A stretch of DNA of 64,000 nt, from assembly GCF_002954445.1 (NCBI RefSeq), contig NZ_MQWA01000001.1:920586-984585 (forward strand), in the 5' to 3' direction. A model generated the notes under the pieces. That model ran no database searches. It saw only the letters and a list, made by a program, of their open reading frames with translations, and was not told where the DNA came from. The DNA is from Rubritalea profundi. Its GTDB lineage: Bacteria > Verrucomicrobiota > Verrucomicrobiia > Verrucomicrobiales > Akkermansiaceae. A program made the position numbers and the translations under genes. Shown piece by piece: positions 1-64,000 of the stretch; within the stretch, counting starts at the first letter, position 1; every line of letters begins with the position of its first letter.

Positions 1-343
1 ATTCAGCGACTATAACTTAATTTATCATTCATCGAAACAGTGACGAAAGCTGAGTGAAATCACCACGGAAAAGCCCTACTTACATCAGCCGAACACAGAA
101 ACCTGTATATTTAAGTTCTCATTTTAAGAACAACGTTGAACCATAGATGGTACATTAGGCACATTAAAGGGTGCAATTAATATGCAAAAAAAAGCAATAG
201 GAAGTCCGACTAACGAGAATCATTTGCGATTGATCTTAAAGCACTAGAATACTAGCTCTAGTTACATCAAAGATCCAAACGGTGGTGACTGCATGTAATC
301 ACATACAACGATGCAAATCAAGTATCGAGAAGCTCATGGACTG
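1..343. other. intergenic, nothing recognised
   Basis: No reading frame in this stretch resembles a protein I know, and there is no RNA gene or clear regulatory signal. The homology shared between the two IS copies of this window stops at about 344, so this DNA is either the flank of a deletion that removed the rest of the element or unrelated sequence. Confidence 0.4.
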
Positions 344-683
344 AATGCTAGCAGATTTCAGAACGGGCCATACGAGCAAGGTGATGAGGATCTGGGGGGC
401 TCAACGGCACCAGATCTGCGGCACTTTGGCATACACTTAAAAAGCAGAGCAACTAGATTAAAGCGTCTCATTCCCTCATGAAATTCGTTATCATCTAGAG
501 TATTCTGTTGGCAAAATGCGTCAGAATTTGGAGTGCAGGAAATCCGAGTGACTTTATGGCCATTTTGGTCGAGTGGTGGATTGCTAGTCTCGTGTTTTAT
601 CATATGAGCAGCATAAGCCACACGCCCATTTACTCACGTCAACCCTTGCGTCTTTGAGTGTTTTTTAATCGCCGGAATGTGAG
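344..683 (-). mobile_element. truncated left end of an IS4-like element (copy 1)
   Basis: About 340 bp on the minus strand matches 33563-33906 on the plus strand closely, with scattered substitutions and single-base indels. The outer edge (668-683) is ATCGCCGGAATGTGAG, the complement of the left terminal repeat of copy 2. The ORF inside (358-621, minus) corresponds to the N-terminal part of the transposase-derived frame of copy 2 and shares the segment RRFNLVALLFKC. A one-base indel ends it early. Everything beyond the first ~340 bp of the element is missing, so this is a dead fragment. Its assignment to an IS4-type element rests on copy 2, where the same sequence runs into a recognisable transposase remnant. 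Confidence 0.75.
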
Positions 684-769
684 AGGTAGCCATTGCAACC
701 AGAGGCAGAGGCACAAGAGGTGAAGAGTAATGCGGACAATGCTAGAGTGCTAAATGCTAATAGGCGTAT
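684..769 (-). pseudogene. orphan lipoprotein signal peptide abutting the IS end
   Basis: On the minus strand an open frame reads RLLAFSTLALSALLFTSC followed by ASASG and then runs into the IS terminal repeat, where it stops. This is a typical lipoprotein signal: positive n-region, hydrophobic core, lipobox-like FTSC. There is no ATG; an ATA sits where the start would be expected (769-767). It could be the broken 5' end of a lipoprotein gene cut by the IS. RlpA is a lipoprotein and an orphan rlpA 3' end lies beside the other IS copy, so the two may be halves of one gene, but that link is inference. Confidence 0.35.
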
Positions 770-861
770 GGTCGAATGTAAGATGGTAACGAGGTGGCTG
801 TCACATCGAAAAATGAATTCGGTTGCCTTTTTTTGAGACTGGGTGATTCTAAGTTAGATTG

Positions 862-1485
862 ATGCAACGTATTGTTCAGCCAGAGATTTTAGATACGCTC
901 TCCTCAGATGATCCTGAGGCGAAACGGAGTCGTGCCGATTTACGGTTTATAAATAAAATGATGGGGGGAGAGGCTTGGGTCTTACGAGAGCTTAAAAAGC
1001 TCGAAGGAGTGGAGTGTGTGGTTGAGTTGGGAGCTGGGGAAGGATGTTTAGCTTCTTCCATCAAGGCTGCTTTACCTGAGGTTCGTATTTTGGCTATTGA
1101 TCTGGTTGGAGCACCAGATTTGGCGGGCGATGGGGTCGAATGGCTTCAGGCAGATGTATTGAGCGAGGCTTACACAGTGGGAGCCAGCACAGTGGTGGTG
1201 GCTAATCTGTTTCTACATCATTTAGACAAAGAGGTATTGGCTTCTTTAGGGCAGCGAGTGCGCGGTGCTAAAGCGTTGCTCTTCGCAGAACCTTACCGCA
1301 GTAGTTTTGCGCTATTTTGGGCTCGATTGATCTATCCTTTTGTTGGGAGGGTGACTCGATATGACATGTTGGTAAGTATCCGTGCTGGTTTCCGTGAGGG
1401 GGAGATTCAGAAGCTTCTTGCTGCTCCTTTTGAGTGGTCTGAGTCGGTTGGTATTTTTGGAGGGATTCGTAGTAAAGCGCGATGA
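862..1485 (+). CDS. class I SAM-dependent methyltransferase
   Basis: A protein of about 207 aa with a Rossmann SAM-binding motif I, VVELGAGEG, near residue 58, an acidic end of the second strand (ILAIDL), and a post-motif region VVVANLFLHHL, as in class I methyltransferases. The track begins at a TTG (859) directly before an ATG (862); the ATG is the more natural start. Its stop overlaps the next gene in an ATGA. It is the first gene of a tight three-gene unit with a flavoprotein and a type III polyketide synthase. In Streptomyces the srs operon combines the same three activities to make methylated alkylquinones, so O- or C-methylation of a polyketide phenol is the likely role. The substrate is unknown. 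Confidence 0.8.
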   Translation: MQRIVQPEILDTLSSDDPEAKRSRADLRFINKMMGGEAWVLRELKKLEGVECVVELGAGEGCLASSIKAALPEVRILAIDLVGAPDLAGDGVEWLQADVLSEAYTVGASTVVVANLFLHHLDKEVLASLGQRVRGAKALLFAEPYRSSFALFWARLIYPFVGRVTRYDMLVSIRAGFREGEIQKLLAAPFEWSESVGIFGGIRSKAR

Positions 1486-2498
1486 AAGAGATTCAAATAA
1501 TAGGCGGTGGATTAGCTGGGCTTTCTTTAGGGATTGCTCTGCGTAACAATGGGGTGCCTGTCGTGTTACATGAGAGTGGAGTCTATCCCCAGCATAAGGT
1601 TTGTGGGGAGTTTATCTGTGGTGTGGAAGATTCAGTGCTGGAGAATCTAGGTATCCAGACCTGCCTAGATAATGCCAAAATACATCAAAGACTCAAGTGG
1701 TGGGTGGATGGAGTTAAGGTAGTCGATAAGGCGCTACCACGACCAGCAAGAGGAATTTCCCGGTATGTGTTAGATCAACGGCTCGCTGAACATTTTGAAA
1801 AGTTAGGCGGACTTCTAATGACCCCGTCACGGGTGAGGTCGGATTTTGGCGAGGGCGTGGTGAGGGCGTGTGGTAAGAGGAAGTCTGGCCATAAAGAATG
1901 GATTGGCCTGAAGTTGCATTTCTTGAAAGACGATCTCGCAGGTCTTGAGATGCATCTAGGCAAGATTGGCTACATGGGACTTTGTGATGTGGGGGGTGGT
2001 CGAGTGAATGCTTGTGGTCTCTTTCAAATGAACTCTCAGATCAAGGGGAAAGGGAGGCAGTTGTTTTTCAATTATCTTAGAAGTGCTGGTTTAGATTATC
2101 TTGCGGGCATTTTGGATGAGTTAGAGTCTGATGATTCCTCATTTTCCGCAACTGCTGGCTTTGCTCTAGGCAAGCAAGAGTTGCAAAATGGTTTCAGCAT
2201 CGGTGATGCACAGTATTTGATTCCTCCCTTTACTGGAAATGGCATGAGCATGGCACTGGAATCCAGCGCCTTAGCCTTGGAGTCATTACTGGCTTATTCG
2301 GTTGGGGATATTTCATGGGATGCGGCCCAAAAAGAGTATCACCGTAAGCTGAAGTCTCAGTTTGGAAAACGCACGGCTTTAGCTTCCAGTATTCATCCAT
2401 TGATGTTTAATAACATCGGTAGAGCGTCCCTCAAGCAGCTAGCAAAACGCGACCTCCTTCCAATACCTTTTTTATTCACCCAACTCCGCACACCATGA
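1482..2498 (+). CDS. FAD-dependent oxidoreductase (geranylgeranyl-reductase/hydroxylase type)
   Basis: 338 aa. The N-terminus has the dinucleotide-binding fingerprint GGGLAGLSLGIAL followed by an acidic residue ending the second strand (VVLHE). KVCGEFICG near residue 40 is typical of the geranylgeranyl reductase/flavoprotein mono-oxygenase group. The C-terminal FAD motif is SIGDAQYLIPPFTGNGMSMA (GD plus proline-rich loop). The gene overlaps both neighbours by four bases (ATGA), showing translational coupling. In the context of a type III PKS it probably hydroxylates or oxidises the phenolic product to a quinone, as SrsC does in Streptomyces (recalled, not checked). Reduction of an isoprenoid side chain is an alternative. 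Confidence 0.82.
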   Translation: MKEIQIIGGGLAGLSLGIALRNNGVPVVLHESGVYPQHKVCGEFICGVEDSVLENLGIQTCLDNAKIHQRLKWWVDGVKVVDKALPRPARGISRYVLDQRLAEHFEKLGGLLMTPSRVRSDFGEGVVRACGKRKSGHKEWIGLKLHFLKDDLAGLEMHLGKIGYMGLCDVGGGRVNACGLFQMNSQIKGKGRQLFFNYLRSAGLDYLAGILDELESDDSSFSATAGFALGKQELQNGFSIGDAQYLIPPFTGNGMSMALESSALALESLLAYSVGDISWDAAQKEYHRKLKSQFGKRTALASSIHPLMFNNIGRASLKQLAKRDLLPIPFLFTQLRTP

Positions 2499-3517
2499 AA
2501 CTACTCTCCGTTGCCAGCGCCTTTCCCGAACATTCCTACACACAGGCTGAATGCCTAACCGCCATGCGTGGTGCACCTTTTTGGGAGGAACTCAATTCTC
2601 GTTCACGTCTGTTACTTGAGAAAGTTCTGTCCGGAAATAGTGGGATAGAGAAGCGTCATTTTTGCGTCGATTCATTAGAGCTAGCATGGAGTCGCGATGC
2701 GCAAGAACTCAATCAAGCGTACGAAAGGGAAGCTCCAGCTTTGGCTGCTAATGCCGTGCGGAAGGCTTTGGCTAAATCTGAAATTGACCCTAGTAAAGTC
2801 GATGCTCTATTTCTGTGTTCGTGCACTGGTTTTCTGTGTCCAGGAGTGAGTTCTTACCTAGCTGAAATATTAGGTCTACGGAGTGATGTGTTTCTGCAGG
2901 ATATGACGGGACTTGGTTGTGGTGCAGCAGTGCCGTTGATGCGAGCTGCAGAGGGTGTTGTGGCGTTAAATCCTGATGCGGTGGTCGTGACCGTTGCGGT
3001 AGAGGTGTGTTCTGCAGCATTCTTTGTCGAGGATGATTTCGGAGTGTTGATTAGTACCTGTCTTTTTGGTGATGGTGCTTCTGCTGTTGTTTGGTCTGGT
3101 AGAGCTGGCGGCTGGCAGGTGAAGAATTTTCAGTCATTACATTTCCCAGAGGAAAGAGAGAAAATTCGATTCACAAATGCTGGCGGAAAACTGCGCAATC
3201 AACTAGATAAGTCGGTTCCTGAATTAGCAGCGAAAGTTGTAGAGAGGCTCTATAAGATGCGATCATCTGAGCCGGATGCACTTGTCACACATGGTGGTGG
3301 TCGCGATGTGGTGGAAGCCTTGGAGCGTGTTTTGCCAATTGACTCGTTAGAGTATGCGCGTGCAGTGTTGGATCAATATGGAAATTTAAGTAGCCCGTCC
3401 GTCTTTGTCGCCCTAGAAAAATGTTTGGAATCCGCTCCAGATCTTGAGCATCTATGGATGTGTTCCTTTGGAGCTGGATTTTCTGCACATAGCTGTGAAC
3501 TGAGACGGGGAATTTAG
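2495..3517 (+). CDS. type III polyketide synthase (chalcone/stilbene synthase family)
   Basis: 340 aa, close to the usual 350-390 aa. The thiolase-fold catalytic triad is visible: Cys142 in TGLGCGAA, His266 in VTHGGG, and Asn297 in YGNLSSPSV. The Phe gatekeeper region and GDGASA motif are also present. The enzyme would condense malonyl-CoA units onto an acyl-CoA starter and cyclise the chain. With an upstream methyltransferase and flavoprotein in overlapping frames, the expected product is a methylated, oxidised alkylresorcinol or pyrone-type lipid. The starter unit cannot be read from the sequence. No terminator is evident; the next ~500 bp is decayed DNA. Confidence 0.9.
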   Translation: MKLLSVASAFPEHSYTQAECLTAMRGAPFWEELNSRSRLLLEKVLSGNSGIEKRHFCVDSLELAWSRDAQELNQAYEREAPALAANAVRKALAKSEIDPSKVDALFLCSCTGFLCPGVSSYLAEILGLRSDVFLQDMTGLGCGAAVPLMRAAEGVVALNPDAVVVTVAVEVCSAAFFVEDDFGVLISTCLFGDGASAVVWSGRAGGWQVKNFQSLHFPEEREKIRFTNAGGKLRNQLDKSVPELAAKVVERLYKMRSSEPDALVTHGGGRDVVEALERVLPIDSLEYARAVLDQYGNLSSPSVFVALEKCLESAPDLEHLWMCSFGAGFSAHSCELRRGI

Positions 3518-3544
3518 GCTACTAGCTGAACACATAGAACAAGG

Positions 3545-4034
3545 ATGGTCGTATTTGAGATTGCCAGCTCATTTATTCCACTGAGTAAAGCTGCTAAGTT
3601 TTCTAAAGTTACGCAAGCCGATTGGTTGCAAGAACTCTCGAATCGCAATATTCTGGGAGTTCTTGGATGGGGTGCGTAAAATCTAAAGCAGCAGTCCTTG
3701 CGGATAAGTTTGAGACCACTAATACCATCTCGACAGTTATCTTGAAGGAATGGGTGTTATTCGGTATTTTAGTCAGCCAGCAGAGCTGAAAAGTGTGAAG
3801 GTGCAGGAGATCGTTGATTCTAGCTGCTTTAGTCGTCGGTCAGGTAGCCCGCTACGTTTCCTCCTCCCGCCTTGCTACAATCAACGATCTCCAGTTCCAT
3901 TCCACCAATCTAACTGTCGAAATGGTATAAAGTGTGTGTGTTGTTGCAGGCACGCTCGTTCATGTACCTCACGCCGAGGACTCACAGATCATTACAAGCC
4001 GATTGAAGAGGTTCAGGCTGATGATATAGTGTGA
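3545..4034 (+). pseudogene. decayed Hint-domain gene fragment (polymorphic-toxin-like)
   Basis: No intact gene lies here, but pieces in different frames fit one protein. Near 3937 one frame reads CVVAGTLVHV, the start of a Hint (intein-like) domain. About 50 bases later, one frame over, comes YKPIEEVQADDIV, matching the usual KPIEEI.VGD.V continuation of that domain, and then a stop. Upstream, from an ATG at 3545, a frame reads FIPLSKAAKFSKVTQ and is broken by a stop, continuing in another frame. Hint domains of this type sit before the toxin tip of large secreted polymorphic toxins. Several frameshifts and an absent C-terminus mark this as a remnant. Confidence 0.6.
3806..3892. repeat. 14-bp inverted repeat with ~59-nt loop
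   Basis: GGAGATCGTTGATT (3806-3819) and AATCAACGATCTCC (3879-3892) are perfect reverse complements. The arms lie inside the decayed Hint gene. I see no known recombination-site motif around them. It could be a chance or secondary structure left by a rearrangement. Confidence 0.5.
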
Positions 4035-4075
4035 GCTAGCAGTGAGCAAACACTCCCATAGAAAGATAAACATTT

Positions 4076-4109
4076 GAAGGTTCCCTATAAAATAGGGATG
4101 GGCACCTTC
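4076..4109. repeat. nested hairpin, possible diverged repeat-family member
   Basis: An outer GAAGGT/ACCTTC pair encloses a perfect 7-bp stem TCCCTAT-AAA-ATAGGGA. The sequence that follows (tctattagtctgtctg) loosely resembles the repeat seen at 51953, 54679 and 54916. It may act as a terminator between the decayed DNA and the convergent operon, but has no T run. Confidence 0.35.
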
Positions 4110-4234
4110 TAGACTCTATTCTCTATTAGTCTGTCTGTTAAATTTGCGTCTGGTCGGAGCTTAGCCTTTTGAGGGCTAGGCGATGAGCGTTGCCAGCCAG
4201 ACTGTATATATATATTTTAGCCCTGTCCAGACGA

Positions 4235-7200
4235 TCAATCATCCAGCTCCAGTGGATCAAAGCCATCGATCGGGGCTTCTTCGGGTTTGTGTACCTTGAG
4301 CAGCACTTTTCCGGCGCGGGCCTGGAGGGCTTTCCATGCGGGGTAATAGCGGAAATCCTTACCAGCGACACCACCGCGTAGCTGAGTGACCTCAATGTAT
4401 TCGATCACGTCTTGGAGTGATTTTGCGGCAATCTTACCATCGGCAGTGCTAGGATTCTTTAAGCCTTCTGCCACATTGATCAAACTGTTCGCAGCGGTCG
4501 GAATGCCTTTTTTCAAGCAATACATCAGAGTCTTCATGGCGCGAGCTTCGTGGATGTGGCCGAGGTATTTGACCATCCGTAGGTCGAGGTTGAGTCGGAG
4601 CATAGCATCGGCGAACTTGAGGGCGTCAGAGTTGGAGACATCTCCGTAACCTTTTGGTCCGACTACCATGCGGCGAACCGCCTGGGCACCCACGAGGCGA
4701 GCTCTGGTCGGGCCAGATGTGGCGATCTCTAGCAGGATCTGGTCAGCCTCGCGGCTCGGTGAGTAGGACAATGCGAAGATGAGCTTTGCAAGCTCCTTCA
4801 TCTCTGCATCGGCAGCAAGCTTTTTGAGTGCTGCCATACTTCCAGCGTCGCCGAGTTGGCCGAGGGTGTAATAGAGTGATGGTCGAACAAGTTCGGAGCT
4901 CTTGGAAAGCATGCCGATGAGGGCCTTGCTGACTTTTGCGACGTGGGCAGCATCGTCACGGCGGGACAGGATGGCCTGTTCGCAACCGCGTAGGTCTTCC
5001 TCAGTCTTGGCATTTTTGAGATGGGCAAGCACATCTGGCAAGAGCTTGTCACCACCGATGTCGAAGGCAGCTATCAGTGCGGCTTGGCGGAGAACTGGAC
5101 TGTCATGACCCATCGCTTGCTTGGCGAGCTTGAGGCCAGCAGTGGACTTGGCAGTGGTTAGCACTTCGAGAATTCCGGCTGCAGATTGTGGGTCTTTGGT
5201 TTTTGCGAAAAGTGAAGTAAGCGTCGCATCGCCGCCAGCAGGAACTAGAGCCAGTGCGAGTTTCTGACTGTGCTGACGCAAGCGCCAGTATTCGTGTCCG
5301 AGGTACGGCAGCAGATCTTGCATGGCATCCTGAGCGAGGGTATCGCTAAGGAAAGTCATCGCTGCCATCTGGCGGAAATAGATTTTGCGTGCGGGGTCCT
5401 TGAGGGTGTCGCGGCAGAGCTTTAGCTTCGCTCCGGTGCCGTCGAGGGCATCGAGTTTGGCTTGGAACATCTTACGTACGTCTGGCTCAATACTCGGTAG
5501 CTTGACCGGATTTTTTGCTGCGACGATGAGTTTGTAGTATTTGTCCAAGCCATAGAGGACCTTCTTCTCGCCCTCGAGAACCATGACCGTCATCAATGGA
5601 TCGTCAATAAGGCTGACGCCGAGAGGTTCGATAAATTCGTAGAAAGCTCCGGGTTGTTTCTCAACCGCCTTTGGAACGACCAGATTTCGCTTGAAGCCAA
5701 CGTGTGGGCGGATGTGGCGTGGGATTGCAGCTTTTTTAAGTGCTCGGTGACCTGCAGCTTGAACAGCCTCGTGGTAGTTAAATTTAGCTAACAGGTTCTG
5801 TGCTGGTTCGCTTCGGTTGGCGAACATTTGGTCGACGATTTGCTCCTCTTCAGCAGCGAAGGTCAGTGGACCGGCGAGCTTGACGATGGTGTCCTTGCCC
5901 CAAACTTTGAGACGTGAGCCCGTGAATGTCTTATGGGCTGGGTCTAAAAGGATGAGACTCTCCAGAGCCTCGTGCACGAGGTCTTCGTCAAAACCTGCTT
6001 CGAAAGGAGTGTTGGAGAGGACGTTGTTTTTACCGAATAGTGCGTATTGGGATGCATTTCTTATGCTATTTGGTGATAAGGCGACCGGATCTTCGATTGT
6101 TGCTCCCAGTATTGCGAGCTGTGTGTCCTCGGCATCGGTAGCTTTGGAAATGACTTTCACTGCGGTGATCTGAACGAAGTCCTTTGGATCGCTAAGAAGC
6201 GGGGTGAGTTTGGAGAGATTTTGCAGTACAGCATCGTTGCCACAGGCTCCGAGGGTGCGTAGGGCTCCATCGCGGAAGCGCGATTCCTCGCTCTTCAGTA
6301 ATGCGACGACGCGAGGGACGATTTCCTTTTCGCCGGCTTGAAAGCGCTTGCCAAGTTCCCTGGCGAAAATGCCTCGGACCTTTGGTTTGAAGATATCGAG
6401 CAGGTCGATGAGTTCATCGGTGCTGCGTTCCTGCCATGGTGTGCCATCAATTTGCTTGAGCCACGGGTCGTTAAATTGCGGCCGCGCGCTAGTCATGAGT
6501 TGCTTCATTTCCCGCTCGGTCGGGTAGAGGTCCTCGTCAGGGTTCTTACCAGTGATGAGGGTCTGCTTGAGGTAAACCGCCTGGTGGAGGATCTCAGTGG
6601 CAGTGGGGTCGCGGAGGGTTTTGTGTTCGATCGTTGGTGAGTGGTAGACAAAGCTGCCGTCAAACATCCGGCAGAGCGTACGGCGCCAGCGGAGGTTGCG
6701 CTCATTGTAGGCGCGGACTTTAGGTCCACACATTCCGGCGGCCCATGACGACCAGTTTCCGTGGTAGTCGTGACCGTGGCCACCGCGGCGGGTGAAGGCA
6801 CAGTGGCTGGACATCATGAAGAAGTATTTGGCGCCGTATTTATCTCCGAGGAGTTTCATGGCGAAGGCGATACCGGTGTTCTTGCCATTACTGTCATCAG
6901 TGGCTGCAGCGCCAAAATCACCATAAGGGATGGCACCTTGGTCGACGTAGGAGCCGAAGAATTTGTGGGCGCGCTCGATAGCTTGGTCGATCTCTGGGTG
7001 TTCGATGCCGAGTTTTTTGGCGAGGGTGATGAGGAAGAAGCAACGGTTACCCGCGGCGTTTAGCGCACCGTAGCCGGGGTTCATGCGGTGAAATTCACCA
7101 CCATTGAAGGATGGGTAGGCGAAGGTGTGTCCCCAACTTCCGCCGGCGCTCTGTCCTAGCGCAGCATCGATGGCGAACTTGCGTAAGGCAGGAAGAACAA

Positions 7201-8209
7201 ACTTGTCGCCAGTGGCTTCATAGTAGAGTGCGCAGTTGAGTCCGGTGAATCCGTGATGCCAGCTCTGGTAGCCCTTGCCACCTCTGTAGCCGGGCTCAAA
7301 CATTGCACCAGCTGGGACTGTAGGCGGGTGCCATTGTCTAGCATCTTTACTACGTACCCAGTCGTGCACGATCTTGCGGTGCTCGGGTTTTCCTGAGGAT
7401 ACTAGGGCTATTGCTTCTATTATACCGCCTCTGCCGCTACGCGGTTGTTTGGGGTCGACCACAAATCTTTTTTCCAATACTTTCCAAGCTTCCTCGAGGA
7501 TCTGAGCAGTCTTCGGGCAGTCGTAGGGAGCGGTGTCGCTGTAGTCGGGGAATACGCGCAGGCTTAGGGCGACTTCCAATGTGCTGGGGATGACTGGGAA
7601 TTCACTAAATCCTTTTGCCTCTTTGCTGCGGGCTTCTTCAGGTTTCCACTCGTAGAGGGTATTGTCATTGCGTGCCTTGTCGAAGAGTTTGTCGATGTCT
7701 ACGCCTGAGACATCCTTTTTGCCGCTGCGCTTGATGTAGTTTTTATCGCGCCAGACCTGGAAGGTGATTTTGCCGGCATTTTTCTCTCGCTCGGCTTCAA
7801 CGATTGCCTTGCCGATGAGTTGGCCGATGTGGCCGCCGGAGACGAACTTCTTGCCATTCATTCCAGTGATGACATCGCCTCTCTGGAATTTCCCATCAGC
7901 GGGTGAACCTTTCAAGGTTGCAACCACCTGGATCTGGTCACCTTTGAATCTATAATCAATCATCTGGCCCACGATGCCTGTTGGCCCTAGGCTCCAGGTT
8001 GGTGGTGGTCCCAGCTTGCTGCCGGTAGGCATAGGGTCGCCTTTGGTGAGGTCGGGCAGATTGCCAGCGCGTTCGGCCTCCTCGCCGAGGTCACCGCCCT
8101 TTTCCAGAGCTTCAATTTGCTCCGGCGTGTGGGTGCGCTCTTCCGCAGAAAGAGGAAAGGTCAAAAGACCCAAGATGAGGGCCGGAGTTAGAAATGGAAT
8201 GGTTTTCAT
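4235..8209 (-). CDS. exported PDZ / DUF6288-type / HEAT-repeat protein
   Basis: 1324 aa. Residues 1-22 form a Sec signal peptide ending LSAEE. A PDZ-like domain covers about residues 65-155 (SPADGKFQRGDVITGMNG). A central alpha/alpha-toroid-like region (about 230-570) carries HGHDYHGNWSSWAAGM and WRRTLCRMFDGSF, which I associate with DUF6288 proteins of Planctomycetes and Verrucomicrobia. From about residue 580 onwards there are HEAT-like helical repeats. It is the last gene of the minus-strand train, 110 bp downstream of the previous gene, and probably works in the periplasm with the ExbB/ExbD-linked complex as a scaffold or processing factor. No catalytic residues can be assigned. The domain name is from memory of the family. 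Confidence 0.75.
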   Translation of the reverse strand: MKTIPFLTPALILGLLTFPLSAEERTHTPEQIEALEKGGDLGEEAERAGNLPDLTKGDPMPTGSKLGPPPTWSLGPTGIVGQMIDYRFKGDQIQVVATLKGSPADGKFQRGDVITGMNGKKFVSGGHIGQLIGKAIVEAEREKNAGKITFQVWRDKNYIKRSGKKDVSGVDIDKLFDKARNDNTLYEWKPEEARSKEAKGFSEFPVIPSTLEVALSLRVFPDYSDTAPYDCPKTAQILEEAWKVLEKRFVVDPKQPRSGRGGIIEAIALVSSGKPEHRKIVHDWVRSKDARQWHPPTVPAGAMFEPGYRGGKGYQSWHHGFTGLNCALYYEATGDKFVLPALRKFAIDAALGQSAGGSWGHTFAYPSFNGGEFHRMNPGYGALNAAGNRCFFLITLAKKLGIEHPEIDQAIERAHKFFGSYVDQGAIPYGDFGAAATDDSNGKNTGIAFAMKLLGDKYGAKYFFMMSSHCAFTRRGGHGHDYHGNWSSWAAGMCGPKVRAYNERNLRWRRTLCRMFDGSFVYHSPTIEHKTLRDPTATEILHQAVYLKQTLITGKNPDEDLYPTEREMKQLMTSARPQFNDPWLKQIDGTPWQERSTDELIDLLDIFKPKVRGIFARELGKRFQAGEKEIVPRVVALLKSEESRFRDGALRTLGACGNDAVLQNLSKLTPLLSDPKDFVQITAVKVISKATDAEDTQLAILGATIEDPVALSPNSIRNASQYALFGKNNVLSNTPFEAGFDEDLVHEALESLILLDPAHKTFTGSRLKVWGKDTIVKLAGPLTFAAEEEQIVDQMFANRSEPAQNLLAKFNYHEAVQAAGHRALKKAAIPRHIRPHVGFKRNLVVPKAVEKQPGAFYEFIEPLGVSLIDDPLMTVMVLEGEKKVLYGLDKYYKLIVAAKNPVKLPSIEPDVRKMFQAKLDALDGTGAKLKLCRDTLKDPARKIYFRQMAAMTFLSDTLAQDAMQDLLPYLGHEYWRLRQHSQKLALALVPAGGDATLTSLFAKTKDPQSAAGILEVLTTAKSTAGLKLAKQAMGHDSPVLRQAALIAAFDIGGDKLLPDVLAHLKNAKTEEDLRGCEQAILSRRDDAAHVAKVSKALIGMLSKSSELVRPSLYYTLGQLGDAGSMAALKKLAADAEMKELAKLIFALSYSPSREADQILLEIATSGPTRARLVGAQAVRRMVVGPKGYGDVSNSDALKFADAMLRLNLDLRMVKYLGHIHEARAMKTLMYCLKKGIPTAANSLINVAEGLKNPSTADGKIAAKSLQDVIEYIEVTQLRGGVAGKDFRYYPAWKALQARAGKVLLKVHKPEEAPIDGFDPLELDD

Positions 8210-8319
8210 GATGTGAATGCTGGAAAGATATCTAGTATGGGTGAATTCGCTGGACTCGGATAGTGGATTAAGTCATCAGACTAGGCTCTGAACACTTTAA
8301 TCTGTTAGAATGTTGAATT

Positions 8320-9480
8320 CTAATCAGCGGTGTTGCCTTGGGAATTGAGGATGAGCGAAAACCCAGTGGCTTTGGCCAGGATGGCAAAATTTTGTTTTTG
8401 GACTTCCGGCATCGGAGTTTTGAGATCCCAGACGACGTGTACGCTTTGTTTTACCTTGGCGCGAGTTTCCTTGCGTTTGGTGAGGAGTTCCAAAAATCGT
8501 TCGATCAACTGCTCGGATCGGGCAGCGGAATCGACAACAAATGAGCTACGTCCAAACCAAATGGTTTCGAAGATGAAATCGTTATCGATGGTTCCAAGCT
8601 CACTCTCGGCCCGCAGGACATCGACCTTTTCCCGGCACAGTGACACGCGGCGAAATGACTCGGGGATCTTGGCGGTGGATTCCTTGTCATCGGTAAGATA
8701 AACAAATGAATCACCACGCTTGGCTAGTCTGGCCAAATCGGCAGGACTGGGCCGTTCGACTACGACTGGCAGCGGCGTCAGGCCATTGAGCCAGGCACTT
8801 GGCAACGACAGGGGAAATGATTCCTTGCCATAGATGTTGGCTCGTTTCAGATAATCATAACCGACCATGACAAGTCCCAAGGCGATAAGAAATCGAATGG
8901 TTTTCAGGTTTAGGGAATCCAAACGATGTGCCATTGCTAGATCCTCCTCCATCATCACCACGGGAACGGCTTCTTCCATGCCCTCGAGAAATTCCGAGTC
9001 GGCGGCTTTGATCGCATTTCCGCCTCCGACTGCCGACTCGACACTGCCGTCATCGACACCGCCTGCGGTGCGGGATTTCTTTCCTTTTTTCCAATCTGGG
9101 GTACCCGTCTTGTTGACCTGGTCCATATATTTCAGGTCGTCTTGCTCCATTCCTGCGCGGTCGAGCGAATCACTGGCGGAGTCCTCGGCGAAGCGGACAT
9201 CTGAGAGGTCCTTGCCGCGGCTATCCTTGATTGCCTGGCGGCTTGCTTCTTCCAGTGCCTGTTGGGCGGCGATCTCCTCGCTGCGGTCAGGTTGGATCAG
9301 GTTGACGTAGTTTGTTGAGTTATGTCTGGCAAAAAAGAATGCAACGATGGCCAGCATCAATGCCATCGGGCAGAGCCAACGACGTGGTCCAGTAATAGCA
9401 TAGATCACCCACAGGATGGGCACCACACCCCATAGAAATACGCTGATGTATCCAGCTAGATTAAAGAAATCTGAGTTCAT
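8320..9480 (-). CDS. membrane protein of the ExbB/D-linked operon, unknown function
   Basis: 386 aa, not recognised. Hydrophobic segments lie at about residues 10-30 (FLWGVVPILWVIYAITG), 35-52 and 193-212. Between the second and third is a charged, Asp/Ser-rich soluble stretch. The C-terminal 170 residues are soluble with alternating beta and helical character. It overlaps the DUF4159 gene by four bases (ATGA), so it is translationally coupled to it and likely belongs to the same inner-membrane complex. Confidence 0.6.
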   Translation of the reverse strand: MNSDFFNLAGYISVFLWGVVPILWVIYAITGPRRWLCPMALMLAIVAFFFARHNSTNYVNLIQPDRSEEIAAQQALEEASRQAIKDSRGKDLSDVRFAEDSASDSLDRAGMEQDDLKYMDQVNKTGTPDWKKGKKSRTAGGVDDGSVESAVGGGNAIKAADSEFLEGMEEAVPVVMMEEDLAMAHRLDSLNLKTIRFLIALGLVMVGYDYLKRANIYGKESFPLSLPSAWLNGLTPLPVVVERPSPADLARLAKRGDSFVYLTDDKESTAKIPESFRRVSLCREKVDVLRAESELGTIDNDFIFETIWFGRSSFVVDSAARSEQLIERFLELLTKRKETRAKVKQSVHVVWDLKTPMPEVQKQNFAILAKATGFSLILNSQGNTAD

Positions 9481-11090
9481 TTTTTAAGTTTTGAGATGGT
9501 ATCATTCCACTGGGTGAAGGAATAGTAGATCAAGTTGATGCCGAGGTTCATCGCGGCATCGCGCATCTCGGGGCTGACGTCTGTGTAGTTCTGTGATTTC
9601 CAGGCGTCATTCATATCACCGGGGTGGTAGAATGCGATCCAGCGTCCGTCATGTTTGATGCCGAGCGCACGGCGACCACCGTGGTGCCAGAATGCGGGTG
9701 CACCTTCGGGGAATCCGTTAGGAAGCTGGTAAAGCATGTCATCATCCGGGATATCGATCAGGGCTTTATCGGGGAACACTTGACGCATTAATTGGATAAA
9801 TGAGTGGTGGAAATTGCGATGACCGGCATCGGCGATGAGCATCCCGCCGTTGATGCAGTACTCTCGCAGGATTTTGATATCCGCCGAGCTGACGCGCCCC
9901 ATGCGGTCGTTGCCGGTCAGATAAACGAAGGGAGGAAATCCGTCCTTCGGGTATTTCTTGAGTAGCGAGATCGAGTGGCTCTCACCTTTGCGGGCAATTT
10001 TCTTAAATCCGGTAGCCTGTGAGAAAGCGCGGAGGAAATTGATGTCGGCTCCAGTTTGGTTCATACCGTCGTCCCATCCGGCTCCACCGTGTTCGAGACG
10101 GATAAAGCGGATCTTGTATTTATCCATACCCTCGGGCCAACCGCCATCTTTGCCGCCACCTTTGCCCATTTTACCAGCTTTGCTGTTTGTTGCTGAGTAG
10201 GTGACCTGGGTTTTTTCTTCCAGTTGTTCATCGACTTCGGTGCTGTCGAGGTCTGGCTGGTCGAAAATGATCGCGGAGTTAGGCCGCAGGCTGAGAGTTT
10301 TTTTCTTTTTCTTTTTCGGTTTCACCATCTTGACCATGGCGACAACCGGGTTGCCGCTTCCTTTGGGCACGCGGTAGGCTTCGACACATCCGCCGAGGCT
10401 GAGGAGATAGGGGATAAGGACAAGGATGATCAGGTGAGTCATGCCACTGGCGTAGAGGCTGCGGCGGTGACGTGGGTCGCGGCCGTGGGTGCGAATGTCC
10501 TCGAGCACGCGGTCACCGACCATGGGGTTGCCAGCAACGCGGGTGAATGCCGCATAAACCGAACGGCTGCGCATCATGGCGTGTAGCCAGCCGGCGTAGA
10601 GGCCGACAGCGAGAGCCGGCCAGCATGCTTTCCACCAGAATTTAAAGATGGTGGCACCATCTTGTTTGACACCACCCATTTCTAAGCCTTCAGCTTTGAT
10701 AGAGAAAACCCCCTGCCAGGTGAAGTAAACGTAGCAGGCGACCGCCAAGTAGACGGTCCACATTGAGGCGCGCAGAAAATGGTAAGTCACCCGGTTGCGC
10801 ATGAGACTCGACAAACCAGCCAGGGAACATGCTCCGGCCATGATGGCAAAGAGCAAGAAACAAAACTCTAGTGATTTGGTGGTGCCGTTATTTTCCCAAA
10901 GAACAGAGACTGACGGGTTTTGTGACAGAAAACTAGCTAAAACCGGAGGGCCCCAAGCCCACGCCGCCGCCCCAAGTCCGAGCAGCATGAACGCAGCCAC
11001 GCTGACGATACGCGCTTTAGAGGCGGACGCTCGGGTTGGAATCTCATCGATCCACTCTTCGGGGATCTTGCTCTGGTTCTTTTTGTTCAT
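9477..11090 (-). CDS. DUF4159 domain membrane protein
   Basis: 537 aa. The N-terminal half contains about five membrane segments (for example VAAFMLLGLGAAAWAWG near residue 31). The C-terminal ~210 residues match DUF4159: IRFIRLEHGGAGWDDG, then FVYLTGNDRMGRVS, LREYCINGGMLIADAG and a closing RWIAFYHPGD. DUF4159 resembles a glutamine-amidotransferase-like fold without an obvious nucleophile. In planctomycetes and verrucomicrobia the domain often sits in envelope gene clusters. Here it lies between ExbB/ExbD/anchor genes and the DUF6288 protein, so a structural or regulatory role in the envelope complex is likely. The family assignment is good; the function is unknown. Confidence 0.75.
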   Translation of the reverse strand: MNKKNQSKIPEEWIDEIPTRASASKARIVSVAAFMLLGLGAAAWAWGPPVLASFLSQNPSVSVLWENNGTTKSLEFCFLLFAIMAGACSLAGLSSLMRNRVTYHFLRASMWTVYLAVACYVYFTWQGVFSIKAEGLEMGGVKQDGATIFKFWWKACWPALAVGLYAGWLHAMMRSRSVYAAFTRVAGNPMVGDRVLEDIRTHGRDPRHRRSLYASGMTHLIILVLIPYLLSLGGCVEAYRVPKGSGNPVVAMVKMVKPKKKKKKTLSLRPNSAIIFDQPDLDSTEVDEQLEEKTQVTYSATNSKAGKMGKGGGKDGGWPEGMDKYKIRFIRLEHGGAGWDDGMNQTGADINFLRAFSQATGFKKIARKGESHSISLLKKYPKDGFPPFVYLTGNDRMGRVSSADIKILREYCINGGMLIADAGHRNFHHSFIQLMRQVFPDKALIDIPDDDMLYQLPNGFPEGAPAFWHHGGRRALGIKHDGRWIAFYHPGDMNDAWKSQNYTDVSPEMRDAAMNLGINLIYYSFTQWNDTISKLKK

Positions 11091-11147
11091 TCTCAGAATA
11101 TTTTACTCGGGGCGCGTGACTAGCGGGGCTGGCTGTGTCAGAGAAGC

Positions 11148-11612
11148 TTAGTTAAAAAGGTCTTCTTCGTCGTCTTCAGGTTTAGGCGTAGTTGGTCCGA
11201 CGGCCTTTGTCTCGAGTTCCTTCTCGATGGAAGACTTCGGGGTCTCGGAATCGGTGCCCGAGTCGTCTTGAGAGGCCTTGGTGCTGGCATTATTAGTCTT
11301 AGGCGCCTTGGGCGCCTTGGGTGTGCCACCGGCGAGTTTACTACTGAGGTCTTGGGGTTTCAGCCCGTGTTCTTCAGCTATCTCACGCAGGACAGCAGTG
11401 GCTTTACGCATTGCTGTCTCGGTTCTCTCTTTTTCGCTCATCTCGGAAGCATTCTCCCCGACGACCATTTTATAGAGGTAGGGAAAGCTCGTTCCGGCCA
11501 ATAGGACGGCGTGTATGATCAAGGTAAAGATGATGATCGACTTTAGGCTACTGCCCTGGAAGTGCTTCATCAGCTGATCAGGTGTTGTTTCTTCTTTCAG
11601 TGTATCTGACAT
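11148..11612 (-). CDS. TonB/TolA-like single-pass anchor protein (short)
   Basis: 154 aa. A short cytoplasmic N-terminus is followed by one membrane helix (SIIIFTLIIHAVLLAGTSF, about residues 25-45) containing a His as in the TonB/TolA signal anchor. Then come a charged helix and a Lys/Pro/Ala- and Ser/Asp-rich tail. It lies directly downstream of two ExbD genes and one ExbB gene, where TonB or TolA would be expected. No recognisable TonB C-terminal domain is present, so it may transmit motion to a different periplasmic partner, or may only be an accessory subunit. Confidence 0.55.
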   Translation of the reverse strand: MSDTLKEETTPDQLMKHFQGSSLKSIIIFTLIIHAVLLAGTSFPYLYKMVVGENASEMSEKERTETAMRKATAVLREIAEEHGLKPQDLSSKLAGGTPKAPKAPKTNNASTKASQDDSGTDSETPKSSIEKELETKAVGPTTPKPEDDEEDLFN

Positions 11613-11660
11613 GTTGTTAGTTTTTAAGTTGATTTTGTTTACTGAATAATTGTTCGTTTC

Positions 11661-12077
11661 TTACTGTATTTCACCGACGGCTTCAATGATGCCGCCACCT
11701 GCGGCAATCGCCTTGATGACCGGTTCGAATGTTTCTTTGGGCAGTGCGCTATCGCACTTGAACTGGACGTGACGTTGATCGTCAGAAATGGTCTCCGTGA
11801 GAAGTGCCCTGATGCCCCACTCGACGTCTTTCGCGCTATCGACGTTGACGCCGTCGAAATAGATGTCGCCATTTTTGTCGACTGCGACTCGAGCCACGAC
11901 GGTGAGCTCTATCTTTTTGACGTATTCGGAGATCGGCAATACGACATCCATTTCTTTATCCTTCGACGCCTCGCTGCAGACCATAAAGAAAATGATCAGC
12001 AGGAATGCGATGTCGCCCATGCTAGCAATGGGCACGGGGACAGGTCGACGTTTCTTACTTTGGAGTCGTTTCTTCAT
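11661..12077 (-). CDS. biopolymer transport protein ExbD/TolR (second copy)
   Basis: 138 aa, the normal ExbD length. A basic cytoplasmic start is followed by one membrane helix with the essential proton-channel Asp in SMGDIAFLLIIFFMV. A periplasmic domain with VARVAVDKNGDIYFDG follows. ExbD works with ExbB as a proton-motive-force-driven stator. It ends before the TonB-like anchor and starts 2 bp downstream of another ExbD gene, so the operon encodes an ExbD pair that may form heterodimers. Confidence 0.9.
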   Translation of the reverse strand: MKKRLQSKKRRPVPVPIASMGDIAFLLIIFFMVCSEASKDKEMDVVLPISEYVKKIELTVVARVAVDKNGDIYFDGVNVDSAKDVEWGIRALLTETISDDQRHVQFKCDSALPKETFEPVIKAIAAGGGIIEAVGEIQ

Positions 12078-12079
12078 GG

Positions 12080-12496
12080 TTATTTATCGTCCTCGACGAT
12101 GGCTACAACTCCCTGGTTCGCACTGATGCCGGCGAGGACCTGAAAGTAGTTTTCGTAAGGGGTTCCTTTGGTGGACTCCAGCATGATTACGCGTTTTGAG
12201 GGGATCTTCTCACCTAAATTCAATTCTGCGAGGCGCTCGTTGAGTAAATCGACGCTCACCTTTTTATCGTTAAAAAAGATCTCGGATCCGCGCAGGTTGA
12301 CGATCGGCGTTTTGTCCGACTGGGTCTGGCTTGATTTCTCTCCCGACGGCAGGTCAGCGGCGATCGTTTTCACCTTCACCAGTGTGGTAGCCACAAGGAA
12401 GTAGATGATGAGCAGGAATGCGATATCAGAGAATGAGCCGGTCGGGATTTCTCCTGAGCGGTGCTTTTTCTCCTTGCTGTAGCGTTTTCTCGACAT
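12080..12496 (-). CDS. biopolymer transport protein ExbD/TolR (first copy)
   Basis: 138 aa, the same length as its neighbour. The membrane helix GSFSDIAFLLIIYFLVA holds the conserved Asp. The periplasmic part includes PIVNLRGSEIFFNDKKVS, typical of ExbD. It differs clearly from the adjacent ExbD, so this is an old duplication rather than a recent one. It is six bases from the ExbB gene and two from the next ExbD. Confidence 0.9.
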   Translation of the reverse strand: MSRKRYSKEKKHRSGEIPTGSFSDIAFLLIIYFLVATTLVKVKTIAADLPSGEKSSQTQSDKTPIVNLRGSEIFFNDKKVSVDLLNERLAELNLGEKIPSKRVIMLESTKGTPYENYFQVLAGISANQGVVAIVEDDK

Positions 12497-12502
12497 GAGT
12501 GA

Positions 12503-13147
12503 TTAGTGGTGGGTGAGGATAAACTCGACCACTTCGCTAGTGCCTTCTTCGATTTCGAGTTCGATTTCGTCACTCCAGCGGTTGAACACACTCTGTGGAA
12601 TAACGGCCAACAGGGCGACGATTAGTCCGACGGCGGTGGTTACCATGGCTTCAGCGATTCCGTCAGCTACGGCGCCGCCGCTACCGCCGACGCTTCCAGC
12701 ATCTGCGAGGCCGGCGAAGGAGGCTATCATACCGGTGACGGTACCAGTCATTCCCAGAAGAGGGGCTGCTGTACCGATGGTGGTGAGGACGTCGAGACGT
12801 TTGTTCACCACACTCATAGCTTGTGCGCTGTAGTCTTCCATTACTTGGCCGACAACGAGACGCATAGTCTCTGAGCTTTCCTCTTTCCCATGAAGGTGGG
12901 AATAGGAACGAAGACCAGCGAGTAGGACCGAAGCAATCGGGCCGTTGGATGATTCACACTCGGTGACGGCACCCTGTATATCGTTATTGCGCAAGTGAGT
13001 GAGTACCTTGGAGCGAAGTGCTCTGGTGTCAGTCTTGCGGTTCACGCGGAAAGCCGTCCAGCGGTCATAGACGACAGCTAGGCTTATCAGGCTGCAAATA
13101 ACCAATGGGACCATGATAGGTCCGCCTGTTAAGATTTTTTCTAACAT
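12503..13147 (-). CDS. MotA/TolQ/ExbB proton channel family protein
   Basis: 214 aa. The first membrane helix is GPIMVPLVICSLISLAVVYD. The conserved MotA/TolQ/ExbB core contains the helix pair TIGTAAPLLGMTGTVTGMI and AMVTTAVGLIVALLAVIPQ. A large cytoplasmic loop lies between helices 1 and 2, as expected. With the two ExbD proteins it should form a proton-driven stator in the inner membrane. Its location just downstream of giant TPR envelope proteins suggests it energises that machinery, not only a classical siderophore receptor; no TonB-dependent receptor gene is seen nearby. Confidence 0.92.
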   Translation of the reverse strand: MLEKILTGGPIMVPLVICSLISLAVVYDRWTAFRVNRKTDTRALRSKVLTHLRNNDIQGAVTECESSNGPIASVLLAGLRSYSHLHGKEESSETMRLVVGQVMEDYSAQAMSVVNKRLDVLTTIGTAAPLLGMTGTVTGMIASFAGLADAGSVGGSGGAVADGIAEAMVTTAVGLIVALLAVIPQSVFNRWSDEIELEIEEGTSEVVEFILTHH

Positions 13148-13157
13148 TATTTAGTAA

Positions 13158-13502
13158 TTAGTGTTTAGTTGTTTTTTTGGATTTGAGAAAATTAAGGACG
13201 CGGAGAGCGTCGCGTGGGGAGAGTGCGCAGCGGTTACACTGCAGTGACTCGGCTGGTTCAATAACGAGTTCGCCGGTAGAATGATTATAATGTGTTTGTT
13301 GGCTAGCAGAAAGTGGCAAGCGCTCGATATAGCGGCGGCGACTGACGGAAAGAAGTACGAGTTCGTCGTCCATGACACAGAGCCAGAGCGGAGTTTTCCG
13401 CCACCAGCGACCGGTGTCGACCCGCGTTTTGGTGCGTAACTGAAGCCGGGGTTCGGCATCACCTACGTTATCGCGGAATAGTTGTTTTTCGAGTTGGTTC
13501 AT
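13158..13502 (-). CDS. small conserved-looking protein of the operon, unknown
   Basis: 114 aa, not recognised. There is no signal peptide or membrane segment. The middle has alternating hydrophobic strands (TPLWLCVMDDELVLLSVSRR) followed by a short helical end, which could be a small PH- or SH3-like beta domain. It sits 10 bp upstream of the ExbB gene and 17 bp downstream of the giant TPR gene, so it is almost certainly co-transcribed and may be a cytoplasmic adaptor. Confidence 0.55.
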   Translation of the reverse strand: MNQLEKQLFRDNVGDAEPRLQLRTKTRVDTGRWWRKTPLWLCVMDDELVLLSVSRRRYIERLPLSASQQTHYNHSTGELVIEPAESLQCNRCALSPRDALRVLNFLKSKKTTKH

Positions 13503-13519
13503 GGGATGAATGACCTGTT

Positions 13520-16153
13520 TTATTGATTCTCTTCTAGAGCCTCCAGCATTTTCTTACGCATCGAAGCTTCCTGCTCGATGATGCGTTCGAATACCGGGTC
13601 GGCGAGTCGACCGCGGGAATATTTAGCCCATTTACTGTCGGGGAAGTCGAAGGTGACGCGGCGGTAGATCTGGTAAGCGGACATCATAGCTTGGCCTTTG
13701 GATTTCCAGCCGCCGTCGGGGATACGTTCGTGGCTGAGTCCAGACCAATATAGAGCCTGGGCTCGGATATCTCCGTCGTCGTAATCCTCGTTATTAATAC
13801 AGATTTCGAATCCAGCGATTGCCTTTTTGTATTGGTGAGCGCGCATGTAGTTCTGGGAGGCGCTGAGTCCGGCGAGCCCGGCGAGCGGGTTATCCGGGAA
13901 GCGTTGTTGGAGTTTAGAATATACCATGGCGGCTTTGAGGAACTCTGGGTAGGAAAGTTCATCGAGACGGAGTACTTCGGCCTTGGAGGCTACGTCTTCT
14001 TTATCGCGCACTGTGTCAGCTTGTTTTTTGTACACCATGCCCTTTTTCTTAAAGTATCCGCCGAGGCGTGACATGACGGTCGGGATCAACTCGTCGTCGG
14101 GGTATTTGTAGGCAAGCTTTACGTATTCCTCGACGGAGTTTTCGATCTCACCCATTTTTTCGTAAACGAGGGCGGTCTTGAACTGAGCCTTGGATGCAAA
14201 CTCGGTTTCTGGATAATCGGTTGGGATTTTCGAGAATCGAGCGAGGGCGTCTTGGTAGAGTGGCAGTTTGGCTTCCTCATTTTTAGAGAGGTCGGCGTAT
14301 TCCTGAGCGAGGTTACCGAGGAGGTATTCGGCGTGGGCACGCATGTCGTCATCGCGGTGGGTGGCGAGCGCCTCGAGTAGGAGTTTACGGGCTTGGCCCA
14401 TTTCGCGACGGGCTAGACTTTCCTGGTCCATCTTGCGGTGCTTTTTAGCGAGTTCGAAAAAGCACTCAGCTAGAGTGAAGCCAGTTTTCACGGCCATTTG
14501 GTCGCCGGAGTAACGTTTACTGAATGGTTCGATGATGCCGTCGGCTCCTTTGTTGATAGAGACATTTAGTTTCTGCTCTGGGTCATCGCCGGATGCTGCG
14601 TAGGTGACACTGATGCTATCACCGTAGCGGATCGGGAATCCATTGAGTTCGACAGGTGGTAGCTTGGCTGGGATTTCCTCATCGGCATAGGCGATGGCGA
14701 ATACTCCTTTAAAGACTCCGCTGTGTGGTTCAGTTTCACGGATCTTGTAAGTGGTGGATGCGCCGCTGCTCCCTTTCAGTGTGACAGATGCTGTATCGCG
14801 CGACGGCTTTTGGTCGAGACCGCGAGCTAGCAGACGAACATAGACTTTCTGACCTACAAACGCGCTCTGCAGTGGGCGGTTGTAGCTGCCATTCATGACA
14901 GACAGGAATGCGTGGCTACCGACTTTGTATGTCATGGTTTTCCACTGCACTTTGTCGTTGGCATCTTTAAATGGATAGCCGACGTGCACGATGTCTCCGG
15001 CGCGGACGGCGAGTCCGTTAGGCAGAGCCGAAGCTGACATCGCCTCAGCAGCTTTGGTAGCGAAGCTACGAGCTGGAGGATCACCGAGGATCAACGGGAC
15101 GGAGAAGGTGAAGCGACCTTGTTCCAGTGGTGTGGCATTGGTAGGTGGTGAGGTATTAGACCTAGCTGCGTAGCCAGTGGGGATAATTGTTTCAGCACCT
15201 GCGAGTGATCCAGTGAGCTTGAGTGTTCCGGGAACGCTGACATCAAATGCCTTGCTGGCTGGTACTTTAGCAGCTTTGCGGGCTGCGTCGGTCTGCACGT
15301 AGGCTCTGATCTCACTGCTTTTTGCAAAGGCTAGATGAGGCACCACGACGTCAAAGCGCACGGATGATCCGATGACTGTCTTGAGTGAGGTATCCGCCAA
15401 GGCGGGCTCATCGACATAGACGTAGCTCAGTTCACGGCGAGGCTCGACAACTTCTGGGCCGCTATCGCGTTTGCGTTTGCTGGTGGCATCTGCGGCTGGC
15501 TCGATGTCGGCGATTGGTGATACGGGCAGTAGTTTGCTGCTGTTGTTGTATGCTGCTACAGCGGGGGTCTTGTATTGTGCGTGCTCGATAACGACTGTGC
15601 GATCGGTTGGGATACCTGGGTCGAGGTTTTCCATATCGCGGTAGGTGGCGGTGATGGTGCCACCTACGGGGAGCTGGATTTCAGAATCGCGTTCGGGCTT
15701 GCCTAGGACTGGGAAGACGCGGCCGATGAAGCGGGCGCTGTGGACTTCGGTTTCGACTGCCTTGATGGTGACTTTTTTACCATCGCTGGTAGTGATTTGA
15801 ATATCCAGTGTGTCGCGCTGGGCGCTGATGTCCATGTCGGCGTCGTCGATGACTAGGGCTACGGCATCATCAAATTTGAAACGGCGGATGGCTTCTGGTT
15901 CGAAAACGCGTCCTTCGTCGGTTTCTTTGTAGTTGAGGAAGGATGCGTTGATGGTGGCTGTGTTGAATGCAACAGTCAGGCTTTTGCCGTGTTTGGTGCG
16001 GCCTGGTGTGGCTGAGCGTGGGTCGACGTAGCGCACGGTGACTTGGTCGCCGGGCAGAACTTCGAGTTGTAGGTTTTCACGCAGTGCTTTGTAGTCTTGT
16101 CTGACGGGTAGCAGAGCTGTGCCGTCGCGGTCGCTGAGAGTGACCGATTTCAC
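13520..16153 (-). CDS. C-terminal part of giant TPR/beta-domain protein 1 (frameshifted)
   Basis: 877 aa from the first in-frame Met, but the frame is open further upstream to about 16280 and continues the protein encoded by 16195-20883. In the -1 frame, residues TQARLVRLFIAGFKGVS lead straight into the annotated start and align with RTRLFKLVFTESEGPIP of the paralog at 21174-25697. A single missing base near 16279-16282 (GCC-AAG, expected GCC-CAAG) splits the gene. Content: repeated beta domains with D.D and ET..H(S/T)G.FKG motifs, then from about residue 560 TPR repeats (SLAESYLEIAKSHRK-like, YPE.EFASKAQ, YKYPDDELI), ending in a basic/acidic helix. The product is probably periplasmic or at the outer-membrane inner face. 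The merged gene is 13520-20883, about 2450 aa. Confidence 0.75.
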   Translation of the reverse strand: MKSVTLSDRDGTALLPVRQDYKALRENLQLEVLPGDQVTVRYVDPRSATPGRTKHGKSLTVAFNTATINASFLNYKETDEGRVFEPEAIRRFKFDDAVALVIDDADMDISAQRDTLDIQITTSDGKKVTIKAVETEVHSARFIGRVFPVLGKPERDSEIQLPVGGTITATYRDMENLDPGIPTDRTVVIEHAQYKTPAVAAYNNSSKLLPVSPIADIEPAADATSKRKRDSGPEVVEPRRELSYVYVDEPALADTSLKTVIGSSVRFDVVVPHLAFAKSSEIRAYVQTDAARKAAKVPASKAFDVSVPGTLKLTGSLAGAETIIPTGYAARSNTSPPTNATPLEQGRFTFSVPLILGDPPARSFATKAAEAMSASALPNGLAVRAGDIVHVGYPFKDANDKVQWKTMTYKVGSHAFLSVMNGSYNRPLQSAFVGQKVYVRLLARGLDQKPSRDTASVTLKGSSGASTTYKIRETEPHSGVFKGVFAIAYADEEIPAKLPPVELNGFPIRYGDSISVTYAASGDDPEQKLNVSINKGADGIIEPFSKRYSGDQMAVKTGFTLAECFFELAKKHRKMDQESLARREMGQARKLLLEALATHRDDDMRAHAEYLLGNLAQEYADLSKNEEAKLPLYQDALARFSKIPTDYPETEFASKAQFKTALVYEKMGEIENSVEEYVKLAYKYPDDELIPTVMSRLGGYFKKKGMVYKKQADTVRDKEDVASKAEVLRLDELSYPEFLKAAMVYSKLQQRFPDNPLAGLAGLSASQNYMRAHQYKKAIAGFEICINNEDYDDGDIRAQALYWSGLSHERIPDGGWKSKGQAMMSAYQIYRRVTFDFPDSKWAKYSRGRLADPVFERIIEQEASMRKKMLEALEENQ

Positions 16154-16194
16154 CGATGGTGAAACACCTTTGAAACCAGCGATGAAGAGACGAA

Positions 16195-19100
16195 CTAGGC
16201 GAGCCTGAGTGTGGTCACCAAATGCGACATCGATACCAGTTTGATTCTCTGTGATGGTGGCTGGTTGGGTGATGTCTTGGCGTACGCTTCGGGGAACTTG
16301 GCGGAATCAAACATGGTATCCGGGCATGGGACGAGTTGGTCCTTGCCTGGGACGTCGCACGAGAGGATTGGTTTGCGTTTTTGCAGCTCACTAAGTGCCT
16401 CAGTGTACCAGATTTCAATATCGTGAAGTCCGGGTCCAAACTCGCGCTCGATGGTGAGTGGGTCATCGGAATTACCGGAGGCTGGTTGACCGTTGATCAA
16501 GAAAATTGCCTTGGTTTCATCATTGGCGTCGACAACCGGGAGACCGCTTAGACGGAAACGGCGGATCGCTGCAGCTGGTTGGTAGAAATGAGCGCGGAAC
16601 TGGACCAACACACCAGCACCTGGGTGCTGACCGATGTTGGGAAGTTTTTCAAAGGTAAGATTTTTCAGGTAGCCATCTTTAAATCTGACATTCTGGCCAA
16701 CGGAATCGAGTTCCATTCTTTGTTTCCAATCCTCTGGGACTTGACGGTTTTCAGGGAATGAAAGCGTGTCGACATGTGAATTTGAGACAACCGAAATACG
16801 TGGGCGGCCATCCCATGGTGCAAGGTTCTTTGCGGCTGGGAAGCGGGAACGTGTGGTCCACGATTTGCCGTTCATTGATGTTTGAAGGACAAAATGGCTA
16901 AGCCCCTGCCCTGCTGCGCCGAAGTCGAAGCTCATTTTATCGACTGGCACGTTGTCGTTAAGGTCGACACCGAATGTGCGGGTCTTGTTTTTGTCACCCA
17001 CATTGCCAGCCCAACCGGGGTAATCCTGAGAGCTGATAGCCATGTTAGGATCGCGGCCAGGTGCGCTTTCGGAGGCGAATGCCATGGCTTGTGCGCCAGT
17101 GGTGGGGACGATACCTTGGAACTCACCCGTGTACGGGCCAGTTTCCTTGAGCACGAGCTTACGGATAACATCGCCGCTGGTTACATTGAGAGAGACGGTG
17201 ACTTCATCAATTCCTGGGGATTGGCTTTGGTCGGGGTCGGAGACGCGGATGTAGACTGGGTTTCCTGGTCTGACGCTGCGTGTGCCGAGTGCGGCCTGAG
17301 CAGTGGAGAGTCCAAGTTCAGAGATGTCGAGTCGGCGTTCTCCTTGGCGAGGAGGGAAGGCGCCAGCGGAAAATGAAAGATGGGCGTCAGATGCGACCTC
17401 GATGGCTAATTCTGGGTCGGCTGGAAGGTCGTCCATTTTAGCGCGGAAGCGTTTTGAGTAACCGAAGCGGATTTCGTCTTTTCCAAGGATCTGTAGGATC
17501 TTGTCGCCTTTGACGGGAGCACCGAGGACGGTAGGAATTTCTGCGCGGAATTTCTCTTTGCTATCACCAAGCTGGTTGAGCATGACGCGTTCGCTGTCAC
17601 CAGAAGCAGCCCAGATCTCCACCTCGATATCTGCACCAACACCGGAGACGCTGAGTGTGGGGTCGCGCAGGTTGATTTTGACGGTTTCACCGGGAACGAT
17701 GACGGTATCGTCTTGGGACGGCCCGAGTTCGATTTCGGTGGCCTCGACGAGTTTGCGCATTTTGAACTGGATTTTACCGCGCAGGATCAAGGCGTCGGCG
17801 TGTTTCGGTTGCTGGCGCAACACGTAATCGATGGCATCGAATGCCTCCTTGTAATTTTCTTGGTCCATCAGGACCTCACCGCGGGTGTAGTAGACCTGAA
17901 TGCGTAATGCCGGGTCCTTGAGGCGCATGAGTTTATCGAGTTCACCTAGTGCGCTAGAGAAATCCTTGGAAACGCGGTCGACATTGACGGAGCCGAGTGC
18001 TGCACGGAGCTGAATCGAGGTGCCTTTGTATTCGGCGGCGTCCGCAACTTTCCGGTACCAGGCGCGTGATGTTGGCAAGGCACCTTTGCGGAATGCGAGG
18101 TCGGCGTAGGAGATTTTGAGTTTGGCTTCTTGGGCGAGGCTGAATGTTCCCTCGGCTTGGCGCGACCAGATGGTGAGCTCCTTGACGAGAGTTTCCGCGC
18201 GGTCGGTTTGGCCGACCTGAGTATTACGCTTGAGCAACCAAAAGCTGTATTCAACGGCGAGTTTGCGGATGAGTGGTTCCAGTTGGTCGGCATTGGCTTG
18301 GTAAAGTTCCCATGCGGTGTCTAGGTTGCCTTGGACGTATTCCGCGTTGGATTTGTAGATGCCGTATGCTGGGTCGGTTTCATCGACCGGAATTTCGACA
18401 GCACCGATGGCGACGGAGGCTTTGCCGGAAAGAGAACGCATGCGGGCGATGCGCTCGGGCATTCCGTGGTTCGTGTTGACAGGGTCGATCAACATGATGC
18501 CTGTACGAGCGATGGAGATGGCGACAGATGGTTGGTTGGCAGCCATGGCAGCCTCAGCAAAGGCGACAAGCGAGTCGGCTACAGGGAATCTGTTATGGTG
18601 GTCCGGGGTCATCGAACTACGCCAGAGGCTGGCAGCGTATGGGACCAGTTGACCCCATTGCTTGGCTTCTTGCGCATCTTTGATCAAGCGCACTGCGAGT
18701 TGTTCGTATCCTTGTCTGGATGGGTAGGCTTCTAGAGGTGACTGGCCATTGAAGAGTGTGAACGCTAGAGCACGGCTCTGGGCTGAGAGTTTGGAGAGGT
18801 TTCCAACACCGTTGAGGCCACGCACGACGACGGGAGATGTGGCCTTGGAGACGCGGTCCATGACAGCTTTGAAGGCGGCTTCGACAGCTGCTGGTGCGGC
18901 ATCTTTAGGCAGAGCTAGCAGCTCGCGGCTGATGTACTCAGGCTGATTTACTAGCATTTTAGGCGCCAAGGCCTCGGCTCCGAAATGGGAAGCATCAGCA
19001 GCCACTTTTTGGTAAGCTGGATCGATTTTAGCGTAGGCTGGTGAGGCTAGGATCTCCTTCATCTGTGCTTTGGCCTTATCGTCGCGAACATCCACGCTGT

Positions 19101-20883
19101 GCAGCCACATTCCAAAAATGGTTTCGGACAATGTGCCTGACTTGACTTGACCGTTGAGGATTGCCGGCAGTTGGCTGAGAAGTGCTGCAGCATGTTTGCG
19201 CGTGTCTTTCTGATGGTATCTGAAATGGTTTGTCTGTACGACGGCCTGCCATGGTAATGCCCCACCTTTTCCAAACTTCAACTTATTCAAGGTTCGGCGG
19301 AGAATGGTATCACGAGTCCCCTGGTTGTTCTGGATCATCACTTTAAGGAATGTGACTTTGTCTCCATCGGGAGAATTTTGGAAAAGTTCAGCCCAGAGGG
19401 TGAGTAGTCCCGGAGTGGAATAGTTTCCGCCAGTTAGCTCTTTATAGAGTTTGTCAAAAGCGGCCTTTCGTTCACCGGCGTTTGCTTTCTTAGCTACCTG
19501 TTTTTTGAGTTGTTGGTAGCGGCCATCGAGCTTGGCGTATTTATTGAGAGCTTGCTCATATTTTGTATCCCGCTCAAACATGCCGCTATGCCAGACTCCG
19601 TGGCTGAGGGTCTTGATGTCGTTAGAGCGCCACATTTCAGACTTCATCATATCATCGACGACGAGACTGAATTTACGTTCAGGTTTCGCCCAAGCGCGGA
19701 CCATCGCGGCCTGTGCGTGGGGGTTGCGGGCAAGGTTGGGAGCTATTGCTTTGGCTTGCTCAACAGTGAGGGTTTTATCGAAGAGTGATGTGTCGGGTGC
19801 TGAAAGATCGTTAAAGACTTCTGGAAGATCGCGGACTAGCGCGCGAACTTCAATGCGAGAGAACAGGAAATCACATGCACGACGGCCACGAGAGCCGTTC
19901 ATTTTGTGGCTAACAACGCTCTTGGCTTGCTCGGTTGGCATGCTGCGGAGAGCCTTCAAAATAGGCGCGGCCTTCTCGGCACGGCTCACTTTGAGGAACA
20001 TGGAAAAGACTCCGGCGTCGCGTTGGCCAGTGTGCATCCAGCCTTCAGAAACGATGATGGAGCCTTGATAAGGAAGAGCGGTGATGAGCGTCTGCGCAGA
20101 TCTGAGAGCGTTACCGAGCAGGGCTGGCTGAATTTCTTTTCGATCGGCGATGGACTGTTCTAGCTTTTTCTGAACTGGAATAATGGCTTTGACCCAATTC
20201 AGGCGAGCTCGGAGCTGTGGGCTAGCGCGTCTCGCCTTGGCTAGATTCTCCATAGCATCGGAGGTTGTTTTATCGTCGAACTTGTAGCTTTCTAGCCCCT
20301 TTAGCATGAATTCTTCAAACGGAGCGAACTGCTCAATCGGGTCATTGCTGTTATAAATTGCAGCCAGTCTGTTTGCGATGGCGGCAAGATCGGTGCGTTT
20401 TTGGGCCTGAGTCAGGAACCAGAAATCGAATTGTTTCGCCTTGCCGTAACCACGAAGGCGGTCGCCGTCCTCACGCATCAGCAGGTAGGCAGCCTCGGGC
20501 TGTTTCATGTTGTTTATAAGCAGTCGATAGACTGAATTTGCGGCATCGCCAGCGAGTCTGGAATCGAGCGATTTTTCTTTGAGCAGTTTGCGGTAGAAAC
20601 TGACAGCATCCGACCATTTTCCAGCAAATTCTGCGGAGCGTCCGGCGCTAAGCAACAAGTTCTGCGAGTTGGATGAGTTTGCGGTCAACCATGGTTTCAC
20701 CTTGGCAAATGCCTCGGCTGCTCTGGCTTCTTTTAAGCCAGTTTGAAGAATGCCGATGACTGCGCTCTCGGACTGAGTTTGCGAATCTTCAAAGGTTTTG
20801 ATCTGATCGTCGAGCGGTGAGGCGATGGCTGGACTGATTGTCAGAAGCGAGATAAAGAGGCAGGAATAACGGCGAATAGACAT
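16195..20883 (-). CDS. N-terminal part of giant TPR/beta-domain protein 1 (frameshifted)
   Basis: About 1562 aa from the Met at 20883, chosen because it begins a clear signal peptide (MSIRRYSCLFISLLTISPAIA). The frame is open upstream to 21267, and another ATG at 21149 would add an 89-aa cytoplasmic-looking extension. After the signal come about 1,000 residues of TPR/helical repeats, then from about residue 1130 beta domains: EIWAASGDSERVMLNQLGDS, then SDPDQSQSPGIDEVTVSLNV with KETGPYTGEFQG. The paralogous N-terminal half is at 25727-29038 and shares the same domain order. The frame ends at 16195 after a probable one-base loss near 16280; translation with that base restored continues in 13520-16153. 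Confidence 0.75.
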   Translation of the reverse strand: MSIRRYSCLFISLLTISPAIASPLDDQIKTFEDSQTQSESAVIGILQTGLKEARAAEAFAKVKPWLTANSSNSQNLLLSAGRSAEFAGKWSDAVSFYRKLLKEKSLDSRLAGDAANSVYRLLINNMKQPEAAYLLMREDGDRLRGYGKAKQFDFWFLTQAQKRTDLAAIANRLAAIYNSNDPIEQFAPFEEFMLKGLESYKFDDKTTSDAMENLAKARRASPQLRARLNWVKAIIPVQKKLEQSIADRKEIQPALLGNALRSAQTLITALPYQGSIIVSEGWMHTGQRDAGVFSMFLKVSRAEKAAPILKALRSMPTEQAKSVVSHKMNGSRGRRACDFLFSRIEVRALVRDLPEVFNDLSAPDTSLFDKTLTVEQAKAIAPNLARNPHAQAAMVRAWAKPERKFSLVVDDMMKSEMWRSNDIKTLSHGVWHSGMFERDTKYEQALNKYAKLDGRYQQLKKQVAKKANAGERKAAFDKLYKELTGGNYSTPGLLTLWAELFQNSPDGDKVTFLKVMIQNNQGTRDTILRRTLNKLKFGKGGALPWQAVVQTNHFRYHQKDTRKHAAALLSQLPAILNGQVKSGTLSETIFGMWLHSVDVRDDKAKAQMKEILASPAYAKIDPAYQKVAADASHFGAEALAPKMLVNQPEYISRELLALPKDAAPAAVEAAFKAVMDRVSKATSPVVVRGLNGVGNLSKLSAQSRALAFTLFNGQSPLEAYPSRQGYEQLAVRLIKDAQEAKQWGQLVPYAASLWRSSMTPDHHNRFPVADSLVAFAEAAMAANQPSVAISIARTGIMLIDPVNTNHGMPERIARMRSLSGKASVAIGAVEIPVDETDPAYGIYKSNAEYVQGNLDTAWELYQANADQLEPLIRKLAVEYSFWLLKRNTQVGQTDRAETLVKELTIWSRQAEGTFSLAQEAKLKISYADLAFRKGALPTSRAWYRKVADAAEYKGTSIQLRAALGSVNVDRVSKDFSSALGELDKLMRLKDPALRIQVYYTRGEVLMDQENYKEAFDAIDYVLRQQPKHADALILRGKIQFKMRKLVEATEIELGPSQDDTVIVPGETVKINLRDPTLSVSGVGADIEVEIWAASGDSERVMLNQLGDSKEKFRAEIPTVLGAPVKGDKILQILGKDEIRFGYSKRFRAKMDDLPADPELAIEVASDAHLSFSAGAFPPRQGERRLDISELGLSTAQAALGTRSVRPGNPVYIRVSDPDQSQSPGIDEVTVSLNVTSGDVIRKLVLKETGPYTGEFQGIVPTTGAQAMAFASESAPGRDPNMAISSQDYPGWAGNVGDKNKTRTFGVDLNDNVPVDKMSFDFGAAGQGLSHFVLQTSMNGKSWTTRSRFPAAKNLAPWDGRPRISVVSNSHVDTLSFPENRQVPEDWKQRMELDSVGQNVRFKDGYLKNLTFEKLPNIGQHPGAGVLVQFRAHFYQPAAAIRRFRLSGLPVVDANDETKAIFLINGQPASGNSDDPLTIEREFGPGLHDIEIWYTEALSELQKRKPILSCDVPGKDQLVPCPDTMFDSAKFPEAYAKTSPNQPPSQRIKLVSMSHLVTTLRLA

Positions 20884-21173
20884 GGGTTGCTTGAAATTGG
20901 TACTCTCTATGATGCCAGCCTTCAGCTTGCGGATCACCCGAGTCATCCGAGCAAGAGCGATGCCTTGTGGTCGGATGGGCAAGCCAATTGGGCTTGCTTG
21001 AGAATTGTTAGATGGTGTGCCATCTTGGATTTTTGTGAAAGTCATTTCCATTCTGAAGGACGGTTTTTGAGCGCGGCTCTGAAGCTCGTCCATGGCTGGA
21101 GCTGGTGAATTCAATGTGCTAGAAACCGGTATGTGTTGATTATTATCCATCGTATTATTTGGTTTCCTAACTA

Positions 21174-24100
21174 TTATCGTCCGTCCTCCAAGCGATCGAT
21201 TTCCAGTTCGTTTTCGAGTTTTTGAAGTGACCCTGTTGATAGCTGGCCTCGGGCGTAGGCGGCCCATATACTTTCGGGGAAATCGTAGGTTAGGCGTTTA
21301 TAGATGGAGTAGGCGGCCATCTCTCGTTTGAGTTTTTGGTAACACATTCCGGCCCAGTACATCCCGCGTGAGCGTAAGGTTTTTCCATCGTATCCTTGAT
21401 CGTTAACGACCCGAAGGAATGCGGCGAGCGCTTCCTCGTTTTTACCGGCACGCATGTAAGCCTCGCCTGCGCTGACTCCGGCTTTACCAGCGAGCGGGTC
21501 GCTGGGGAAACGTTGCTGCAACCGACCAAAGATCTGGGCGGTTTTGACATACTCCCGGTTGGCTTTAGTTTGTAGTGCCTCACCTTTGAATTGGGCATCC
21601 TTATTTTCGGTATCAGCTAACAATGCCTTTGCCTGCTTTTCATAAGTGGCTGCTCTACGGAGGAAGTAGCTACCTAACTTCGCCATTGCGGTGGCGAGGA
21701 ATTCTGAGTCAGGGTATTTGTAAGCGAGTTTGACATACTCCTGGGCGGCGACGTCGCGCTCGTTGAGTTTTTCATAGACCGAGGCAATTCTGTATTGGGC
21801 CTTGGAGGCGTGCAGAGTTTCTGGGTAGCTGCCAGTCACATTCATAAAGCGTGACAGAGCGGCGCGGTAGCGGGTTTCCTGCAGGTCACCTTTTTCAGTG
21901 TCGTTGGCTTCTTCTAGTGATAGAGTTCCTAGCAAGTACTCGGCGTGGGCGCGGGTTTCGGGGTCTTTGAATTGATCCATCGCCTTGGCGAGTAGTTGCT
22001 TGGCACGAACATATTCGCGGGCAGCCATTTCGGTTTTTCCGAGTTTGCGGTGGCTTTTGGCAATTTCTAGATAGCTTTCCGCCAGTGAGAACTGGGTGCG
22101 CATGGCGATTTCCGGATCGTCATATTTTTTGGAGAACGGTTTGACGGTTCCGTCAGATCCTTTGCTGATGGTGATCATCTGAGTCGGTGATTTAATACCG
22201 TTGCTCGCGGTGTAGCGCATGGCGACAACGTCGTCGTAAACAACGGGGAATCCGTCGCGTCTGACATTGTGTGGAACAGGTTCCTGATCAGTGGACTCAG
22301 GAGTCTGCGGGGTGATTGCCTTGGCGTAAGAGAGGCGGTAGCTGCCTTTGAAAACACCACTATGCGGGGTGGACTCACGGAGAACCACGCGATGCTTGGC
22401 ACCTGATTTAGCCTGCATTAGGACGTTCACTGTGTCGGTTTTATCCGAAACATCGCCACCGAGGTCGACAACGCGGAGAGTGATGGTTTCACCGACGTAA
22501 GCGGTAGTTCTGGCTTCACGGAAATTATTTTCCATGACATCAAAAACGGGATGGGTGATGACCTTGGTGGTTGTGGTGAGCCACTTGTCAGCGCCGGATT
22601 CGTCTTTGTACTTCATTCCGATATGGACGCGCTCGCCGGGAAGGACGATGAGTCCGTTGATTTTGAGCTTATTGTATTCCTCGTAGCCTAATTCGCCATT
22701 GCGGGCTTTTTGGAGAAGATCGTATCGTTCATCGTGAGACATCACGCCGTACTCCGGAGAGTGGCTGGCAATGAGTGGGATGTCCAAAGTGAAGTGGTCG
22801 AGCACGGCGTTGTCTGACCAGAGCTGGTAGCTATTTCCAACATAGGAAGCAATTTCAGGAATGCCTCTCCAGATGTCTCCATATCTCTTCTCGGGAGTCA
22901 CTAGGTGACCAATGAGTTCAATGGTTCCTGGCACGTTAAGATCGAATACTTTGCCGTCGAGGGGAACCTCGGCGATTTTGCGGCCGTTATCGGTCTGGGC
23001 GTAGAGGGTGACGGTGGATGCGGCTCCGAGCGCGAGATGAGGGGCGAGTAGCTCGACATACATCCGGCGACCATGCACGGTCTTGAATCCGCCTTCGGGT
23101 GGGGCGGTAGTCGGGAACAGTTTGTGGGCGATCGACCAGCGTGGCTGGATCTGCCCACTACCCGCCTCCCTGGCTTTGCGGGCTGAATCGGCTTCGACTT
23201 TGAGTTGCCCTTCATCCATCTTGATAAATCCTTCGGTGAGTGAACGGAATCCAGGAAGGTCTCCTGCGCCAGTGCTGTAGTCGATGTTGGTCACGGTTGG
23301 CTGTGACAAGCTGATCTGCGGCAGAGCAAAGATGGCGTGGTCGATCCTAGCGTAGCGGTCGGTGGGCACACCGGGCTTGGTGTTTTCCTCATCGCGGTAG
23401 ATGGCTGTGAGTGTTCCCCCCTCGGCGACTTGGATCTCATTTTCCTTTTTGGGAGCGGTGGGCACCGGAATCATGATGGCCTCAAAGACGCCAGTGGATG
23501 GGCCGGTTTCGGTGGCGATGAATTCACGTGTACCACCAGACTCACTTTGCACCGTGACAGTCAGGGTGTCAGGTTCGACGGTGACATCCATATCAGCGTC
23601 ATTGATGGCGAGTGAGAGTGGCTCTCCGTATGGGAAGCGGAGGAGTTTCTCATAGTAAGGCATGTCTTTCCTATGTCTGCCGCTGAAGCGCGGTTTGATA
23701 TCAGCAAACTCGATTTTTGCGGTGCTGAAGGCTACATTGAGTAAGCGCTCCTGCTTTTGCTGTGACTTGGTGACGTAGCGGTCGTCGACGTAGCGGACGG
23801 AAATTTTATCACCGGTGAGTATTTCCAGCGTGTCGTTCTTATTGAGCTTTGAGTAGTCCTCGGCGACAGGTAGTACTTTTTTGCCGTCAGGAGCATTGAG
23901 TGTGACTTTGTTCAAGGCCGGGATTGGCCCTTCGCTCTCGGTGAAGACTAGCTTGAAGAGTCGGGTGCGTGAGTTCGGTGCAAATTTAACATTGAACTCG
24001 GAGCCATCGGCATTGGCTGTGATAGCAGCAGATGCGTTGCGGTGAGTGAGGACGCCTTTGGGGAATTTGGTGGTGTCAAAAAAGCTATCTGGGCAGTCGA

Positions 24101-25697
24101 CGAGTGCTTCTTTGTCCTCGAGGTTGGCAGAGAGTTTGACGCCGCGGCCAAAGCCGATATTGGCGACCCATCCAGTGGCCCAGATTTCAAACTTATGAAC
24201 ACCAGGGCTGAGGTTGATAGAACCTTCAAGATTGCCCGTACCCCCTTTTTCAGAGATCCTGCGGCCGTCAACAACGAGCGTGAACTTCGGTTTGCTATTG
24301 ATCGACGGGTGGGTATTTTTAGGGATTTGGTACTTACCGAGATCCACTTTGAACTTACGTGTTACATTGGATGACTCGTAGAAGTGCGCCTGGAACCTGT
24401 AGATCACGGAAGAAACGCCGTGTCGGTTCTGACGTTTCCAGACAACGGTCTTGTAGAGGTCTTCTGGTAGAGCTTCGGAAGGGCCGGCGACATTGGCGAC
24501 GGCGCTCTGAGCGAACTGTTGACTCACCCAACCACTTTCCAAGTGCTGTTCCAATTGACGAAGGTCATCGATAGTGCGGCCTGAGCTGGCGTGAAATCTG
24601 TCGGTATCATTCATGATAACGACCGAAGGTTGCCAAGGGTCTTTCAGAGCTGTGCGATGCGTAGGATAGACAGCGACTTGTTGCATATCGCCGGGATTCA
24701 TGCCTGTAAGGAGGATGAACTTCTTGAGCTTAGCTCCAGGTTCTTTGGCGGTGATTGTCATTTCACCGAGCTCTACGTTGTCGTTGAGGTCGATGTTAAA
24801 TTCCGGAGTCATTCCTTTGACGGAGACTGGCTGCCAAGCTGGGTATGTGGTTTCCGGGCTGAGTACCATGTTCGGGTTACGGCCGGGCTCGGAGTTTTGC
24901 GCAGATGCCATTGCCTGAGCGCCGGTGGTTGGGATGCTTCCTTCGAACCAACCCGTGTGGGTTCCAGTTTCCTTTAGAGTGATACGGCTGATGCCATCAC
25001 CACTGGAGCTCTCGACGCTGACGGTGAGTTCATCAATGCCGGCGGTGCGTGAGCGGTCGGGGTCGATGACGCGGACGTGGATCGGGTTGCCAGGTTTGAC
25101 GCGGGTTTCGACAGGTTGTTCCTTTTTCTTCCCTTCTGAATCCTCGTCCATGCTTTCACCGGTGAGGAGCTTACGGCCAGCCTCTGCGGCGCGTTCTGCT
25201 TTGGCGAGGGCAGTGAGATCGGCCTCGGAGACTTTACGGTTTACCGTCTTCATTGCCTCCATCTGCTTCTCCATGTCGGCGATACGTTGTTCATCCTCGG
25301 TGAGGAGTTTGCGGGAGGACGCCATGAGGGTGGAGTTGGAAGCGATGGTGATGGGACCGCCACGTTTCTCAGCGATGTTGTTCATCTTCTTGCGGAATCG
25401 CTCGGAATAGGCGTAGAAGACCTCGTCGTCACCGATGACCTGGAGGATGCGGTCGCCGGGTTTCGGGGCGCCGAGTGCGGTGGCGACTTCGCCACGGAAC
25501 TTGGTTTTCTGGTCGCCAAACTGGCGGAGGAAGAATGTTTCTTTATCACCTGATGTGGCCCAGACGACAACTTCAATCTCGGTGCCAGCACCGGAAACTG
25601 CGAGGGTGGGGTCGACTAGGGTGACTTTAAGTTTTTCACCGGGAACGAGGGTTTTCTGAGCGCTACCTGAGGTCACTTCAATCTCGGTGGCCTCCAT
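21174..25697 (-). CDS. C-terminal part of giant TPR/beta-domain protein 2 (frameshifted)
   Basis: 1507 aa from the first in-frame Met; the frame is open upstream and joins 25727-29038. The bridging residues ILLGKVQLKRKNLMEATEIE align with ILRGKIQFKMRKLVEATEIE of protein 1. The loss of one base near 25745 (CACGCG-AAGCC) splits the gene. Domains: a beta domain (VVWATSGDKETFFLRQFGD), repeated D.D...ETG..TG.FEG units (IDPDRSRTAGIDELTVSVES; NDADMDVTVEPDTLTVTVQ; a third at DVSDKTDTVNVLMQAKSG), then a C-terminal TPR block (HAEYLLGTLSLEEA; YKYPDSEFLATAMAKLGSYF), similar to BamD-like tetratricopeptide arrays. Merged gene 21174-29038, about 2620 aa. Confidence 0.75.
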   Translation of the reverse strand: MEATEIEVTSGSAQKTLVPGEKLKVTLVDPTLAVSGAGTEIEVVVWATSGDKETFFLRQFGDQKTKFRGEVATALGAPKPGDRILQVIGDDEVFYAYSERFRKKMNNIAEKRGGPITIASNSTLMASSRKLLTEDEQRIADMEKQMEAMKTVNRKVSEADLTALAKAERAAEAGRKLLTGESMDEDSEGKKKEQPVETRVKPGNPIHVRVIDPDRSRTAGIDELTVSVESSSGDGISRITLKETGTHTGWFEGSIPTTGAQAMASAQNSEPGRNPNMVLSPETTYPAWQPVSVKGMTPEFNIDLNDNVELGEMTITAKEPGAKLKKFILLTGMNPGDMQQVAVYPTHRTALKDPWQPSVVIMNDTDRFHASSGRTIDDLRQLEQHLESGWVSQQFAQSAVANVAGPSEALPEDLYKTVVWKRQNRHGVSSVIYRFQAHFYESSNVTRKFKVDLGKYQIPKNTHPSINSKPKFTLVVDGRRISEKGGTGNLEGSINLSPGVHKFEIWATGWVANIGFGRGVKLSANLEDKEALVDCPDSFFDTTKFPKGVLTHRNASAAITANADGSEFNVKFAPNSRTRLFKLVFTESEGPIPALNKVTLNAPDGKKVLPVAEDYSKLNKNDTLEILTGDKISVRYVDDRYVTKSQQKQERLLNVAFSTAKIEFADIKPRFSGRHRKDMPYYEKLLRFPYGEPLSLAINDADMDVTVEPDTLTVTVQSESGGTREFIATETGPSTGVFEAIMIPVPTAPKKENEIQVAEGGTLTAIYRDEENTKPGVPTDRYARIDHAIFALPQISLSQPTVTNIDYSTGAGDLPGFRSLTEGFIKMDEGQLKVEADSARKAREAGSGQIQPRWSIAHKLFPTTAPPEGGFKTVHGRRMYVELLAPHLALGAASTVTLYAQTDNGRKIAEVPLDGKVFDLNVPGTIELIGHLVTPEKRYGDIWRGIPEIASYVGNSYQLWSDNAVLDHFTLDIPLIASHSPEYGVMSHDERYDLLQKARNGELGYEEYNKLKINGLIVLPGERVHIGMKYKDESGADKWLTTTTKVITHPVFDVMENNFREARTTAYVGETITLRVVDLGGDVSDKTDTVNVLMQAKSGAKHRVVLRESTPHSGVFKGSYRLSYAKAITPQTPESTDQEPVPHNVRRDGFPVVYDDVVAMRYTASNGIKSPTQMITISKGSDGTVKPFSKKYDDPEIAMRTQFSLAESYLEIAKSHRKLGKTEMAAREYVRAKQLLAKAMDQFKDPETRAHAEYLLGTLSLEEANDTEKGDLQETRYRAALSRFMNVTGSYPETLHASKAQYRIASVYEKLNERDVAAQEYVKLAYKYPDSEFLATAMAKLGSYFLRRAATYEKQAKALLADTENKDAQFKGEALQTKANREYVKTAQIFGRLQQRFPSDPLAGKAGVSAGEAYMRAGKNEEALAAFLRVVNDQGYDGKTLRSRGMYWAGMCYQKLKREMAAYSIYKRLTYDFPESIWAAYARGQLSTGSLQKLENELEIDRLEDGR

Positions 25698-25726
25698 CAG
25701 GTTTTTGCGCTTGAGTTGGACTTTTC

Positions 25727-28700
25727 CTAAGAGGATTTTGGCTTCGCGTGGTTTGGTTCGCGGGCAAGGATGGACTCGATATCATCGGCTGCGTCATCGT
25801 ATTCTTCCATGTCGTAGTTGACGACGGCGCGGGCGTAGCGGGCGGGTGACCACATCTCTGGGATGCGTTCGAGCTCTAGTAGGCCGAGGGTTTTTAGAGC
25901 TGAGTCAAAGTCTTTTCCAATACGCTCGGCGTCGGCTTTGCGCAGGGTGGCCTGGTAACGGGCGACGACACCTTCGTAGGCTTTATTTTCCTGGGTCTTG
26001 GTATAAATCTGATGGGCTTCGCGGAGCTGTCCGCGCTGCATGGCGATGTCACCGTAAGCGATTTCGAGGCCAATTTTTTCTTCGGGAGTGAGCGGTGATG
26101 TTGGCTCGGCGGACCAGGCTAGGAGGGCCTTGACGAGGTCTTCCTGGCGGGTTTCATCGCGGCTGTAGATCACGCGTTGGAGTGCCCAGTTAAGGTAGCT
26201 GACGTTGAGTTCGCGGATCGTGGGGATGAGATGTTCCCAGTTCTCATCGCAGAGTTCCCAGGCGGAGTCTTCATTTCCGGTCAACCAATCGCCTTGGGAT
26301 TTGTAGATCGGATAAGTTGGATCATTTTTAGCCACTGGGATCACCATCAAGCCCATGTTCATTGCTGCTTGGCTACGGAGGGTTTTGAGTACGCGGGTGT
26401 CACGTGTGGGATCGACTTTATGCTTTTTATTAACTGGCTGCGGAGGAAAAACCGCCTGCCCGGTCAGCGCCATAGCGTAGGCAGCGGACGGTTGTTCGTC
26501 TGCAAGAGATTTAGCAAAGGCGAGTGTTTGTGGGAGGTAACCTTGGTAACGAATCACCCGCATGCTGTCCCATAAAAAGTAAGCAACTTTGTGAATGACG
26601 ACCGGGTCCTGTTTCTCCTGGATGGTTGTGAGCAGGATCAAGGGGTTCGCTTCTCCGGCGGCGGGTATGATTCTGAGTTCGATGAGATCGACGATCAGGC
26701 TGAAGACTTTCGGGTCGGATAACACGGCTGCATCGAGGGCACAGATCTGAGCCGAGGCATTAATCTCGAAGCGAACCGGTGATTTCTTAGCACCATCGAT
26801 CGCCTTGGTCAGAGCGGCGACGGCGGTTGCGACATCGACCTTGGCGGCGGCAGGTGATGTATCGCCCTTCTTGGGTGCGACGGCAGCCTTCTTAGGCAGT
26901 GCCAATAGGTCTTTGCAGACGATTAAGGGATCGGATGAGTCGACGACGGCTAGCTGAGCCGGAGTAGTGAGTTCTTTTTTGAACCACTGACGGGCACCGC
27001 TATGTACGGCACCGGAAAGTGTTTTCCATGATGGAGATTTGACGAGAGCTTGGATCAGTTTGACCTGTTCAACATTGTCCTCTGGGTACTGCATGTTGAT
27101 CCATGCCATGACCTTCCATGATGCGAGACTATTGCGTTTCAAGTCGTCGGCGACGGATTTGCGCAGTGCGGCTTCGAGTGGGTGCGGCACGCATTTTTTA
27201 GGGAAACGTTTTTTCAGTTCGAGTACATTGTCACTGCGGGTGTGGCGCTGGGCGAGGAAGAGAATGCCGGGGGCGTACTTGGAGGCGTTTACCTTGTTGG
27301 TGGTTTCGATTTCAGCCCAAACTGGGTCGGTACTAGACATTCCGGTGACGATTGCGTTGCGCGCAAGTTGCTGAGCTGCGACGCTCTGGTCAGCGAGTAA
27401 TTCTGGAATGGCCTCTGGAGTGAATGCTAGAACTTTTACGAGTCGCTCGTGGACACTAGGGATTTTAGGTTGTGCTGATTTGTAGTCTGCCCAGAATTTT
27501 CTGAACACGGAGAGACGCTTAGCGGCTGGGTCCTCCTTCTTGGCATCCACGGTGGAGATTCCACCGCCAAGGGCCGCCCATTTTACGGCCCATTTCTTTT
27601 TTTCCTCATCAGTCGGCTTAGCACCGCAATATTTGCTAAGGGGGCCGTATATAGAAGCATTGCGTTGGTCATGGTGCTGGGGAAGACGCCATGCCTCAGG
27701 GCCCACGATAGCCGTTAGCGCTTTGTCAAAATCCTTGTCCTTGCCTGCAGCAACCGCCGCGAGGATGAGTGAGGCTTGCTGGCGGGAGTTTTGCGCAAGG
27801 TGCGGGACGAGTTGTTGAAGCTGCTCGAATGTGAGTTGACTCCATGGCTTTTCTAACAACACAGGACTCGTCCGGCTGTTCATTAGCTTCGGGTTGGCCT
27901 TGATGTAGTCCTGCACTGCATTGACCTTAGTCGGGGTAGCCTCCTTATGGTGATAATAATTGGGATTGCCCCAAGACGGCATGAGACCGGCGAGTTGAAT
28001 CGGGGTGAGTTTAGGAACAGCGGCGATGATCGGTGCCATTTTAGAGTCAATGTCATCGGCCCAGTATTTCGCCATGTCGCCTCGGTAATGTCGGCTATTG
28101 CCTCCGCCTCCCCAGCCGTTTTGTACCCAGAGGGCGTAGTGTGGGTATTTCGAGAGCAGCGCCTTGGCTTCGGCGAGCGGTGGTAAAATCACCTTGCCAG
28201 CAATCTTCGCCTGGTTGTAGGCTTTGACCGATACCGCCCAGTCGATGCGCAGTGCCATCTCCGGGTTAAAACTCATCACTTTGGAAAGTTGTTTGCAGTT
28301 GGTGACGAGTTCTGCGGTGACAGGGGCAATCCCGGGCATCTCGACGTAGCTGCTGAGGTTCTCTAGCAGCCAGTTGAAATAGCTACTGTAGCGGACGAGT
28401 AACAGGTCGGAGGGAAGCCCGGCCTTGATGCCGGCGTGCAGTCGGGCGGCCACGGCGGCGGAGTCCTTGCGGCGGACGGCTTCATCGAGGAACCAGGAGT
28501 CGAACTGGCGCGCACGCGGGCAGACCATGACACGATTTCCCTCGTTGCGGCCGAAAGCGTAGGCACCACTGACGTCCTTGAGACGGTGGATCAGGAGTGA
28601 GTAAACTCTATAGACAGCATCATCGGCAGTGGCGGATTTGAGGTCAGCTTTTTTAAGGTATTGTTGGTAGAGTGCTGTGCCATTTTTCCAATCGCCGCTG

Positions 28701-29038
28701 AGCTCTGCGGCTTGACCGGCGTAGTAGAGCAGCATGCCATCTTTCGGCATGTTTTGGCGTAACCATTTCTGGGTTTCGGCAATGGCCTGGGTGGGCTTTC
28801 CTTCCTTGATTCCAGCTTGCAGCAGGGAAATGATCGCCTTTTCAGATTGGGTTTCGATGGATGCTGTTACAGCCTTGCGTTGCTCGTCGAAAGTCGCGGC
28901 GGTGGCTGGCACAGCCAGTGAGCCGAAAACTACAAGCCCCAGAGAGACGCCAAACATTCGAACCCCCTTACCAGAAGATCTTTTATCAGTTCTGGTGGTG
29001 ATGGCATTACCGGGGGTGGAGTGTGTTGATTTTGTCAT
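25727..29038 (-). CDS. N-terminal part of giant TPR/beta-domain protein 2 (frameshifted)
   Basis: 1103 aa in this frame. The signal peptide core is MFGVSLGLVVFGSLAVPATA; its Met at 28957 is preceded by AAGGGGG five bases away, a good ribosome-binding site, so 28957 is a likely true start rather than 29038. Then about 1,000 residues of helical repeats, with TPR-like units near the end (ARYARAVVNYDMEEYDDA). The frame stops at 25727 only because of the one-base loss near 25745; the homologous position in protein 1 reads through. The product is exported and paralogous along its length to 16195-20883, showing a tandem duplication of the giant gene. Confidence 0.75.
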   Translation of the reverse strand: MTKSTHSTPGNAITTRTDKRSSGKGVRMFGVSLGLVVFGSLAVPATAATFDEQRKAVTASIETQSEKAIISLLQAGIKEGKPTQAIAETQKWLRQNMPKDGMLLYYAGQAAELSGDWKNGTALYQQYLKKADLKSATADDAVYRVYSLLIHRLKDVSGAYAFGRNEGNRVMVCPRARQFDSWFLDEAVRRKDSAAVAARLHAGIKAGLPSDLLLVRYSSYFNWLLENLSSYVEMPGIAPVTAELVTNCKQLSKVMSFNPEMALRIDWAVSVKAYNQAKIAGKVILPPLAEAKALLSKYPHYALWVQNGWGGGGNSRHYRGDMAKYWADDIDSKMAPIIAAVPKLTPIQLAGLMPSWGNPNYYHHKEATPTKVNAVQDYIKANPKLMNSRTSPVLLEKPWSQLTFEQLQQLVPHLAQNSRQQASLILAAVAAGKDKDFDKALTAIVGPEAWRLPQHHDQRNASIYGPLSKYCGAKPTDEEKKKWAVKWAALGGGISTVDAKKEDPAAKRLSVFRKFWADYKSAQPKIPSVHERLVKVLAFTPEAIPELLADQSVAAQQLARNAIVTGMSSTDPVWAEIETTNKVNASKYAPGILFLAQRHTRSDNVLELKKRFPKKCVPHPLEAALRKSVADDLKRNSLASWKVMAWINMQYPEDNVEQVKLIQALVKSPSWKTLSGAVHSGARQWFKKELTTPAQLAVVDSSDPLIVCKDLLALPKKAAVAPKKGDTSPAAAKVDVATAVAALTKAIDGAKKSPVRFEINASAQICALDAAVLSDPKVFSLIVDLIELRIIPAAGEANPLILLTTIQEKQDPVVIHKVAYFLWDSMRVIRYQGYLPQTLAFAKSLADEQPSAAYAMALTGQAVFPPQPVNKKHKVDPTRDTRVLKTLRSQAAMNMGLMVIPVAKNDPTYPIYKSQGDWLTGNEDSAWELCDENWEHLIPTIRELNVSYLNWALQRVIYSRDETRQEDLVKALLAWSAEPTSPLTPEEKIGLEIAYGDIAMQRGQLREAHQIYTKTQENKAYEGVVARYQATLRKADAERIGKDFDSALKTLGLLELERIPEMWSPARYARAVVNYDMEEYDDAADDIESILAREPNHAKPKSS

Positions 29039-29106
29039 TCGAATGATGATCTAATTAGAGTATTATAAAAACCTTGAGGTGGCTTGGCTGGGTCAATCAC
29101 AGGTAA

Positions 29107-29769
29107 TTACTCGCCGCTGGAATTTGCGGACTCCGCCTCGATGCCTGCGAGTTTGCTGCGGGCTTCGGTGATATGTTTGCTCGATGGGTAATCGGAGATT
29201 AGCTGGCGGAGTTTTGCCTTAGCAATCTCGTTATCGCCCATGCGGTAACCTACATTCGACCAGAGGAGGAGCATCTCATCGAGGAAAGCAGCGTCTGGGT
29301 AGTCGTTAAATACGCTGTCGAGCAGGTCGGCAGCAATCGAGAAGTTCTCCGTATCGACGTGGTGGCGAACGACGCGACCGAGTGATTCGGCGGCGAATGA
29401 GCTCTCAGGGTAGGTCTCGTAAGTCCTGCGGTAAGCGGCGATGGCACCACCCATGGCTCTCTGCAAAGCACTGGCGGCAGAAAGTCCACCTTCACCCCAT
29501 TTACTGTTATGTTGGTCGGCGGCCTTGATGGATTCCTCAGCTTGCTTCTGGAGGACTTCACCGATGCGGTACTGAGCCTCAGCTGCAGAAATCGGGTTCT
29601 GGAGCTCGAGCACACGTTTGTAGGATTCGACAGATTTCACATAATCACCTTTATCGGCGAGGCTGCGACCTAGAGTCATCAGCGCTTGGTCAGCGAGGAC
29701 GGATTCTGGGTAGAGTCGGTTAAATGCCAGACATGTGGCTGTAGCGGACTCAAAGTCAGCCTTGAGCAA
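29107..29769 (-). CDS. C-terminal part of TPR protein 3 (frameshifted)
   Basis: 220 aa from the first in-frame Met. The frame is open upstream to about 29845, where IILNRAKLPGDLVENSFKLK leads into the annotated start. TPR units follow: FNRLYPESVLADQALMTLG, YVKSVESYKRVLEL, YPESSFAAESLGRVVRHH, YPSSKHITEARSKLAGIE. The segment belongs to the gene at 29679-31457. A lost base near 29844 (GAC-CAATC, expected GAC-CCAATC) separates the two. Merged gene 29107-31457, about 783 aa. It is probably periplasmic. Confidence 0.7.
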   Translation of the reverse strand: MLKADFESATATCLAFNRLYPESVLADQALMTLGRSLADKGDYVKSVESYKRVLELQNPISAAEAQYRIGEVLQKQAEESIKAADQHNSKWGEGGLSAASALQRAMGGAIAAYRRTYETYPESSFAAESLGRVVRHHVDTENFSIAADLLDSVFNDYPDAAFLDEMLLLWSNVGYRMGDNEIAKAKLRQLISDYPSSKHITEARSKLAGIEAESANSSGE

Positions 29770-31457
29770 TTCACTTTCCCATTTGAGTTTAAAGGAATTT
29801 TCGACCAGATCACCTGGAAGTTTTGCTCTATTGAGGATGATTGGTCGATTTTTGCGAGGGCTTCCTTAGCGCGCAGTGCGGCGCGTTGGTCGAGTCCCAT
29901 GTCCTTATAGATTCCACCTAGACCGGTGAGGGCCTCGGCTTCGACTGAGCTTTTACGGGCTTTGAGTAGGGCGTCGAACACAACGTACTGATCGGCTGAG
30001 ACACCCGAGTTCACGGAACCGGAAACCTTGATGGTCGCCTCGCTCTCACGTGGTTCATCACCGTAGAGGTGGACTTCATCTGTGTAGGTGACACGGAGTT
30101 CGTCTAGCTCGTTGGTGTGGAGAACCCCGTCGTCCATTATTGGCTCTACTCCTTCTTCGAGCGGGGCCAGCTTGATTCTTCCAATAAAGTTACCGGTGCG
30201 AATTTCTGGGCCGTCGCCGGTTTCTACGAGTGTTACCGAGATACTGTCGCGTACTTTCCAGACCTCTTTTTCGTCGTCTTCGAGAGCGAAGATATCGATG
30301 GCGTCAGCGGATTCTCCGTTGGCCTGGGCTTCAACTTTGTAGCGGGAGGTGACGGTGAGTGTGATTTTTTCTGCGCCGGGTGTTTTATCGAGGTCGGCAT
30401 CGCGAAGCATAAGCACCTGCGGTTGGCCTGGGTAGGCGATGTAGGCTGGGGTGGAGTAGTCACCGAGGTAGAAACCAACAGTTCCAGTGCTCACAGCGCG
30501 GACCTTACCGGTGCGTGGCACGCCTTTTTTGCCGTCCATCGTGCTATCGTCAAGGTAAGTCACGGTTATTGTATCGCCACCGATCATTTGCAGGACTCCG
30601 TCGCCAGGTTTGGCATCGCCTAGGGCAGTGGGTGCAGATGCGAGCATTTCGTGTTTTTTGCCAGCAATGGGCACGCCGGTGATGATTTCGGTATCGCCAC
30701 TGCTGACGGCAATTGTTGCGGTAATCGGCTGACCGAGCTTGCGCATGACGGGCACGTCGGCGTCTTCGATTTTGGCGTAAAAGCGCTGACCTATCTCGAT
30801 TCGGCCGAGTTCTTCACCCGCGTCCTCGACTTCGGTACCAACCAGAGAAAGCGAGTCGATCGCCTTGTTCCAGTTTTTCAAATTGTAGTGGCTCATGCCG
30901 ATGTAGTAGTAGGCTTTGTTGGCCCACTTGGTTTTACCGGCGACCTCGGTGAGGCGGCGGAACAAGGGGAAACACGCGGAATACTGGCCACCTTGGAATT
31001 GGCTAAATCCAGCTTGGAATAGAGCCTCGTGGTAGAGTTCTTGCTTGGTTTCAGCTTGTTCCTCACCTGGTACTGGTGCGAGTAGACGGGTGAGCAGGAG
31101 AAAGTGACTGAGCGCCTCTTTGTTTTTATGGAGACCTAGATAATGCTTACCCATGGACATGTGAGCCATGTGGGCGAGTGTGGTGCCTTGATTGTCGCGC
31201 ACAACGGTATTGAGCATGGCGAGGCCACGTTCGTATTGCTTGTAATCCATCAACTCCATCGCCTTGTCGTAGAGGTGCTTGGCGCGGCGGTCGATATCCG
31301 AAGAGGCACGGGAACGTGGAGCTGCGTCCTTCTTTGCTTTGTCTTTACCCTGTGCTTGGGAAGCTACGGGCGTAGCCAAGCAAAGTGCCAGAAGGATCAG
31401 TGTTGAGTTGATGTTCACGAAGCTAGAACGTTTCATTGTCATATAAAATTTCATCAA
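29679..31457 (-). CDS. N-terminal part of exported TPR protein 3 (frameshifted)
   Basis: 592 aa in this frame; the last ~55 residues after ALAKIDQ are out of frame and not part of the real protein. The signal peptide is near the N-terminus (SFVNINSTLILLALCLATPVASQAQ), possibly starting at a later Met (MKRSSFVN). TPRs cover about residues 60-210 (YDKAMELMDYKQYERGLAML). Beta domains of the operon's type follow (VSSGDTEIITGVPIAG; RDADLDKTPGAEKITLTVTS; VTLVETGDGPEIRTGNF). It shares its beta modules with the two giant proteins, so all three probably assemble together. Confidence 0.75.
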   Translation of the reverse strand: MMKFYMTMKRSSFVNINSTLILLALCLATPVASQAQGKDKAKKDAAPRSRASSDIDRRAKHLYDKAMELMDYKQYERGLAMLNTVVRDNQGTTLAHMAHMSMGKHYLGLHKNKEALSHFLLLTRLLAPVPGEEQAETKQELYHEALFQAGFSQFQGGQYSACFPLFRRLTEVAGKTKWANKAYYYIGMSHYNLKNWNKAIDSLSLVGTEVEDAGEELGRIEIGQRFYAKIEDADVPVMRKLGQPITATIAVSSGDTEIITGVPIAGKKHEMLASAPTALGDAKPGDGVLQMIGGDTITVTYLDDSTMDGKKGVPRTGKVRAVSTGTVGFYLGDYSTPAYIAYPGQPQVLMLRDADLDKTPGAEKITLTVTSRYKVEAQANGESADAIDIFALEDDEKEVWKVRDSISVTLVETGDGPEIRTGNFIGRIKLAPLEEGVEPIMDDGVLHTNELDELRVTYTDEVHLYGDEPRESEATIKVSGSVNSGVSADQYVVFDALLKARKSSVEAEALTGLGGIYKDMGLDQRAALRAKEALAKIDQSSSIEQNFQVIWSKIPLNSNGKVNCSRLTLSPLQPHVWHLTDSTQNPSSLTKR

Positions 31458-31644
31458 ATTTTTTGATTGGTGGTTTTTTTATTTAATTTAGCTAACTTAC
31501 AAACGATTTCGCTTATCGGAGCCATTGTACTTTTACTCATTTCGCCACTGGATGCTGCGGTGTCATAGGTTGATATCGATGAGTAAACGAGTCATTTTTT
31601 ACATATTCACTTTCACACCCTAGCCATATATGGGCAGGTTAATT

Positions 31645-33408
31645 TTACTCCTCGGCCTCGGCTTCACCTCCGGTGAGTGCCACGCCGTAGCGCTCGAGAC
31701 GGTTGTGCGCTTCACTGGACTCGCCACTTTTTGGGTAGCGCCGCAGAACCATCCGAAGTTGTTGGACTTCCTTGCCTTTGTTGCCGCTGATACGGTAAAT
31801 ATCGGCAATTTTCAAACTTGCGCTGGAAGCAGTGGAACCGCCGACGGACTCAAGCCCTTGGACAGTCTTGACTGCTTCTGAGTACTGCTTGAGAGCGACC
31901 ATGCAGTCGGTGACTCCCCATGTTGACTGAGGTTGCTTATTTGCCACACGGTAGGCTTTGATCGCCTCATCATAACGACCAAGCCCCTGAAGGAGTACGG
32001 CCTGAGACATGCCGAGCGCCTGACCGGCATACTTTGGGGATTTTTGCAAAATTGGCATCTCTTGGAGAGCTTTCTCCATGAACGGGCGGTTGCGGTGAGT
32101 CCGTGCATTGTAGTAATCGAAACGAGATTTTGCAGCGAAGGTCTTATCCTTCATTTTTGCAAAATAGCGCAGCACGAAGTCCTCTGGCTCGTAAAGAGCC
32201 GCAAAGTTGGTGAGTTTGAGAATTTCCTCATCATTCATACCTTGAATACTAACCGAGCGCATGACCGTCCTTGACTCCTCATTCATCCTCAAGCTCCTCA
32301 ATTGATTCATGAGAGCCATTTTCTCAGGATTTTTCAAGCCACCGAGAAATGCTTTACTTTGACTAGCAAAGAAATTCGAACGCATTTTAGGGTCGACGCC
32401 GTAATAGCCAGACCATTTCAACACGCGTGCGAGAGTGGCTGGCTGGAGTTTGTATTGTTTCTCCATCCCAGCGAGCCAGCTTTTGCTGTCCTTTTCGTAG
32501 ACATTCTGGAGATCAATCCATTGCTTGCGCAGGTCATCGTTATCGGTAAATCGGTCCCCCATTTTGGCGCTCCAGTAGCGGGCGGCTTTCTCCTTTTTCT
32601 CCAACTCCGCTCCTGCGGGCATTCTCAGGGACGTATTCAGGACGGTCGACCAGTAGCGATTGTCTTCGTTGGGCTTGTCAGTTTTTTGGCCACGGCCATC
32701 AAAACCACCAGCCTCGACGTAGAACTTCTGGAGTTTGTCGTTATTTTGACTGCGAGTGACGTAATGGGCAAGTACCGCGTTGCGGGCTGCAGCGGCTGCC
32801 TGATGATTCGTTTTGGAAAATGCTACCGCTGTGCGCCAGTGGTACTCTGCGGCTTCCTCGAATTTCCCGAGCTTTTGCATGGCTCCGCCGAGGTATGTGA
32901 GAGCTGTGCCGGAGTTTGGCTGGGCGACATAGTCGTCATCCTTGACCATTTTTGCCCAAACCGCATTTTGCTTGGCGGTGTCACCATTTTGCTGATGGCA
33001 TTGGCCCATGTAAAAGAGCGCTCCGGCAGCGTAGCTGACATCATCTGGGAAATAATCCACGACATCTTGGTAGGCCTTGATCGCGGCGTGACGTTTGTCG
33101 ATCATGTGCAGACAACGTCCCATCCGCAGCAGAACATAGGGAAGTGCCTTGCTCTTTACGAACTCGAAGGAATAGGCCTTGTAGGCTGCGTAGGCTCCTT
33201 TGTAGTCGCGCTTTTTATAAAGTTTGTCTGCATCCTCGAGATTCAAACCCTCGAAGGTATCTAATTTAGAAAATTCCTTTGGCGGGTAGGTGATTTCCTG
33301 ACCCGCCCGATTAGCTGAGCATACCGAGACACTTAAAGTAGTTAAGGCCAAACATGCCACTGCTGTCCGGCAAGTACTGCCAATTCTTTGGAAATTATTC
33401 TGTCTCAT
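31645..33408 (-). CDS. exported TPR protein, first gene of the envelope operon
   Basis: 587 aa from the Met at 33408 (MRQNNFQRIG), preferred over the track start at 33552 because it gives a normal signal peptide (TAVACLALTTLSVSVCSA) and lies just behind a strong promoter at 33440-33468. TPR repeats fill most of the protein (DADKLYKKRDYKGAYAAYKAY; YFPDDVSYAAGALFYMGQCHQ; GRYDEAIKAYRVANKQP). The C-terminal tail is acidic. It lacks the beta domains of its neighbours. As the first gene it may supply an outer-membrane-associated or periplasmic adaptor for the complex. Confidence 0.75.
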   Translation of the reverse strand: MRQNNFQRIGSTCRTAVACLALTTLSVSVCSANRAGQEITYPPKEFSKLDTFEGLNLEDADKLYKKRDYKGAYAAYKAYSFEFVKSKALPYVLLRMGRCLHMIDKRHAAIKAYQDVVDYFPDDVSYAAGALFYMGQCHQQNGDTAKQNAVWAKMVKDDDYVAQPNSGTALTYLGGAMQKLGKFEEAAEYHWRTAVAFSKTNHQAAAAARNAVLAHYVTRSQNNDKLQKFYVEAGGFDGRGQKTDKPNEDNRYWSTVLNTSLRMPAGAELEKKEKAARYWSAKMGDRFTDNDDLRKQWIDLQNVYEKDSKSWLAGMEKQYKLQPATLARVLKWSGYYGVDPKMRSNFFASQSKAFLGGLKNPEKMALMNQLRSLRMNEESRTVMRSVSIQGMNDEEILKLTNFAALYEPEDFVLRYFAKMKDKTFAAKSRFDYYNARTHRNRPFMEKALQEMPILQKSPKYAGQALGMSQAVLLQGLGRYDEAIKAYRVANKQPQSTWGVTDCMVALKQYSEAVKTVQGLESVGGSTASSASLKIADIYRISGNKGKEVQQLRMVLRRYPKSGESSEAHNRLERYGVALTGGEAEAEE

Positions 33409-33439
33409 AGTGTGTAAAAGTCTTATCGATGCGGTATGC

Positions 33440-33468
33440 AAAATATGACTGGTACAGATATCAGTCAA
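33440..33468 (-). promoter_or_regulatory. sigma70-type promoter for the envelope operon, with spacer palindrome
   Basis: On the minus strand TTGACT (33468-33463) is followed by exactly 17 bases and TATTTT (33445-33440). The transcript would start about 25 bp before the ATG at 33408. The spacer region contains TGACTG-N10-CAGTCA, an inverted repeat overlapping the -35, a plausible operator. No other promoter this good was noticed in the operon. Confidence 0.6.
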
Positions 33469-33562
33469 GATACGAGACCACAATAACCTTCTTTCATAAT
33501 TCCTTTGAATAAGGATTTCTAATTGCGGAAATATAAAGCAAATTCGCAGCATCGTAGTAATT

Positions 33563-34448
33563 ACTCACATTCCGGCGATAAAAAACCACTCAAAAACGCA
33601 AGGATTGACGTGAGTAAATGGGCGTGTGGCCTATGCTGCTTATATGGTAAAACACGAGACTAACAATCCTCCACACGACCAAAATGGCCATACAATCACT
33701 CGGATTTCCTGCACTCCAATTTCTGACGCATTTTGCCAACAGAATACTCTAGCTGATAACGAATTTCATGAGGGAATGAGACGCTTCAATCTAGTTGCTC
33801 TGCTTTTTAAGTGTCTGGCAAAGGGCCGCAGATCTGATGCCGTTGAGCTCCCCTATATCCTCATCACCTTGTTTGTCTGGCCCGTTCTGAAATCTGCTAG
33901 CATTCATTGTATTTGCTCCGAGCTCTGCCAATACATCAAGATAGGAGCTCAAAAAAAATCAAGCACCCCACGACAAAGGACTTTGCAGACAAGCGTAGTG
34001 CAAGCGCTAAAGGCATGAAACGTGCGCTGGCGGAGGACAATAATGAGATGCTTCAACGCATGCTGAGATCGGCAATCAATGGAAGCTGGGTTCACAGCTC
34101 TATATTTACTTGCTGATGCTGGTTTGGCATCAAAAAGAACATTGATACAGCAATAGATCTGGAGCTGATGGCCATCTTTCAGATGAAACGAGGGAAGCTG
34201 CGCAGCATGTCATTTGCCAGTTTAGTGTGGAAACTCTTTCGTCTTCTGATCACAGGAGCGCTTGAGGTAATCAAGGGGCTTGGGGAGGAAATGATTCAGG
34301 ATCTAACAGGGGCCGCCGGCCATGTGGCTGAAGAATTCTTGAACGATGCATTCCACATGACCGACAAGCACATAGAGAGTCTGCAAACCGCCGAGAATTT
34401 AGGTCAAACACCCTGAAGACCTCCCAAAATTATCGCCGAAATGTGACT
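33563..34448 (+). mobile_element. degenerate IS4-type insertion sequence (copy 2)
   Basis: Terminal inverted repeats are visible: ACTCACATTCCGGCGAT at 33563-33579 and ATCGCCGAAATGTGACT at 34432-34448 match at 15 of 17 positions. Inside is a broken transposase gene. The element is about 886 bp, shorter than intact IS4-family elements, in line with an internal deletion. No target-site duplication could be recognised. The left ~340 bp is repeated, inverted, at 344-683. On its right the IS directly abuts an rlpA-like 3' fragment. Confidence 0.75.
33626..34416 (+). pseudogene. IS4-family transposase remnant (multiple frameshifts, internal deletion)
   Basis: Pieces in different frames fit one transposase. 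The N-terminal frame (33626-34018) has RRFNLVALLFKCLAKGRRSD and FVWPVLKSASIHC. A second frame reads DKRSASAKGMKRALAEDNNE. A third reads FTALYLLADA. A fourth reads TAIDLELMAIFQMKRGKLR and then jumps to a C-terminal helical tail (LFRLLITGALEVIKGLGEE). YLLADAWFG followed by a conserved acidic block is typical of IS4-like DDE transposases; here the motif is interrupted by a lost base. The gene cannot be functional. Confidence 0.65.
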
Positions 34449-34623
34449 CAACGATCGCGGCCCTTTTATCCCAGGACGCATCATCGATGTCACACCTCGC
34501 GCTGCGAAAAATCTAGACTTCCATCAAGATGGTTTAACTCGGGTCAAAGTAGAAGTTCTTAGCGTTGGTGACAAAAGGCATAAACGCAAAGCCGAACGCA
34601 AGAAGCGCTTCCTCTCTTTCTAG
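34449..34623 (+). pseudogene. orphan 3' end of an rlpA-like gene
   Basis: Directly after the IS right end an open frame reads LNDRGPFIPGRIIDVTPRAA, then LTRVKVEVLSVGDK and a basic tail ending at TAG (34621). This matches the end of the double-psi beta-barrel of RlpA, a septal-ring lipoprotein and lytic transglycosylase (typical VNDRGPF..GRIIDLS). No 5' part lies upstream; the IS and the oppositely oriented TPR gene are there instead. It is a clear truncation, presumably linked to the IS. Confidence 0.65.
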
Positions 34624-34726
34624 AATAACTCCACCAGCAGAGAACCCCGAAGTTATGTGAAATGCGCACTTATTCACCGAAGACAAATGAATGAAATCGT
34701 ACTATACTAGCGCCTAAATCCCTGCT

Positions 34727-35692
34727 ATGAGCCTCTCCACTATGGGAGAACAAGAGCCAAAAGAAATCCGCGTATTTGCGCCAGCAACTGTTGCTAATGT
34801 TGCCAGCGGATACGACGTCCTAGGCTTCGCCATCGATGAACCAGGTGATGAAGTAGTCGTGAGATATTCCGATAAGCCAGGTCTCCGAATCACCGCGATC
34901 ACCGGAGACGGCGGAAAACTACCCAAGACTGTCGAGGGGAATACCGCTGGAGTCTCAGCCCAGGATCTCCTGCGCCATCTAGGGAAATCGGATGTCGGTA
35001 TTGAAATGGAAATCCACAAGAAGATGCCATTCGGTTCAGGCCTTGGCTCCTCTGCAGCCTCTGCCGTAGCTGGCGTGTACGCAGTCAATGTCCTACTCGG
35101 CGAACCTCTCACTAAAAAGCAACTTCTGCCATTTGCCATGACCGGTGAAGCGAGCGCCGACGGTGCATACCACGCTGATAATGTCGGCCCATCACTCCTC
35201 GGTGGCATCATCGTCATCCGCTCAAACCAAGAACTCGACATATCTGAACTGCCAGTCCCAGAAAACCTCTGGGCTGCCGTAGTGCACCCAGACATCGAAA
35301 TTCTCACCAAAGTAGCTCGCGAGATCCTGCCAGCAGAGATCTCAATCAGCACAGCGACCCAGCAGATGGGTAATCTAGGCGGGTTCATCTGTGGCCTCTA
35401 CGAGGAAGACTATAGCCTCATCGGTAGATCTTTGCATGATGTGATTGCTGAACCATTTCGCCAGAAGCTCATCCCTGAGTTCTACAAAGCAAAACAAGAA
35501 GCACTATCGCATGGTGCGCTAGGATTCTCCATCTCAGGAGCGGGGCCAAGTGTCTTCGCTCTGTGTGAAGGTGAAAAAAACGCACAAAAAGTGGCATCAG
35601 CCATCGCAAACGTATTTAACGACAATAATCTGACCAATCAGATCCACGTGTCACGCATCAACCAACAAGGCGTCCACGTCGTCAACAACTAG
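34727..35692 (+). CDS. thrB: homoserine kinase
   Basis: 321 aa. The GHMP-kinase ATP loop PFGSGLGSSAASAVAG is intact, the N-terminal strand VFAPATVANVASGYDVLGFA is typical of ThrB, and the C-terminal motif FSISGAGPSVFAL is present. The enzyme phosphorylates homoserine for threonine synthesis. An alternative start Met five codons in (34742, MGEQEPKE) fits the family N-terminus equally well; neither has a ribosome-binding site. It is 27 bp upstream of threonine synthase, forming a thrBC pair. Confidence 0.95.
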   Translation: MSLSTMGEQEPKEIRVFAPATVANVASGYDVLGFAIDEPGDEVVVRYSDKPGLRITAITGDGGKLPKTVEGNTAGVSAQDLLRHLGKSDVGIEMEIHKKMPFGSGLGSSAASAVAGVYAVNVLLGEPLTKKQLLPFAMTGEASADGAYHADNVGPSLLGGIIVIRSNQELDISELPVPENLWAAVVHPDIEILTKVAREILPAEISISTATQQMGNLGGFICGLYEEDYSLIGRSLHDVIAEPFRQKLIPEFYKAKQEALSHGALGFSISGAGPSVFALCEGEKNAQKVASAIANVFNDNNLTNQIHVSRINQQGVHVVNN

Positions 35693-35719
35693 CAATAAAA
35701 TCTAAAATTTCGCCGCGTT

Positions 35720-37009
35720 ATGCAGTTTTACTCAACCAACAATAAGGACCTCCGAGTCGATTTCAAAGAATCCGTCATCCGCTCACTCCCGGCGGACAAC
35801 GGCCTCTACATGCCTGAATCCATCACACCATTGCCAGATAGCTTCTGGGAAAATTGGCGTGACATGTCTCTTACTGAACTAGGATTCCACGTGGCAAAGC
35901 AAATCCTTGGTGACAGCATTCCTGCAGACAAGCTGCGCGAGATAGTCAACGAGTCAATCAACTTTGACGCCCCCGTGGTAACCATCGCTCCTCATACGCA
36001 TGTGCTTGAGCTGTTCCACGGCCCGACATTGGCATTCAAAGACTTTGGCGCCCGCTTCATGGCTCGCGTCATGTCCTATCTCACAGAGGGTGACGACAAC
36101 CTACTCACAGTACTCGTCGCCACATCGGGTGACACTGGTGGAGCAGTAGCATCAGCCTTCCATAATATCGAAGGCACCCGCGTGATCATTCTTTACCCTA
36201 AAGGCGGAGTATCCGAGCTCCAAGAAAAGCAACTCACCACCCTAGGCGGCAACATTACAGCCCTCGAGGTGGATGGCAGCTTTGACGACTGTCAGGCAAT
36301 GGTGAAGGCCAATTTTCTCGACCGTGAGTTGATGGAGAAACACAACCTCACAAGCGCCAACTCAATCAACATTGCACGGCTCATCCCACAGGCATTTTAC
36401 TTCTTCAATGCTGCGCGCCAGCTAGAAGAAGGCAAAGAACCGGTGTTTGTGATTCCAAGTGGTAACTTTGGCAACCTCACTGCTGGCCTGCTAGCTCAGA
36501 GCCTAGGCCTGCCTATTCGTCACTGGATTGCAGCGACAAACATCAACGACACTATTCCTCGCTACCTAGCTGACGGTAACTACGAACCATTACCATCCAC
36601 ACCCACCATCTCAAATGCAATGGACGTGGGCGCTCCCTCTAACTTCGCTCGTATGAAAGACCTGTTTGGCGACAATTGGGAAGCTATGCGTGAAAATATC
36701 TCAGGACTCGCTTTTGACGACGACGAAACTCGTGAAGCAATCAGAAGAGTAAAAGAGCAAACTGGCTACACAGTTGATCCACATGGAGCTGTTGGCATCC
36801 TCGCTGCTGAGATTTGGCACCAAGCCTCACCAGACGATGAAACTATCATCTTAGAAACCGCGCACCCGTCAAAGTTCCTCCCCACAATGGAAGAAGAACT
36901 AGGCAAAGGCTCGATCGAAATACCCGAACGACTCGCCTGCTTGGCCAAGCTTCCCAAAGTGGCCCACCAGATCAGTAACGATCCAAAAGAAATTAAGCAG
37001 TTTCTATAA
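35720..37009 (+). CDS. thrC: threonine synthase
   Basis: 429 aa, the normal length for the Escherichia-type enzyme. The N-terminus MQFYSTNN is conserved, the PLP-binding lysine is Lys107 in GPTLAFKDFGARF, and the glycine-rich phosphate loop is VATSGDTGGAVASAF. It converts phosphohomoserine from ThrB to threonine. It follows thrB by 27 bp and precedes galE by 64 bp. Confidence 0.96.
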   Translation: MQFYSTNNKDLRVDFKESVIRSLPADNGLYMPESITPLPDSFWENWRDMSLTELGFHVAKQILGDSIPADKLREIVNESINFDAPVVTIAPHTHVLELFHGPTLAFKDFGARFMARVMSYLTEGDDNLLTVLVATSGDTGGAVASAFHNIEGTRVIILYPKGGVSELQEKQLTTLGGNITALEVDGSFDDCQAMVKANFLDRELMEKHNLTSANSINIARLIPQAFYFFNAARQLEEGKEPVFVIPSGNFGNLTAGLLAQSLGLPIRHWIAATNINDTIPRYLADGNYEPLPSTPTISNAMDVGAPSNFARMKDLFGDNWEAMRENISGLAFDDDETREAIRRVKEQTGYTVDPHGAVGILAAEIWHQASPDDETIILETAHPSKFLPTMEEELGKGSIEIPERLACLAKLPKVAHQISNDPKEIKQFL

Positions 37010-37073
37010 TTGTTAAAACTGACTTCAACAGCAGCAATCAGCTCCACTCACTCAAACTTGATTCTCAAAAAGC

Positions 37074-38084
37074 ATGAAAAAAATACTTATCACCGGTGGT
37101 GCTGGCTACATCGCCTCTCACACCAACATCGAACTACTTAAAGCAGATTTCGAAGTCGTCTTGGTCGACAACTTTTCCAATTCATGCGCCGAGTCAATGA
37201 AGCGCGTCGAAGAACTGAGCAGCCGCAAAGTAAAGTTCTATGAAGTCGACCTCATGGATAGCGAAGCTCTCGATAAAGTTTTTATTGAGGAGAAAAACAT
37301 CGACTCAGTCATCCACTTTGCAGCACTCAAAGCTGTCGGCGACTCAGTCAAAAACCCCCTCGCTTATTACTCTAATAACATCACTGGCTCACTAAACCTC
37401 TATCAGGCCATGAAGAATCATGGGGTAAAAAAGATCGTCTTTAGCTCGTCTGCTACAGTTTACGGTGACCCAGAAACAAATCCAGTCACTGAAAGCACGC
37501 CCGTACAAGCGACCAACCCGTACGGCCACACCAAGGCCATGATGGAGCAAATCCTTATCGATACCGCCCACGCAGATGACTGGGACATCGCAATCCTACG
37601 CTACTTCAACCCAGTTGGTGCCCACGAATCTGGTCGCATAGGTGAAGACCCATCCTACCCAAACAACCTCCTACCATTCGTTAGCCAAGTTGCTGCTGGT
37701 GTTAGAGAAAAAGTCGTCGTCTTCGGTGACGACTGGGACACCCCAGATGGCACAGGTGTACGCGACTACATTCACGTTGTCGACCTAGCAAAGGCTCACG
37801 CCAAGTCTATCGAGAAGCTCGCAGTTAGTAAGGGAGTACACATCTACAACATCGGAACTGGAAGAGGCTATTCAGTCCTCGAGATGATCAAAGCTTTTGA
37901 AGACGCTTGTGGCCACACAATTGCCTATGAAGTCGGCCCTCGCCGCAATGGTGACATCGCTGAAGTCACTGGAAACCCGATGAAAGCAGAAGCTGAACTA
38001 GGCTGGAAAGCTGAACTAGGCCTCAAACCCATGGTCGAATCTGCTTGGAAGTGGCAGTCATCGAACCCAAAAGGCTACAAGTAA
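37074..38084 (+). CDS. galE: UDP-glucose 4-epimerase
   Basis: 336 aa. The NAD-binding motif GGAGYIASHTNIELL starts at residue 8, FSSSATVYGDP carries the catalytic Ser/Thr region, and NPYGHTKAMMEQ holds the YxxxK catalytic pair. The C-terminal YNIGTGRGYSVLEMI and YKP-like substrate-binding features are typical of GalE. It interconverts UDP-glucose and UDP-galactose for envelope polysaccharide. The gene is downstream of thrBC in the same direction, without obvious functional link. Confidence 0.95.
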   Translation: MKKILITGGAGYIASHTNIELLKADFEVVLVDNFSNSCAESMKRVEELSSRKVKFYEVDLMDSEALDKVFIEEKNIDSVIHFAALKAVGDSVKNPLAYYSNNITGSLNLYQAMKNHGVKKIVFSSSATVYGDPETNPVTESTPVQATNPYGHTKAMMEQILIDTAHADDWDIAILRYFNPVGAHESGRIGEDPSYPNNLLPFVSQVAAGVREKVVVFGDDWDTPDGTGVRDYIHVVDLAKAHAKSIEKLAVSKGVHIYNIGTGRGYSVLEMIKAFEDACGHTIAYEVGPRRNGDIAEVTGNPMKAEAELGWKAELGLKPMVESAWKWQSSNPKGYK

Positions 38085-38176
38085 GACCAGTTAACTCGCT
38101 CACGGTTAGACAACAAAGGATTTTCTAGTTGAAATCCACTTCTCGGTGGGGTATAAGTTCTTATCCCCCGAAACCC

Positions 38177-38593
38177 ATGACCCCGCATACACATTCACGC
38201 CCACGTGGCGCCACTCTAATAGAGCTCGCTGTAGTTATTTCGATGCTTCTCAGCCTAATCTCAGCCCTCTTTATAAGCGCAAAGTACTACAAAGAAGCCG
38301 CCGACAAGTCATCTTGTATTACCCAGATCAGCCAATTTCAAAAGGCTGTCCGTACATATCAAAACCTCAACAGCCTAGCCAATGGTGATAGCATATCCTC
38401 TTCTGATTTCTATGGTGAAGACAAACCTTATAGGGTAAAAGTTTTTTGCCCACTAGGCGGTGGTGACTACAACCTTCTTGAAGAAATCCCAAGCTCTGGG
38501 GTCGCATTTGCCACATGCGCCGAGTATAATGCCTTAAATGGTTCAAAGGATCCATCACAGGCGCACACCTCAGCAAACTTGTCAGGCTGGTAA
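38177..38593 (+). CDS. orphan type IV pilin-like / pseudopilin protein
   Basis: 138 aa from the ATG at 38177; the track's 38129 start is a TTG and less likely. The prepilin cleavage and methylation motif is visible: RPRGATLIELAVVISMLLSL, with Gly before the cleavage site, Glu at position 5 and a long hydrophobic helix. The C-terminal domain is short and contains several Cys. No other pilus or type II secretion gene is nearby. It may be a minor pseudopilin of machinery encoded elsewhere. Confidence 0.7.
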   Translation: MTPHTHSRPRGATLIELAVVISMLLSLISALFISAKYYKEAADKSSCITQISQFQKAVRTYQNLNSLANGDSISSSDFYGEDKPYRVKVFCPLGGGDYNLLEEIPSSGVAFATCAEYNALNGSKDPSQAHTSANLSGW

Positions 38594-38597
38594 ATCC

Positions 38598-39584
38598 TTA
38601 GTCTCGCTTAGCTTTCGAGATACGCTGCACAAAGTTTTCCATAGCATCTTCCTTTTCCTCAATGCACTCCACCAGCCTGAGTTGAGTTCTGCAGCGATCA
38701 AGGTTATGGGAGGCGTGATCAGTCTTAAAATACACGTCGCCTTCGAGATAATCTGCGAGGAAACGTATTCCAGTCTCCAGCGTAATCACTTTTCCGCCTG
38801 TCACGAGATTTTCAATCTCCTTAGCAGTCAAGCAATCACAGCCATCTAGATAACCTTCAGCCAATGCCTCAAACATCGACATCCTCATTTCAACTTTAGT
38901 GAGGTCTACTTCATCCTCAGCAGCAGGACTAGTGGCAGTCCTCACTAAGTCCCCAAAATCATATAAAGACAACCCAGGCATTACTGTATCGAGGTCGATG
39001 ACACACACTGCCTCATCAGTCTCAGAGTCCATCATCACGTTATTCAGCTTTGTATCGTTGTGGGTGATGCGTTGAGGTAAGTCTCCGGCATCGAGCTGCT
39101 TGATTAGGCTCGAACACAGAGTTTCACGTTGTTTAACAAAATCAACTTCGTCCTGAACCGACTCGAGTCGTCCCATCGGGTCAGACTCAACCAACTCCAT
39201 GAGACGAGCAAAACGACGAGGAGTATTGTGAAAATCTGGAATTGTCTCTAAGATATCTTCCGTTGGAAGGTCTGAAACTAGATCTTGAAATGAGCCAAAT
39301 GCACGGGCCGCTTGGTAGGCCTGTCGAGTGTTCTCGACAATGTCATAGGTATGACAACCTTCAATAAAGTTGTAGCACCGCCAGACGCCAGCACCCTCCC
39401 CCTTTGCATAAAACTTCCCCCCTCTTGCTGGGTATAAGTTGAGCGTTTGCCCGCCGAGATCGCGCTTCACTCTCAACACCTTCCAGTTGATGTGACGGGT
39501 AACACACTCGACATTGTGCATCACAGCCAGCGGATCAGTGAAAACTTTCTCGTTTATACGCTGGAGAATGTAGCGATTCTTCAC
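38598..39584 (-). CDS. NahK-like sugar kinase / APH-fold phosphotransferase (5' end frameshifted)
   Basis: 328 aa from a GTG at 39584. The protein kinase-like fold is shown by ITHNDTKLNNVMMD (catalytic HND...N) and CVIDLDTVMPG (metal-binding). NRYILQRINEKVF near the start resembles N-acetylhexosamine 1-kinases. Upstream the same frame stays open and encodes GHEINSGLINTTYIATYVRD, a conserved N-terminal segment, but has no start codon. One frame over, an ATG at 39682 begins MSLLSL and joins it if one base is restored near 39664. The real gene is therefore probably 38598-39682 (about 361 aa), with an apparent one-base loss. The substrate (N-acetylhexosamine or a related sugar) is inferred. Confidence 0.75.
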   Translation of the reverse strand: MKNRYILQRINEKVFTDPLAVMHNVECVTRHINWKVLRVKRDLGGQTLNLYPARGGKFYAKGEGAGVWRCYNFIEGCHTYDIVENTRQAYQAARAFGSFQDLVSDLPTEDILETIPDFHNTPRRFARLMELVESDPMGRLESVQDEVDFVKQRETLCSSLIKQLDAGDLPQRITHNDTKLNNVMMDSETDEAVCVIDLDTVMPGLSLYDFGDLVRTATSPAAEDEVDLTKVEMRMSMFEALAEGYLDGCDCLTAKEIENLVTGGKVITLETGIRFLADYLEGDVYFKTDHASHNLDRCRTQLRLVECIEEKEDAMENFVQRISKAKRD

Positions 39585-39699
39585 CCCATTATCTCGGACA
39601 TAAGTCGCGATGTAAGTGGTATTGATGAGCCCTGAGTTTATCTCGTGTCCTTCTACAAAATCACCAGAGATAGCAAACTCATGCTTATTGCCTTAATCG

Positions 39700-40681
39700 T
39701 AGAGTGGAGGGGATTTAACAGCGGTGATGGGTGGTTCAAAATAGATACAAAGGGTTGTTCGATGAGTCCGCATTTGAAACTGATTTGAGGAATTCTACAA
39801 CACTAAACCCACGAAAGAAATAAGGGGTACAGTTAATGGCAATTGTCCCCCCTTTCCCTACACAGAATGCATAGGATGCTAGCCGTATGTCATTGAGCAT
39901 CGATCGCAAATTGCGCCTTTTCTATGCCTAAACCCGTTACGTTATGACGCCGTTACCCAGTTTGCCGCTGACCCCAAGCTCCTTCGCCTGTTCGTCCCGC
40001 CCTGGCTTCACCCCGCTCGATTTTCCAAATCTCTCACCGAATCGATTCGGCGACCTGATCCGTCAGGGAATGGAACTAGTTGGGAGAGATGAAAAAATAT
40101 GTATCCAAAATGAACGGGGTTGGAATGAAGCTTTTTCCTGAGGCCCGGGACGAGTGGGTGACATAAACAACGATCGGACGCGCCAATAGTAGATATTTCT
40201 ACAAAAAATAGAAAAATACTTCAATGAAAGCAAAACAATCAAACGATAGGCACCTCAAAATCTCGCACCCTAATCCTTACCCAAAAAGCAAACTCATAAT
40301 ATTTGGCCTAGCCCGGTTGGTCTGGGCGACTGGCTGGCTAGCGGGCGCTGATGATCAATTTTGGGATGAGGTTAATGGTTTGCCATGAATGATTCGCGTA
40401 GTGATCCATTGCTCCGTTGACTGAGTCGTGCTCGTGGAATGGTGTAACCTGCAGCCCTCCCAGCTTTGAGATAATACTCACGGTTGAGAGTTTGACGAAG
40501 TAGATTGACTTCAGCTTCTTCAGTCGCAGTTCTGAGTTTTAGCCTCGCAGTGGGAATAGGTAATTGGGTTAACTTCACACTTACTATTGAAAAAGTGAGG
40601 CCGACATTTTCAGCAAAATGAGTTCTAGTCCGCTAACCTAAGACTTAGCAACCATCTAGCCAATCGGCCTTGACGCTTCAA
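39700..40681. other. intergenic, ~980 bp, no gene recognised
   Basis: Two short ORFs (39944-40141 plus, 40372-40578 minus) have no recognisable motif and no good start context. The minus ORF begins LPIPTARLKLRTATEEAE, faintly like a GNAT acetyltransferase N-terminus, but the rest does not follow. The stretch probably holds decayed DNA between the kinase and mazG. Confidence 0.4.
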
Positions 40682-41506
40682 TTACAAGTCTGATTTTTTA
40701 GCCGCGAGCCACTCTTCCTCCATCACTGCTAAAGTGGCAGCATCGAGCTCGATTCCACGTTCTTTCAGCCTACTCTCCACCACTGAAAAGCGTCTCACAA
40801 ATTTATTATTTGTCAGGTCAATTGCGACTTCTGGATCCACCTTTAGCTTACGCGCTAGATTGACCACCACGAAAAGCAAGTCCCCGATCTCAGATTCCAA
40901 AGCCTTACTAACGACTCCTGTTTCTTCATAATCACTGAGTTCCTCCACGACCTCATTGAGCTCTTCGTGAACTTTCTCAATGATCGAGCTCGCGTCTGGC
41001 CAATCGAAACCGACTTTACTTGCTTTTTTTTGTAATTTCGCAGCTTTCAACAAGCCGGGAAGGCCATCGCCCACACCGTAGAGGTAGGGATGTTGTTCGG
41101 TTCCTTTTTCCTGGCGCTTGATCGCATCCCATTGATTGAGCACTCCATCAGTATCACTCACCACGCTCTCGGCGTAAACATGTGGATGGCGGCGCACAAG
41201 CTTCTCAGAAATTCCCCGCGCGACATCATCAAAGTTGAAATGGCCATTGCCCTCGGCTATTTCGCTATGGAACACCACCTGAAGCAAGAGATCACCTAGC
41301 TCTTCGCGCATGTGCTCCATATCTCCACGCTTGATCGTATCCACTGTCTCATACGCTTCCTCGATCAAGTTAGGCACGATACTTTCATGCGTTTGCTCAG
41401 CATCCCACGGACAACCACCCGGAGCGCGTAATCGATGCATAATCTCACGCAATCGCTCCATCTGACGCGAAGGCTCCGCGCACTCTATCATCTCAGTATC
41501 GTTCAT
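40682..41506 (-). CDS. mazG: nucleoside triphosphate pyrophosphohydrolase MazG
   Basis: 274 aa with two MazG domains. The first has GGCPWDAEQTHESIVPNL and the metal-binding EEAYE...REELGDLLLQVVFH. The linker has WDAIKRQEKG. The second has EVHEELNEVVEEL and EIGDLLFVVVNLARKL. It hydrolyses (d)NTPs and aberrant nucleotides to monophosphates. It starts two bases downstream of the rhomboid gene stop, so the pair is co-transcribed. Confidence 0.95.
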   Translation of the reverse strand: MNDTEMIECAEPSRQMERLREIMHRLRAPGGCPWDAEQTHESIVPNLIEEAYETVDTIKRGDMEHMREELGDLLLQVVFHSEIAEGNGHFNFDDVARGISEKLVRRHPHVYAESVVSDTDGVLNQWDAIKRQEKGTEQHPYLYGVGDGLPGLLKAAKLQKKASKVGFDWPDASSIIEKVHEELNEVVEELSDYEETGVVSKALESEIGDLLFVVVNLARKLKVDPEVAIDLTNNKFVRRFSVVESRLKERGIELDAATLAVMEEEWLAAKKSDL

Positions 41507-41508
41507 AA

Positions 41509-42342
41509 CTAGTCCTGCTTTGAAATACGTAATAAAGTGGCGCGTTCCTCCTCGGTCAATGAGTGAACACCATGCTGTGTGACTTTATCTAAAATACGAT
41601 CCACCTCAGAACTCTCCATATTCACCTTCGTTCGCGGCTTAATTTTAGGCGAATAGTCTGCCCTTGGACCACGCGCTGTTGATTGCTTTGAAACTATACT
41701 ATCGACCCAATTCAGCATCCAAGGGTTCTTCATCAAGATAAACCCAAGTAGAGCCCCCCCCAAATGTCCAGCCTCGCCGCCAGCATTATCTCCAGAGGTG
41801 AGTACAGTGTATACACCTATACCTAAAATGATCATTCCGAAGGTCTTCATCTTCATCGGGATTGGAGGAAAAATCAGCATCACCTTCATGTCCGGGGCGA
41901 TCACAATCAAAGCCACTAGAATTCCAAAAATCCCAGCGGAGGCTCCCACTAACCAAGAAAACCCTAGCCATCCGACCAAAGCAAGTAAGGTATAGAATAA
42001 GGCACCAGCTACGCCACAGAGTATATAGTACGCCGCAAAGCGTCTCGACCCCAATGCCCGCTCGACCATCCCTCCAAACATATAAACAGCGAACATATTA
42101 AAGATCAGATGCATCGGGCTCGCATGAAGAAACTGAAAACTCAGCAATCTCCAGTATTGGTGGAAATCAAAGCATGCGCCAATTTCAAAAGCACCGTAGG
42201 GAGTTAGACGGCCTAAACTATTGTTGCCTGCACCAAAAAAATCTAACGCATAAATAGCTATATTGATGATCAAAAGCCATTTGGTAACGGGAGCTCCGAC
42301 AAATCGGCTACTCATTTGATTCCCTGTTCTATTGTTAAACAT
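41509..42342 (-). CDS. rhomboid family intramembrane serine protease
   Basis: 277 aa. About six membrane helices. The catalytic Ser is Ser135 in LVGASAGIFG and the catalytic His is His193 in GGEAGHLGGALLGF. The L1 loop carries YWRLLSFQFLHASPMHLIFN, as in bacterial rhomboids. A second start Met at 42315 (MSSRF) is possible. The soluble C-terminus (about 50 residues) resembles that of other verrucomicrobial rhomboids, with no assigned role. The gene lies upstream of mazG. Confidence 0.92.
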   Translation of the reverse strand: MFNNRTGNQMSSRFVGAPVTKWLLIINIAIYALDFFGAGNNSLGRLTPYGAFEIGACFDFHQYWRLLSFQFLHASPMHLIFNMFAVYMFGGMVERALGSRRFAAYYILCGVAGALFYTLLALVGWLGFSWLVGASAGIFGILVALIVIAPDMKVMLIFPPIPMKMKTFGMIILGIGVYTVLTSGDNAGGEAGHLGGALLGFILMKNPWMLNWVDSIVSKQSTARGPRADYSPKIKPRTKVNMESSEVDRILDKVTQHGVHSLTEEERATLLRISKQD

Positions 42343-42437
42343 CCAGTAGCATCCTTAGCACGGTCGGCACTTACTGCAAATGAAATCAAAGCGCCTTTTG
42401 GATTGCAGTCCACCTCCTTCAAGCACACATTCAGCGC

Positions 42438-43781
42438 ATGCCCAAGGCTCTCAGCAATCTCACCTGGCCCACCATCCTCCTTCTTCTAGGAGGAGTCGCC
42501 ACGTATTTGCTATGCCCAATTGAGAGTGCCGCAGTCGAACAACAAATCATTGGCTTCCCTAACTCTGTCGTTCCAGCATACCAGCTCCGACCATGGCTGC
42601 TGGCGTTCACCTTTTTCATCCCCTTTATAGCCTCGGTTATCTATCGGCTATCCGACACTCTAGACCGCTACACTATTAAGGTATTCCTCAATGCCTTCGC
42701 TATATGCTTTGGCGCTTTATTCATTGTGATGTTCCTCGAAGACATCCAGGACAACCTCTCTGACTTTAAAGAAAATGAACGGATGATGTGGCTCATGGGT
42801 AAACACTACCTCATCAAATTACCGTCATTGTTGGTATTCATTCTCCCCTATTCTCTCATGTTAGCCTTGCTCTGGGCTCTTGGGAAAATGTCTAAAAATC
42901 AGGAAATCGTCGCGATGATTCAGACCGGAAGAAGCGTCACGCGCATCGTAGCCCCACTCGTCGGCTTTGGTTTCCTCTGCACTTTGCTATGCATCATCTT
43001 TAGCTACCACTGGGCACCCTATGCGGACAGCCAAGAAAAAAGCATCCTCGAAGAAGCTCGCGGCATCGCAGCCAGCGAAGCCCGCCACGTGGCCTACCAA
43101 AATGCCGATGACACCCGCCACTGGTATGTCGGAGCGTTCCCAGCGGAACACCAACACGGAAAACCACTGAAATCCGTTAGCATTTCAGTTCTCGATGAAA
43201 AGAGCCAAGTCATCCAGCGCATCATCACTAAATCAGCATCATGGTCGATCAACAAGCGACTTTGGGAGTTAGAGTCCCCGCTAGTCTTCACCTTCAAGCA
43301 AGGCAAAGAACAGGTCACCAAACACCAAGGCAACCTCACTTTTGATTGGCCGGAAACTCCCTACCAAATCATCAACCCAGGCTTGAAACCACCCTTTATG
43401 GGAATCCCTGGACTTACTAGTTGGCTCTCTAACCACCGGGACCACCCGCTCTCTGACAAGCGCTCCTACCTCACCCATTGGCATTATAGATTTGCCGCCC
43501 CCTTCATCTGCATGATCACCATCATGCTAGCAGCGCCACTAGGGATCGTTTTCAACAGACGTGGTGTGGGTGGAGGTGTCGCTGTCGCCATCTTCCTCTG
43601 CGCTGGTATGATTTTCTGCTCCACAGTTTTTCCGACCTTAGGTGAGTCTGGTCATCTCCCGCCAGTTGTCGCAGCTTGGGCCACCAATGTCCTTTTCACT
43701 TTCGTCGCCATGATTCTCTTCCACCGCCGCATGACTGGCCAACCGATCTACCAAACAGTCAAAAATTGGTTCGCATCGTGA
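42438..43781 (+). CDS. LptF/LptG family permease (YjgP/YjgQ)
   Basis: 447 aa. LptF/G-type helices are clear: SDTLDRYTIKVFLNAFAICF, FIVMFLEDIQDNL, then a periplasmic beta-rich domain (LNVSVSVLDEKSQ-like) and three C-terminal helices (FICMITIMLAAPLGIVF; TVFPTLGESGHLPPVVAAW). An extra N-terminal helix (WPTILLLLGGVATYLLC) precedes the usual core. In Gram-negative cells LptF and LptG form the membrane part of the LPS-extracting ABC transporter. No partner gene is adjacent. Confidence 0.88.
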   Translation: MPKALSNLTWPTILLLLGGVATYLLCPIESAAVEQQIIGFPNSVVPAYQLRPWLLAFTFFIPFIASVIYRLSDTLDRYTIKVFLNAFAICFGALFIVMFLEDIQDNLSDFKENERMMWLMGKHYLIKLPSLLVFILPYSLMLALLWALGKMSKNQEIVAMIQTGRSVTRIVAPLVGFGFLCTLLCIIFSYHWAPYADSQEKSILEEARGIAASEARHVAYQNADDTRHWYVGAFPAEHQHGKPLKSVSISVLDEKSQVIQRIITKSASWSINKRLWELESPLVFTFKQGKEQVTKHQGNLTFDWPETPYQIINPGLKPPFMGIPGLTSWLSNHRDHPLSDKRSYLTHWHYRFAAPFICMITIMLAAPLGIVFNRRGVGGGVAVAIFLCAGMIFCSTVFPTLGESGHLPPVVAAWATNVLFTFVAMILFHRRMTGQPIYQTVKNWFAS

Positions 43782-43799
43782 GCGTAGCTCAACGGCTTC

Positions 43800-44089
43800 A
43801 TGGTGACACATCCGTCTTCCCATACAGTGTCACCTACGCCCGCTACGAAAATCAGGACTCAGCAGCCAAGCTTGGGCAATTATTTCTCCAGAACAGCTAA
43901 AGCTGCTGTCACCTATATAGCTCCGACTCGTGACTATTACTTCAGTAAGTCTTTGGATGCTATTTCGTATGGCATAATGCTGACCCGATCACTGCTGACG
44001 GCTCATCATATCTCGTCCCTGAACCTTCATCCTGTGTATTACTACTCGGATCACTCCTATTTGGACTAGGCATTCGCCGACGTAAATAG
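43800..44089 (+). pseudogene. PEP-CTERM protein C-terminal remnant (frameshifted)
   Basis: The final frame reads SSYLVPEPSSCVLLLGSL and ends LGIRRRK then TAG at 44089. This is a PEP-CTERM sorting signal: PEP motif, hydrophobic helix, Arg/Lys cluster, recognised by exosortase. Upstream, one frame over, the ORF from 43800 carries SRTAKAAVTYIAPTRDYYF and SKSLDAISYG, which would join HNADPITADG if one base were restored near 43977. No signal peptide or full domain is present, so it is a remnant, or the end of a gene whose start has been lost. A strong terminator follows. Confidence 0.6.
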
Positions 44090-44120
44090 TCTTACTTTAA
44101 ATTACCAACACCTTCCTAAT

Positions 44121-44155
44121 GGCCTGCATCATCCTTGATGCAGGCCCTTTTATTT
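44121..44155 (+). terminator. intrinsic terminator
   Basis: GGCCTGCATCA-TCCT-TGATGCAGGCC forms a perfect 11-bp GC-rich stem with a 4-base loop, followed by CTTTTATTT. It ends transcription from the LptF/G and PEP-CTERM side before the TetR gene. Confidence 0.9.
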
Positions 44156-44232
44156 AGAACTGCCATTCGTTTTAAAATAGCCATTTCAAAAATTAATTTG
44201 CAAATCACTCGATCTAATAGATAAGTGTAATA

Positions 44233-44859
44233 ATGACAATGAAGGACAAACTCATCAGCAGTGCGATTCGCGTATTCTCAAAATCCGGTTACCGCGACGG
44301 GAAGGTCGCGGAGATCGTTCGCGGAGCTAAGGCAAACATCGCTGCGGTGAATTATTATTTTGGATCTAAAGAAAAGCTCTTCACTCAGGTGTTACGCAAA
44401 GCCTTTGCTGTCGCGGAGCAGAGCCACCCTATCAGTGGAAAGCTTCCGAAGAACGCCCCAGTCGAACAAAAGCTGGCAGCTTTTGCGCGGGCAATTGTCA
44501 GCCGAACTTTAGACAAAGGCACCGCTGGTGATTATAATCGAATCATGAGCATGACGCTACACTCACCAGGCTCACCGATTGATACCATTTGCGCTGAAGT
44601 GACCACTCTGCAAGTCGAACCACTCATGCCCCTATTAGTTGAATATTTAGGAGCGGCTGACGAACAGACCTACGCTGTAGCCACTCTCAACTTCCTCAGT
44701 CTCGCCGCTATCGTAGCTAAGCACCCCTTCGTGATGGGTAAAATCTTCGGCGACGACCCAGCTAAAGAAACGTTAGATGCATTCATCGAGCAACAAGTGA
44801 CGGCTATCCTGGCTGCCACCAAATCCCTGGCAGTCAAGGAACTGTCACACTCAATCTAA
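44233..44859 (+). CDS. TetR/AcrR family transcriptional regulator
   Basis: 208 aa. The N-terminal TetR helix-turn-helix is KLISSAIRVFSKSGYRDGKV followed by AVNYYFGSKEKLFTQVL. The C-terminal ligand domain resembles the CerR/DUF1956 group. It is encoded 11 bp before an outer-membrane efflux gene and starts a four-gene RND operon, so it is probably its repressor, relieved by a pump substrate. An imperfect inverted repeat (CACT...AGTG) lies just upstream of the start, a weak operator candidate. Confidence 0.9.
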   Translation: MTMKDKLISSAIRVFSKSGYRDGKVAEIVRGAKANIAAVNYYFGSKEKLFTQVLRKAFAVAEQSHPISGKLPKNAPVEQKLAAFARAIVSRTLDKGTAGDYNRIMSMTLHSPGSPIDTICAEVTTLQVEPLMPLLVEYLGAADEQTYAVATLNFLSLAAIVAKHPFVMGKIFGDDPAKETLDAFIEQQVTAILAATKSLAVKELSHSI

Positions 44860-44870
44860 CGAAGGCAAAT

Positions 44871-46250
44871 ATGTCTAAGATCGCCTCTTCCCTGATTGGG
44901 ATTGTATTGCCTTTCACTATCGCCAGCTGTGTCCAGCAACCAGGCGCCCTCTCCCCCAACGCGAAAGCTTCATTGGATATCCCAGCACGCTACGATGCGA
45001 CTCAACCACCAGTCCCAGAGATTAGCGAAAACCTAGTCAGTCTATTTCCTAGCCCGCAGCTAAAAAACTACATTTCCAAGGCAGTTAAAAACAACCCTGA
45101 CCTACGATCCAGTGCAGCTCGTCTAGAAGAAGCTGGCTACAACACAAGACGCTCTCAGGCTGGACTCAGCCCGACCCTCAACGCCAACCTCGGCGCTGGA
45201 ACAAACACAAGTAACCCTTCAGGCTTTTCTTCAGTCAGCTCCGAGAGTTACACTGCCTCGCTCGACGCCCGCTGGGAAGTCGATGTATGGGGCCGCATCC
45301 GTGCAGGCGTGAGCGCCTCAACAAGCGACCAAGCGGCAGCAGCTGCTGACTATGCATCAGCAAGACAATCGATTGTAGCGCAAACTGCTCAAGCGTATTT
45401 CGATCTCTTGCGAACAAGTAGTTTACTAGAGCTCTCAGAGCGCAGATTAGTTTCATTTAAGAAGACTCTCGATCTCGTCAACCGTCGGTTTGAGGCTGGC
45501 ACTGCCGATCTAGGATCTCTCGACCTCGCTCGAACAGACATTGAGAATACCAGATCACAGGTCGCGCTACGTAAAGACGACCGCGACAAGGCTGCTAGAA
45601 GACTAGCCACACTCACTGGCGCCTATCCTAACAACTCCAGCAAAGCCACAAAATGGCCAACACTCAGCCGCAGTGTCCAAGCTAACATTCCATCCACTCT
45701 GATGCTGAAGCGCCCGGACATTGATGCTGCGTACCAACGCATCAGAGCTGCTGACTCGAGAGTGACTGTTGCTCACCGCGACCTTTATCCCGATTTCACA
45801 CTCACCGCTAGTTACGGCCAGCAGTCGAATATTCTAAAAAATCTAGCAGACTCTAACTTCAATGCCTGGTCATTACTTGCCAGCCTCAGCGCTCCGCTAA
45901 TCGACGGTGGAGCAAGACGTGCGGAGCTAGGAGCCTCCAATGCCAGAGCCAAGCGAGCCCTCGCTGACTATCAATCCATAGTGCTCAACGCCTTCCGTGA
46001 AGTTGAAAATGCCTTGGGATCAGAGAACTATTTACGACAACAGTACTCAGCAACCGGCAAGGCTCTCACTGCCGCCCAAAGCGCTGAATCGCGTGGACTA
46101 AGAAGCTACGACAACGGGCTGATCAACATCCTCGATTTACTCGCTGTCCAGCGTAGAACATTCGCCACTGAAGAATCACTCATCAATATTCGGGCTCTGC
46201 GCTACCAGAACCGCGTATCGCTCGCTCTCGCCTTAGGTAAGGCACTTTAA
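44871..46250 (+). CDS. outer-membrane efflux lipoprotein (TolC/OprM/NodT family)
   Basis: 459 aa. The signal peptide ends in a lipobox, FTIASC, giving a lipidated Cys. The family repeat is present twice, with LKNYISKAVKNNPDLRSSAA near residue 65 and the second half around LIDGGARRAELGASNARAK. The duct-forming coiled-coil segments are long Ala/Arg-rich helices. It forms the outer-membrane exit channel of the tripartite pump. It starts 11 bp after the TetR gene. Confidence 0.92.
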   Translation: MSKIASSLIGIVLPFTIASCVQQPGALSPNAKASLDIPARYDATQPPVPEISENLVSLFPSPQLKNYISKAVKNNPDLRSSAARLEEAGYNTRRSQAGLSPTLNANLGAGTNTSNPSGFSSVSSESYTASLDARWEVDVWGRIRAGVSASTSDQAAAAADYASARQSIVAQTAQAYFDLLRTSSLLELSERRLVSFKKTLDLVNRRFEAGTADLGSLDLARTDIENTRSQVALRKDDRDKAARRLATLTGAYPNNSSKATKWPTLSRSVQANIPSTLMLKRPDIDAAYQRIRAADSRVTVAHRDLYPDFTLTASYGQQSNILKNLADSNFNAWSLLASLSAPLIDGGARRAELGASNARAKRALADYQSIVLNAFREVENALGSENYLRQQYSATGKALTAAQSAESRGLRSYDNGLINILDLLAVQRRTFATEESLINIRALRYQNRVSLALALGKAL

Positions 46251-46276
46251 TTTTTCTAACTCATCTATCTACACAC

Positions 46277-47419
46277 GTGAAATTAGTACTCAAAATTCTC
46301 ATCCCATTGTTAATCCTCCTAGCTGCTCGTGGTGTGGCTATCAAAATGATCGGCTCAAAACCTCTACTTAAGAGCAAACAGCCCCCCGCAGTGGTGCCCA
46401 CAGTCTCGACCCTCACGGTTGGTCTTGACACCCATAGCCCTCCTGTCCTCACCTTCGGCACAGTCAAAAGCTATTTTGAGACTGCAATCACGCCACAAGT
46501 TAGTGGCAATATCACCTTTGTTGCAGACACCTTTAGAGTGGGTAGAGAGGTGAGCAAAGGAACGGTACTAGCACGCATCGACACCACCGATTACGAAGCG
46601 ATCCTAGCACGAGAAGCTGCAACACTCTCGACTAACAACCGCACGCTAGAAGAGGAAATCATCCGATCGAAACAAGCTGAAGGAGATTGGAAAGCCTCTG
46701 GCAGAGAACTCTCCTCCGCCTCCCCCTTTGTTCTCCGCAAACCTCAACTCGCGGCGGCACTCGCTAGCATCGCAGCCTCTGAAGCAGCCAAGAATAAAGC
46801 CCAAACTGATATAGACCGTTGCACTCTCAAAGCTCCATTCGATGCAGTTATTAGTGAACGCTCGGCCTCGATCGGAAACTATGCCACTTCCCAGAAGCCG
46901 CTGGGCACCTTAGTCGCCACTGAGATGGCTGAGATTCGCTTACCACTCACACCTGAACAAGCAGCACGGATAGAACTGCCTAACAAGTCAACAGAACCAA
47001 GCTCGATCATCTTGACTAGCCCGACAAAACCTGGAGCCGAATGGACAGCCACCTTGAGCCGAACTGACCCGATCATTGACCCGACCAATCAAGTAGTCTT
47101 CGTCATCGCCGAGATTACTCACCCGTACAAAGGAAAGGCCTCATTACCCATTGGGACATTTGTCAGGGCCACCATTCCGACCAAAGAAGTCCCAGAAGCA
47201 ATGGAAGTACCTGAAGTAGCTCTGGTGAATGACTCCTATCTTTGGGTTGTTGACTCTGAGATGAAGCTCGTAAAAATCAACACTCAGCGTATCCACAGCC
47301 ACAAAGGCATGGCTTATCTCAAATTGATCGACCCAGGTTTGACTCCACCACTCAAGATCGTTTCTAGGCCTTTGACCAACTTCCGTACAGGCATGCTAGT
47401 CAAAACTCTTAGCCAGTAA
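46277..47419 (+). CDS. RND efflux periplasmic adaptor (MFP) subunit
   Basis: 380 aa with a GTG start. The N-terminal hydrophobic anchor is LKILIPLLILLAARGVA. A split lipoyl/barrel-sandwich domain (ITPQVSGNITFVADTFRVGR...LKAPFDAVISERSASIGNYA) flanks a coiled coil, and a beta-barrel domain (AEIRLPLTPEQAARIELP) follows. It links the inner-membrane pump with the outer-membrane factor. Confidence 0.92.
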   Translation: MKLVLKILIPLLILLAARGVAIKMIGSKPLLKSKQPPAVVPTVSTLTVGLDTHSPPVLTFGTVKSYFETAITPQVSGNITFVADTFRVGREVSKGTVLARIDTTDYEAILAREAATLSTNNRTLEEEIIRSKQAEGDWKASGRELSSASPFVLRKPQLAAALASIAASEAAKNKAQTDIDRCTLKAPFDAVISERSASIGNYATSQKPLGTLVATEMAEIRLPLTPEQAARIELPNKSTEPSSIILTSPTKPGAEWTATLSRTDPIIDPTNQVVFVIAEITHPYKGKASLPIGTFVRATIPTKEVPEAMEVPEVALVNDSYLWVVDSEMKLVKINTQRIHSHKGMAYLKLIDPGLTPPLKIVSRPLTNFRTGMLVKTLSQ

Positions 47420-47458
47420 CTTCTTCTGTGCAGTCACCTAACACCTACACATAGCGTC

Positions 47459-50400
47459 GTGTCATCACCTCTTCAAAAGCACCCTTTCATCACTTGGTTC
47501 GCCAGCAACCCAGTTGTGGCGAATATCTTGATGTTCTCTATATTAGCGGCGGGAATATTCACTGCCTTCACAGTACGGAAAGAAGGCTTCCCTGCGTTTG
47601 CCGCAGAAACTGTTCAGGTCATGGTCCCTATCCGCGGCGGCACTCCTGAGGATGTCGAACGCGGGGTCGCTATCAAGATTGAAGAATCGCTCCAGTCAGT
47701 TGAAGGCATCGAACATATCCGCTCGATCAGTAAGGACAACATTGCCATCGTCACCATACAAGCGAAGGAAAAGTATCCGATTTCGAAGCTGCTAGACGAT
47801 GTTAAAATCCAAGTCGATGCGATTCAGAGTTTCCCAGAACAAGCTGAAAAACCAGTAATCATCGAAAAAAAACGGAGCAATGAAGTCCTCTGGTTGGAGC
47901 TCTATGGTGACGCCTCAGAAGCCACTCTCAAAGAAGCGGCCCGAAACTTACGAGACGTTCTACTAAGGCAAGATGCCATTTCAAAAGTAGAAACTCTGGG
48001 CGACCGTGATTATGAAATATCGATCGAACCATCCGAGCAAAAGCTTCGCCTCTACAACCTCACATTTGATGAATTAGCACGCGCTATTTCAAACAACTCA
48101 CTCGATCTAGGTGGTGGAGTGATACGCTCTGAGCGCGGAGACATCTCACTGCGCTCCCGCGACCAAGCTTACCTCAAGGCCGACTTCGAAAATATTCCTG
48201 TGCGCACCGACTCTGATGGAACTCGGATTTTCGTCAGTGATGTAGCCAACGTCCGCGACAGCTTCATCGATCAAAAATTCATCAATCGCTACAGAGGCCA
48301 ACCCTCTATTAGCCTTAGAATCAAGACCGAAGGCAATGACGACATCCTTAAGGCCGTAGCTCAAGCGCGTGCCACGGTTGAAGAATACTCTAAGGCAAAT
48401 AAACTTCCTGAAGGCATCAAGGTCGCAGGTTGGTATGATGGGGCGACCAGCATCCGTGACCGGCTGGTCTTACTTGGTAAGAATGGACTTCTCGGGGTGT
48501 CGCTAGTTTTCTTGATCCTCACATTATTCCTCAATCTCCGCCTCGCATTTTGGGTGGCCGTAGGTGTGCCTGTTTCACTGGCAGGAGCTCTTGCGTGTTT
48601 CCCTATTGCAGGCATTGAACTCTCAGTAAATGTCATCTCGGCCTTTGGTTTCCTCATCGTGTTAGGAGTTGTAGTGGATGATGCCATTGTCATCGGTGAG
48701 TCTATTTACTCCGAAAAAGAACAGCAGAAGAGCGTCAGTGACAGCGAAGGCTATATTCGTTCGACGGTACGAGGAGTCAGCAAGGTGGTCACCCCTGCAA
48801 CCTTTGGTGTCCTCACCACCATTGCAGCCTTCTTGCCGCTCACTCAAGTCAGTGGACGTATGGGTAATGTCTTTGGCCAAATAGCCACCACCGTCATTCT
48901 TTGCCTGATTTTCTCACTGATCGAGTCGAAGCTCATCCTCCCATCCCACCTAGCACATCTCAACGTGCACAGAAAACCTGCTAATGCCATTTCTAGAGCC
49001 TGGTCAAGATTTCAGGGCTCCATCGCACGAGGTCTTACATGGGTCGTAGACTCAGTCTATCGTCCACTCATCCGCACCTTCATTGATTGGCGCTACGCTG
49101 TATTTGCGGCATTCATCGCCATACTTATTCTCGTTGTTAGTTTACTCCCTGCAGGCCAATTACGATTCGTCTTCTTTCCTAACATCTACCAGGACAACAT
49201 TTCAGTCACCCTCGAACTAGAACAAGGCCAATCGGTAGATTACCTCCACGCCTCAGCCTTTCGGATCGAGCAAGCATCTCAAGAACTGGGTGCTCGATAC
49301 GAAAAAAACTTTGGCCAGAATCCTTTCGTCGAAGTCCAGATTTCTTCTAGTAATAACACCAAGGTATCCGTAGTGACCGAGCTGACACGCTCAACTACCC
49401 GCGAATCTCTCACTACAGCACAAATCATCAAAGACTGGCGTATGGCCGTCGGTCAGATTGCTGGCGCCCGTTCGCTTTCATTTGCCGCCAAAGCCGGGCC
49501 TCCCGGCGGTGATTTTGTAATCAATCTCGAATCGGATGACCTCGATGAACTTAAACTCGCAGCCGAAGACCTCAAATCAGTCGTCGCTACTTACTCGGGC
49601 GTCTACGATGTTCTAGACACCTTCGACTCAGGAAAGCCTGAGATACTTTATTCTATCACCCCCGAAGCCCAGGCTGCGCAAATCACCAAGCGAGATCTCG
49701 CCACCGGTGTGCGAGACGCCTTTTACGGCCGTGAAGCCCAGCGCGTCCAGCGAGGCCGCGAGGAAGTGCGTGTCATGGTGCGCTATCCGCTCGAACAACG
49801 CGGCTCCTTAGAAACCCTACGCAATATGCGTATTCGAAAATCCGATGGTACCGCGGTGCCATTCTCCCTTGTCGCGAATACCGAGTATTCAGAGTCGCTA
49901 GCCTCGATTGAACGATATGATAATAAGCGCGTCGTGGCTGTCGAAGGATCGATCGATAAAACGATCACTTCATCAGATGAAATCCAAAAGCGGCTAACAG
50001 AAGAATACTATCCAAAAATGTTAGCCAAATACCCAAGTATTGCGATCAGTGCTAGTGGTGAAGTGGAACAAAGAATGAAGTCCATGAAATCTCTACAGGT
50101 CGGTTTTCTATTCTCCATAATCTTCATCTATATACTGATCGCCATACCGCTGAAAAGTTATCTCCAACCGCTTATCATCATGTCGGTCATCCCCTTTGGT
50201 ATCATTGGTGCTCTAGTCGGACACTACATAATGGACATCCCAGTCTCCATCCTTTCCGTCTTCGGAATCCTCGCCCTCTCAGGAGTCGTAGTGAACGATT
50301 CGCTGGTACTAGTCTGCCGCGTCAGCGACCTCAGAAAGGAAGGCCACAGTTTGCTAGACGCCTGTAAAAGAGCTGGTGCCGACAGGTTCAGAGCGATCTT

Positions 50401-50602
50401 TTTGACATCACTCACTACCTTCTTTGGACTCTACCCACTGTTACGTGAGACCGAGGTTCAAGCTCAGTTCCTCAAGCCGATGGCAGCCTCACTCGCCTTT
50501 GGTATTCTCTTCGCCACCATCATCACACTCTTTCTACTTCCCGTGATATTGATTATATCTAAAGACATCAAAGACGGCTTAAAATACGTCTACAGCAAGT
50601 AA
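47459..50602 (+). CDS. efflux RND transporter permease subunit (AcrB-like)
   Basis: 1047 aa, GTG start. Full two-fold RND organisation: twelve helices and two large periplasmic loops. The proton-relay Asp pair sits in TM4 (LIVLGVVVDDAIVIGES). TM10 has ILALSGVVVNDSLVLV, a variant common in MdtB/C-like pumps. RMGNVFGQIATTVILCLIFS matches the conserved TM5-6 region. It drives proton-coupled export of drugs, detergents or lipids with the two preceding gene products. The substrate is unknown. Confidence 0.93.
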   Translation: MSSPLQKHPFITWFASNPVVANILMFSILAAGIFTAFTVRKEGFPAFAAETVQVMVPIRGGTPEDVERGVAIKIEESLQSVEGIEHIRSISKDNIAIVTIQAKEKYPISKLLDDVKIQVDAIQSFPEQAEKPVIIEKKRSNEVLWLELYGDASEATLKEAARNLRDVLLRQDAISKVETLGDRDYEISIEPSEQKLRLYNLTFDELARAISNNSLDLGGGVIRSERGDISLRSRDQAYLKADFENIPVRTDSDGTRIFVSDVANVRDSFIDQKFINRYRGQPSISLRIKTEGNDDILKAVAQARATVEEYSKANKLPEGIKVAGWYDGATSIRDRLVLLGKNGLLGVSLVFLILTLFLNLRLAFWVAVGVPVSLAGALACFPIAGIELSVNVISAFGFLIVLGVVVDDAIVIGESIYSEKEQQKSVSDSEGYIRSTVRGVSKVVTPATFGVLTTIAAFLPLTQVSGRMGNVFGQIATTVILCLIFSLIESKLILPSHLAHLNVHRKPANAISRAWSRFQGSIARGLTWVVDSVYRPLIRTFIDWRYAVFAAFIAILILVVSLLPAGQLRFVFFPNIYQDNISVTLELEQGQSVDYLHASAFRIEQASQELGARYEKNFGQNPFVEVQISSSNNTKVSVVTELTRSTTRESLTTAQIIKDWRMAVGQIAGARSLSFAAKAGPPGGDFVINLESDDLDELKLAAEDLKSVVATYSGVYDVLDTFDSGKPEILYSITPEAQAAQITKRDLATGVRDAFYGREAQRVQRGREEVRVMVRYPLEQRGSLETLRNMRIRKSDGTAVPFSLVANTEYSESLASIERYDNKRVVAVEGSIDKTITSSDEIQKRLTEEYYPKMLAKYPSIAISASGEVEQRMKSMKSLQVGFLFSIIFIYILIAIPLKSYLQPLIIMSVIPFGIIGALVGHYIMDIPVSILSVFGILALSGVVVNDSLVLVCRVSDLRKEGHSLLDACKRAGADRFRAIFLTSLTTFFGLYPLLRETEVQAQFLKPMAASLAFGILFATIITLFLLPVILIISKDIKDGLKYVYSK

Positions 50603-50693
50603 CACCACCTAATATGTTAGATTGTCCGAATGTTGTTAATTACGAACTTGGAAACCGATGAAAGACATAGTGAAAATTTGAGGGAGAAGTCTT

Positions 50694-50717
50694 GGAAGCC
50701 CTATACAAGTTCTGTCC
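50694..50717 (+). repeat. 24-bp direct repeat, copy 1
   Basis: GGAAGCCCTATACAAGTTCTG followed by TCC recurs with two mismatches at 59502-59525. In copy 2 this block lies downstream of the hydrolase repeat, whereas here it lies upstream, so the order is permuted. That pattern is expected if units once stood in tandem and part was deleted. Confidence 0.7.
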
Positions 50718-50729
50718 CTCCATACACAT

Positions 50730-50983
50730 GCAGGAGCTAGGCGTTCAGGATGCTCCAGCACTGCTGGCCTGTGGAGGCCCGAACGCTAGATGAAGTGCCC
50801 CCCTCGATTTACATGAGGTTTGGTAGAGAGAGATTCCACTCACCCAATAGATCGAAAAGTAGGCCTTCGCCGATCAGCTCAAAGCGACCGAGACGGTCGC
50901 ACCACGTACCGCGACCGTCTCGGTCGCTCAAAAAATTTCCGGCGAAACTGCTGACTCACAGTCCTCAGACCTCACCAGCAAAC
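50730..50983 (+). repeat. ~255-bp direct repeat, copy 1 (hydrolase 3' end + palindrome)
   Basis: This matches 59191-59445 in the same orientation, with scattered mismatches and small indels. It contains the last ~21 codons of an alpha/beta-hydrolase gene (LQELGVQDAPALLACGGPNA, stop at 50791-50793), which is intact at 58241-59254, followed by its 3' flank with the cruciform palindrome. The coding part is a dead fragment. The two copies enclose about 8.2 kb of accessory genes. Confidence 0.85.
50883..50928. repeat. cruciform palindrome (REPIN-like), copy 1
   Basis: GCGACCGAGACGGTCGC and GCGACCGTCTCGGTCGC are perfect reverse complements across a 10-base loop. Each arm is itself a hairpin (GCGACCG-AGA-CGGTCGC), so the element can fold as one long hairpin or as two small ones, as REPIN/BIME elements do. 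A second copy is at 59346-59389. It could also act as a bidirectional terminator, but no T run follows. Confidence 0.8.
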
Positions 50984-51302
50984 TTCTGCTCACCCAACAA
51001 GCCCTATACATGCTGCTCCAAGAGCGAGTCTGGTATTCGACGCTATGTGCCGAGCTCTATTTTGAGGGTATCAGTTTTTTTGATTGGCAGAGTGATACTT
51101 GGGAGTGTGACGGAGGCTTCTAACCGCCTCGTCCGTATTTGATAGTCTTGGGCTTGGCGGTTGGAAACCACCGCCACGGACCTCAGAGTTAGCAAATCTG
51201 AGCTTGAAAGCTTGCCATTTAGATCAGTCCTTTGATTCCCATTTTAATCGATCAAATCGAATAAGCGTGAATTCTTTTGAGATTTGCCATTGAATCCACT
51301 CC

Positions 51303-51707
51303 ATGAGTCGGAAGAAAAGAAAGTCTGATAGTTCTGCTGAAAATCTGCAAATCCCCAATGCGTTTGGAGCATTGGACGCACTCGCAAACCTGCCTACAGG
51401 ACCAGAAGGCGCTCTGCCTGTCAGCACAGTGAAAATCCCCACGCGCGGTCAGAAAAATACCAATCGAGGGCGTGTCGACATCGTCCGTCAGACGGCGCAT
51501 CGCGGTGGCAAAGCGGTCACGGTCGCCAAGAATTTCATCGGGATCGGACTTGCCGAAAAACAACAACTAGCGAAGATGATCCAGAAAGCCTGCGGCGTAG
51601 GCGGCACCGTCAAGGATGGCTGCATCGAAATCCAAGGCGACAAACGAGACGAGATGAAGCGCATCCTAACTGAAGCCGGCTTCAAACCAGTTTTCGCCGG
51701 TGGCTAG
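51303..51707 (+). CDS. translation initiation factor SUI1/eIF1-like (YciH family)
   Basis: 134 aa. The SUI1 domain occupies the second half: GGKAVTVAKNFIGIGL, then LAKMIQKACGVGGTVKDGCI and EIQGDKRDEMKRILTEAGFK. The N-terminal ~50 residues are basic and probably disordered. SUI1 proteins bind the small ribosomal subunit near the start codon; bacterial YciH is not essential. It is a single gene between repeat-rich flanks at the left of the accessory island. Confidence 0.9.
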   Translation: MSRKKRKSDSSAENLQIPNAFGALDALANLPTGPEGALPVSTVKIPTRGQKNTNRGRVDIVRQTAHRGGKAVTVAKNFIGIGLAEKQQLAKMIQKACGVGGTVKDGCIEIQGDKRDEMKRILTEAGFKPVFAGG

Positions 51708-52083
51708 CGGATGCCTTTCACCAGTGTCAGTTTGGGTACATCCGCCTACAAAATGAAACATTCTACCGCGAAACACACGAAAATTTCGAAAGCCAGGGAC
51801 AATCAAGCATCCCAACCAAGGAAACATATGGCTGCCTGTGAACTCACATAGTTCTCTCTCAAAAAAACTGACGCATAGATCACCCATGCATCGTTCATAG
51901 AAAAATGACACTGGGGAGATTCCCTTTAAATAAAGAGATTGGTGCCTTCAGATCACATATTGTCTGTTCCGTAGAAATGCGTAGAAATGAATAGTTTTAC
52001 GTAGATCGACTTATACGGCGTTGACGAGGAAAGGGGGGATGTTAGTTTCTTATTCCTTGGCTTCACTGCTCTCCCTTTGCTCT
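51708..52083. other. intergenic, ~375 bp, contains repeat-family copy
   Basis: No gene. It holds one copy of the ACATATTGTCTGTTCC repeat (51953-51978), preceded by a CCCTTTAAATAAAGAG stretch that weakly resembles the hairpin at 4076-4109. A tandem GTAGAAATG CGTAGAAATG follows. It may serve as the promoter region of the thioredoxin-like gene. Confidence 0.4.
51953..51978 (+). repeat. short dispersed repeat, copy 1
   Basis: TCACATATTGTCTGTTCC followed by GTAG is shared with 54679-54704 and 54916-54942, all in the same orientation and all in gaps around the thioredoxin and AAA/RloB genes. The function is unknown. Confidence 0.65.
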
Positions 52084-52572
52084 ATGAAATACTGCTCTAT
52101 TCTCCTGTTTTCGTTGTTGGTCCTGATCACCTCCTGTGCGACCGCTCCTCCTTACGACGGCCCTGGAGCATTTGATAAAACCGCTGATGCCAAGGCTCAG
52201 GTCTCCCGTTCTCTTTCCTCTGCTCAGAAGAGTGGAAAGCACGTTTTGCTCATCTATGGAGCCAATTGGTGTTCGGACAGCACGCAGACGGTGGAGTTGT
52301 TGCAGTCTGATCCAGAGATATCCCGTATCCTACGGGATTCCTATCTGGTCACTCGTATCGATGTCGGGCCAAGTGACAGTGGCCACAATGGCGATTTGGT
52401 TGCGAGGTATCACGCAACTATCAAAAAAGGCATTCCAGTTTTCGTAGTCCTCGATGGCTCCGGCCGCCTCCTCAATGATACGCGTCAAACACGTCTCCGT
52501 GATTCAGATCACGAGCATCCGGACCGCATAGCCGACTTTCTACAGCAGCATGCTCCCAGTTCCACACGCTAG
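52084..52572 (+). CDS. thioredoxin-fold lipoprotein with monothiol active site
   Basis: 162 aa from the ATG at 52084, chosen because it starts a lipoprotein signal (MKYCSILLFSLLVLITSC). The track's 52021 start is upstream of this. A thioredoxin-like fold is suggested by KHVLLIYGANWCSDSTQTVE and GIPVFVVLDGSGRLL with the cis-Pro. The usual WCxxC is WCSDS here, so the resolving Cys is Ser. This would favour a mixed-disulfide or chaperone role over dithiol oxidoreduction. It is anchored in the envelope through the lipidated Cys. Confidence 0.78.
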   Translation: MKYCSILLFSLLVLITSCATAPPYDGPGAFDKTADAKAQVSRSLSSAQKSGKHVLLIYGANWCSDSTQTVELLQSDPEISRILRDSYLVTRIDVGPSDSGHNGDLVARYHATIKKGIPVFVVLDGSGRLLNDTRQTRLRDSDHEHPDRIADFLQQHAPSSTR

Positions 52573-52599
52573 CTTTTTGATCTCGGCTCTAGCATGCCA

Positions 52600-52706
52600 G
52601 CCAACAGCTTACACTAGGGCTCTCCCATCGTCCGAGCCAACGTTTATATGCCCTGCAGCCTTGATCTCCACTACCCAGCTCGCGACGTACTGCTCCACCA
52701 GAGCCC
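52600..52706 (+). repeat. ~107-bp direct repeat flanking the AAA/RloB cassette, copy 1
   Basis: It matches 54719-54822 in the same orientation, sharing GAGCCAACGTTTATA and CACTACCCAGCTCG with several mismatches between. The pair lies immediately outside the two-gene AAA ATPase/RloB unit (52827-54572). It could mark insertion of the cassette, or be a dispersed intergenic element. Confidence 0.75.
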
Positions 52707-52826
52707 CCTGAGACTCAAATCCTGAAACGGCTAAAACCTCAAAAATAACACTAACTTAACATTTTCACGTCAATCTTGTAACATTTTGGTAGCACTCTCA
52801 GCATTTTAGAGTATTGTCTGCACGTC

Positions 52827-54050
52827 ATGATACGTAAGATCACTACCGAGAACTTCTTCTCACTCCAGAGTGAAGCAACGCTAGATTTAACGACCAGCGC
52901 CAAGACTCCCACAGATTACTCCTTCGAGAAATCGAGCTCTGGAGACCAGGTGAGCATTCTCGCTGGCGTATTTGGACCAAACGCCTCAGGTAAGACAAAC
53001 TTACTCAAAAGCCTCTCTTTTCTTAACTTCTTCATCCGTCATTCCTACAAAGAATTGGATACTACAGAATCCATCCCAGTCGATGGCTTCATCGGCAGTG
53101 ATGCCCCTATCAAGTTCACACTAGAGTTCGAGGGCCAGGACAACGTCTACCGCTACCATCTAGAGCTCAATACTGAAGCTGTGGTCATTGAACGCCTCCA
53201 GCGTTACTACAAACAGACGAAATCCTTTCGTACCGTGCTGCTCCGCAAGCAAGGTAAGAAGAGTGCTCTGGTTAGTCAGAAGGATGGCTACACTGATGCC
53301 TCCCTCATTGCTGAACTCCTCAAGGATCGCCCCAATGCCTCTATGATCTCAGCCGGCATGGTTACTGGTCGCTCGGAGTTCAAAAAGCTCGATGTCGCGC
53401 TCGGTAAATTTGCATGCAATGTTACCCGTGGTGGAAAGATGGATAGACAAACTGGCTCTGTGGCAGACCAACTGAGTGAGTGCGCAGACTTCCTTCACGA
53501 GAACCCACATTTCAAAGACGATATAGAACTTCGCCTCAAGCAGGCCGACCTCGGCATCACCAAGTTCGACGTCCACGAGGTGGAAGTGATGAGCCAGAAT
53601 AAAGGTGACACGAAGAAGATGCACTTCCCGTTTGTCACCCACAACACACCAAACGGTGAGTTCACCTTTTCTCTCTTACAGGAATCCTCAGGTACCCAGC
53701 GACTATTCACCTTGCTGCGGTCATTCCTACCTGTCCTCACAGACGGTGGTATCGCTGTGATCGATGAGATGGAATCAGACCTCCACCCTCACCTTATTCC
53801 ACTCTTACTAGACCTCTTTGTAGACCGTGACTCCAACCCGAAACGAGCTCAACTGGTCTTCACCTGTCATCATGTAGAGGTCCTCAACCATCTAGCCAAG
53901 GAGCAGATCTTCCTGGTCGAGAAAGACGATGACAACCTGAGTACAGTGAAGCGCCTGAGCCAGCACAAAGGCGTCCGCCGTGATGAGAATCACTTCGCCA
54001 ACTACAACGCCGGTCGCTACGATGCTATCCCTGAACCCGATCTCTTCTAA
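52827..54050 (+). CDS. AAA family ATPase, RloA/AriA-like, of a two-gene defence module
   Basis: 407 aa. Walker A is FGPNASGKTNLL (residues 49-60). An ABC-like signature LLQESSGTQRL lies at about 284-294, Walker B is IAVIDEMESDLHPHL (about 309-323) and a switch His lies in VFTCHHVEVL. These features define the AAA15/OLD-like ATPases of the SMC/ABC lineage. No nuclease domain is fused. It is followed three bases later by an RloB-like TOPRIM protein. ATPase/TOPRIM pairs (RloAB, PARIS AriAB) sense phage and activate the nuclease partner; that function is inferred from the pairing. Confidence 0.85.
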   Translation: MIRKITTENFFSLQSEATLDLTTSAKTPTDYSFEKSSSGDQVSILAGVFGPNASGKTNLLKSLSFLNFFIRHSYKELDTTESIPVDGFIGSDAPIKFTLEFEGQDNVYRYHLELNTEAVVIERLQRYYKQTKSFRTVLLRKQGKKSALVSQKDGYTDASLIAELLKDRPNASMISAGMVTGRSEFKKLDVALGKFACNVTRGGKMDRQTGSVADQLSECADFLHENPHFKDDIELRLKQADLGITKFDVHEVEVMSQNKGDTKKMHFPFVTHNTPNGEFTFSLLQESSGTQRLFTLLRSFLPVLTDGGIAVIDEMESDLHPHLIPLLLDLFVDRDSNPKRAQLVFTCHHVEVLNHLAKEQIFLVEKDDDNLSTVKRLSQHKGVRRDENHFANYNAGRYDAIPEPDLF

Positions 54051-54053
54051 TCG

Positions 54054-54572
54054 ATGGCCAGAGAAAGTATCGTCCTTTTCGGTGAGGGAAAAACTGAGGC
54101 CATCTTCCTTAACCACCTCAAGAAAGTCTACGAGGCTGATAAAGATAAGAGACTCAAGATCAAGGTCGATAAGGGTCAAGGGAAGTCACCTCAAGACGTG
54201 GCCAATCGCCTCGTTAATAAACTACTCAAGCTTGGTTGCTATGACAGAAGCCTGCTGCTTATCGATAGCGATATTGAGCACAAGATAAAGAGTGCATTCC
54301 TGAAAAAGAACAGCATCACCCTTGCTCTCTCGGTTCCTCAGTGCCTCGAAGGGCTGATGCTGAGCATCCTCGGTGAATTACCTAAAGGCGGCCTCCACAG
54401 TAGCTCGAAGGAGCTCAAGTCTGCTTTCATCAAGCTGCTCAATACCGATGAGGCGGGCTACTCCATGAAGCTTCGCTCTAGGTGCCCACAGCTCTTTCCC
54501 AAAGAATTGCTAGAAGCCAAGAGAAGCACCCTCCCGGAGTTCGATGCCATACTTAACTTCATGGGGGTGTGA
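54054..54572 (+). CDS. RloB-like TOPRIM protein, effector of the AAA module
   Basis: 172 aa. The N-terminal TOPRIM-like signature is LFGEGKTEAIFL (acidic Glu11, Glu15), and the second acidic site is LLLIDSDIEH (Asp71, Asp73). This glutamate plus DxD pattern is that of metal-dependent TOPRIM nucleases. The start is three bases after the ATPase stop, so the two are co-translated. It is shorter than the ~300-aa DUF4435 AriB of PARIS, hence RloB-like is the better label. Its likely role is nucleic acid cleavage once released or activated by the ATPase. Confidence 0.75.
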   Translation: MARESIVLFGEGKTEAIFLNHLKKVYEADKDKRLKIKVDKGQGKSPQDVANRLVNKLLKLGCYDRSLLLIDSDIEHKIKSAFLKKNSITLALSVPQCLEGLMLSILGELPKGGLHSSSKELKSAFIKLLNTDEAGYSMKLRSRCPQLFPKELLEAKRSTLPEFDAILNFMGV

Positions 54573-54678
54573 AAGGCGTCTACTCATAGATTGCATGACA
54601 GTCTACAACTCATAGAGCTTCATGGAGAATTCTCTATTTTAAAGATCCTTTATAAACAAGGGTTTTGCTGTCTTCGCC

Positions 54679-54704
54679 TCACATATTGTCTGTTCCCTAG
54701 AGAC
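54679..54704 (+). repeat. short dispersed repeat, copy 2
   Basis: CTCACATATTGTCTGTTCCC followed by TAGAGAC matches copies at 51953 and 54916. It lies directly upstream of the second 107-bp repeat. Confidence 0.7.
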
Positions 54705-54718
54705 GTTCTAGCAGTCCT

Positions 54719-54822
54719 GCCAACAGGTTGCAATCGGGCTCTACCATCGGCTGAGCCAACGTTTATAAGCCTCGAAGCCGTGAGCCCCACTACCCAGCTC
54801 GCACGTAGTGCACCACCAGAGC
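54719..54822 (+). repeat. ~104-bp direct repeat flanking the AAA/RloB cassette, copy 2
   Basis: This is the partner of 52600-52706. After it, AGAGCGT-CACGGTC-ACGCTCT forms a perfect 7-bp-stem hairpin that copy 1 lacks. Confidence 0.75.
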
Positions 54823-54915
54823 GTCACGGTCACGCTCTAGTTCTTGTAAGCGGATGGGCTCATTGCAGCTTTAGCCTCGGCGATCAACTCCTGTGACGTT
54901 AGTAATGTGCCGCAC

Positions 54916-54942
54916 CTCACATATTGTCTATTCCCTAGAGAC
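54916..54942 (+). repeat. short dispersed repeat, copy 3
   Basis: CTCACATATTGTCTATTCCC followed by TAGAGAC differs from copy 2 at one position. It sits shortly before the terminator at 54964-55000. Confidence 0.7.
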
Positions 54943-54963
54943 ATGGACTTCAGACGCCACTCT

Positions 54964-55000
54964 AAAAAAAACCCGCTCGGGGAAATCCTAGCGGGCTTTT
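54964..55000. terminator. bidirectional intrinsic terminator
   Basis: A run of A, CCCGCT, a 12-base loop, AGCGGG and CTTTT form a stem-loop with A and T tracts on opposite sides. It would terminate the convergent STAND gene on the minus strand and anything coming from the AAA/RloB side. Confidence 0.75.
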
Positions 55001-55026
55001 AGTTTTTTAACCGATCTGCAGATTAA

Positions 55027-57717
55027 TCAAAGAACTCTCAAATACTTAGGAACAGGGTATGTTTCCCTCCCCCTCTCCCTCCCTTTAGCTGAGACTGGAG
55101 TAGAAATGCCGCTAATCGCAATCTTGTAGCCTTTTTCAATTCTCGACCATGCGATTAAGTCCAAATCCTTGAGACCTTGTCTACCCGCAAAATACATTTG
55201 GCCCGTTTCATCTTTACACATTATAAATCGAGGCAGTTCATAACCCCCATTCACAACGACCACTTCACAAGGAATCCACCCCTCCTCAAGTTTATGTTTA
55301 CAGTTATCTATAATTTGGATGCCGCAACGACTCAGCCAAGACCTCTTATTAAATAGATTTTTAGAATCAGTTAACTTTTTTATGAGATCTTTCACGACTG
55401 AAAGCAACTCCCTTTTATCTCTGATCTTTAGTCCTGATATGTTGTATACTAGCTCATATAATTCTTCCGATTTACAAAGAAGTTTAGTCGTTGATTCCTC
55501 AAGCAAATCAGAGATCCGCATTGCTGAAAGAAGGTGTCCCAACTCTTTATTTAAGTATAACGTTGCTCCTATGGCGTGCCGAGACTCGTTATCCTTAGAT
55601 AGAGCATCACTAGGAATTTCAGCGGACCTAGTTAAACCTTTTACGGCAGAAAGACAGTCAGACTTATGTATTCTTTTCACTTTGGCAATCTCCAACTGAG
55701 CACTACATGCAGGTATAAACCCTTTATAAGTGTCAGCGATTTTATGTTTTTTCACAAGATTTAAGTGGCTTGAAGCTAAATCAATCCTATCGCATTTCAT
55801 CAACAAGCTAACATACATGCTAGAAAAACGAGTAACTACTACCTCAGGTATATCTTCCCCAAGCATAGCTTCACATTCATTTAATTTTTCTAAATGCGCA
55901 ACTGCCTCATCAACCATACTTTCGGAAGATAAGAATCGACCCAAATTGAGCCGACATGTATATCTCAACTTATTTGAAGACGATGATAAACCTTCAATTT
56001 TTGAAGCTGTGGTATAGGCCTCTAAGGCGCTTTGGCAATCTCTTTGACTCTCCCTCAATCTACCTAAAGTAAGCCAATACTCAGCGTAATTCTTACTCTC
56101 TCTTGGAAGACTTTGCAAAGACTTACCAACTTTTTCTATTTGTTGATAGTCCTTTTCATGCCTACCAGGCTTCTTGAATAATCGCATTGCATCGATTAAA
56201 ACTTTACGTAAATAATCAGGCACGGACTCTGAAATATAATCCCAATGAGTTGGATCAGTATTATGTTTCTGGATACTTGAATGAAGCCTGTTGGCAGCCC
56301 TTGTCGCGTTAATTTTTTTGGCAAATTCGCTTCTTAATTTGAAGTCTAGAGGCCGGTCGCGAAGCATGATTCGAACAGACTCAGCTAACTCTAAGGTCTC
56401 AGAATCTTCGTCCAATTCTTTTGTTATCAAACTAGTTCGCCCCAGACAGTTTATTGCTTCTGTTGTTTCTTCGACAGCAAGCCCCAAAAGTATATGAACT
56501 TGCCCTCGATCTGCTGAACCTCCACAAGCAAACAAACACTCTAATACATCGCAACTATGTTGAGGAAGGCTCTCCACTAGAGCTCTAAATGAAAAATCAA
56601 TAATGTCAGCTTCAGTTTGACCAGAAACTATATTTACATCACCCCCTGCTCTTAATCTATCGACTTGTAACCTGATCGCCAAAGGATTTGAAGCTGAAGA
56701 AGCAGCTATTGACTTGAGTAGATCGTTACTGACATTATGTAGGTCGATTGCCTCTGCATATTTTCTAGCAAGTAGCTCTCCTCCTTGAGTATTTAAACCT
56801 TTAAGAGGGAATGTTTTGGCACCGTCCAACGCAATCCTACTTGTTATAATAATTTTCCAGTGTGCTGGCATTTTCTCTAACCAATCATCAAACTCCATAC
56901 TCCCATCCAGCAAAACAGTTTCGAGATTGTCTACACAAAGGATAACATTTGATGAATCAGCAACGTCTGAATCTTTAATTAATTCATCTAAATGCCTTTG
57001 TAAGGCCTCCATGCAATCAGGAGCATCCAGTTTCTTTACACCTGAGGCCGTTAACTCTTCCTGCTTCAGACTGATAAAGAATACAGCATCCAAACTTTCT
57101 GCTAGACTGACATCGTGAACGACGGTGTTCAAAGAGTCTAGAGCTATTGCAGTCTTTCCCATTCCTCCTGGAGCTACGATTGTTACAACAGGATTTCTCT
57201 TACTTACGATTAAAGATTTAAGTTCTTCGAGTTCTATTTTTCTACCTATTAACCCGGTAACATCATGAGCGAAGTCGCTAGGTAGGTTATTCCATGTATA
57301 TCGCTCCCCTCGTGACCACCACTCTTCTGAAACATCTCTAATTTCCCCGTCTTCGGCAGCTTCTAGTTCAGCTCTAGGTCCGAATATTCCAAGATGCTCT
57401 AGAATTGGATCCGCTACTATGGCCGCCATTCTATACCAGTAAACTTCAAAAAACTCTCGATTTGGATGAGCCATAGCATTTCTGATTACAAAAACTTCCA
57501 GAGACTCAATCTTACTTTTTAGAGATCTACACAATACTTCGTAACTTGTGTCTTTCGTGGATATCACAGCAAGGTCCAACAATTCACCAAAATACGAAGA
57601 CTCAACTAACACTTTAGTTTGGGCTAAGCTATCATTAGAGATGTTTGACCACCTTTCTTCTGAACACCTGTCAACTATACCGTTCACAGCACTTGATTTT
57701 CTGTGAGCCGGCATCAA
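55027..57717 (-). CDS. HEPN-like / NB-ARC / TPR STAND protein (5' end frameshifted)
   Basis: 896 aa in this frame. An N-terminal helical domain has an RX4H motif, RNAMAH (Arg79, His84), as in HEPN ribonucleases. The NB-ARC ATPase follows: Walker A VAPGGMGKTAIA (about 181-192), Walker B VILCVDNLETVL, sensor WKIIITSRIA, then a GLPL-like SNPLAIRLQ. The C-terminal half consists of TPR-like helices. The architecture is that of bacterial NLR-type (Avs-like) defence proteins, with sensing by TPRs and killing by RNA cleavage. An ATG at 57806 (MNIELLRKKT) would extend the protein by about 30 residues through RFIIDQDNL if one base were restored near 57742. The gene is visibly more AT-rich than its neighbours, suggesting acquisition by transfer. 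Confidence 0.8.
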   Translation of the reverse strand: MMPAHRKSSAVNGIVDRCSEERWSNISNDSLAQTKVLVESSYFGELLDLAVISTKDTSYEVLCRSLKSKIESLEVFVIRNAMAHPNREFFEVYWYRMAAIVADPILEHLGIFGPRAELEAAEDGEIRDVSEEWWSRGERYTWNNLPSDFAHDVTGLIGRKIELEELKSLIVSKRNPVVTIVAPGGMGKTAIALDSLNTVVHDVSLAESLDAVFFISLKQEELTASGVKKLDAPDCMEALQRHLDELIKDSDVADSSNVILCVDNLETVLLDGSMEFDDWLEKMPAHWKIIITSRIALDGAKTFPLKGLNTQGGELLARKYAEAIDLHNVSNDLLKSIAASSASNPLAIRLQVDRLRAGGDVNIVSGQTEADIIDFSFRALVESLPQHSCDVLECLFACGGSADRGQVHILLGLAVEETTEAINCLGRTSLITKELDEDSETLELAESVRIMLRDRPLDFKLRSEFAKKINATRAANRLHSSIQKHNTDPTHWDYISESVPDYLRKVLIDAMRLFKKPGRHEKDYQQIEKVGKSLQSLPRESKNYAEYWLTLGRLRESQRDCQSALEAYTTASKIEGLSSSSNKLRYTCRLNLGRFLSSESMVDEAVAHLEKLNECEAMLGEDIPEVVVTRFSSMYVSLLMKCDRIDLASSHLNLVKKHKIADTYKGFIPACSAQLEIAKVKRIHKSDCLSAVKGLTRSAEIPSDALSKDNESRHAIGATLYLNKELGHLLSAMRISDLLEESTTKLLCKSEELYELVYNISGLKIRDKRELLSVVKDLIKKLTDSKNLFNKRSWLSRCGIQIIDNCKHKLEEGWIPCEVVVVNGGYELPRFIMCKDETGQMYFAGRQGLKDLDLIAWSRIEKGYKIAISGISTPVSAKGRERGRETYPVPKYLRVL

Positions 57718-57806
57718 GTTGTCCTGATCTATAATGAATCTCCAATACCTTTCTCTAAGCTTTGAAGAACCATTGCAGTTTTCTTTCTTAATAATTCAAT
57801 GTTCAT

Positions 57807-58240
57807 AAATTTTCACACAAGCTACTATCAGTTAGCCAATGCAGGTAAAGCTATTTTTAAGCTCCGAACGTTTCCATCTAACTGAATCATCTGACACACA
57901 ATCTTTGAAGGAAGCCAGTCCACCCCTGATTTATAAGGGACCTCATGGAGAGACACATTTCCATGAGAGGCTATCCACGGATTTTTTAGACGATATCTGC
58001 TGCTAGATCGATCCCTTCTGCCCAGTCGTACAACACCCGAGCCCGCATTTTAGATTGTTCCAGTTTCCCAGTGAACTAATTAACCAATGATCCACCCTAC
58101 CCCGTTCCACGCATGGCTGTGGGTTATGGAGTTCTTCACCTATAGCGCGCGTTGGAAGGCGTTTAGAGCATCGACACAGTCGATGGATGACTCCGAATTA
58201 TCGATTACCGGAGCCGTCGAATTCGTGGCAGTCTCTAGCC
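57807..58240. other. intergenic between STAND gene and hydrolase, ~430 bp
   Basis: No gene is supported. A perfect 8-bp inverted repeat CTCATGGA/TCCATGAG lies at 57942-57967, which may be a hairpin or an operator. The divergent promoters of the STAND gene and the hydrolase should lie here, but I cannot place them with confidence. The short ORF at 58087-58323 runs into the hydrolase in another frame and is not supported. Confidence 0.4.
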
Positions 58241-59254
58241 ATGAAGAGATTACGTCAATTACTTACGACTGCTGTGATCGCGGTGATGTGTACGGTTCAA
58301 TCCTCTGCTGCCAAGCTAGTTGAGGAGCCGCTCAAAGGTGGCTCCGACTCGCTGGTATTCGTTTATGTGCATGGCTTCGGCGGGGTGAAAGAGTCGCCGA
58401 AGTTCTGTGAGAACTTGCAGGAGTTTTTGTTGGAGGAGAAGGTGTCGTCAGAGGTGGTTAACTACGAATGGGATTCGGTCAAAGTCGATCCACTCCATGT
58501 GGGAGCGTCCTGGATCAAGTCACAGAAAATGGCGCATGCGGAAGCGCCGAGGTTCAGGAGTGAGGTGCTAGAAAAATTGGAACGCGATAAGAGGTCTTAT
58601 GTGATCGTAGCGTTCAGTGTTGGATCGCGCGTTGCTTTGCAGTCGCTCGAATCTACCAAGAGTGAGTTGAAGGGCTTGCGCGGCGTTTACTTCCTTGGTT
58701 CAGCGATGACGAAAGACACGACGCTGAAGAACCGCAAAGCTTTGCCGAAAGGGATGAAGATCACCAACTACCATTCGCCGATCCGCGACATGGTGCACCG
58801 GATGGCCTTCAACTTCATGAGCGAAACACCTCCGGGTGGGCAAGTTGGCTCCGATGATGGAAAGGTGTTTGAAAACTATCCTGTCTCTTGTGCCCATGCG
58901 CATAAGCGAGTGGGTTTTGCAACCGACTACTCAGGCCTGGCCGAAGCGATCGCATTCCTCGAGCTGTACGAACAAGGAGTGACGATCTCGGGCAGCACCA
59001 AAATGAACTGGAATGTGCCAGTAGTGAAGGGCGAGATGTGGTGGAACAAGCTTCGCACTCTGAGTTTGCGTAATGGAACGGTGGAACTGGAGCAGCACCT
59101 GATGCGTCCCGGCTACTATCGTGCGGTGAGCATAGAAAAAAATGGCAAGCGCAAGCGGATCGCCCGCGGCGATAACTTGCACGCGATCCTGCAGGAGCTT
59201 GGCGTTGAGGATGCTCCAGCACTGTTGGCCTGTGGAGGTCCGAACGCTAGATGA
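58241..59254 (+). CDS. exported alpha/beta-hydrolase
   Basis: 337 aa from the ATG at 58241, which begins a signal peptide (MKRLRQLLTTAVIAVMCTV). The oxyanion strand is LVFVYVHGFGG and the nucleophile elbow is VIVAFSVGS (Ser in a G/A-x-S-x-G-like turn). A later His region near VSCAHAHKRVGF may complete the triad. A C-terminal extension of about 70 residues has no known function. It is probably a periplasmic or secreted esterase/lipase. Its last 21 codons and downstream palindrome are duplicated at 50730-50983. Confidence 0.75.
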   Translation: MKRLRQLLTTAVIAVMCTVQSSAAKLVEEPLKGGSDSLVFVYVHGFGGVKESPKFCENLQEFLLEEKVSSEVVNYEWDSVKVDPLHVGASWIKSQKMAHAEAPRFRSEVLEKLERDKRSYVIVAFSVGSRVALQSLESTKSELKGLRGVYFLGSAMTKDTTLKNRKALPKGMKITNYHSPIRDMVHRMAFNFMSETPPGGQVGSDDGKVFENYPVSCAHAHKRVGFATDYSGLAEAIAFLELYEQGVTISGSTKMNWNVPVVKGEMWWNKLRTLSLRNGTVELEQHLMRPGYYRAVSIEKNGKRKRIARGDNLHAILQELGVEDAPALLACGGPNAR

Positions 59255-59445
59255 AGTACCCCCTCGATTTACATGAGATCTGGAGGAAAGAGAGGCTTAC
59301 CGCTCACCCAACAGATTGAAATCAGCCTTCGGCGATCAGCTCAAAGCGACCGAGACGGTCGCGTTACGTAGCGCGACCGTCTCGGTCACTCAAAAAATTT
59401 CCAGCGAAGCTGCTGACTCACAGCGATCAGAGTTCACCGGCAAAC
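59191..59445 (+). repeat. ~255-bp direct repeat, copy 2 (hydrolase 3' end + palindrome)
   Basis: This is the parent-like copy: it covers the end of the intact hydrolase gene and about 190 bp downstream. Partner at 50730-50983. The gap to the EamA gene (59255-59615) holds only this repeat, the palindrome and the 24-bp repeat at 59502. Confidence 0.85.
59346..59389. repeat. cruciform palindrome (REPIN-like), copy 2
   Basis: GCGACCGAGACGGTCGC and GCGACCGTCTCGGTCAC pair at 16 of 17 positions around GTTACGTAGC. It differs from copy 1 mainly in the loop and one arm base, so the arms are better conserved than their surroundings. Confidence 0.8.
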
Positions 59446-59501
59446 CCGATACAAGTTCAGAGGAAAGAGGCTGGAAGCGCTCTTCTACGTGGCTCGTTCG
59501 T

Positions 59502-59525
59502 TGAAGCCCAATACAAGTTCTGTCC
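59502..59525 (+). repeat. 24-bp direct repeat, copy 2
   Basis: TGAAGCCCAATACAAGTTCTG followed by TCC matches 50694-50717. Confidence 0.65.
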
Positions 59526-59615
59526 ACCCTAGACATAAATTTCTCCGTTGGAGGACGCTGGCAGCTCGCTGATCTAAGTGCCATTCAATCCTGTGCCCAT
59601 CAGGACAATGCACAT

Positions 59616-60512
59616 TCATATGCCGAAGCGTCTCTGCAATCGCGGCTGCAGGAAGTTCGCCAGTAGGATCGTTAAAGCACCGAGGTAGAATGTCAGCTGG
59701 AGTTCCTGGTGCTCGCCAAAAATGAGGGCCGCCGCTACGATCCCATAAACCGGCTCGAAATTAGCCGCTAGGTTAAACTTATATGCGCTAATCTGACGCA
59801 ACAAGCGATTGGTGAGATCCTGAGCATAAACCGTGCAGACAAACGCTAATATCAACAGCCACAGCCAATCCAACGGATCGGTAAATGCCATGGCTTCAAA
59901 TCCACTGGGATCAAAGATCGGGATTGCGAGGAAACACACCACTGTGGCCGACATCATCTCCCAAAACACCATCACCAACGGATCACTGCCAGTGACGACC
60001 ATGTGCTTGTTGATGACCATAAAAATCGCCGCCAGCAAGGCACTGAGCAGAGCTAGGCCAAGACCGAGGAAGTAATTACTTTGAGCTCCCGCAATCAGCA
60101 CAATGCCACCGAGCACCAACAAGCCGAGCATCACCTCGTAGCGCTTGATCCGCTGACGGTTCAGCAAGGGCTCGGCAATGGCCGTGAACAGCGACAAAGT
60201 AGCCAACCCGGCTAGCGCGATGGATATATTTGCAATCTTCACCGCCCCAAACAGGCACAACCAATGCAGCCCAATCAGCACTCCAACCCCCATCAGTTTC
60301 CCAACCACTACCCTGCCGAGCCACAGCTTGCGCTTCGACATGACCTTCACCCACAGCATGGCCCCAGCCGTCGCTAGCAAACAACGCCAAGTCACCAAGA
60401 CCGGCGCACTCAGGCTGATCAAACGACCCAGTATTGTGGTCGCCGCAAAAATGAGCATGAGCAGATGTAGTTGGAGAGTCGGATGAATGGCGCATGATGG
60501 TACAGCCGCCAT
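59616..60512 (-). CDS. EamA/DMT-family transporter
   Basis: 298 aa from the Met at 60512 (MAAVPS), which starts just before the first hydrophobic helix; the track start (60557) adds 15 residues. Ten predicted membrane helices in two five-helix EamA repeats: the first has SAPVLVTWRCLLATAGAMLW and IALAGLATLSLFTAIAEPLL, the second has LVMVFWEMMSATVVCFLAIP and FEPVYGIVAAALIFGEH. Members export amino acids, nucleosides or other metabolites. The substrate cannot be told. It is separated from the mrp operon by about 130 bp. Confidence 0.88.
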   Translation of the reverse strand: MAAVPSCAIHPTLQLHLLMLIFAATTILGRLISLSAPVLVTWRCLLATAGAMLWVKVMSKRKLWLGRVVVGKLMGVGVLIGLHWLCLFGAVKIANISIALAGLATLSLFTAIAEPLLNRQRIKRYEVMLGLLVLGGIVLIAGAQSNYFLGLGLALLSALLAAIFMVINKHMVVTGSDPLVMVFWEMMSATVVCFLAIPIFDPSGFEAMAFTDPLDWLWLLILAFVCTVYAQDLTNRLLRQISAYKFNLAANFEPVYGIVAAALIFGEHQELQLTFYLGALTILLANFLQPRLQRRFGI

Positions 60513-60646
60513 CACATGATAGAGAGCATCTTCATACGGGACTCCTACTTGCCACAAGATGAGGGGGATTTATCAGAGTAAACAGAGCGGACAAGGCGAA
60601 GATCCTACATTTCTATACCTGACCCCATCATTCTACCAATAGGCAT

Positions 60647-60967
60647 CTACTTTCTACTTTCTACTTTCAGCTTCTTCGGTCTCCAAATCGGCAACTTGGA
60701 GCGGAAGCAAATTCTCCCAACCAAATGCGCCGCTACTGGTGCTGTGAGGTAAAAGAAAAACAAGATGGCCAGGCAAGCAATCCACACGTGGGGCGTTGGG
60801 TAGGCTAACATCACGGCTATCAGGATGAGCCCACTACCGAATGCTCCGGCCTTGGTTGCGCTGTGCATCCGGCAATAGATGTCGGGCATCCGGACAACTC
60901 CTATCGCGGCTAACAGCGCGAAGAAACAACCGACTAACAAGAAGGTGCTTATAATAATGGTCATCAT
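60647..60967 (-). CDS. mnhG: Na+/H+ antiporter subunit G (MnhG/MrpG)
   Basis: 106 aa from the ATG at 60967; the track start at 61087 lies inside mnhF and is not used. Three helices, with the conserved GVVRMPDIYCRMHSATKAGA motif of MrpG. Last gene of the mrp operon; its start overlaps the mnhF stop. Confidence 0.92.
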   Translation of the reverse strand: MMTIIISTFLLVGCFFALLAAIGVVRMPDIYCRMHSATKAGAFGSGLILIAVMLAYPTPHVWIACLAILFFFYLTAPVAAHLVGRICFRSKLPIWRPKKLKVESRK

Positions 60968-61248
60968 AGGTCTTTGCTTTCTAAGTAGCGCACCAAAGCC
61001 ACTGTGGCAATGAAGCTGATGAGAGCGATCGCGATCGCGATATCTAGGTAGGGAATGAAGCCACTGACTAAGGTCAACAAGACGCACTGCGCCATAGTCA
61101 GGGCTGCGATCAAGTCGAGAGCTATAATTCTATCCACCAAGGTTGGCCCCTTGACCACCCGAATGGTCGACAAGACAATAGCTGCAGCCAGCATATACTG
61201 GCATGCTGTGAGCACCCACTGAGGGAGATCTGGAATATCAAAAAACAT
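60964..61248 (-). CDS. mnhF: Na+/H+ antiporter subunit F (MnhF/MrpF)
   Basis: 94 aa, three helices, with the family motif VVKGPTLVDRIIALDLIAAL and IAIALISFIATVALVRYLE. It overlaps mnhE by 11 bp and mnhG by 4 bp, as usual in mrp operons. Confidence 0.93.
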   Translation of the reverse strand: MFFDIPDLPQWVLTACQYMLAAAIVLSTIRVVKGPTLVDRIIALDLIAALTMAQCVLLTLVSGFIPYLDIAIAIALISFIATVALVRYLESKDL

Positions 61249-61564
61249 CGCGTACTCGGTTTACATAATTTTTTACAAGGGCATCGGCATCCGCCACCTT
61301 ATCCACACAATACATACTGTGAATGAACAGGGTGTCGTCGACCACATCCAGACTCAAGGTACCTGGGGTCATGGTGATCAAGTTCGATGCTACAAAGACC
61401 TGGCGCGGTGTGAGATTGCTCACATCTACTTCTAGGATTTCAGGTTTCATCAGGTGCTGGGATGTCACGATGTCTGCCGCCACCCGCAGATTGCTCACCA
61501 CTACCTCCTTTAGATAAAAGAAGCCGAAGCCTATCATTTTTATCATTTTCGTTAAAAATTTCAT
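61238..61564 (-). CDS. mnhE: Na+/H+ antiporter subunit E (MnhE/MrpE), short form
   Basis: 108 aa against a usual ~160. The conserved core is present (LKEVVVSNLRVAADIVTSQ, then NLITMTPGTLSLDV). The N-terminal pair of membrane helices of typical MrpE is absent, leaving only a short hydrophobic start. The next gene, mnhD, ends one base upstream, so there is no room for a longer N-terminus without overlap. This looks like a natural short form. Confidence 0.88.
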   Translation of the reverse strand: MKFLTKMIKMIGFGFFYLKEVVVSNLRVAADIVTSQHLMKPEILEVDVSNLTPRQVFVASNLITMTPGTLSLDVVDDTLFIHSMYCVDKVADADALVKNYVNRVRDVF

Positions 61565-61565
61565 C

Positions 61566-63059
61566 TTACTTCCCTAATACCTCCTTGATGTATCCTTGAG
61601 GGTTGCCGAGTTGTTCGCTGGCTTTAGTTGACAGCTCTAACAATGGCTCGGGATTGAGGCTGAGCCAAACAGTAATCAATGCCAAACCAACACAGGGGAT
61701 CACCATCACTTTAGGCAAGGAATCCGAGCTCGCTGCCTTTTGTTCCTTACCAGCTGCTGGAGCTTTCTTCCAAAAGGCTTCAGCCCAGATTTTCGTCATC
61801 GAATATAATGTAAGGACACCTACAAAGAGAGCACAGCCGACCAACCAATAATGCTGCGCATCGAGGCCAGCCTTGACCACCCCAAATTTTGCCCAAAATC
61901 CTGAAAGTGGAGGAATTCCACCCAAAGAAAATGCTGGGATAAAGAACAATAGAGCTAGAGCTGGTGAGGCTTTCGCTAGCCCGCCTAACTTCTTCAAATC
62001 TGTCGTTCCACAACGCCTCTCGATCAGACCAGCAATCAAGAACAGGTTCGTCTTCACCAAAATGTGGTGGATCGTGTAGAATATCGCGGCAGCAATCGCA
62101 ATCGGTGTGCCAATCGCCAACCCCATCGCAATATAGCCAATTTGGCTGACAATGTGAAATGACAGGATCTTCTTAATATCGAAATGCGAGGCAGCACCAA
62201 ACACGCCGGTCAGCATCGTCATCCCAGCTAGGAAGAGCAACACATCCTGCACCACATCAAATTGGCTATGGAACAGCAAGGTGTAGGAGCGGATCAAAGC
62301 GTAGACCCCCACTTTGGTGAGTAATCCCGCAAAGATCGCCGAGATGGAAACCCGTGGTGTATGGTACGAGGCTGGGAGCCAGAAGAAAAAGGGAAACAAA
62401 GCGGATTTGATACCAAAGGCCACCAATAACAACATGGCTGAGCTGTTCACTAACAAGGCGTCATCGTGATTGCTCAACATATTCGCGACATCTGCCATAT
62501 TAAGCGTCCCGAGTTTACCGTAAAGTAACCCGACACCGCAAAGAAAGAGAATAGAGGAAAGGATGTTGATCAGTAAATATTTCACCCCACCTTCCAGCTG
62601 ATCCTTGGTCCCTGAAAGAGTGATCAGAACAAAGGAGGACAAAAGCATGACCTCAAACCAAACGTAGAGGTTGAATAAATCTCCAGTGAGGAATGAACCA
62701 TTCACTCCCATCAACAGAAGGTGAATCAGGCTGTAATAATGCTTTTGTGTGTGGCGTTGGTCGATGTCCCCCATCGAGTACAAAGCAACGGCGACGGCAA
62801 TCACCGCCGTGATCAAAACCATCATAGCACTGAACAGGTCAGCAACCAAAGTGATGCCAAAAGGTGCAGCCCAAGCCCCCACGTGGATGATTACATATTC
62901 ATGCTCTAACGCATGATTCATCAACATCCCAGCACTGCCTAATTGGAGCACAGCTCCGATCAAACTCAGCCGTGGCACCCACGGCCCACAGCGCTCTTTG
63001 CGTAAGCAAGCCACTGCCGTTATGAATGGCAGAAGTAAGGATAAAACTAACCAGATCAT
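61566..63059 (-). CDS. mnhD: Na+/H+ antiporter subunit D (MnhD/MrpD)
   Basis: 497 aa, about fourteen helices, homologous to complex I NuoM/N-type subunits. Key features include LYVWFEVMLLSSFVLI (conserved Glu), FGIKSALFPFFFWLPASYHT (conserved Lys) and IHHILVKTNLFLIAG. It is one of the two ion-translocating subunits of the Mrp complex. Confidence 0.95.
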   Translation of the reverse strand: MIWLVLSLLLPFITAVACLRKERCGPWVPRLSLIGAVLQLGSAGMLMNHALEHEYVIIHVGAWAAPFGITLVADLFSAMMVLITAVIAVAVALYSMGDIDQRHTQKHYYSLIHLLLMGVNGSFLTGDLFNLYVWFEVMLLSSFVLITLSGTKDQLEGGVKYLLINILSSILFLCGVGLLYGKLGTLNMADVANMLSNHDDALLVNSSAMLLLVAFGIKSALFPFFFWLPASYHTPRVSISAIFAGLLTKVGVYALIRSYTLLFHSQFDVVQDVLLFLAGMTMLTGVFGAASHFDIKKILSFHIVSQIGYIAMGLAIGTPIAIAAAIFYTIHHILVKTNLFLIAGLIERRCGTTDLKKLGGLAKASPALALLFFIPAFSLGGIPPLSGFWAKFGVVKAGLDAQHYWLVGCALFVGVLTLYSMTKIWAEAFWKKAPAAGKEQKAASSDSLPKVMVIPCVGLALITVWLSLNPEPLLELSTKASEQLGNPQGYIKEVLGK

Positions 63060-63409
63060 GGTAGTGCGTCCGTGTGGTTAAATTCATTCACGTCATCACT
63101 CTTGAGTACTGCGTGGGCTCGCATCAGCAGCGTGATCGTGAAAACCATTAGACCAAAACCGATCACAATAGCTGTAAGCACCAATGCCTGAGGGACGGGG
63201 TCGGCGTGACCAGCAGCCACAGTGCCTGTCTCACTGTCGGCAAAGACTGGCTGGTGGGCTCGAATCCCCCCCATGGTGAAGACTAACAAGTTAGCAGCCT
63301 GACTGAGTAAAATGATGCCAATGATGAGCTTTGTCATATTGCGCCGCAACAGACAATAGACGCCTGCTGCGAATAATATGCCAGCCATGATAGTGATGAG
63401 GAGAGACAT
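63056..63409 (-). CDS. mnhC: Na+/H+ antiporter subunit C (MnhC/MrpC)
   Basis: 117 aa, NuoK-like. Three helices, with IIGIILLSQAANLLVFTMGG and PQALVLTAIVIGFGLMVFTI. It overlaps mnhD by four bases (ATGA). Confidence 0.94.
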   Translation of the reverse strand: MSLLITIMAGILFAAGVYCLLRRNMTKLIIGIILLSQAANLLVFTMGGIRAHQPVFADSETGTVAAGHADPVPQALVLTAIVIGFGLMVFTITLLMRAHAVLKSDDVNEFNHTDALP

Positions 63410-63411
63410 GA

Positions 63412-63834
63412 TTAGTTATTGTTAGAATCTAAGGATTTTGCACAGAGCAAGGCAAAGCCGAGCACCACCATATAGACCCCGATATCGAACACGATCGGTG
63501 TTCCAAGCTTGAGCTTCCCTATAACGGGTAAATACCAAGTCGGCAGCCAGACAGCCTGAAACAACACATTATTGACGGCTAGTCCGATCAAGGAGCTGAC
63601 ACAGGCAATGATCAAGCCGTATTGCATCAACGCTATTGGTTTGAGAATTCTACTCGCCTTGATCTCATCCCAACCGACAGCCAAAGCACGTAGCATCACT
63701 GCCGAGGCAGCAATTAAGCCACCGATAAACCCACCTCCGGGCAGGTTGTGCCCACGGTACAAGACCACTAAAGAAAGTAGAATCAAGAGCGGGTAGAGAA
63801 AGCGGGTCGCTGTGCGTAAAATGACTGAATCCAT
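63412..63834 (-). CDS. mnhB: Na+/H+ antiporter subunit B (MnhB/MrpB)
   Basis: 140 aa. Four helices, with the MrpB motif GHNLPGGGFIGGLIAASAVM and GTPIVFDIGVYMVVLGFAL. Its ATG overlaps the stop of the upstream mnhA (TAATG). Confidence 0.94.
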   Translation of the reverse strand: MDSVILRTATRFLYPLLILLSLVVLYRGHNLPGGGFIGGLIAASAVMLRALAVGWDEIKASRILKPIALMQYGLIIACVSSLIGLAVNNVLFQAVWLPTWYLPVIGKLKLGTPIVFDIGVYMVVLGFALLCAKSLDSNNN

Positions 63835-64000
63835 TACTTTCCTTTTGTTGTGACTTTATCCACCAGCGCCCATACACCAAGCGCTGCAATTGCTAACACG
63901 CAAACCTCACCAAATGTATCAAGCGCTCTGAAATCCACCAAAATAACATTCACTACATTGGCGCCATGGCCTTCAGGGTAACTCATTTGAGTCAATTTAT
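63834..64000 (-). CDS. mnhA: Na+/H+ antiporter subunit A (MnhA/MrpA), C-terminal end, cut by window edge
   Basis: Only the last ~54 codons are inside the window and the frame is missing from the ORF track. It reads [20 protein letters not shown], then [20 protein letters not shown] and a stop at 63836-63834. This is the MrpB-like C-terminal segment of MrpA ([13 protein letters not shown]). Its position directly before mnhB fits the standard A-to-G order. Confidence 0.88.

What the first reader, a model, noticed from the sequence alone, without database searches (positions are those of the whole stretch)
4235..33408. ~29-kb minus-strand gene train: giant TPR/beta proteins coupled to ExbB, two ExbD, a TonB-like anchor, DUF4159 and PDZ/DUF6288 proteins
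Seen: one strong promoter, then genes in one direction with tiny gaps or overlaps. They encode four exported TPR proteins (two of ~2500 aa), a proton-driven stator (ExbB + 2 ExbD), a short TonB/TolA-like anchor without a TonB C-domain, two membrane proteins and an exported PDZ/HEAT protein. No TonB-dependent receptor is present. Known: ExbB/ExbD harvest proton motive force to do work in the envelope. Inference: this is an energised envelope-spanning machine for uptake or handling of large polymers. From memory, a comparable TPR + ExbB/D layout was tied to mucin uptake in Akkermansia; I could not check this.
Basis: partly seen in the sequence, partly recalled or inferred. Interest (0 to 1): 0.85.

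Follow-up and report, generated by a model that had tools for sequence, protein, structure and literature searches.

The report
Proton-driven envelope machine with giant proteins
A block of twelve genes, kept in the same order in many environmental relatives of the gut bacterium Akkermansia, appears to encode a proton-powered motor coupled to two giant exported proteins; it is a good, untested candidate for how these bacteria energise the handling or import of large sugar polymers.

Summary
In this assembly three of the TPR genes are broken by frameshifts; in nine relatives both giants are single open frames. The order is complete in eight other genomes, and ExbB-ExbD-ExbD-anchor-DUF4159 recurs in Verrucomicrobiota, Planctomycetota, Lentisphaerota and Kiritimatiellota. 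New clue: the anchor and, in the window's clade, the DUF4159 protein both carry a TonB/TolA-like [S/T]xxxH motor-docking signature, so each motor probably drives two transducers. The giants contain a predicted PA14-type sugar-binding fold. A PMF-driven trans-envelope machine is likely; glycan import is inference. It is not a Ton or Tol-Pal system, and it is absent from the probable gut Akkermansia genus, so the mucin-locus parallel is not supported as orthology. The class (TPR + TolQ + two TolR + unusual transducer in PVC bacteria) was sketched in 2025; the DUF4159 transducer, paired anchor and giants appear new.

The parts
31645..33408 (-). TPR1, exported TPR protein (587 aa; YbgF/CpoB-like TPRs, below family cut-off)
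29107..31436 (-). TPR2, exported TPR/beta protein, split here by a frameshift at about 29780-29840; one ORF of about 810 aa in G202
   Evidence: start at 31436 inferred from the signal peptide
21174..29038 (-). GI1, giant exported protein (N-terminal alpha-solenoid, Ig/PA14-like beta region, C-terminal CpoB-like TPR); frameshift at about 25740; 2504-2621 aa in relatives
13520..20883 (-). GI2, tandem paralogue of GI1 (31% identity over full length in G202); frameshift at about 16260-16300; 2185-2470 aa in relatives
   Evidence: start at 20883 inferred from the signal peptide
12503..13147 (-). ExbB/TolQ-type motor subunit (214 aa)
12080..12496 (-). ExbD1/TolR-type subunit with conserved TM Asp
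11661..12077 (-). ExbD2/TolR-type subunit, distinct from ExbD1 (about 26% identity), conserved TM Asp
11148..11612 (-). Anchor (154 aa): single TMH with FTxxxH, low-complexity periplasmic part, conserved acidic DLF end; no TonB_C or TolA domain
9477..11090 (-). DUF4159 membrane protein (537 aa): N-terminal TM bundle, TMH 206-231 with SxxxH, disordered basic linker 232-324, Rossmann-like C-terminal domain; candidate second transducer
8320..9480 (-). m386, membrane protein without family match; start overlaps the DUF4159 stop
4235..8209 (-). Exported DUF6288 + HEAT protein (1324 aa); PDZ-like N-terminal part not called by Pfam

Best explanation
The locus encodes a dedicated proton-motive-force machine spanning the envelope. 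Shown or well supported by sequence: an ExbB/TolQ-type motor subunit with two different ExbD/TolR subunits; next to it two proteins with a transmembrane helix that carries the [S/T]xxxH signature with which TonB and TolA dock on the motor (the short anchor and the DUF4159 protein, which has the TMH - disordered linker - globular domain plan of a force transducer); and exported giant solenoid/beta/TPR proteins encoded beside them. Inferred: proton flow through ExbB/ExbD1/ExbD2 moves the anchor and the DUF4159 arm, which pull on or remodel the giant proteins through their CpoB-like TPR ends. The PA14/Ig beta arrays of the giants hold a surface or periplasmic ligand, most likely a large glycan, for import into or handling in the periplasm without a TonB-dependent receptor.
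For: Complete 12-gene synteny in 8 other genomes and partial loci in 4 more. DUF4159-only search: 57 of 61 hits with enough upstream DNA have ExbB then two ExbD upstream; three of the four others are exported orphans, and the fourth (L161) fails only through an overlapping-frame match. [S/T/A]xxxH in the anchor TMH of 61 of 61 loci where it was found and SxxxH in the DUF4159 TMH of 38 of 38 window-clade loci and 21 of 38 others, against 3 of 199 ExbB/ExbD control helices (rows are related, so counts are not independent). Conserved ExbD Asp and ExbB TM Thr residues. AF2: TM bundle + TMH + disorder + Rossmann domain, best PDB match 4i66. Giant beta region: PA14 carbohydrate-binding folds, Foldseek probability 1.00 for MpPA14; S-layer and YbgF similarity. 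CCCP-sensitive uptake of dextran into the planctomycete periplasm has no known machinery (PMC5394234); fucoidan accumulates inside marine Akkermansiaceae cells (PMC13174399).
Against: No outer-membrane barrel or secretin is encoded in the train, so the outer-membrane route is unknown. The only glycan evidence is one moderate-confidence model (mean pLDDT 64) and orphan paralogues; sulfatases are not enriched around the locus itself (near 4 of 12 A loci). The paralogous B branch has mostly lost the His in both candidate transducers, and some D types have lost it in the DUF4159 protein. Three frameshifts leave open that the locus is decaying in this strain. No expression or interaction data.
Confidence: 0.45

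Rival explanations
1. A Tol-Pal-like envelope module: the motor and CpoB-like TPR proteins stabilise or constrict the outer membrane, or coordinate wall and outer-membrane growth, with no role in uptake.
For: ExbB scores higher with TolQ (105 bits) than with ExbB (73 bits); C-terminal TPRs of GI1 and those of TPR1 match tol_pal_ybgF at 4e-21 and 1e-16.
Against: Patchy: 41 of 211 family genomes carry any DUF4159 system, unlike a housekeeping division system. No TolB, Pal or TolA domain in the train. All scores lie below the Tol family cut-offs.
Confidence: 0.2
2. A machine for surface display, adhesion or gliding: the motor moves or exports the giant S-layer-like PA14/Ig proteins on the surface, as suggested for vWA transducers in PVC bacteria.
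For: Giant beta domains resemble an anammox S-layer glycoprotein (3e-7) and adhesin-type PA14 folds (Flo5, Epa1). PMC12204202 proposes a gliding-like role for related motor-transducer clusters.
Against: No surface-anchoring domain, no known gliding gene and no secretion channel in the train.
Confidence: 0.2
3. It is the aquatic counterpart of the Akkermansia muciniphila mucin-utilisation locus MUL1.
Against: The probable Akkermansia genus (g3) has four stator loci, each with a separate counterpart elsewhere in this genome; none matches the window system, and no g3 genome listed has its DUF4159. PMC13174399 calls MUL1 Sus-like and absent from aquatic genomes.
Confidence: 0.04
4. An ordinary Ton system whose TonB-dependent receptors lie elsewhere in the genome.
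For: ExbB/ExbD present; two TonB-receptor plug matches elsewhere in the genome.
Against: No TonB C-terminal domain on the anchor or DUF4159 protein; the anchor ends in a short acidic DLF tail; two non-identical ExbD with giant proteins are not the Ton layout.
Confidence: 0.05
5. The locus is a decaying remnant in this strain: the three frameshifts are real mutations.
For: Three coding breaks in three of the four TPR genes.
Against: Frame breaks also occur in unrelated loci of the same genome (ExbB at C1:2163k, DUF4159 paralogues at 847k and 1653k), as expected from indels in an assembly. All other genes of the train are intact.
Confidence: 0.15

Closest known systems
PVC TolQ-TolR-TolR + TPR + vWA force-transducer clusters (Mol Biol Evol 2025, PMC12204202)
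   Same: TPR gene, TolQ-like gene, pair of different TolR-like genes, then an inner-membrane protein with motor-docking His TMH, disordered linker and globular periplasmic domain; PVC bacteria
   Different: C-terminal domain is DUF4159 (fold match 4i66) and not a recognised vWA; a second short SxxxH anchor; two giant PA14/Ig/TPR proteins; DUF6288 protein; orf114; m386
Ton system (ExbB-ExbD-TonB + TonB-dependent receptor)
   Same: ExbB/ExbD families, TMH with [S/T]xxxH
   Different: no TonB C-terminal domain, no receptor, two different ExbD
Tol-Pal system (TolQ-TolR-TolA-TolB-Pal-CpoB)
   Same: TolQ-like ExbB, CpoB-like TPR segments
   Different: no TolA domain III, TolB or Pal; giants; patchy occurrence
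Akkermansia MUL1 mucin locus
   Different: no orthologue in the probable Akkermansia genus; counterparts of that genus's stator loci lie elsewhere in this genome
Hoch_4089, PDB 4i66 (Haliangium ochraceum)
   Same: same predicted fold as the DUF4159 domain (TM-score 0.77 by target length)
   Different: solved as an isolated protein of 200 residues; function not stated in the match

Membership tests
Ton system | ExbB and ExbD proton-channel subunits | tested here: met
   PF01618 and two PF02472 matches, conserved Asp and Thr positions
Ton system | TonB with C-terminal domain | tested here: not met
   anchor and DUF4159 protein have no TonB_C match
Ton system | TonB-dependent receptor in the locus | tested here: not met
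   no Plug/barrel in the train; 2 plug matches elsewhere in the genome
Tol-Pal system | TolQ and TolR subunits at family cut-off | tested here: not met
   TolQ 105.5 of 221 bits, TolR 29 of 127 bits
Tol-Pal system | TolA, TolB and Pal in the cluster | tested here: not met
   no Pfam matches in any gene of the train
Tol-Pal system | CpoB/YbgF TPR protein | tested here: inconclusive
   75.7 of 90.1 bits for the GI1 C-terminus, 61.2 for TPR1
PVC vWA force-transducer clusters (PMC12204202) | TPR gene, TolQ-like gene and two different TolR-like genes upstream of the transducer | tested here: met
   description
PVC vWA force-transducer clusters (PMC12204202) | transducer TMH with SHLS motif and conserved His | tested here: inconclusive
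   S/T-x3-H half met; the L and S of the second half are not at TonB spacing in the anchor (TonB spacing from own knowledge)
PVC vWA force-transducer clusters (PMC12204202) | vWA-fold C-terminal domain | tested here: not met
   Pfam DUF4159 only; Foldseek finds 4i66 and no vWA among the top 50.
Akkermansia MUL1 | orthology of stator/TPR genes with an Akkermansia locus | tested here: not met
Bacteroidota Sus-like uptake | SusC/SusD pair | tested here: not met
   no such Pfam match in the train

The most novel reading that the evidence does not exclude
A PVC-wide, proton-driven trans-envelope importer for macromolecules, independent of TonB-dependent receptors, in which one ExbB pentamer with a heterodimer of ExbD1 and ExbD2 drives two different transducers (a short SxxxH anchor and a DUF4159 arm) that work giant glycan-binding solenoid proteins; this would be the missing energiser of selfish polysaccharide uptake in Verrucomicrobiota and Planctomycetota.
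Probability: 0.25. Interest if true: 0.88.

Novelty: new variant of a known kind. Interest (0 to 1): 0.62.

Why it matters
How PVC bacteria bring large polysaccharides through the outer membrane is open; in Planctomycetes the process is stopped by the uncoupler CCCP (PMC5394234), which fits a PMF-driven machine. This locus is a conserved, clearly delimited candidate with specific residues to test (His of two TMHs, Asp of two ExbD). It also extends the set of candidate force transducers beyond TonB, TolA and vWA proteins, and suggests that one motor can serve two transducers.

Tried and rejected
Promoter and terminator scans: promoter-like sites not above shuffled sequence; terminator-like sites mixed (20 against a mean of 12.9 in one region, 13 against 17.5 in the other), none decisive. 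Programmed frameshifting: rejected, because nine relatives have uninterrupted giants and unrelated loci of the same genome are also broken. Anti-phage defence: one weak PADLOC hit only. Sulfatase enrichment around the main locus: not found; it holds only for two orphan exported DUF4159 genes. Direct sequence matches of the DUF4159 protein or the giant to solved structures: none. Reading the Davey 2023 and Hughes 2025 papers: not held. Proving that g3 is Akkermansia through PDB identity: inconclusive. Alignment A3 contains one junk row that I added by mistake (L053:1-100); it is ignored and was removed before the profile.
Full report
What is there. The window lies at G000:C1:920586-984585 of a 4.17-Mb, 4-contig genome. 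The nearest named relatives of its DUF4159 gene are Akkermansiaceae MAGs. On the minus strand, from 33408 down to 4235, lie TPR1, TPR2, two giant proteins (GI1, GI2), a 114-aa ORF, ExbB/TolQ, ExbD1, ExbD2, a 154-aa anchor, a 537-aa DUF4159 membrane protein, a 386-aa membrane protein (m386) and a 1324-aa exported DUF6288/HEAT protein. From GI2 to m386 the gaps are 58 nt or less, and the DUF4159 stop overlaps the m386 start by four bases. Gaps of about 208 nt (TPR1-TPR2) and about 290 nt (GI1-GI2) remain. In several relatives GI1 and GI2 overlap by four bases, which argues for one operon; transcription itself was not tested. Promoter-like sites are no more frequent than chance.

Frameshifts. The 2500-aa proteins are not open frames in this assembly. 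GI1 breaks near 25740, GI2 near 16260-16300 and TPR2 near 29780-29840. In nine other genomes both giants are single open frames (GI1 2504-2621 aa, GI2 2185-2470 aa). Other unrelated loci of this genome also carry breaks, so assembly indels are the likeliest cause, but real mutation is not excluded.

With the window proteins as tblastn queries, the complete order is found in eight genomes (G202, G247, G150, G238, G223, G263, G245, G279) and in four further loci cut by contig ends or by the stretch fetched (G252, G255, G292, G043); ExbB is 72-93% identical. The missed ORF (orf114) is conserved at 46-73% in all twelve. A separate search of species-representative genomes with the DUF4159 alignment alone found 246 relatives, of which 79 distinct best loci were kept. 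Of the 61 loci with at least 3.2 kb upstream, 57 have ExbB followed by two ExbD on the same strand. Three of the other four are exported orphan DUF4159 proteins, and the fourth (L161) fails only through an overlapping-frame match. The organisms are Verrucomicrobiota, Planctomycetota, Lentisphaerota and Kiritimatiellota. Four arrangements are visible: A (the window type, two giants), B (a paralogue with one giant of about 2400 aa; its DUF4159 part is also in this genome at C1:1653k), C (giant-like sequence plus orf114 upstream, about 40-47% identical in DUF4159) and D (TPR2-like gene directly before ExbB).

Distribution. The system is accessory: DUF4159 of this kind occurs in 41 of 211 family genomes (8 of 14 genera) and 27 of 388 phylum genomes, and in no other listed genome of the window's own genus. 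The genus g3, probably gut Akkermansia (2.2-3.3 Mb, near-complete, several sialidases), has none in the lists. Its four stator loci have separate counterparts in this genome. The window system is therefore not the orthologue of an Akkermansia system. According to PMC13174399, MUL1 is Sus-like and has no synteny in aquatic Akkermansiaceae; the original MUL paper was not held. The DUF4159 tree (FastTree, quick) places several Planctomycetota and Kiritimatiellota MAGs inside the window clade, which suggests transfer of the whole locus between phyla; mis-binning cannot be excluded for the short contigs.

Anatomy and mechanism. Both ExbD proteins keep the transmembrane Asp and ExbB keeps invariant TM Thr positions. 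The anchor is one TMH followed by a low-complexity tail ending in an acidic DLF motif; F29, T30 and H34 are invariant in 11 sequences. Across the 61 loci in which it was found, the TMH always has His with S, T or A four residues before it. The DUF4159 protein has an N-terminal TM bundle, a further TMH (206-231) with S215 and H219 invariant in the ten A-type rows, a disordered lysine-rich linker and a Rossmann-like domain whose only strong structural match is 4i66, Hoch_4089. SxxxH is present in 38 of 38 A loci and 21 of 38 others, against 3 of 199 best TMHs of ExbB/ExbD used as control. TonB and TolA bind their motors through a Ser-x3-His signature in the TMH (established knowledge; the conserved Ser/His motif is restated in PMC12204202). 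The economical reading is that one motor serves two transducers, and the two different ExbD subunits may reflect that asymmetry. That last step is inference.

The giants are tandem paralogues (31% identity over full length). Each has a signal peptide, an N-terminal helical solenoid, a beta region and C-terminal TPRs (domain limits by inspection). The GI1 TPRs resemble YbgF/CpoB (4e-21, below the family cut-off) and a beta domain resembles an anammox S-layer glycoprotein (3e-7). An AF2 model of the first 620 residues of the GI1 beta region (window 23838-25697; mean pLDDT 64) matches PA14 domains of carbohydrate-binding proteins: MpPA14 with sucrose, Flo5, Epa1A and GH31 xylosidases. A second, weak glycan hint is that orphan exported DUF4159 domains of the window clade lie among sulfatases, with a GH2 enzyme in one case, in two genomes. 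Around the main locus sulfatases are not enriched.

Function. A PMF-driven trans-envelope machine is well supported by homology and anatomy (about 0.75). The work it does is not shown. Import or handling of large glycans is my leading reading (about 0.45 for the full chain), because PVC bacteria take up large polysaccharides into the periplasm, in Planctomycetes by a CCCP-sensitive route without known machinery (PMC5394234; PMC13174399), and because the giants carry a predicted sugar-binding fold. A Tol-Pal-like envelope role and surface adhesion or gliding are the main rivals. The outer-membrane step has no candidate in the train.

Known or new. PMC12204202 described PVC clusters of TPR, TolQ, two TolR and a vWA transducer. 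The present locus shares that layout but differs in the DUF4159 domain, the additional SxxxH anchor, the giants, orf114, m386 and DUF6288. No paper in the library mentions DUF4159. I file it as a new variant of a known kind.

Noticed in passing
L132:4983-5903, L134:4869-5720, G000:C1:847.4-848.3k: Exported orphan DUF4159 proteins (signal peptide + linker + domain, 67-68% identical to the window domain in L132 and L134), these two among sulfatases; a broken copy is in this genome.
   Followed up: partly
L042 (G000:C1:1640000-1659999), L043-L047: Paralogous B-type locus (TPR2-giant-ExbB-ExbD-ExbD-anchor-DUF4159-TPR) whose anchor and DUF4159 TMHs mostly lack the His.
   Followed up: partly
L104, L108, L112, L114, L116: Planctomycetota MAG loci with the A-type neighbourhood nested among Verrucomicrobiota (L116 on a 164-kb contig): possible cross-phylum transfer of the whole locus.
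   Followed up: partly
G000:C1, several loci: Frame breaks in unrelated genes of the same assembly (stator ExbB at 2163k, DUF4159 at 847k and 1653k), suggesting indel errors.
   Followed up: partly
window 1482-3517: FAD-binding protein followed by a type III polyketide synthase-like gene, unrelated to the train.
   Followed up: no
window 47459-50602 and 42438-43781: RND efflux pump gene and LptF/LptG family permease beyond the upstream end of the train.
   Followed up: no
L062:9475-19602: In the closest relative G202 the train is preceded by a sulfatase, an alpha-L-rhamnosidase and a melibiase-like gene.
   Followed up: partly
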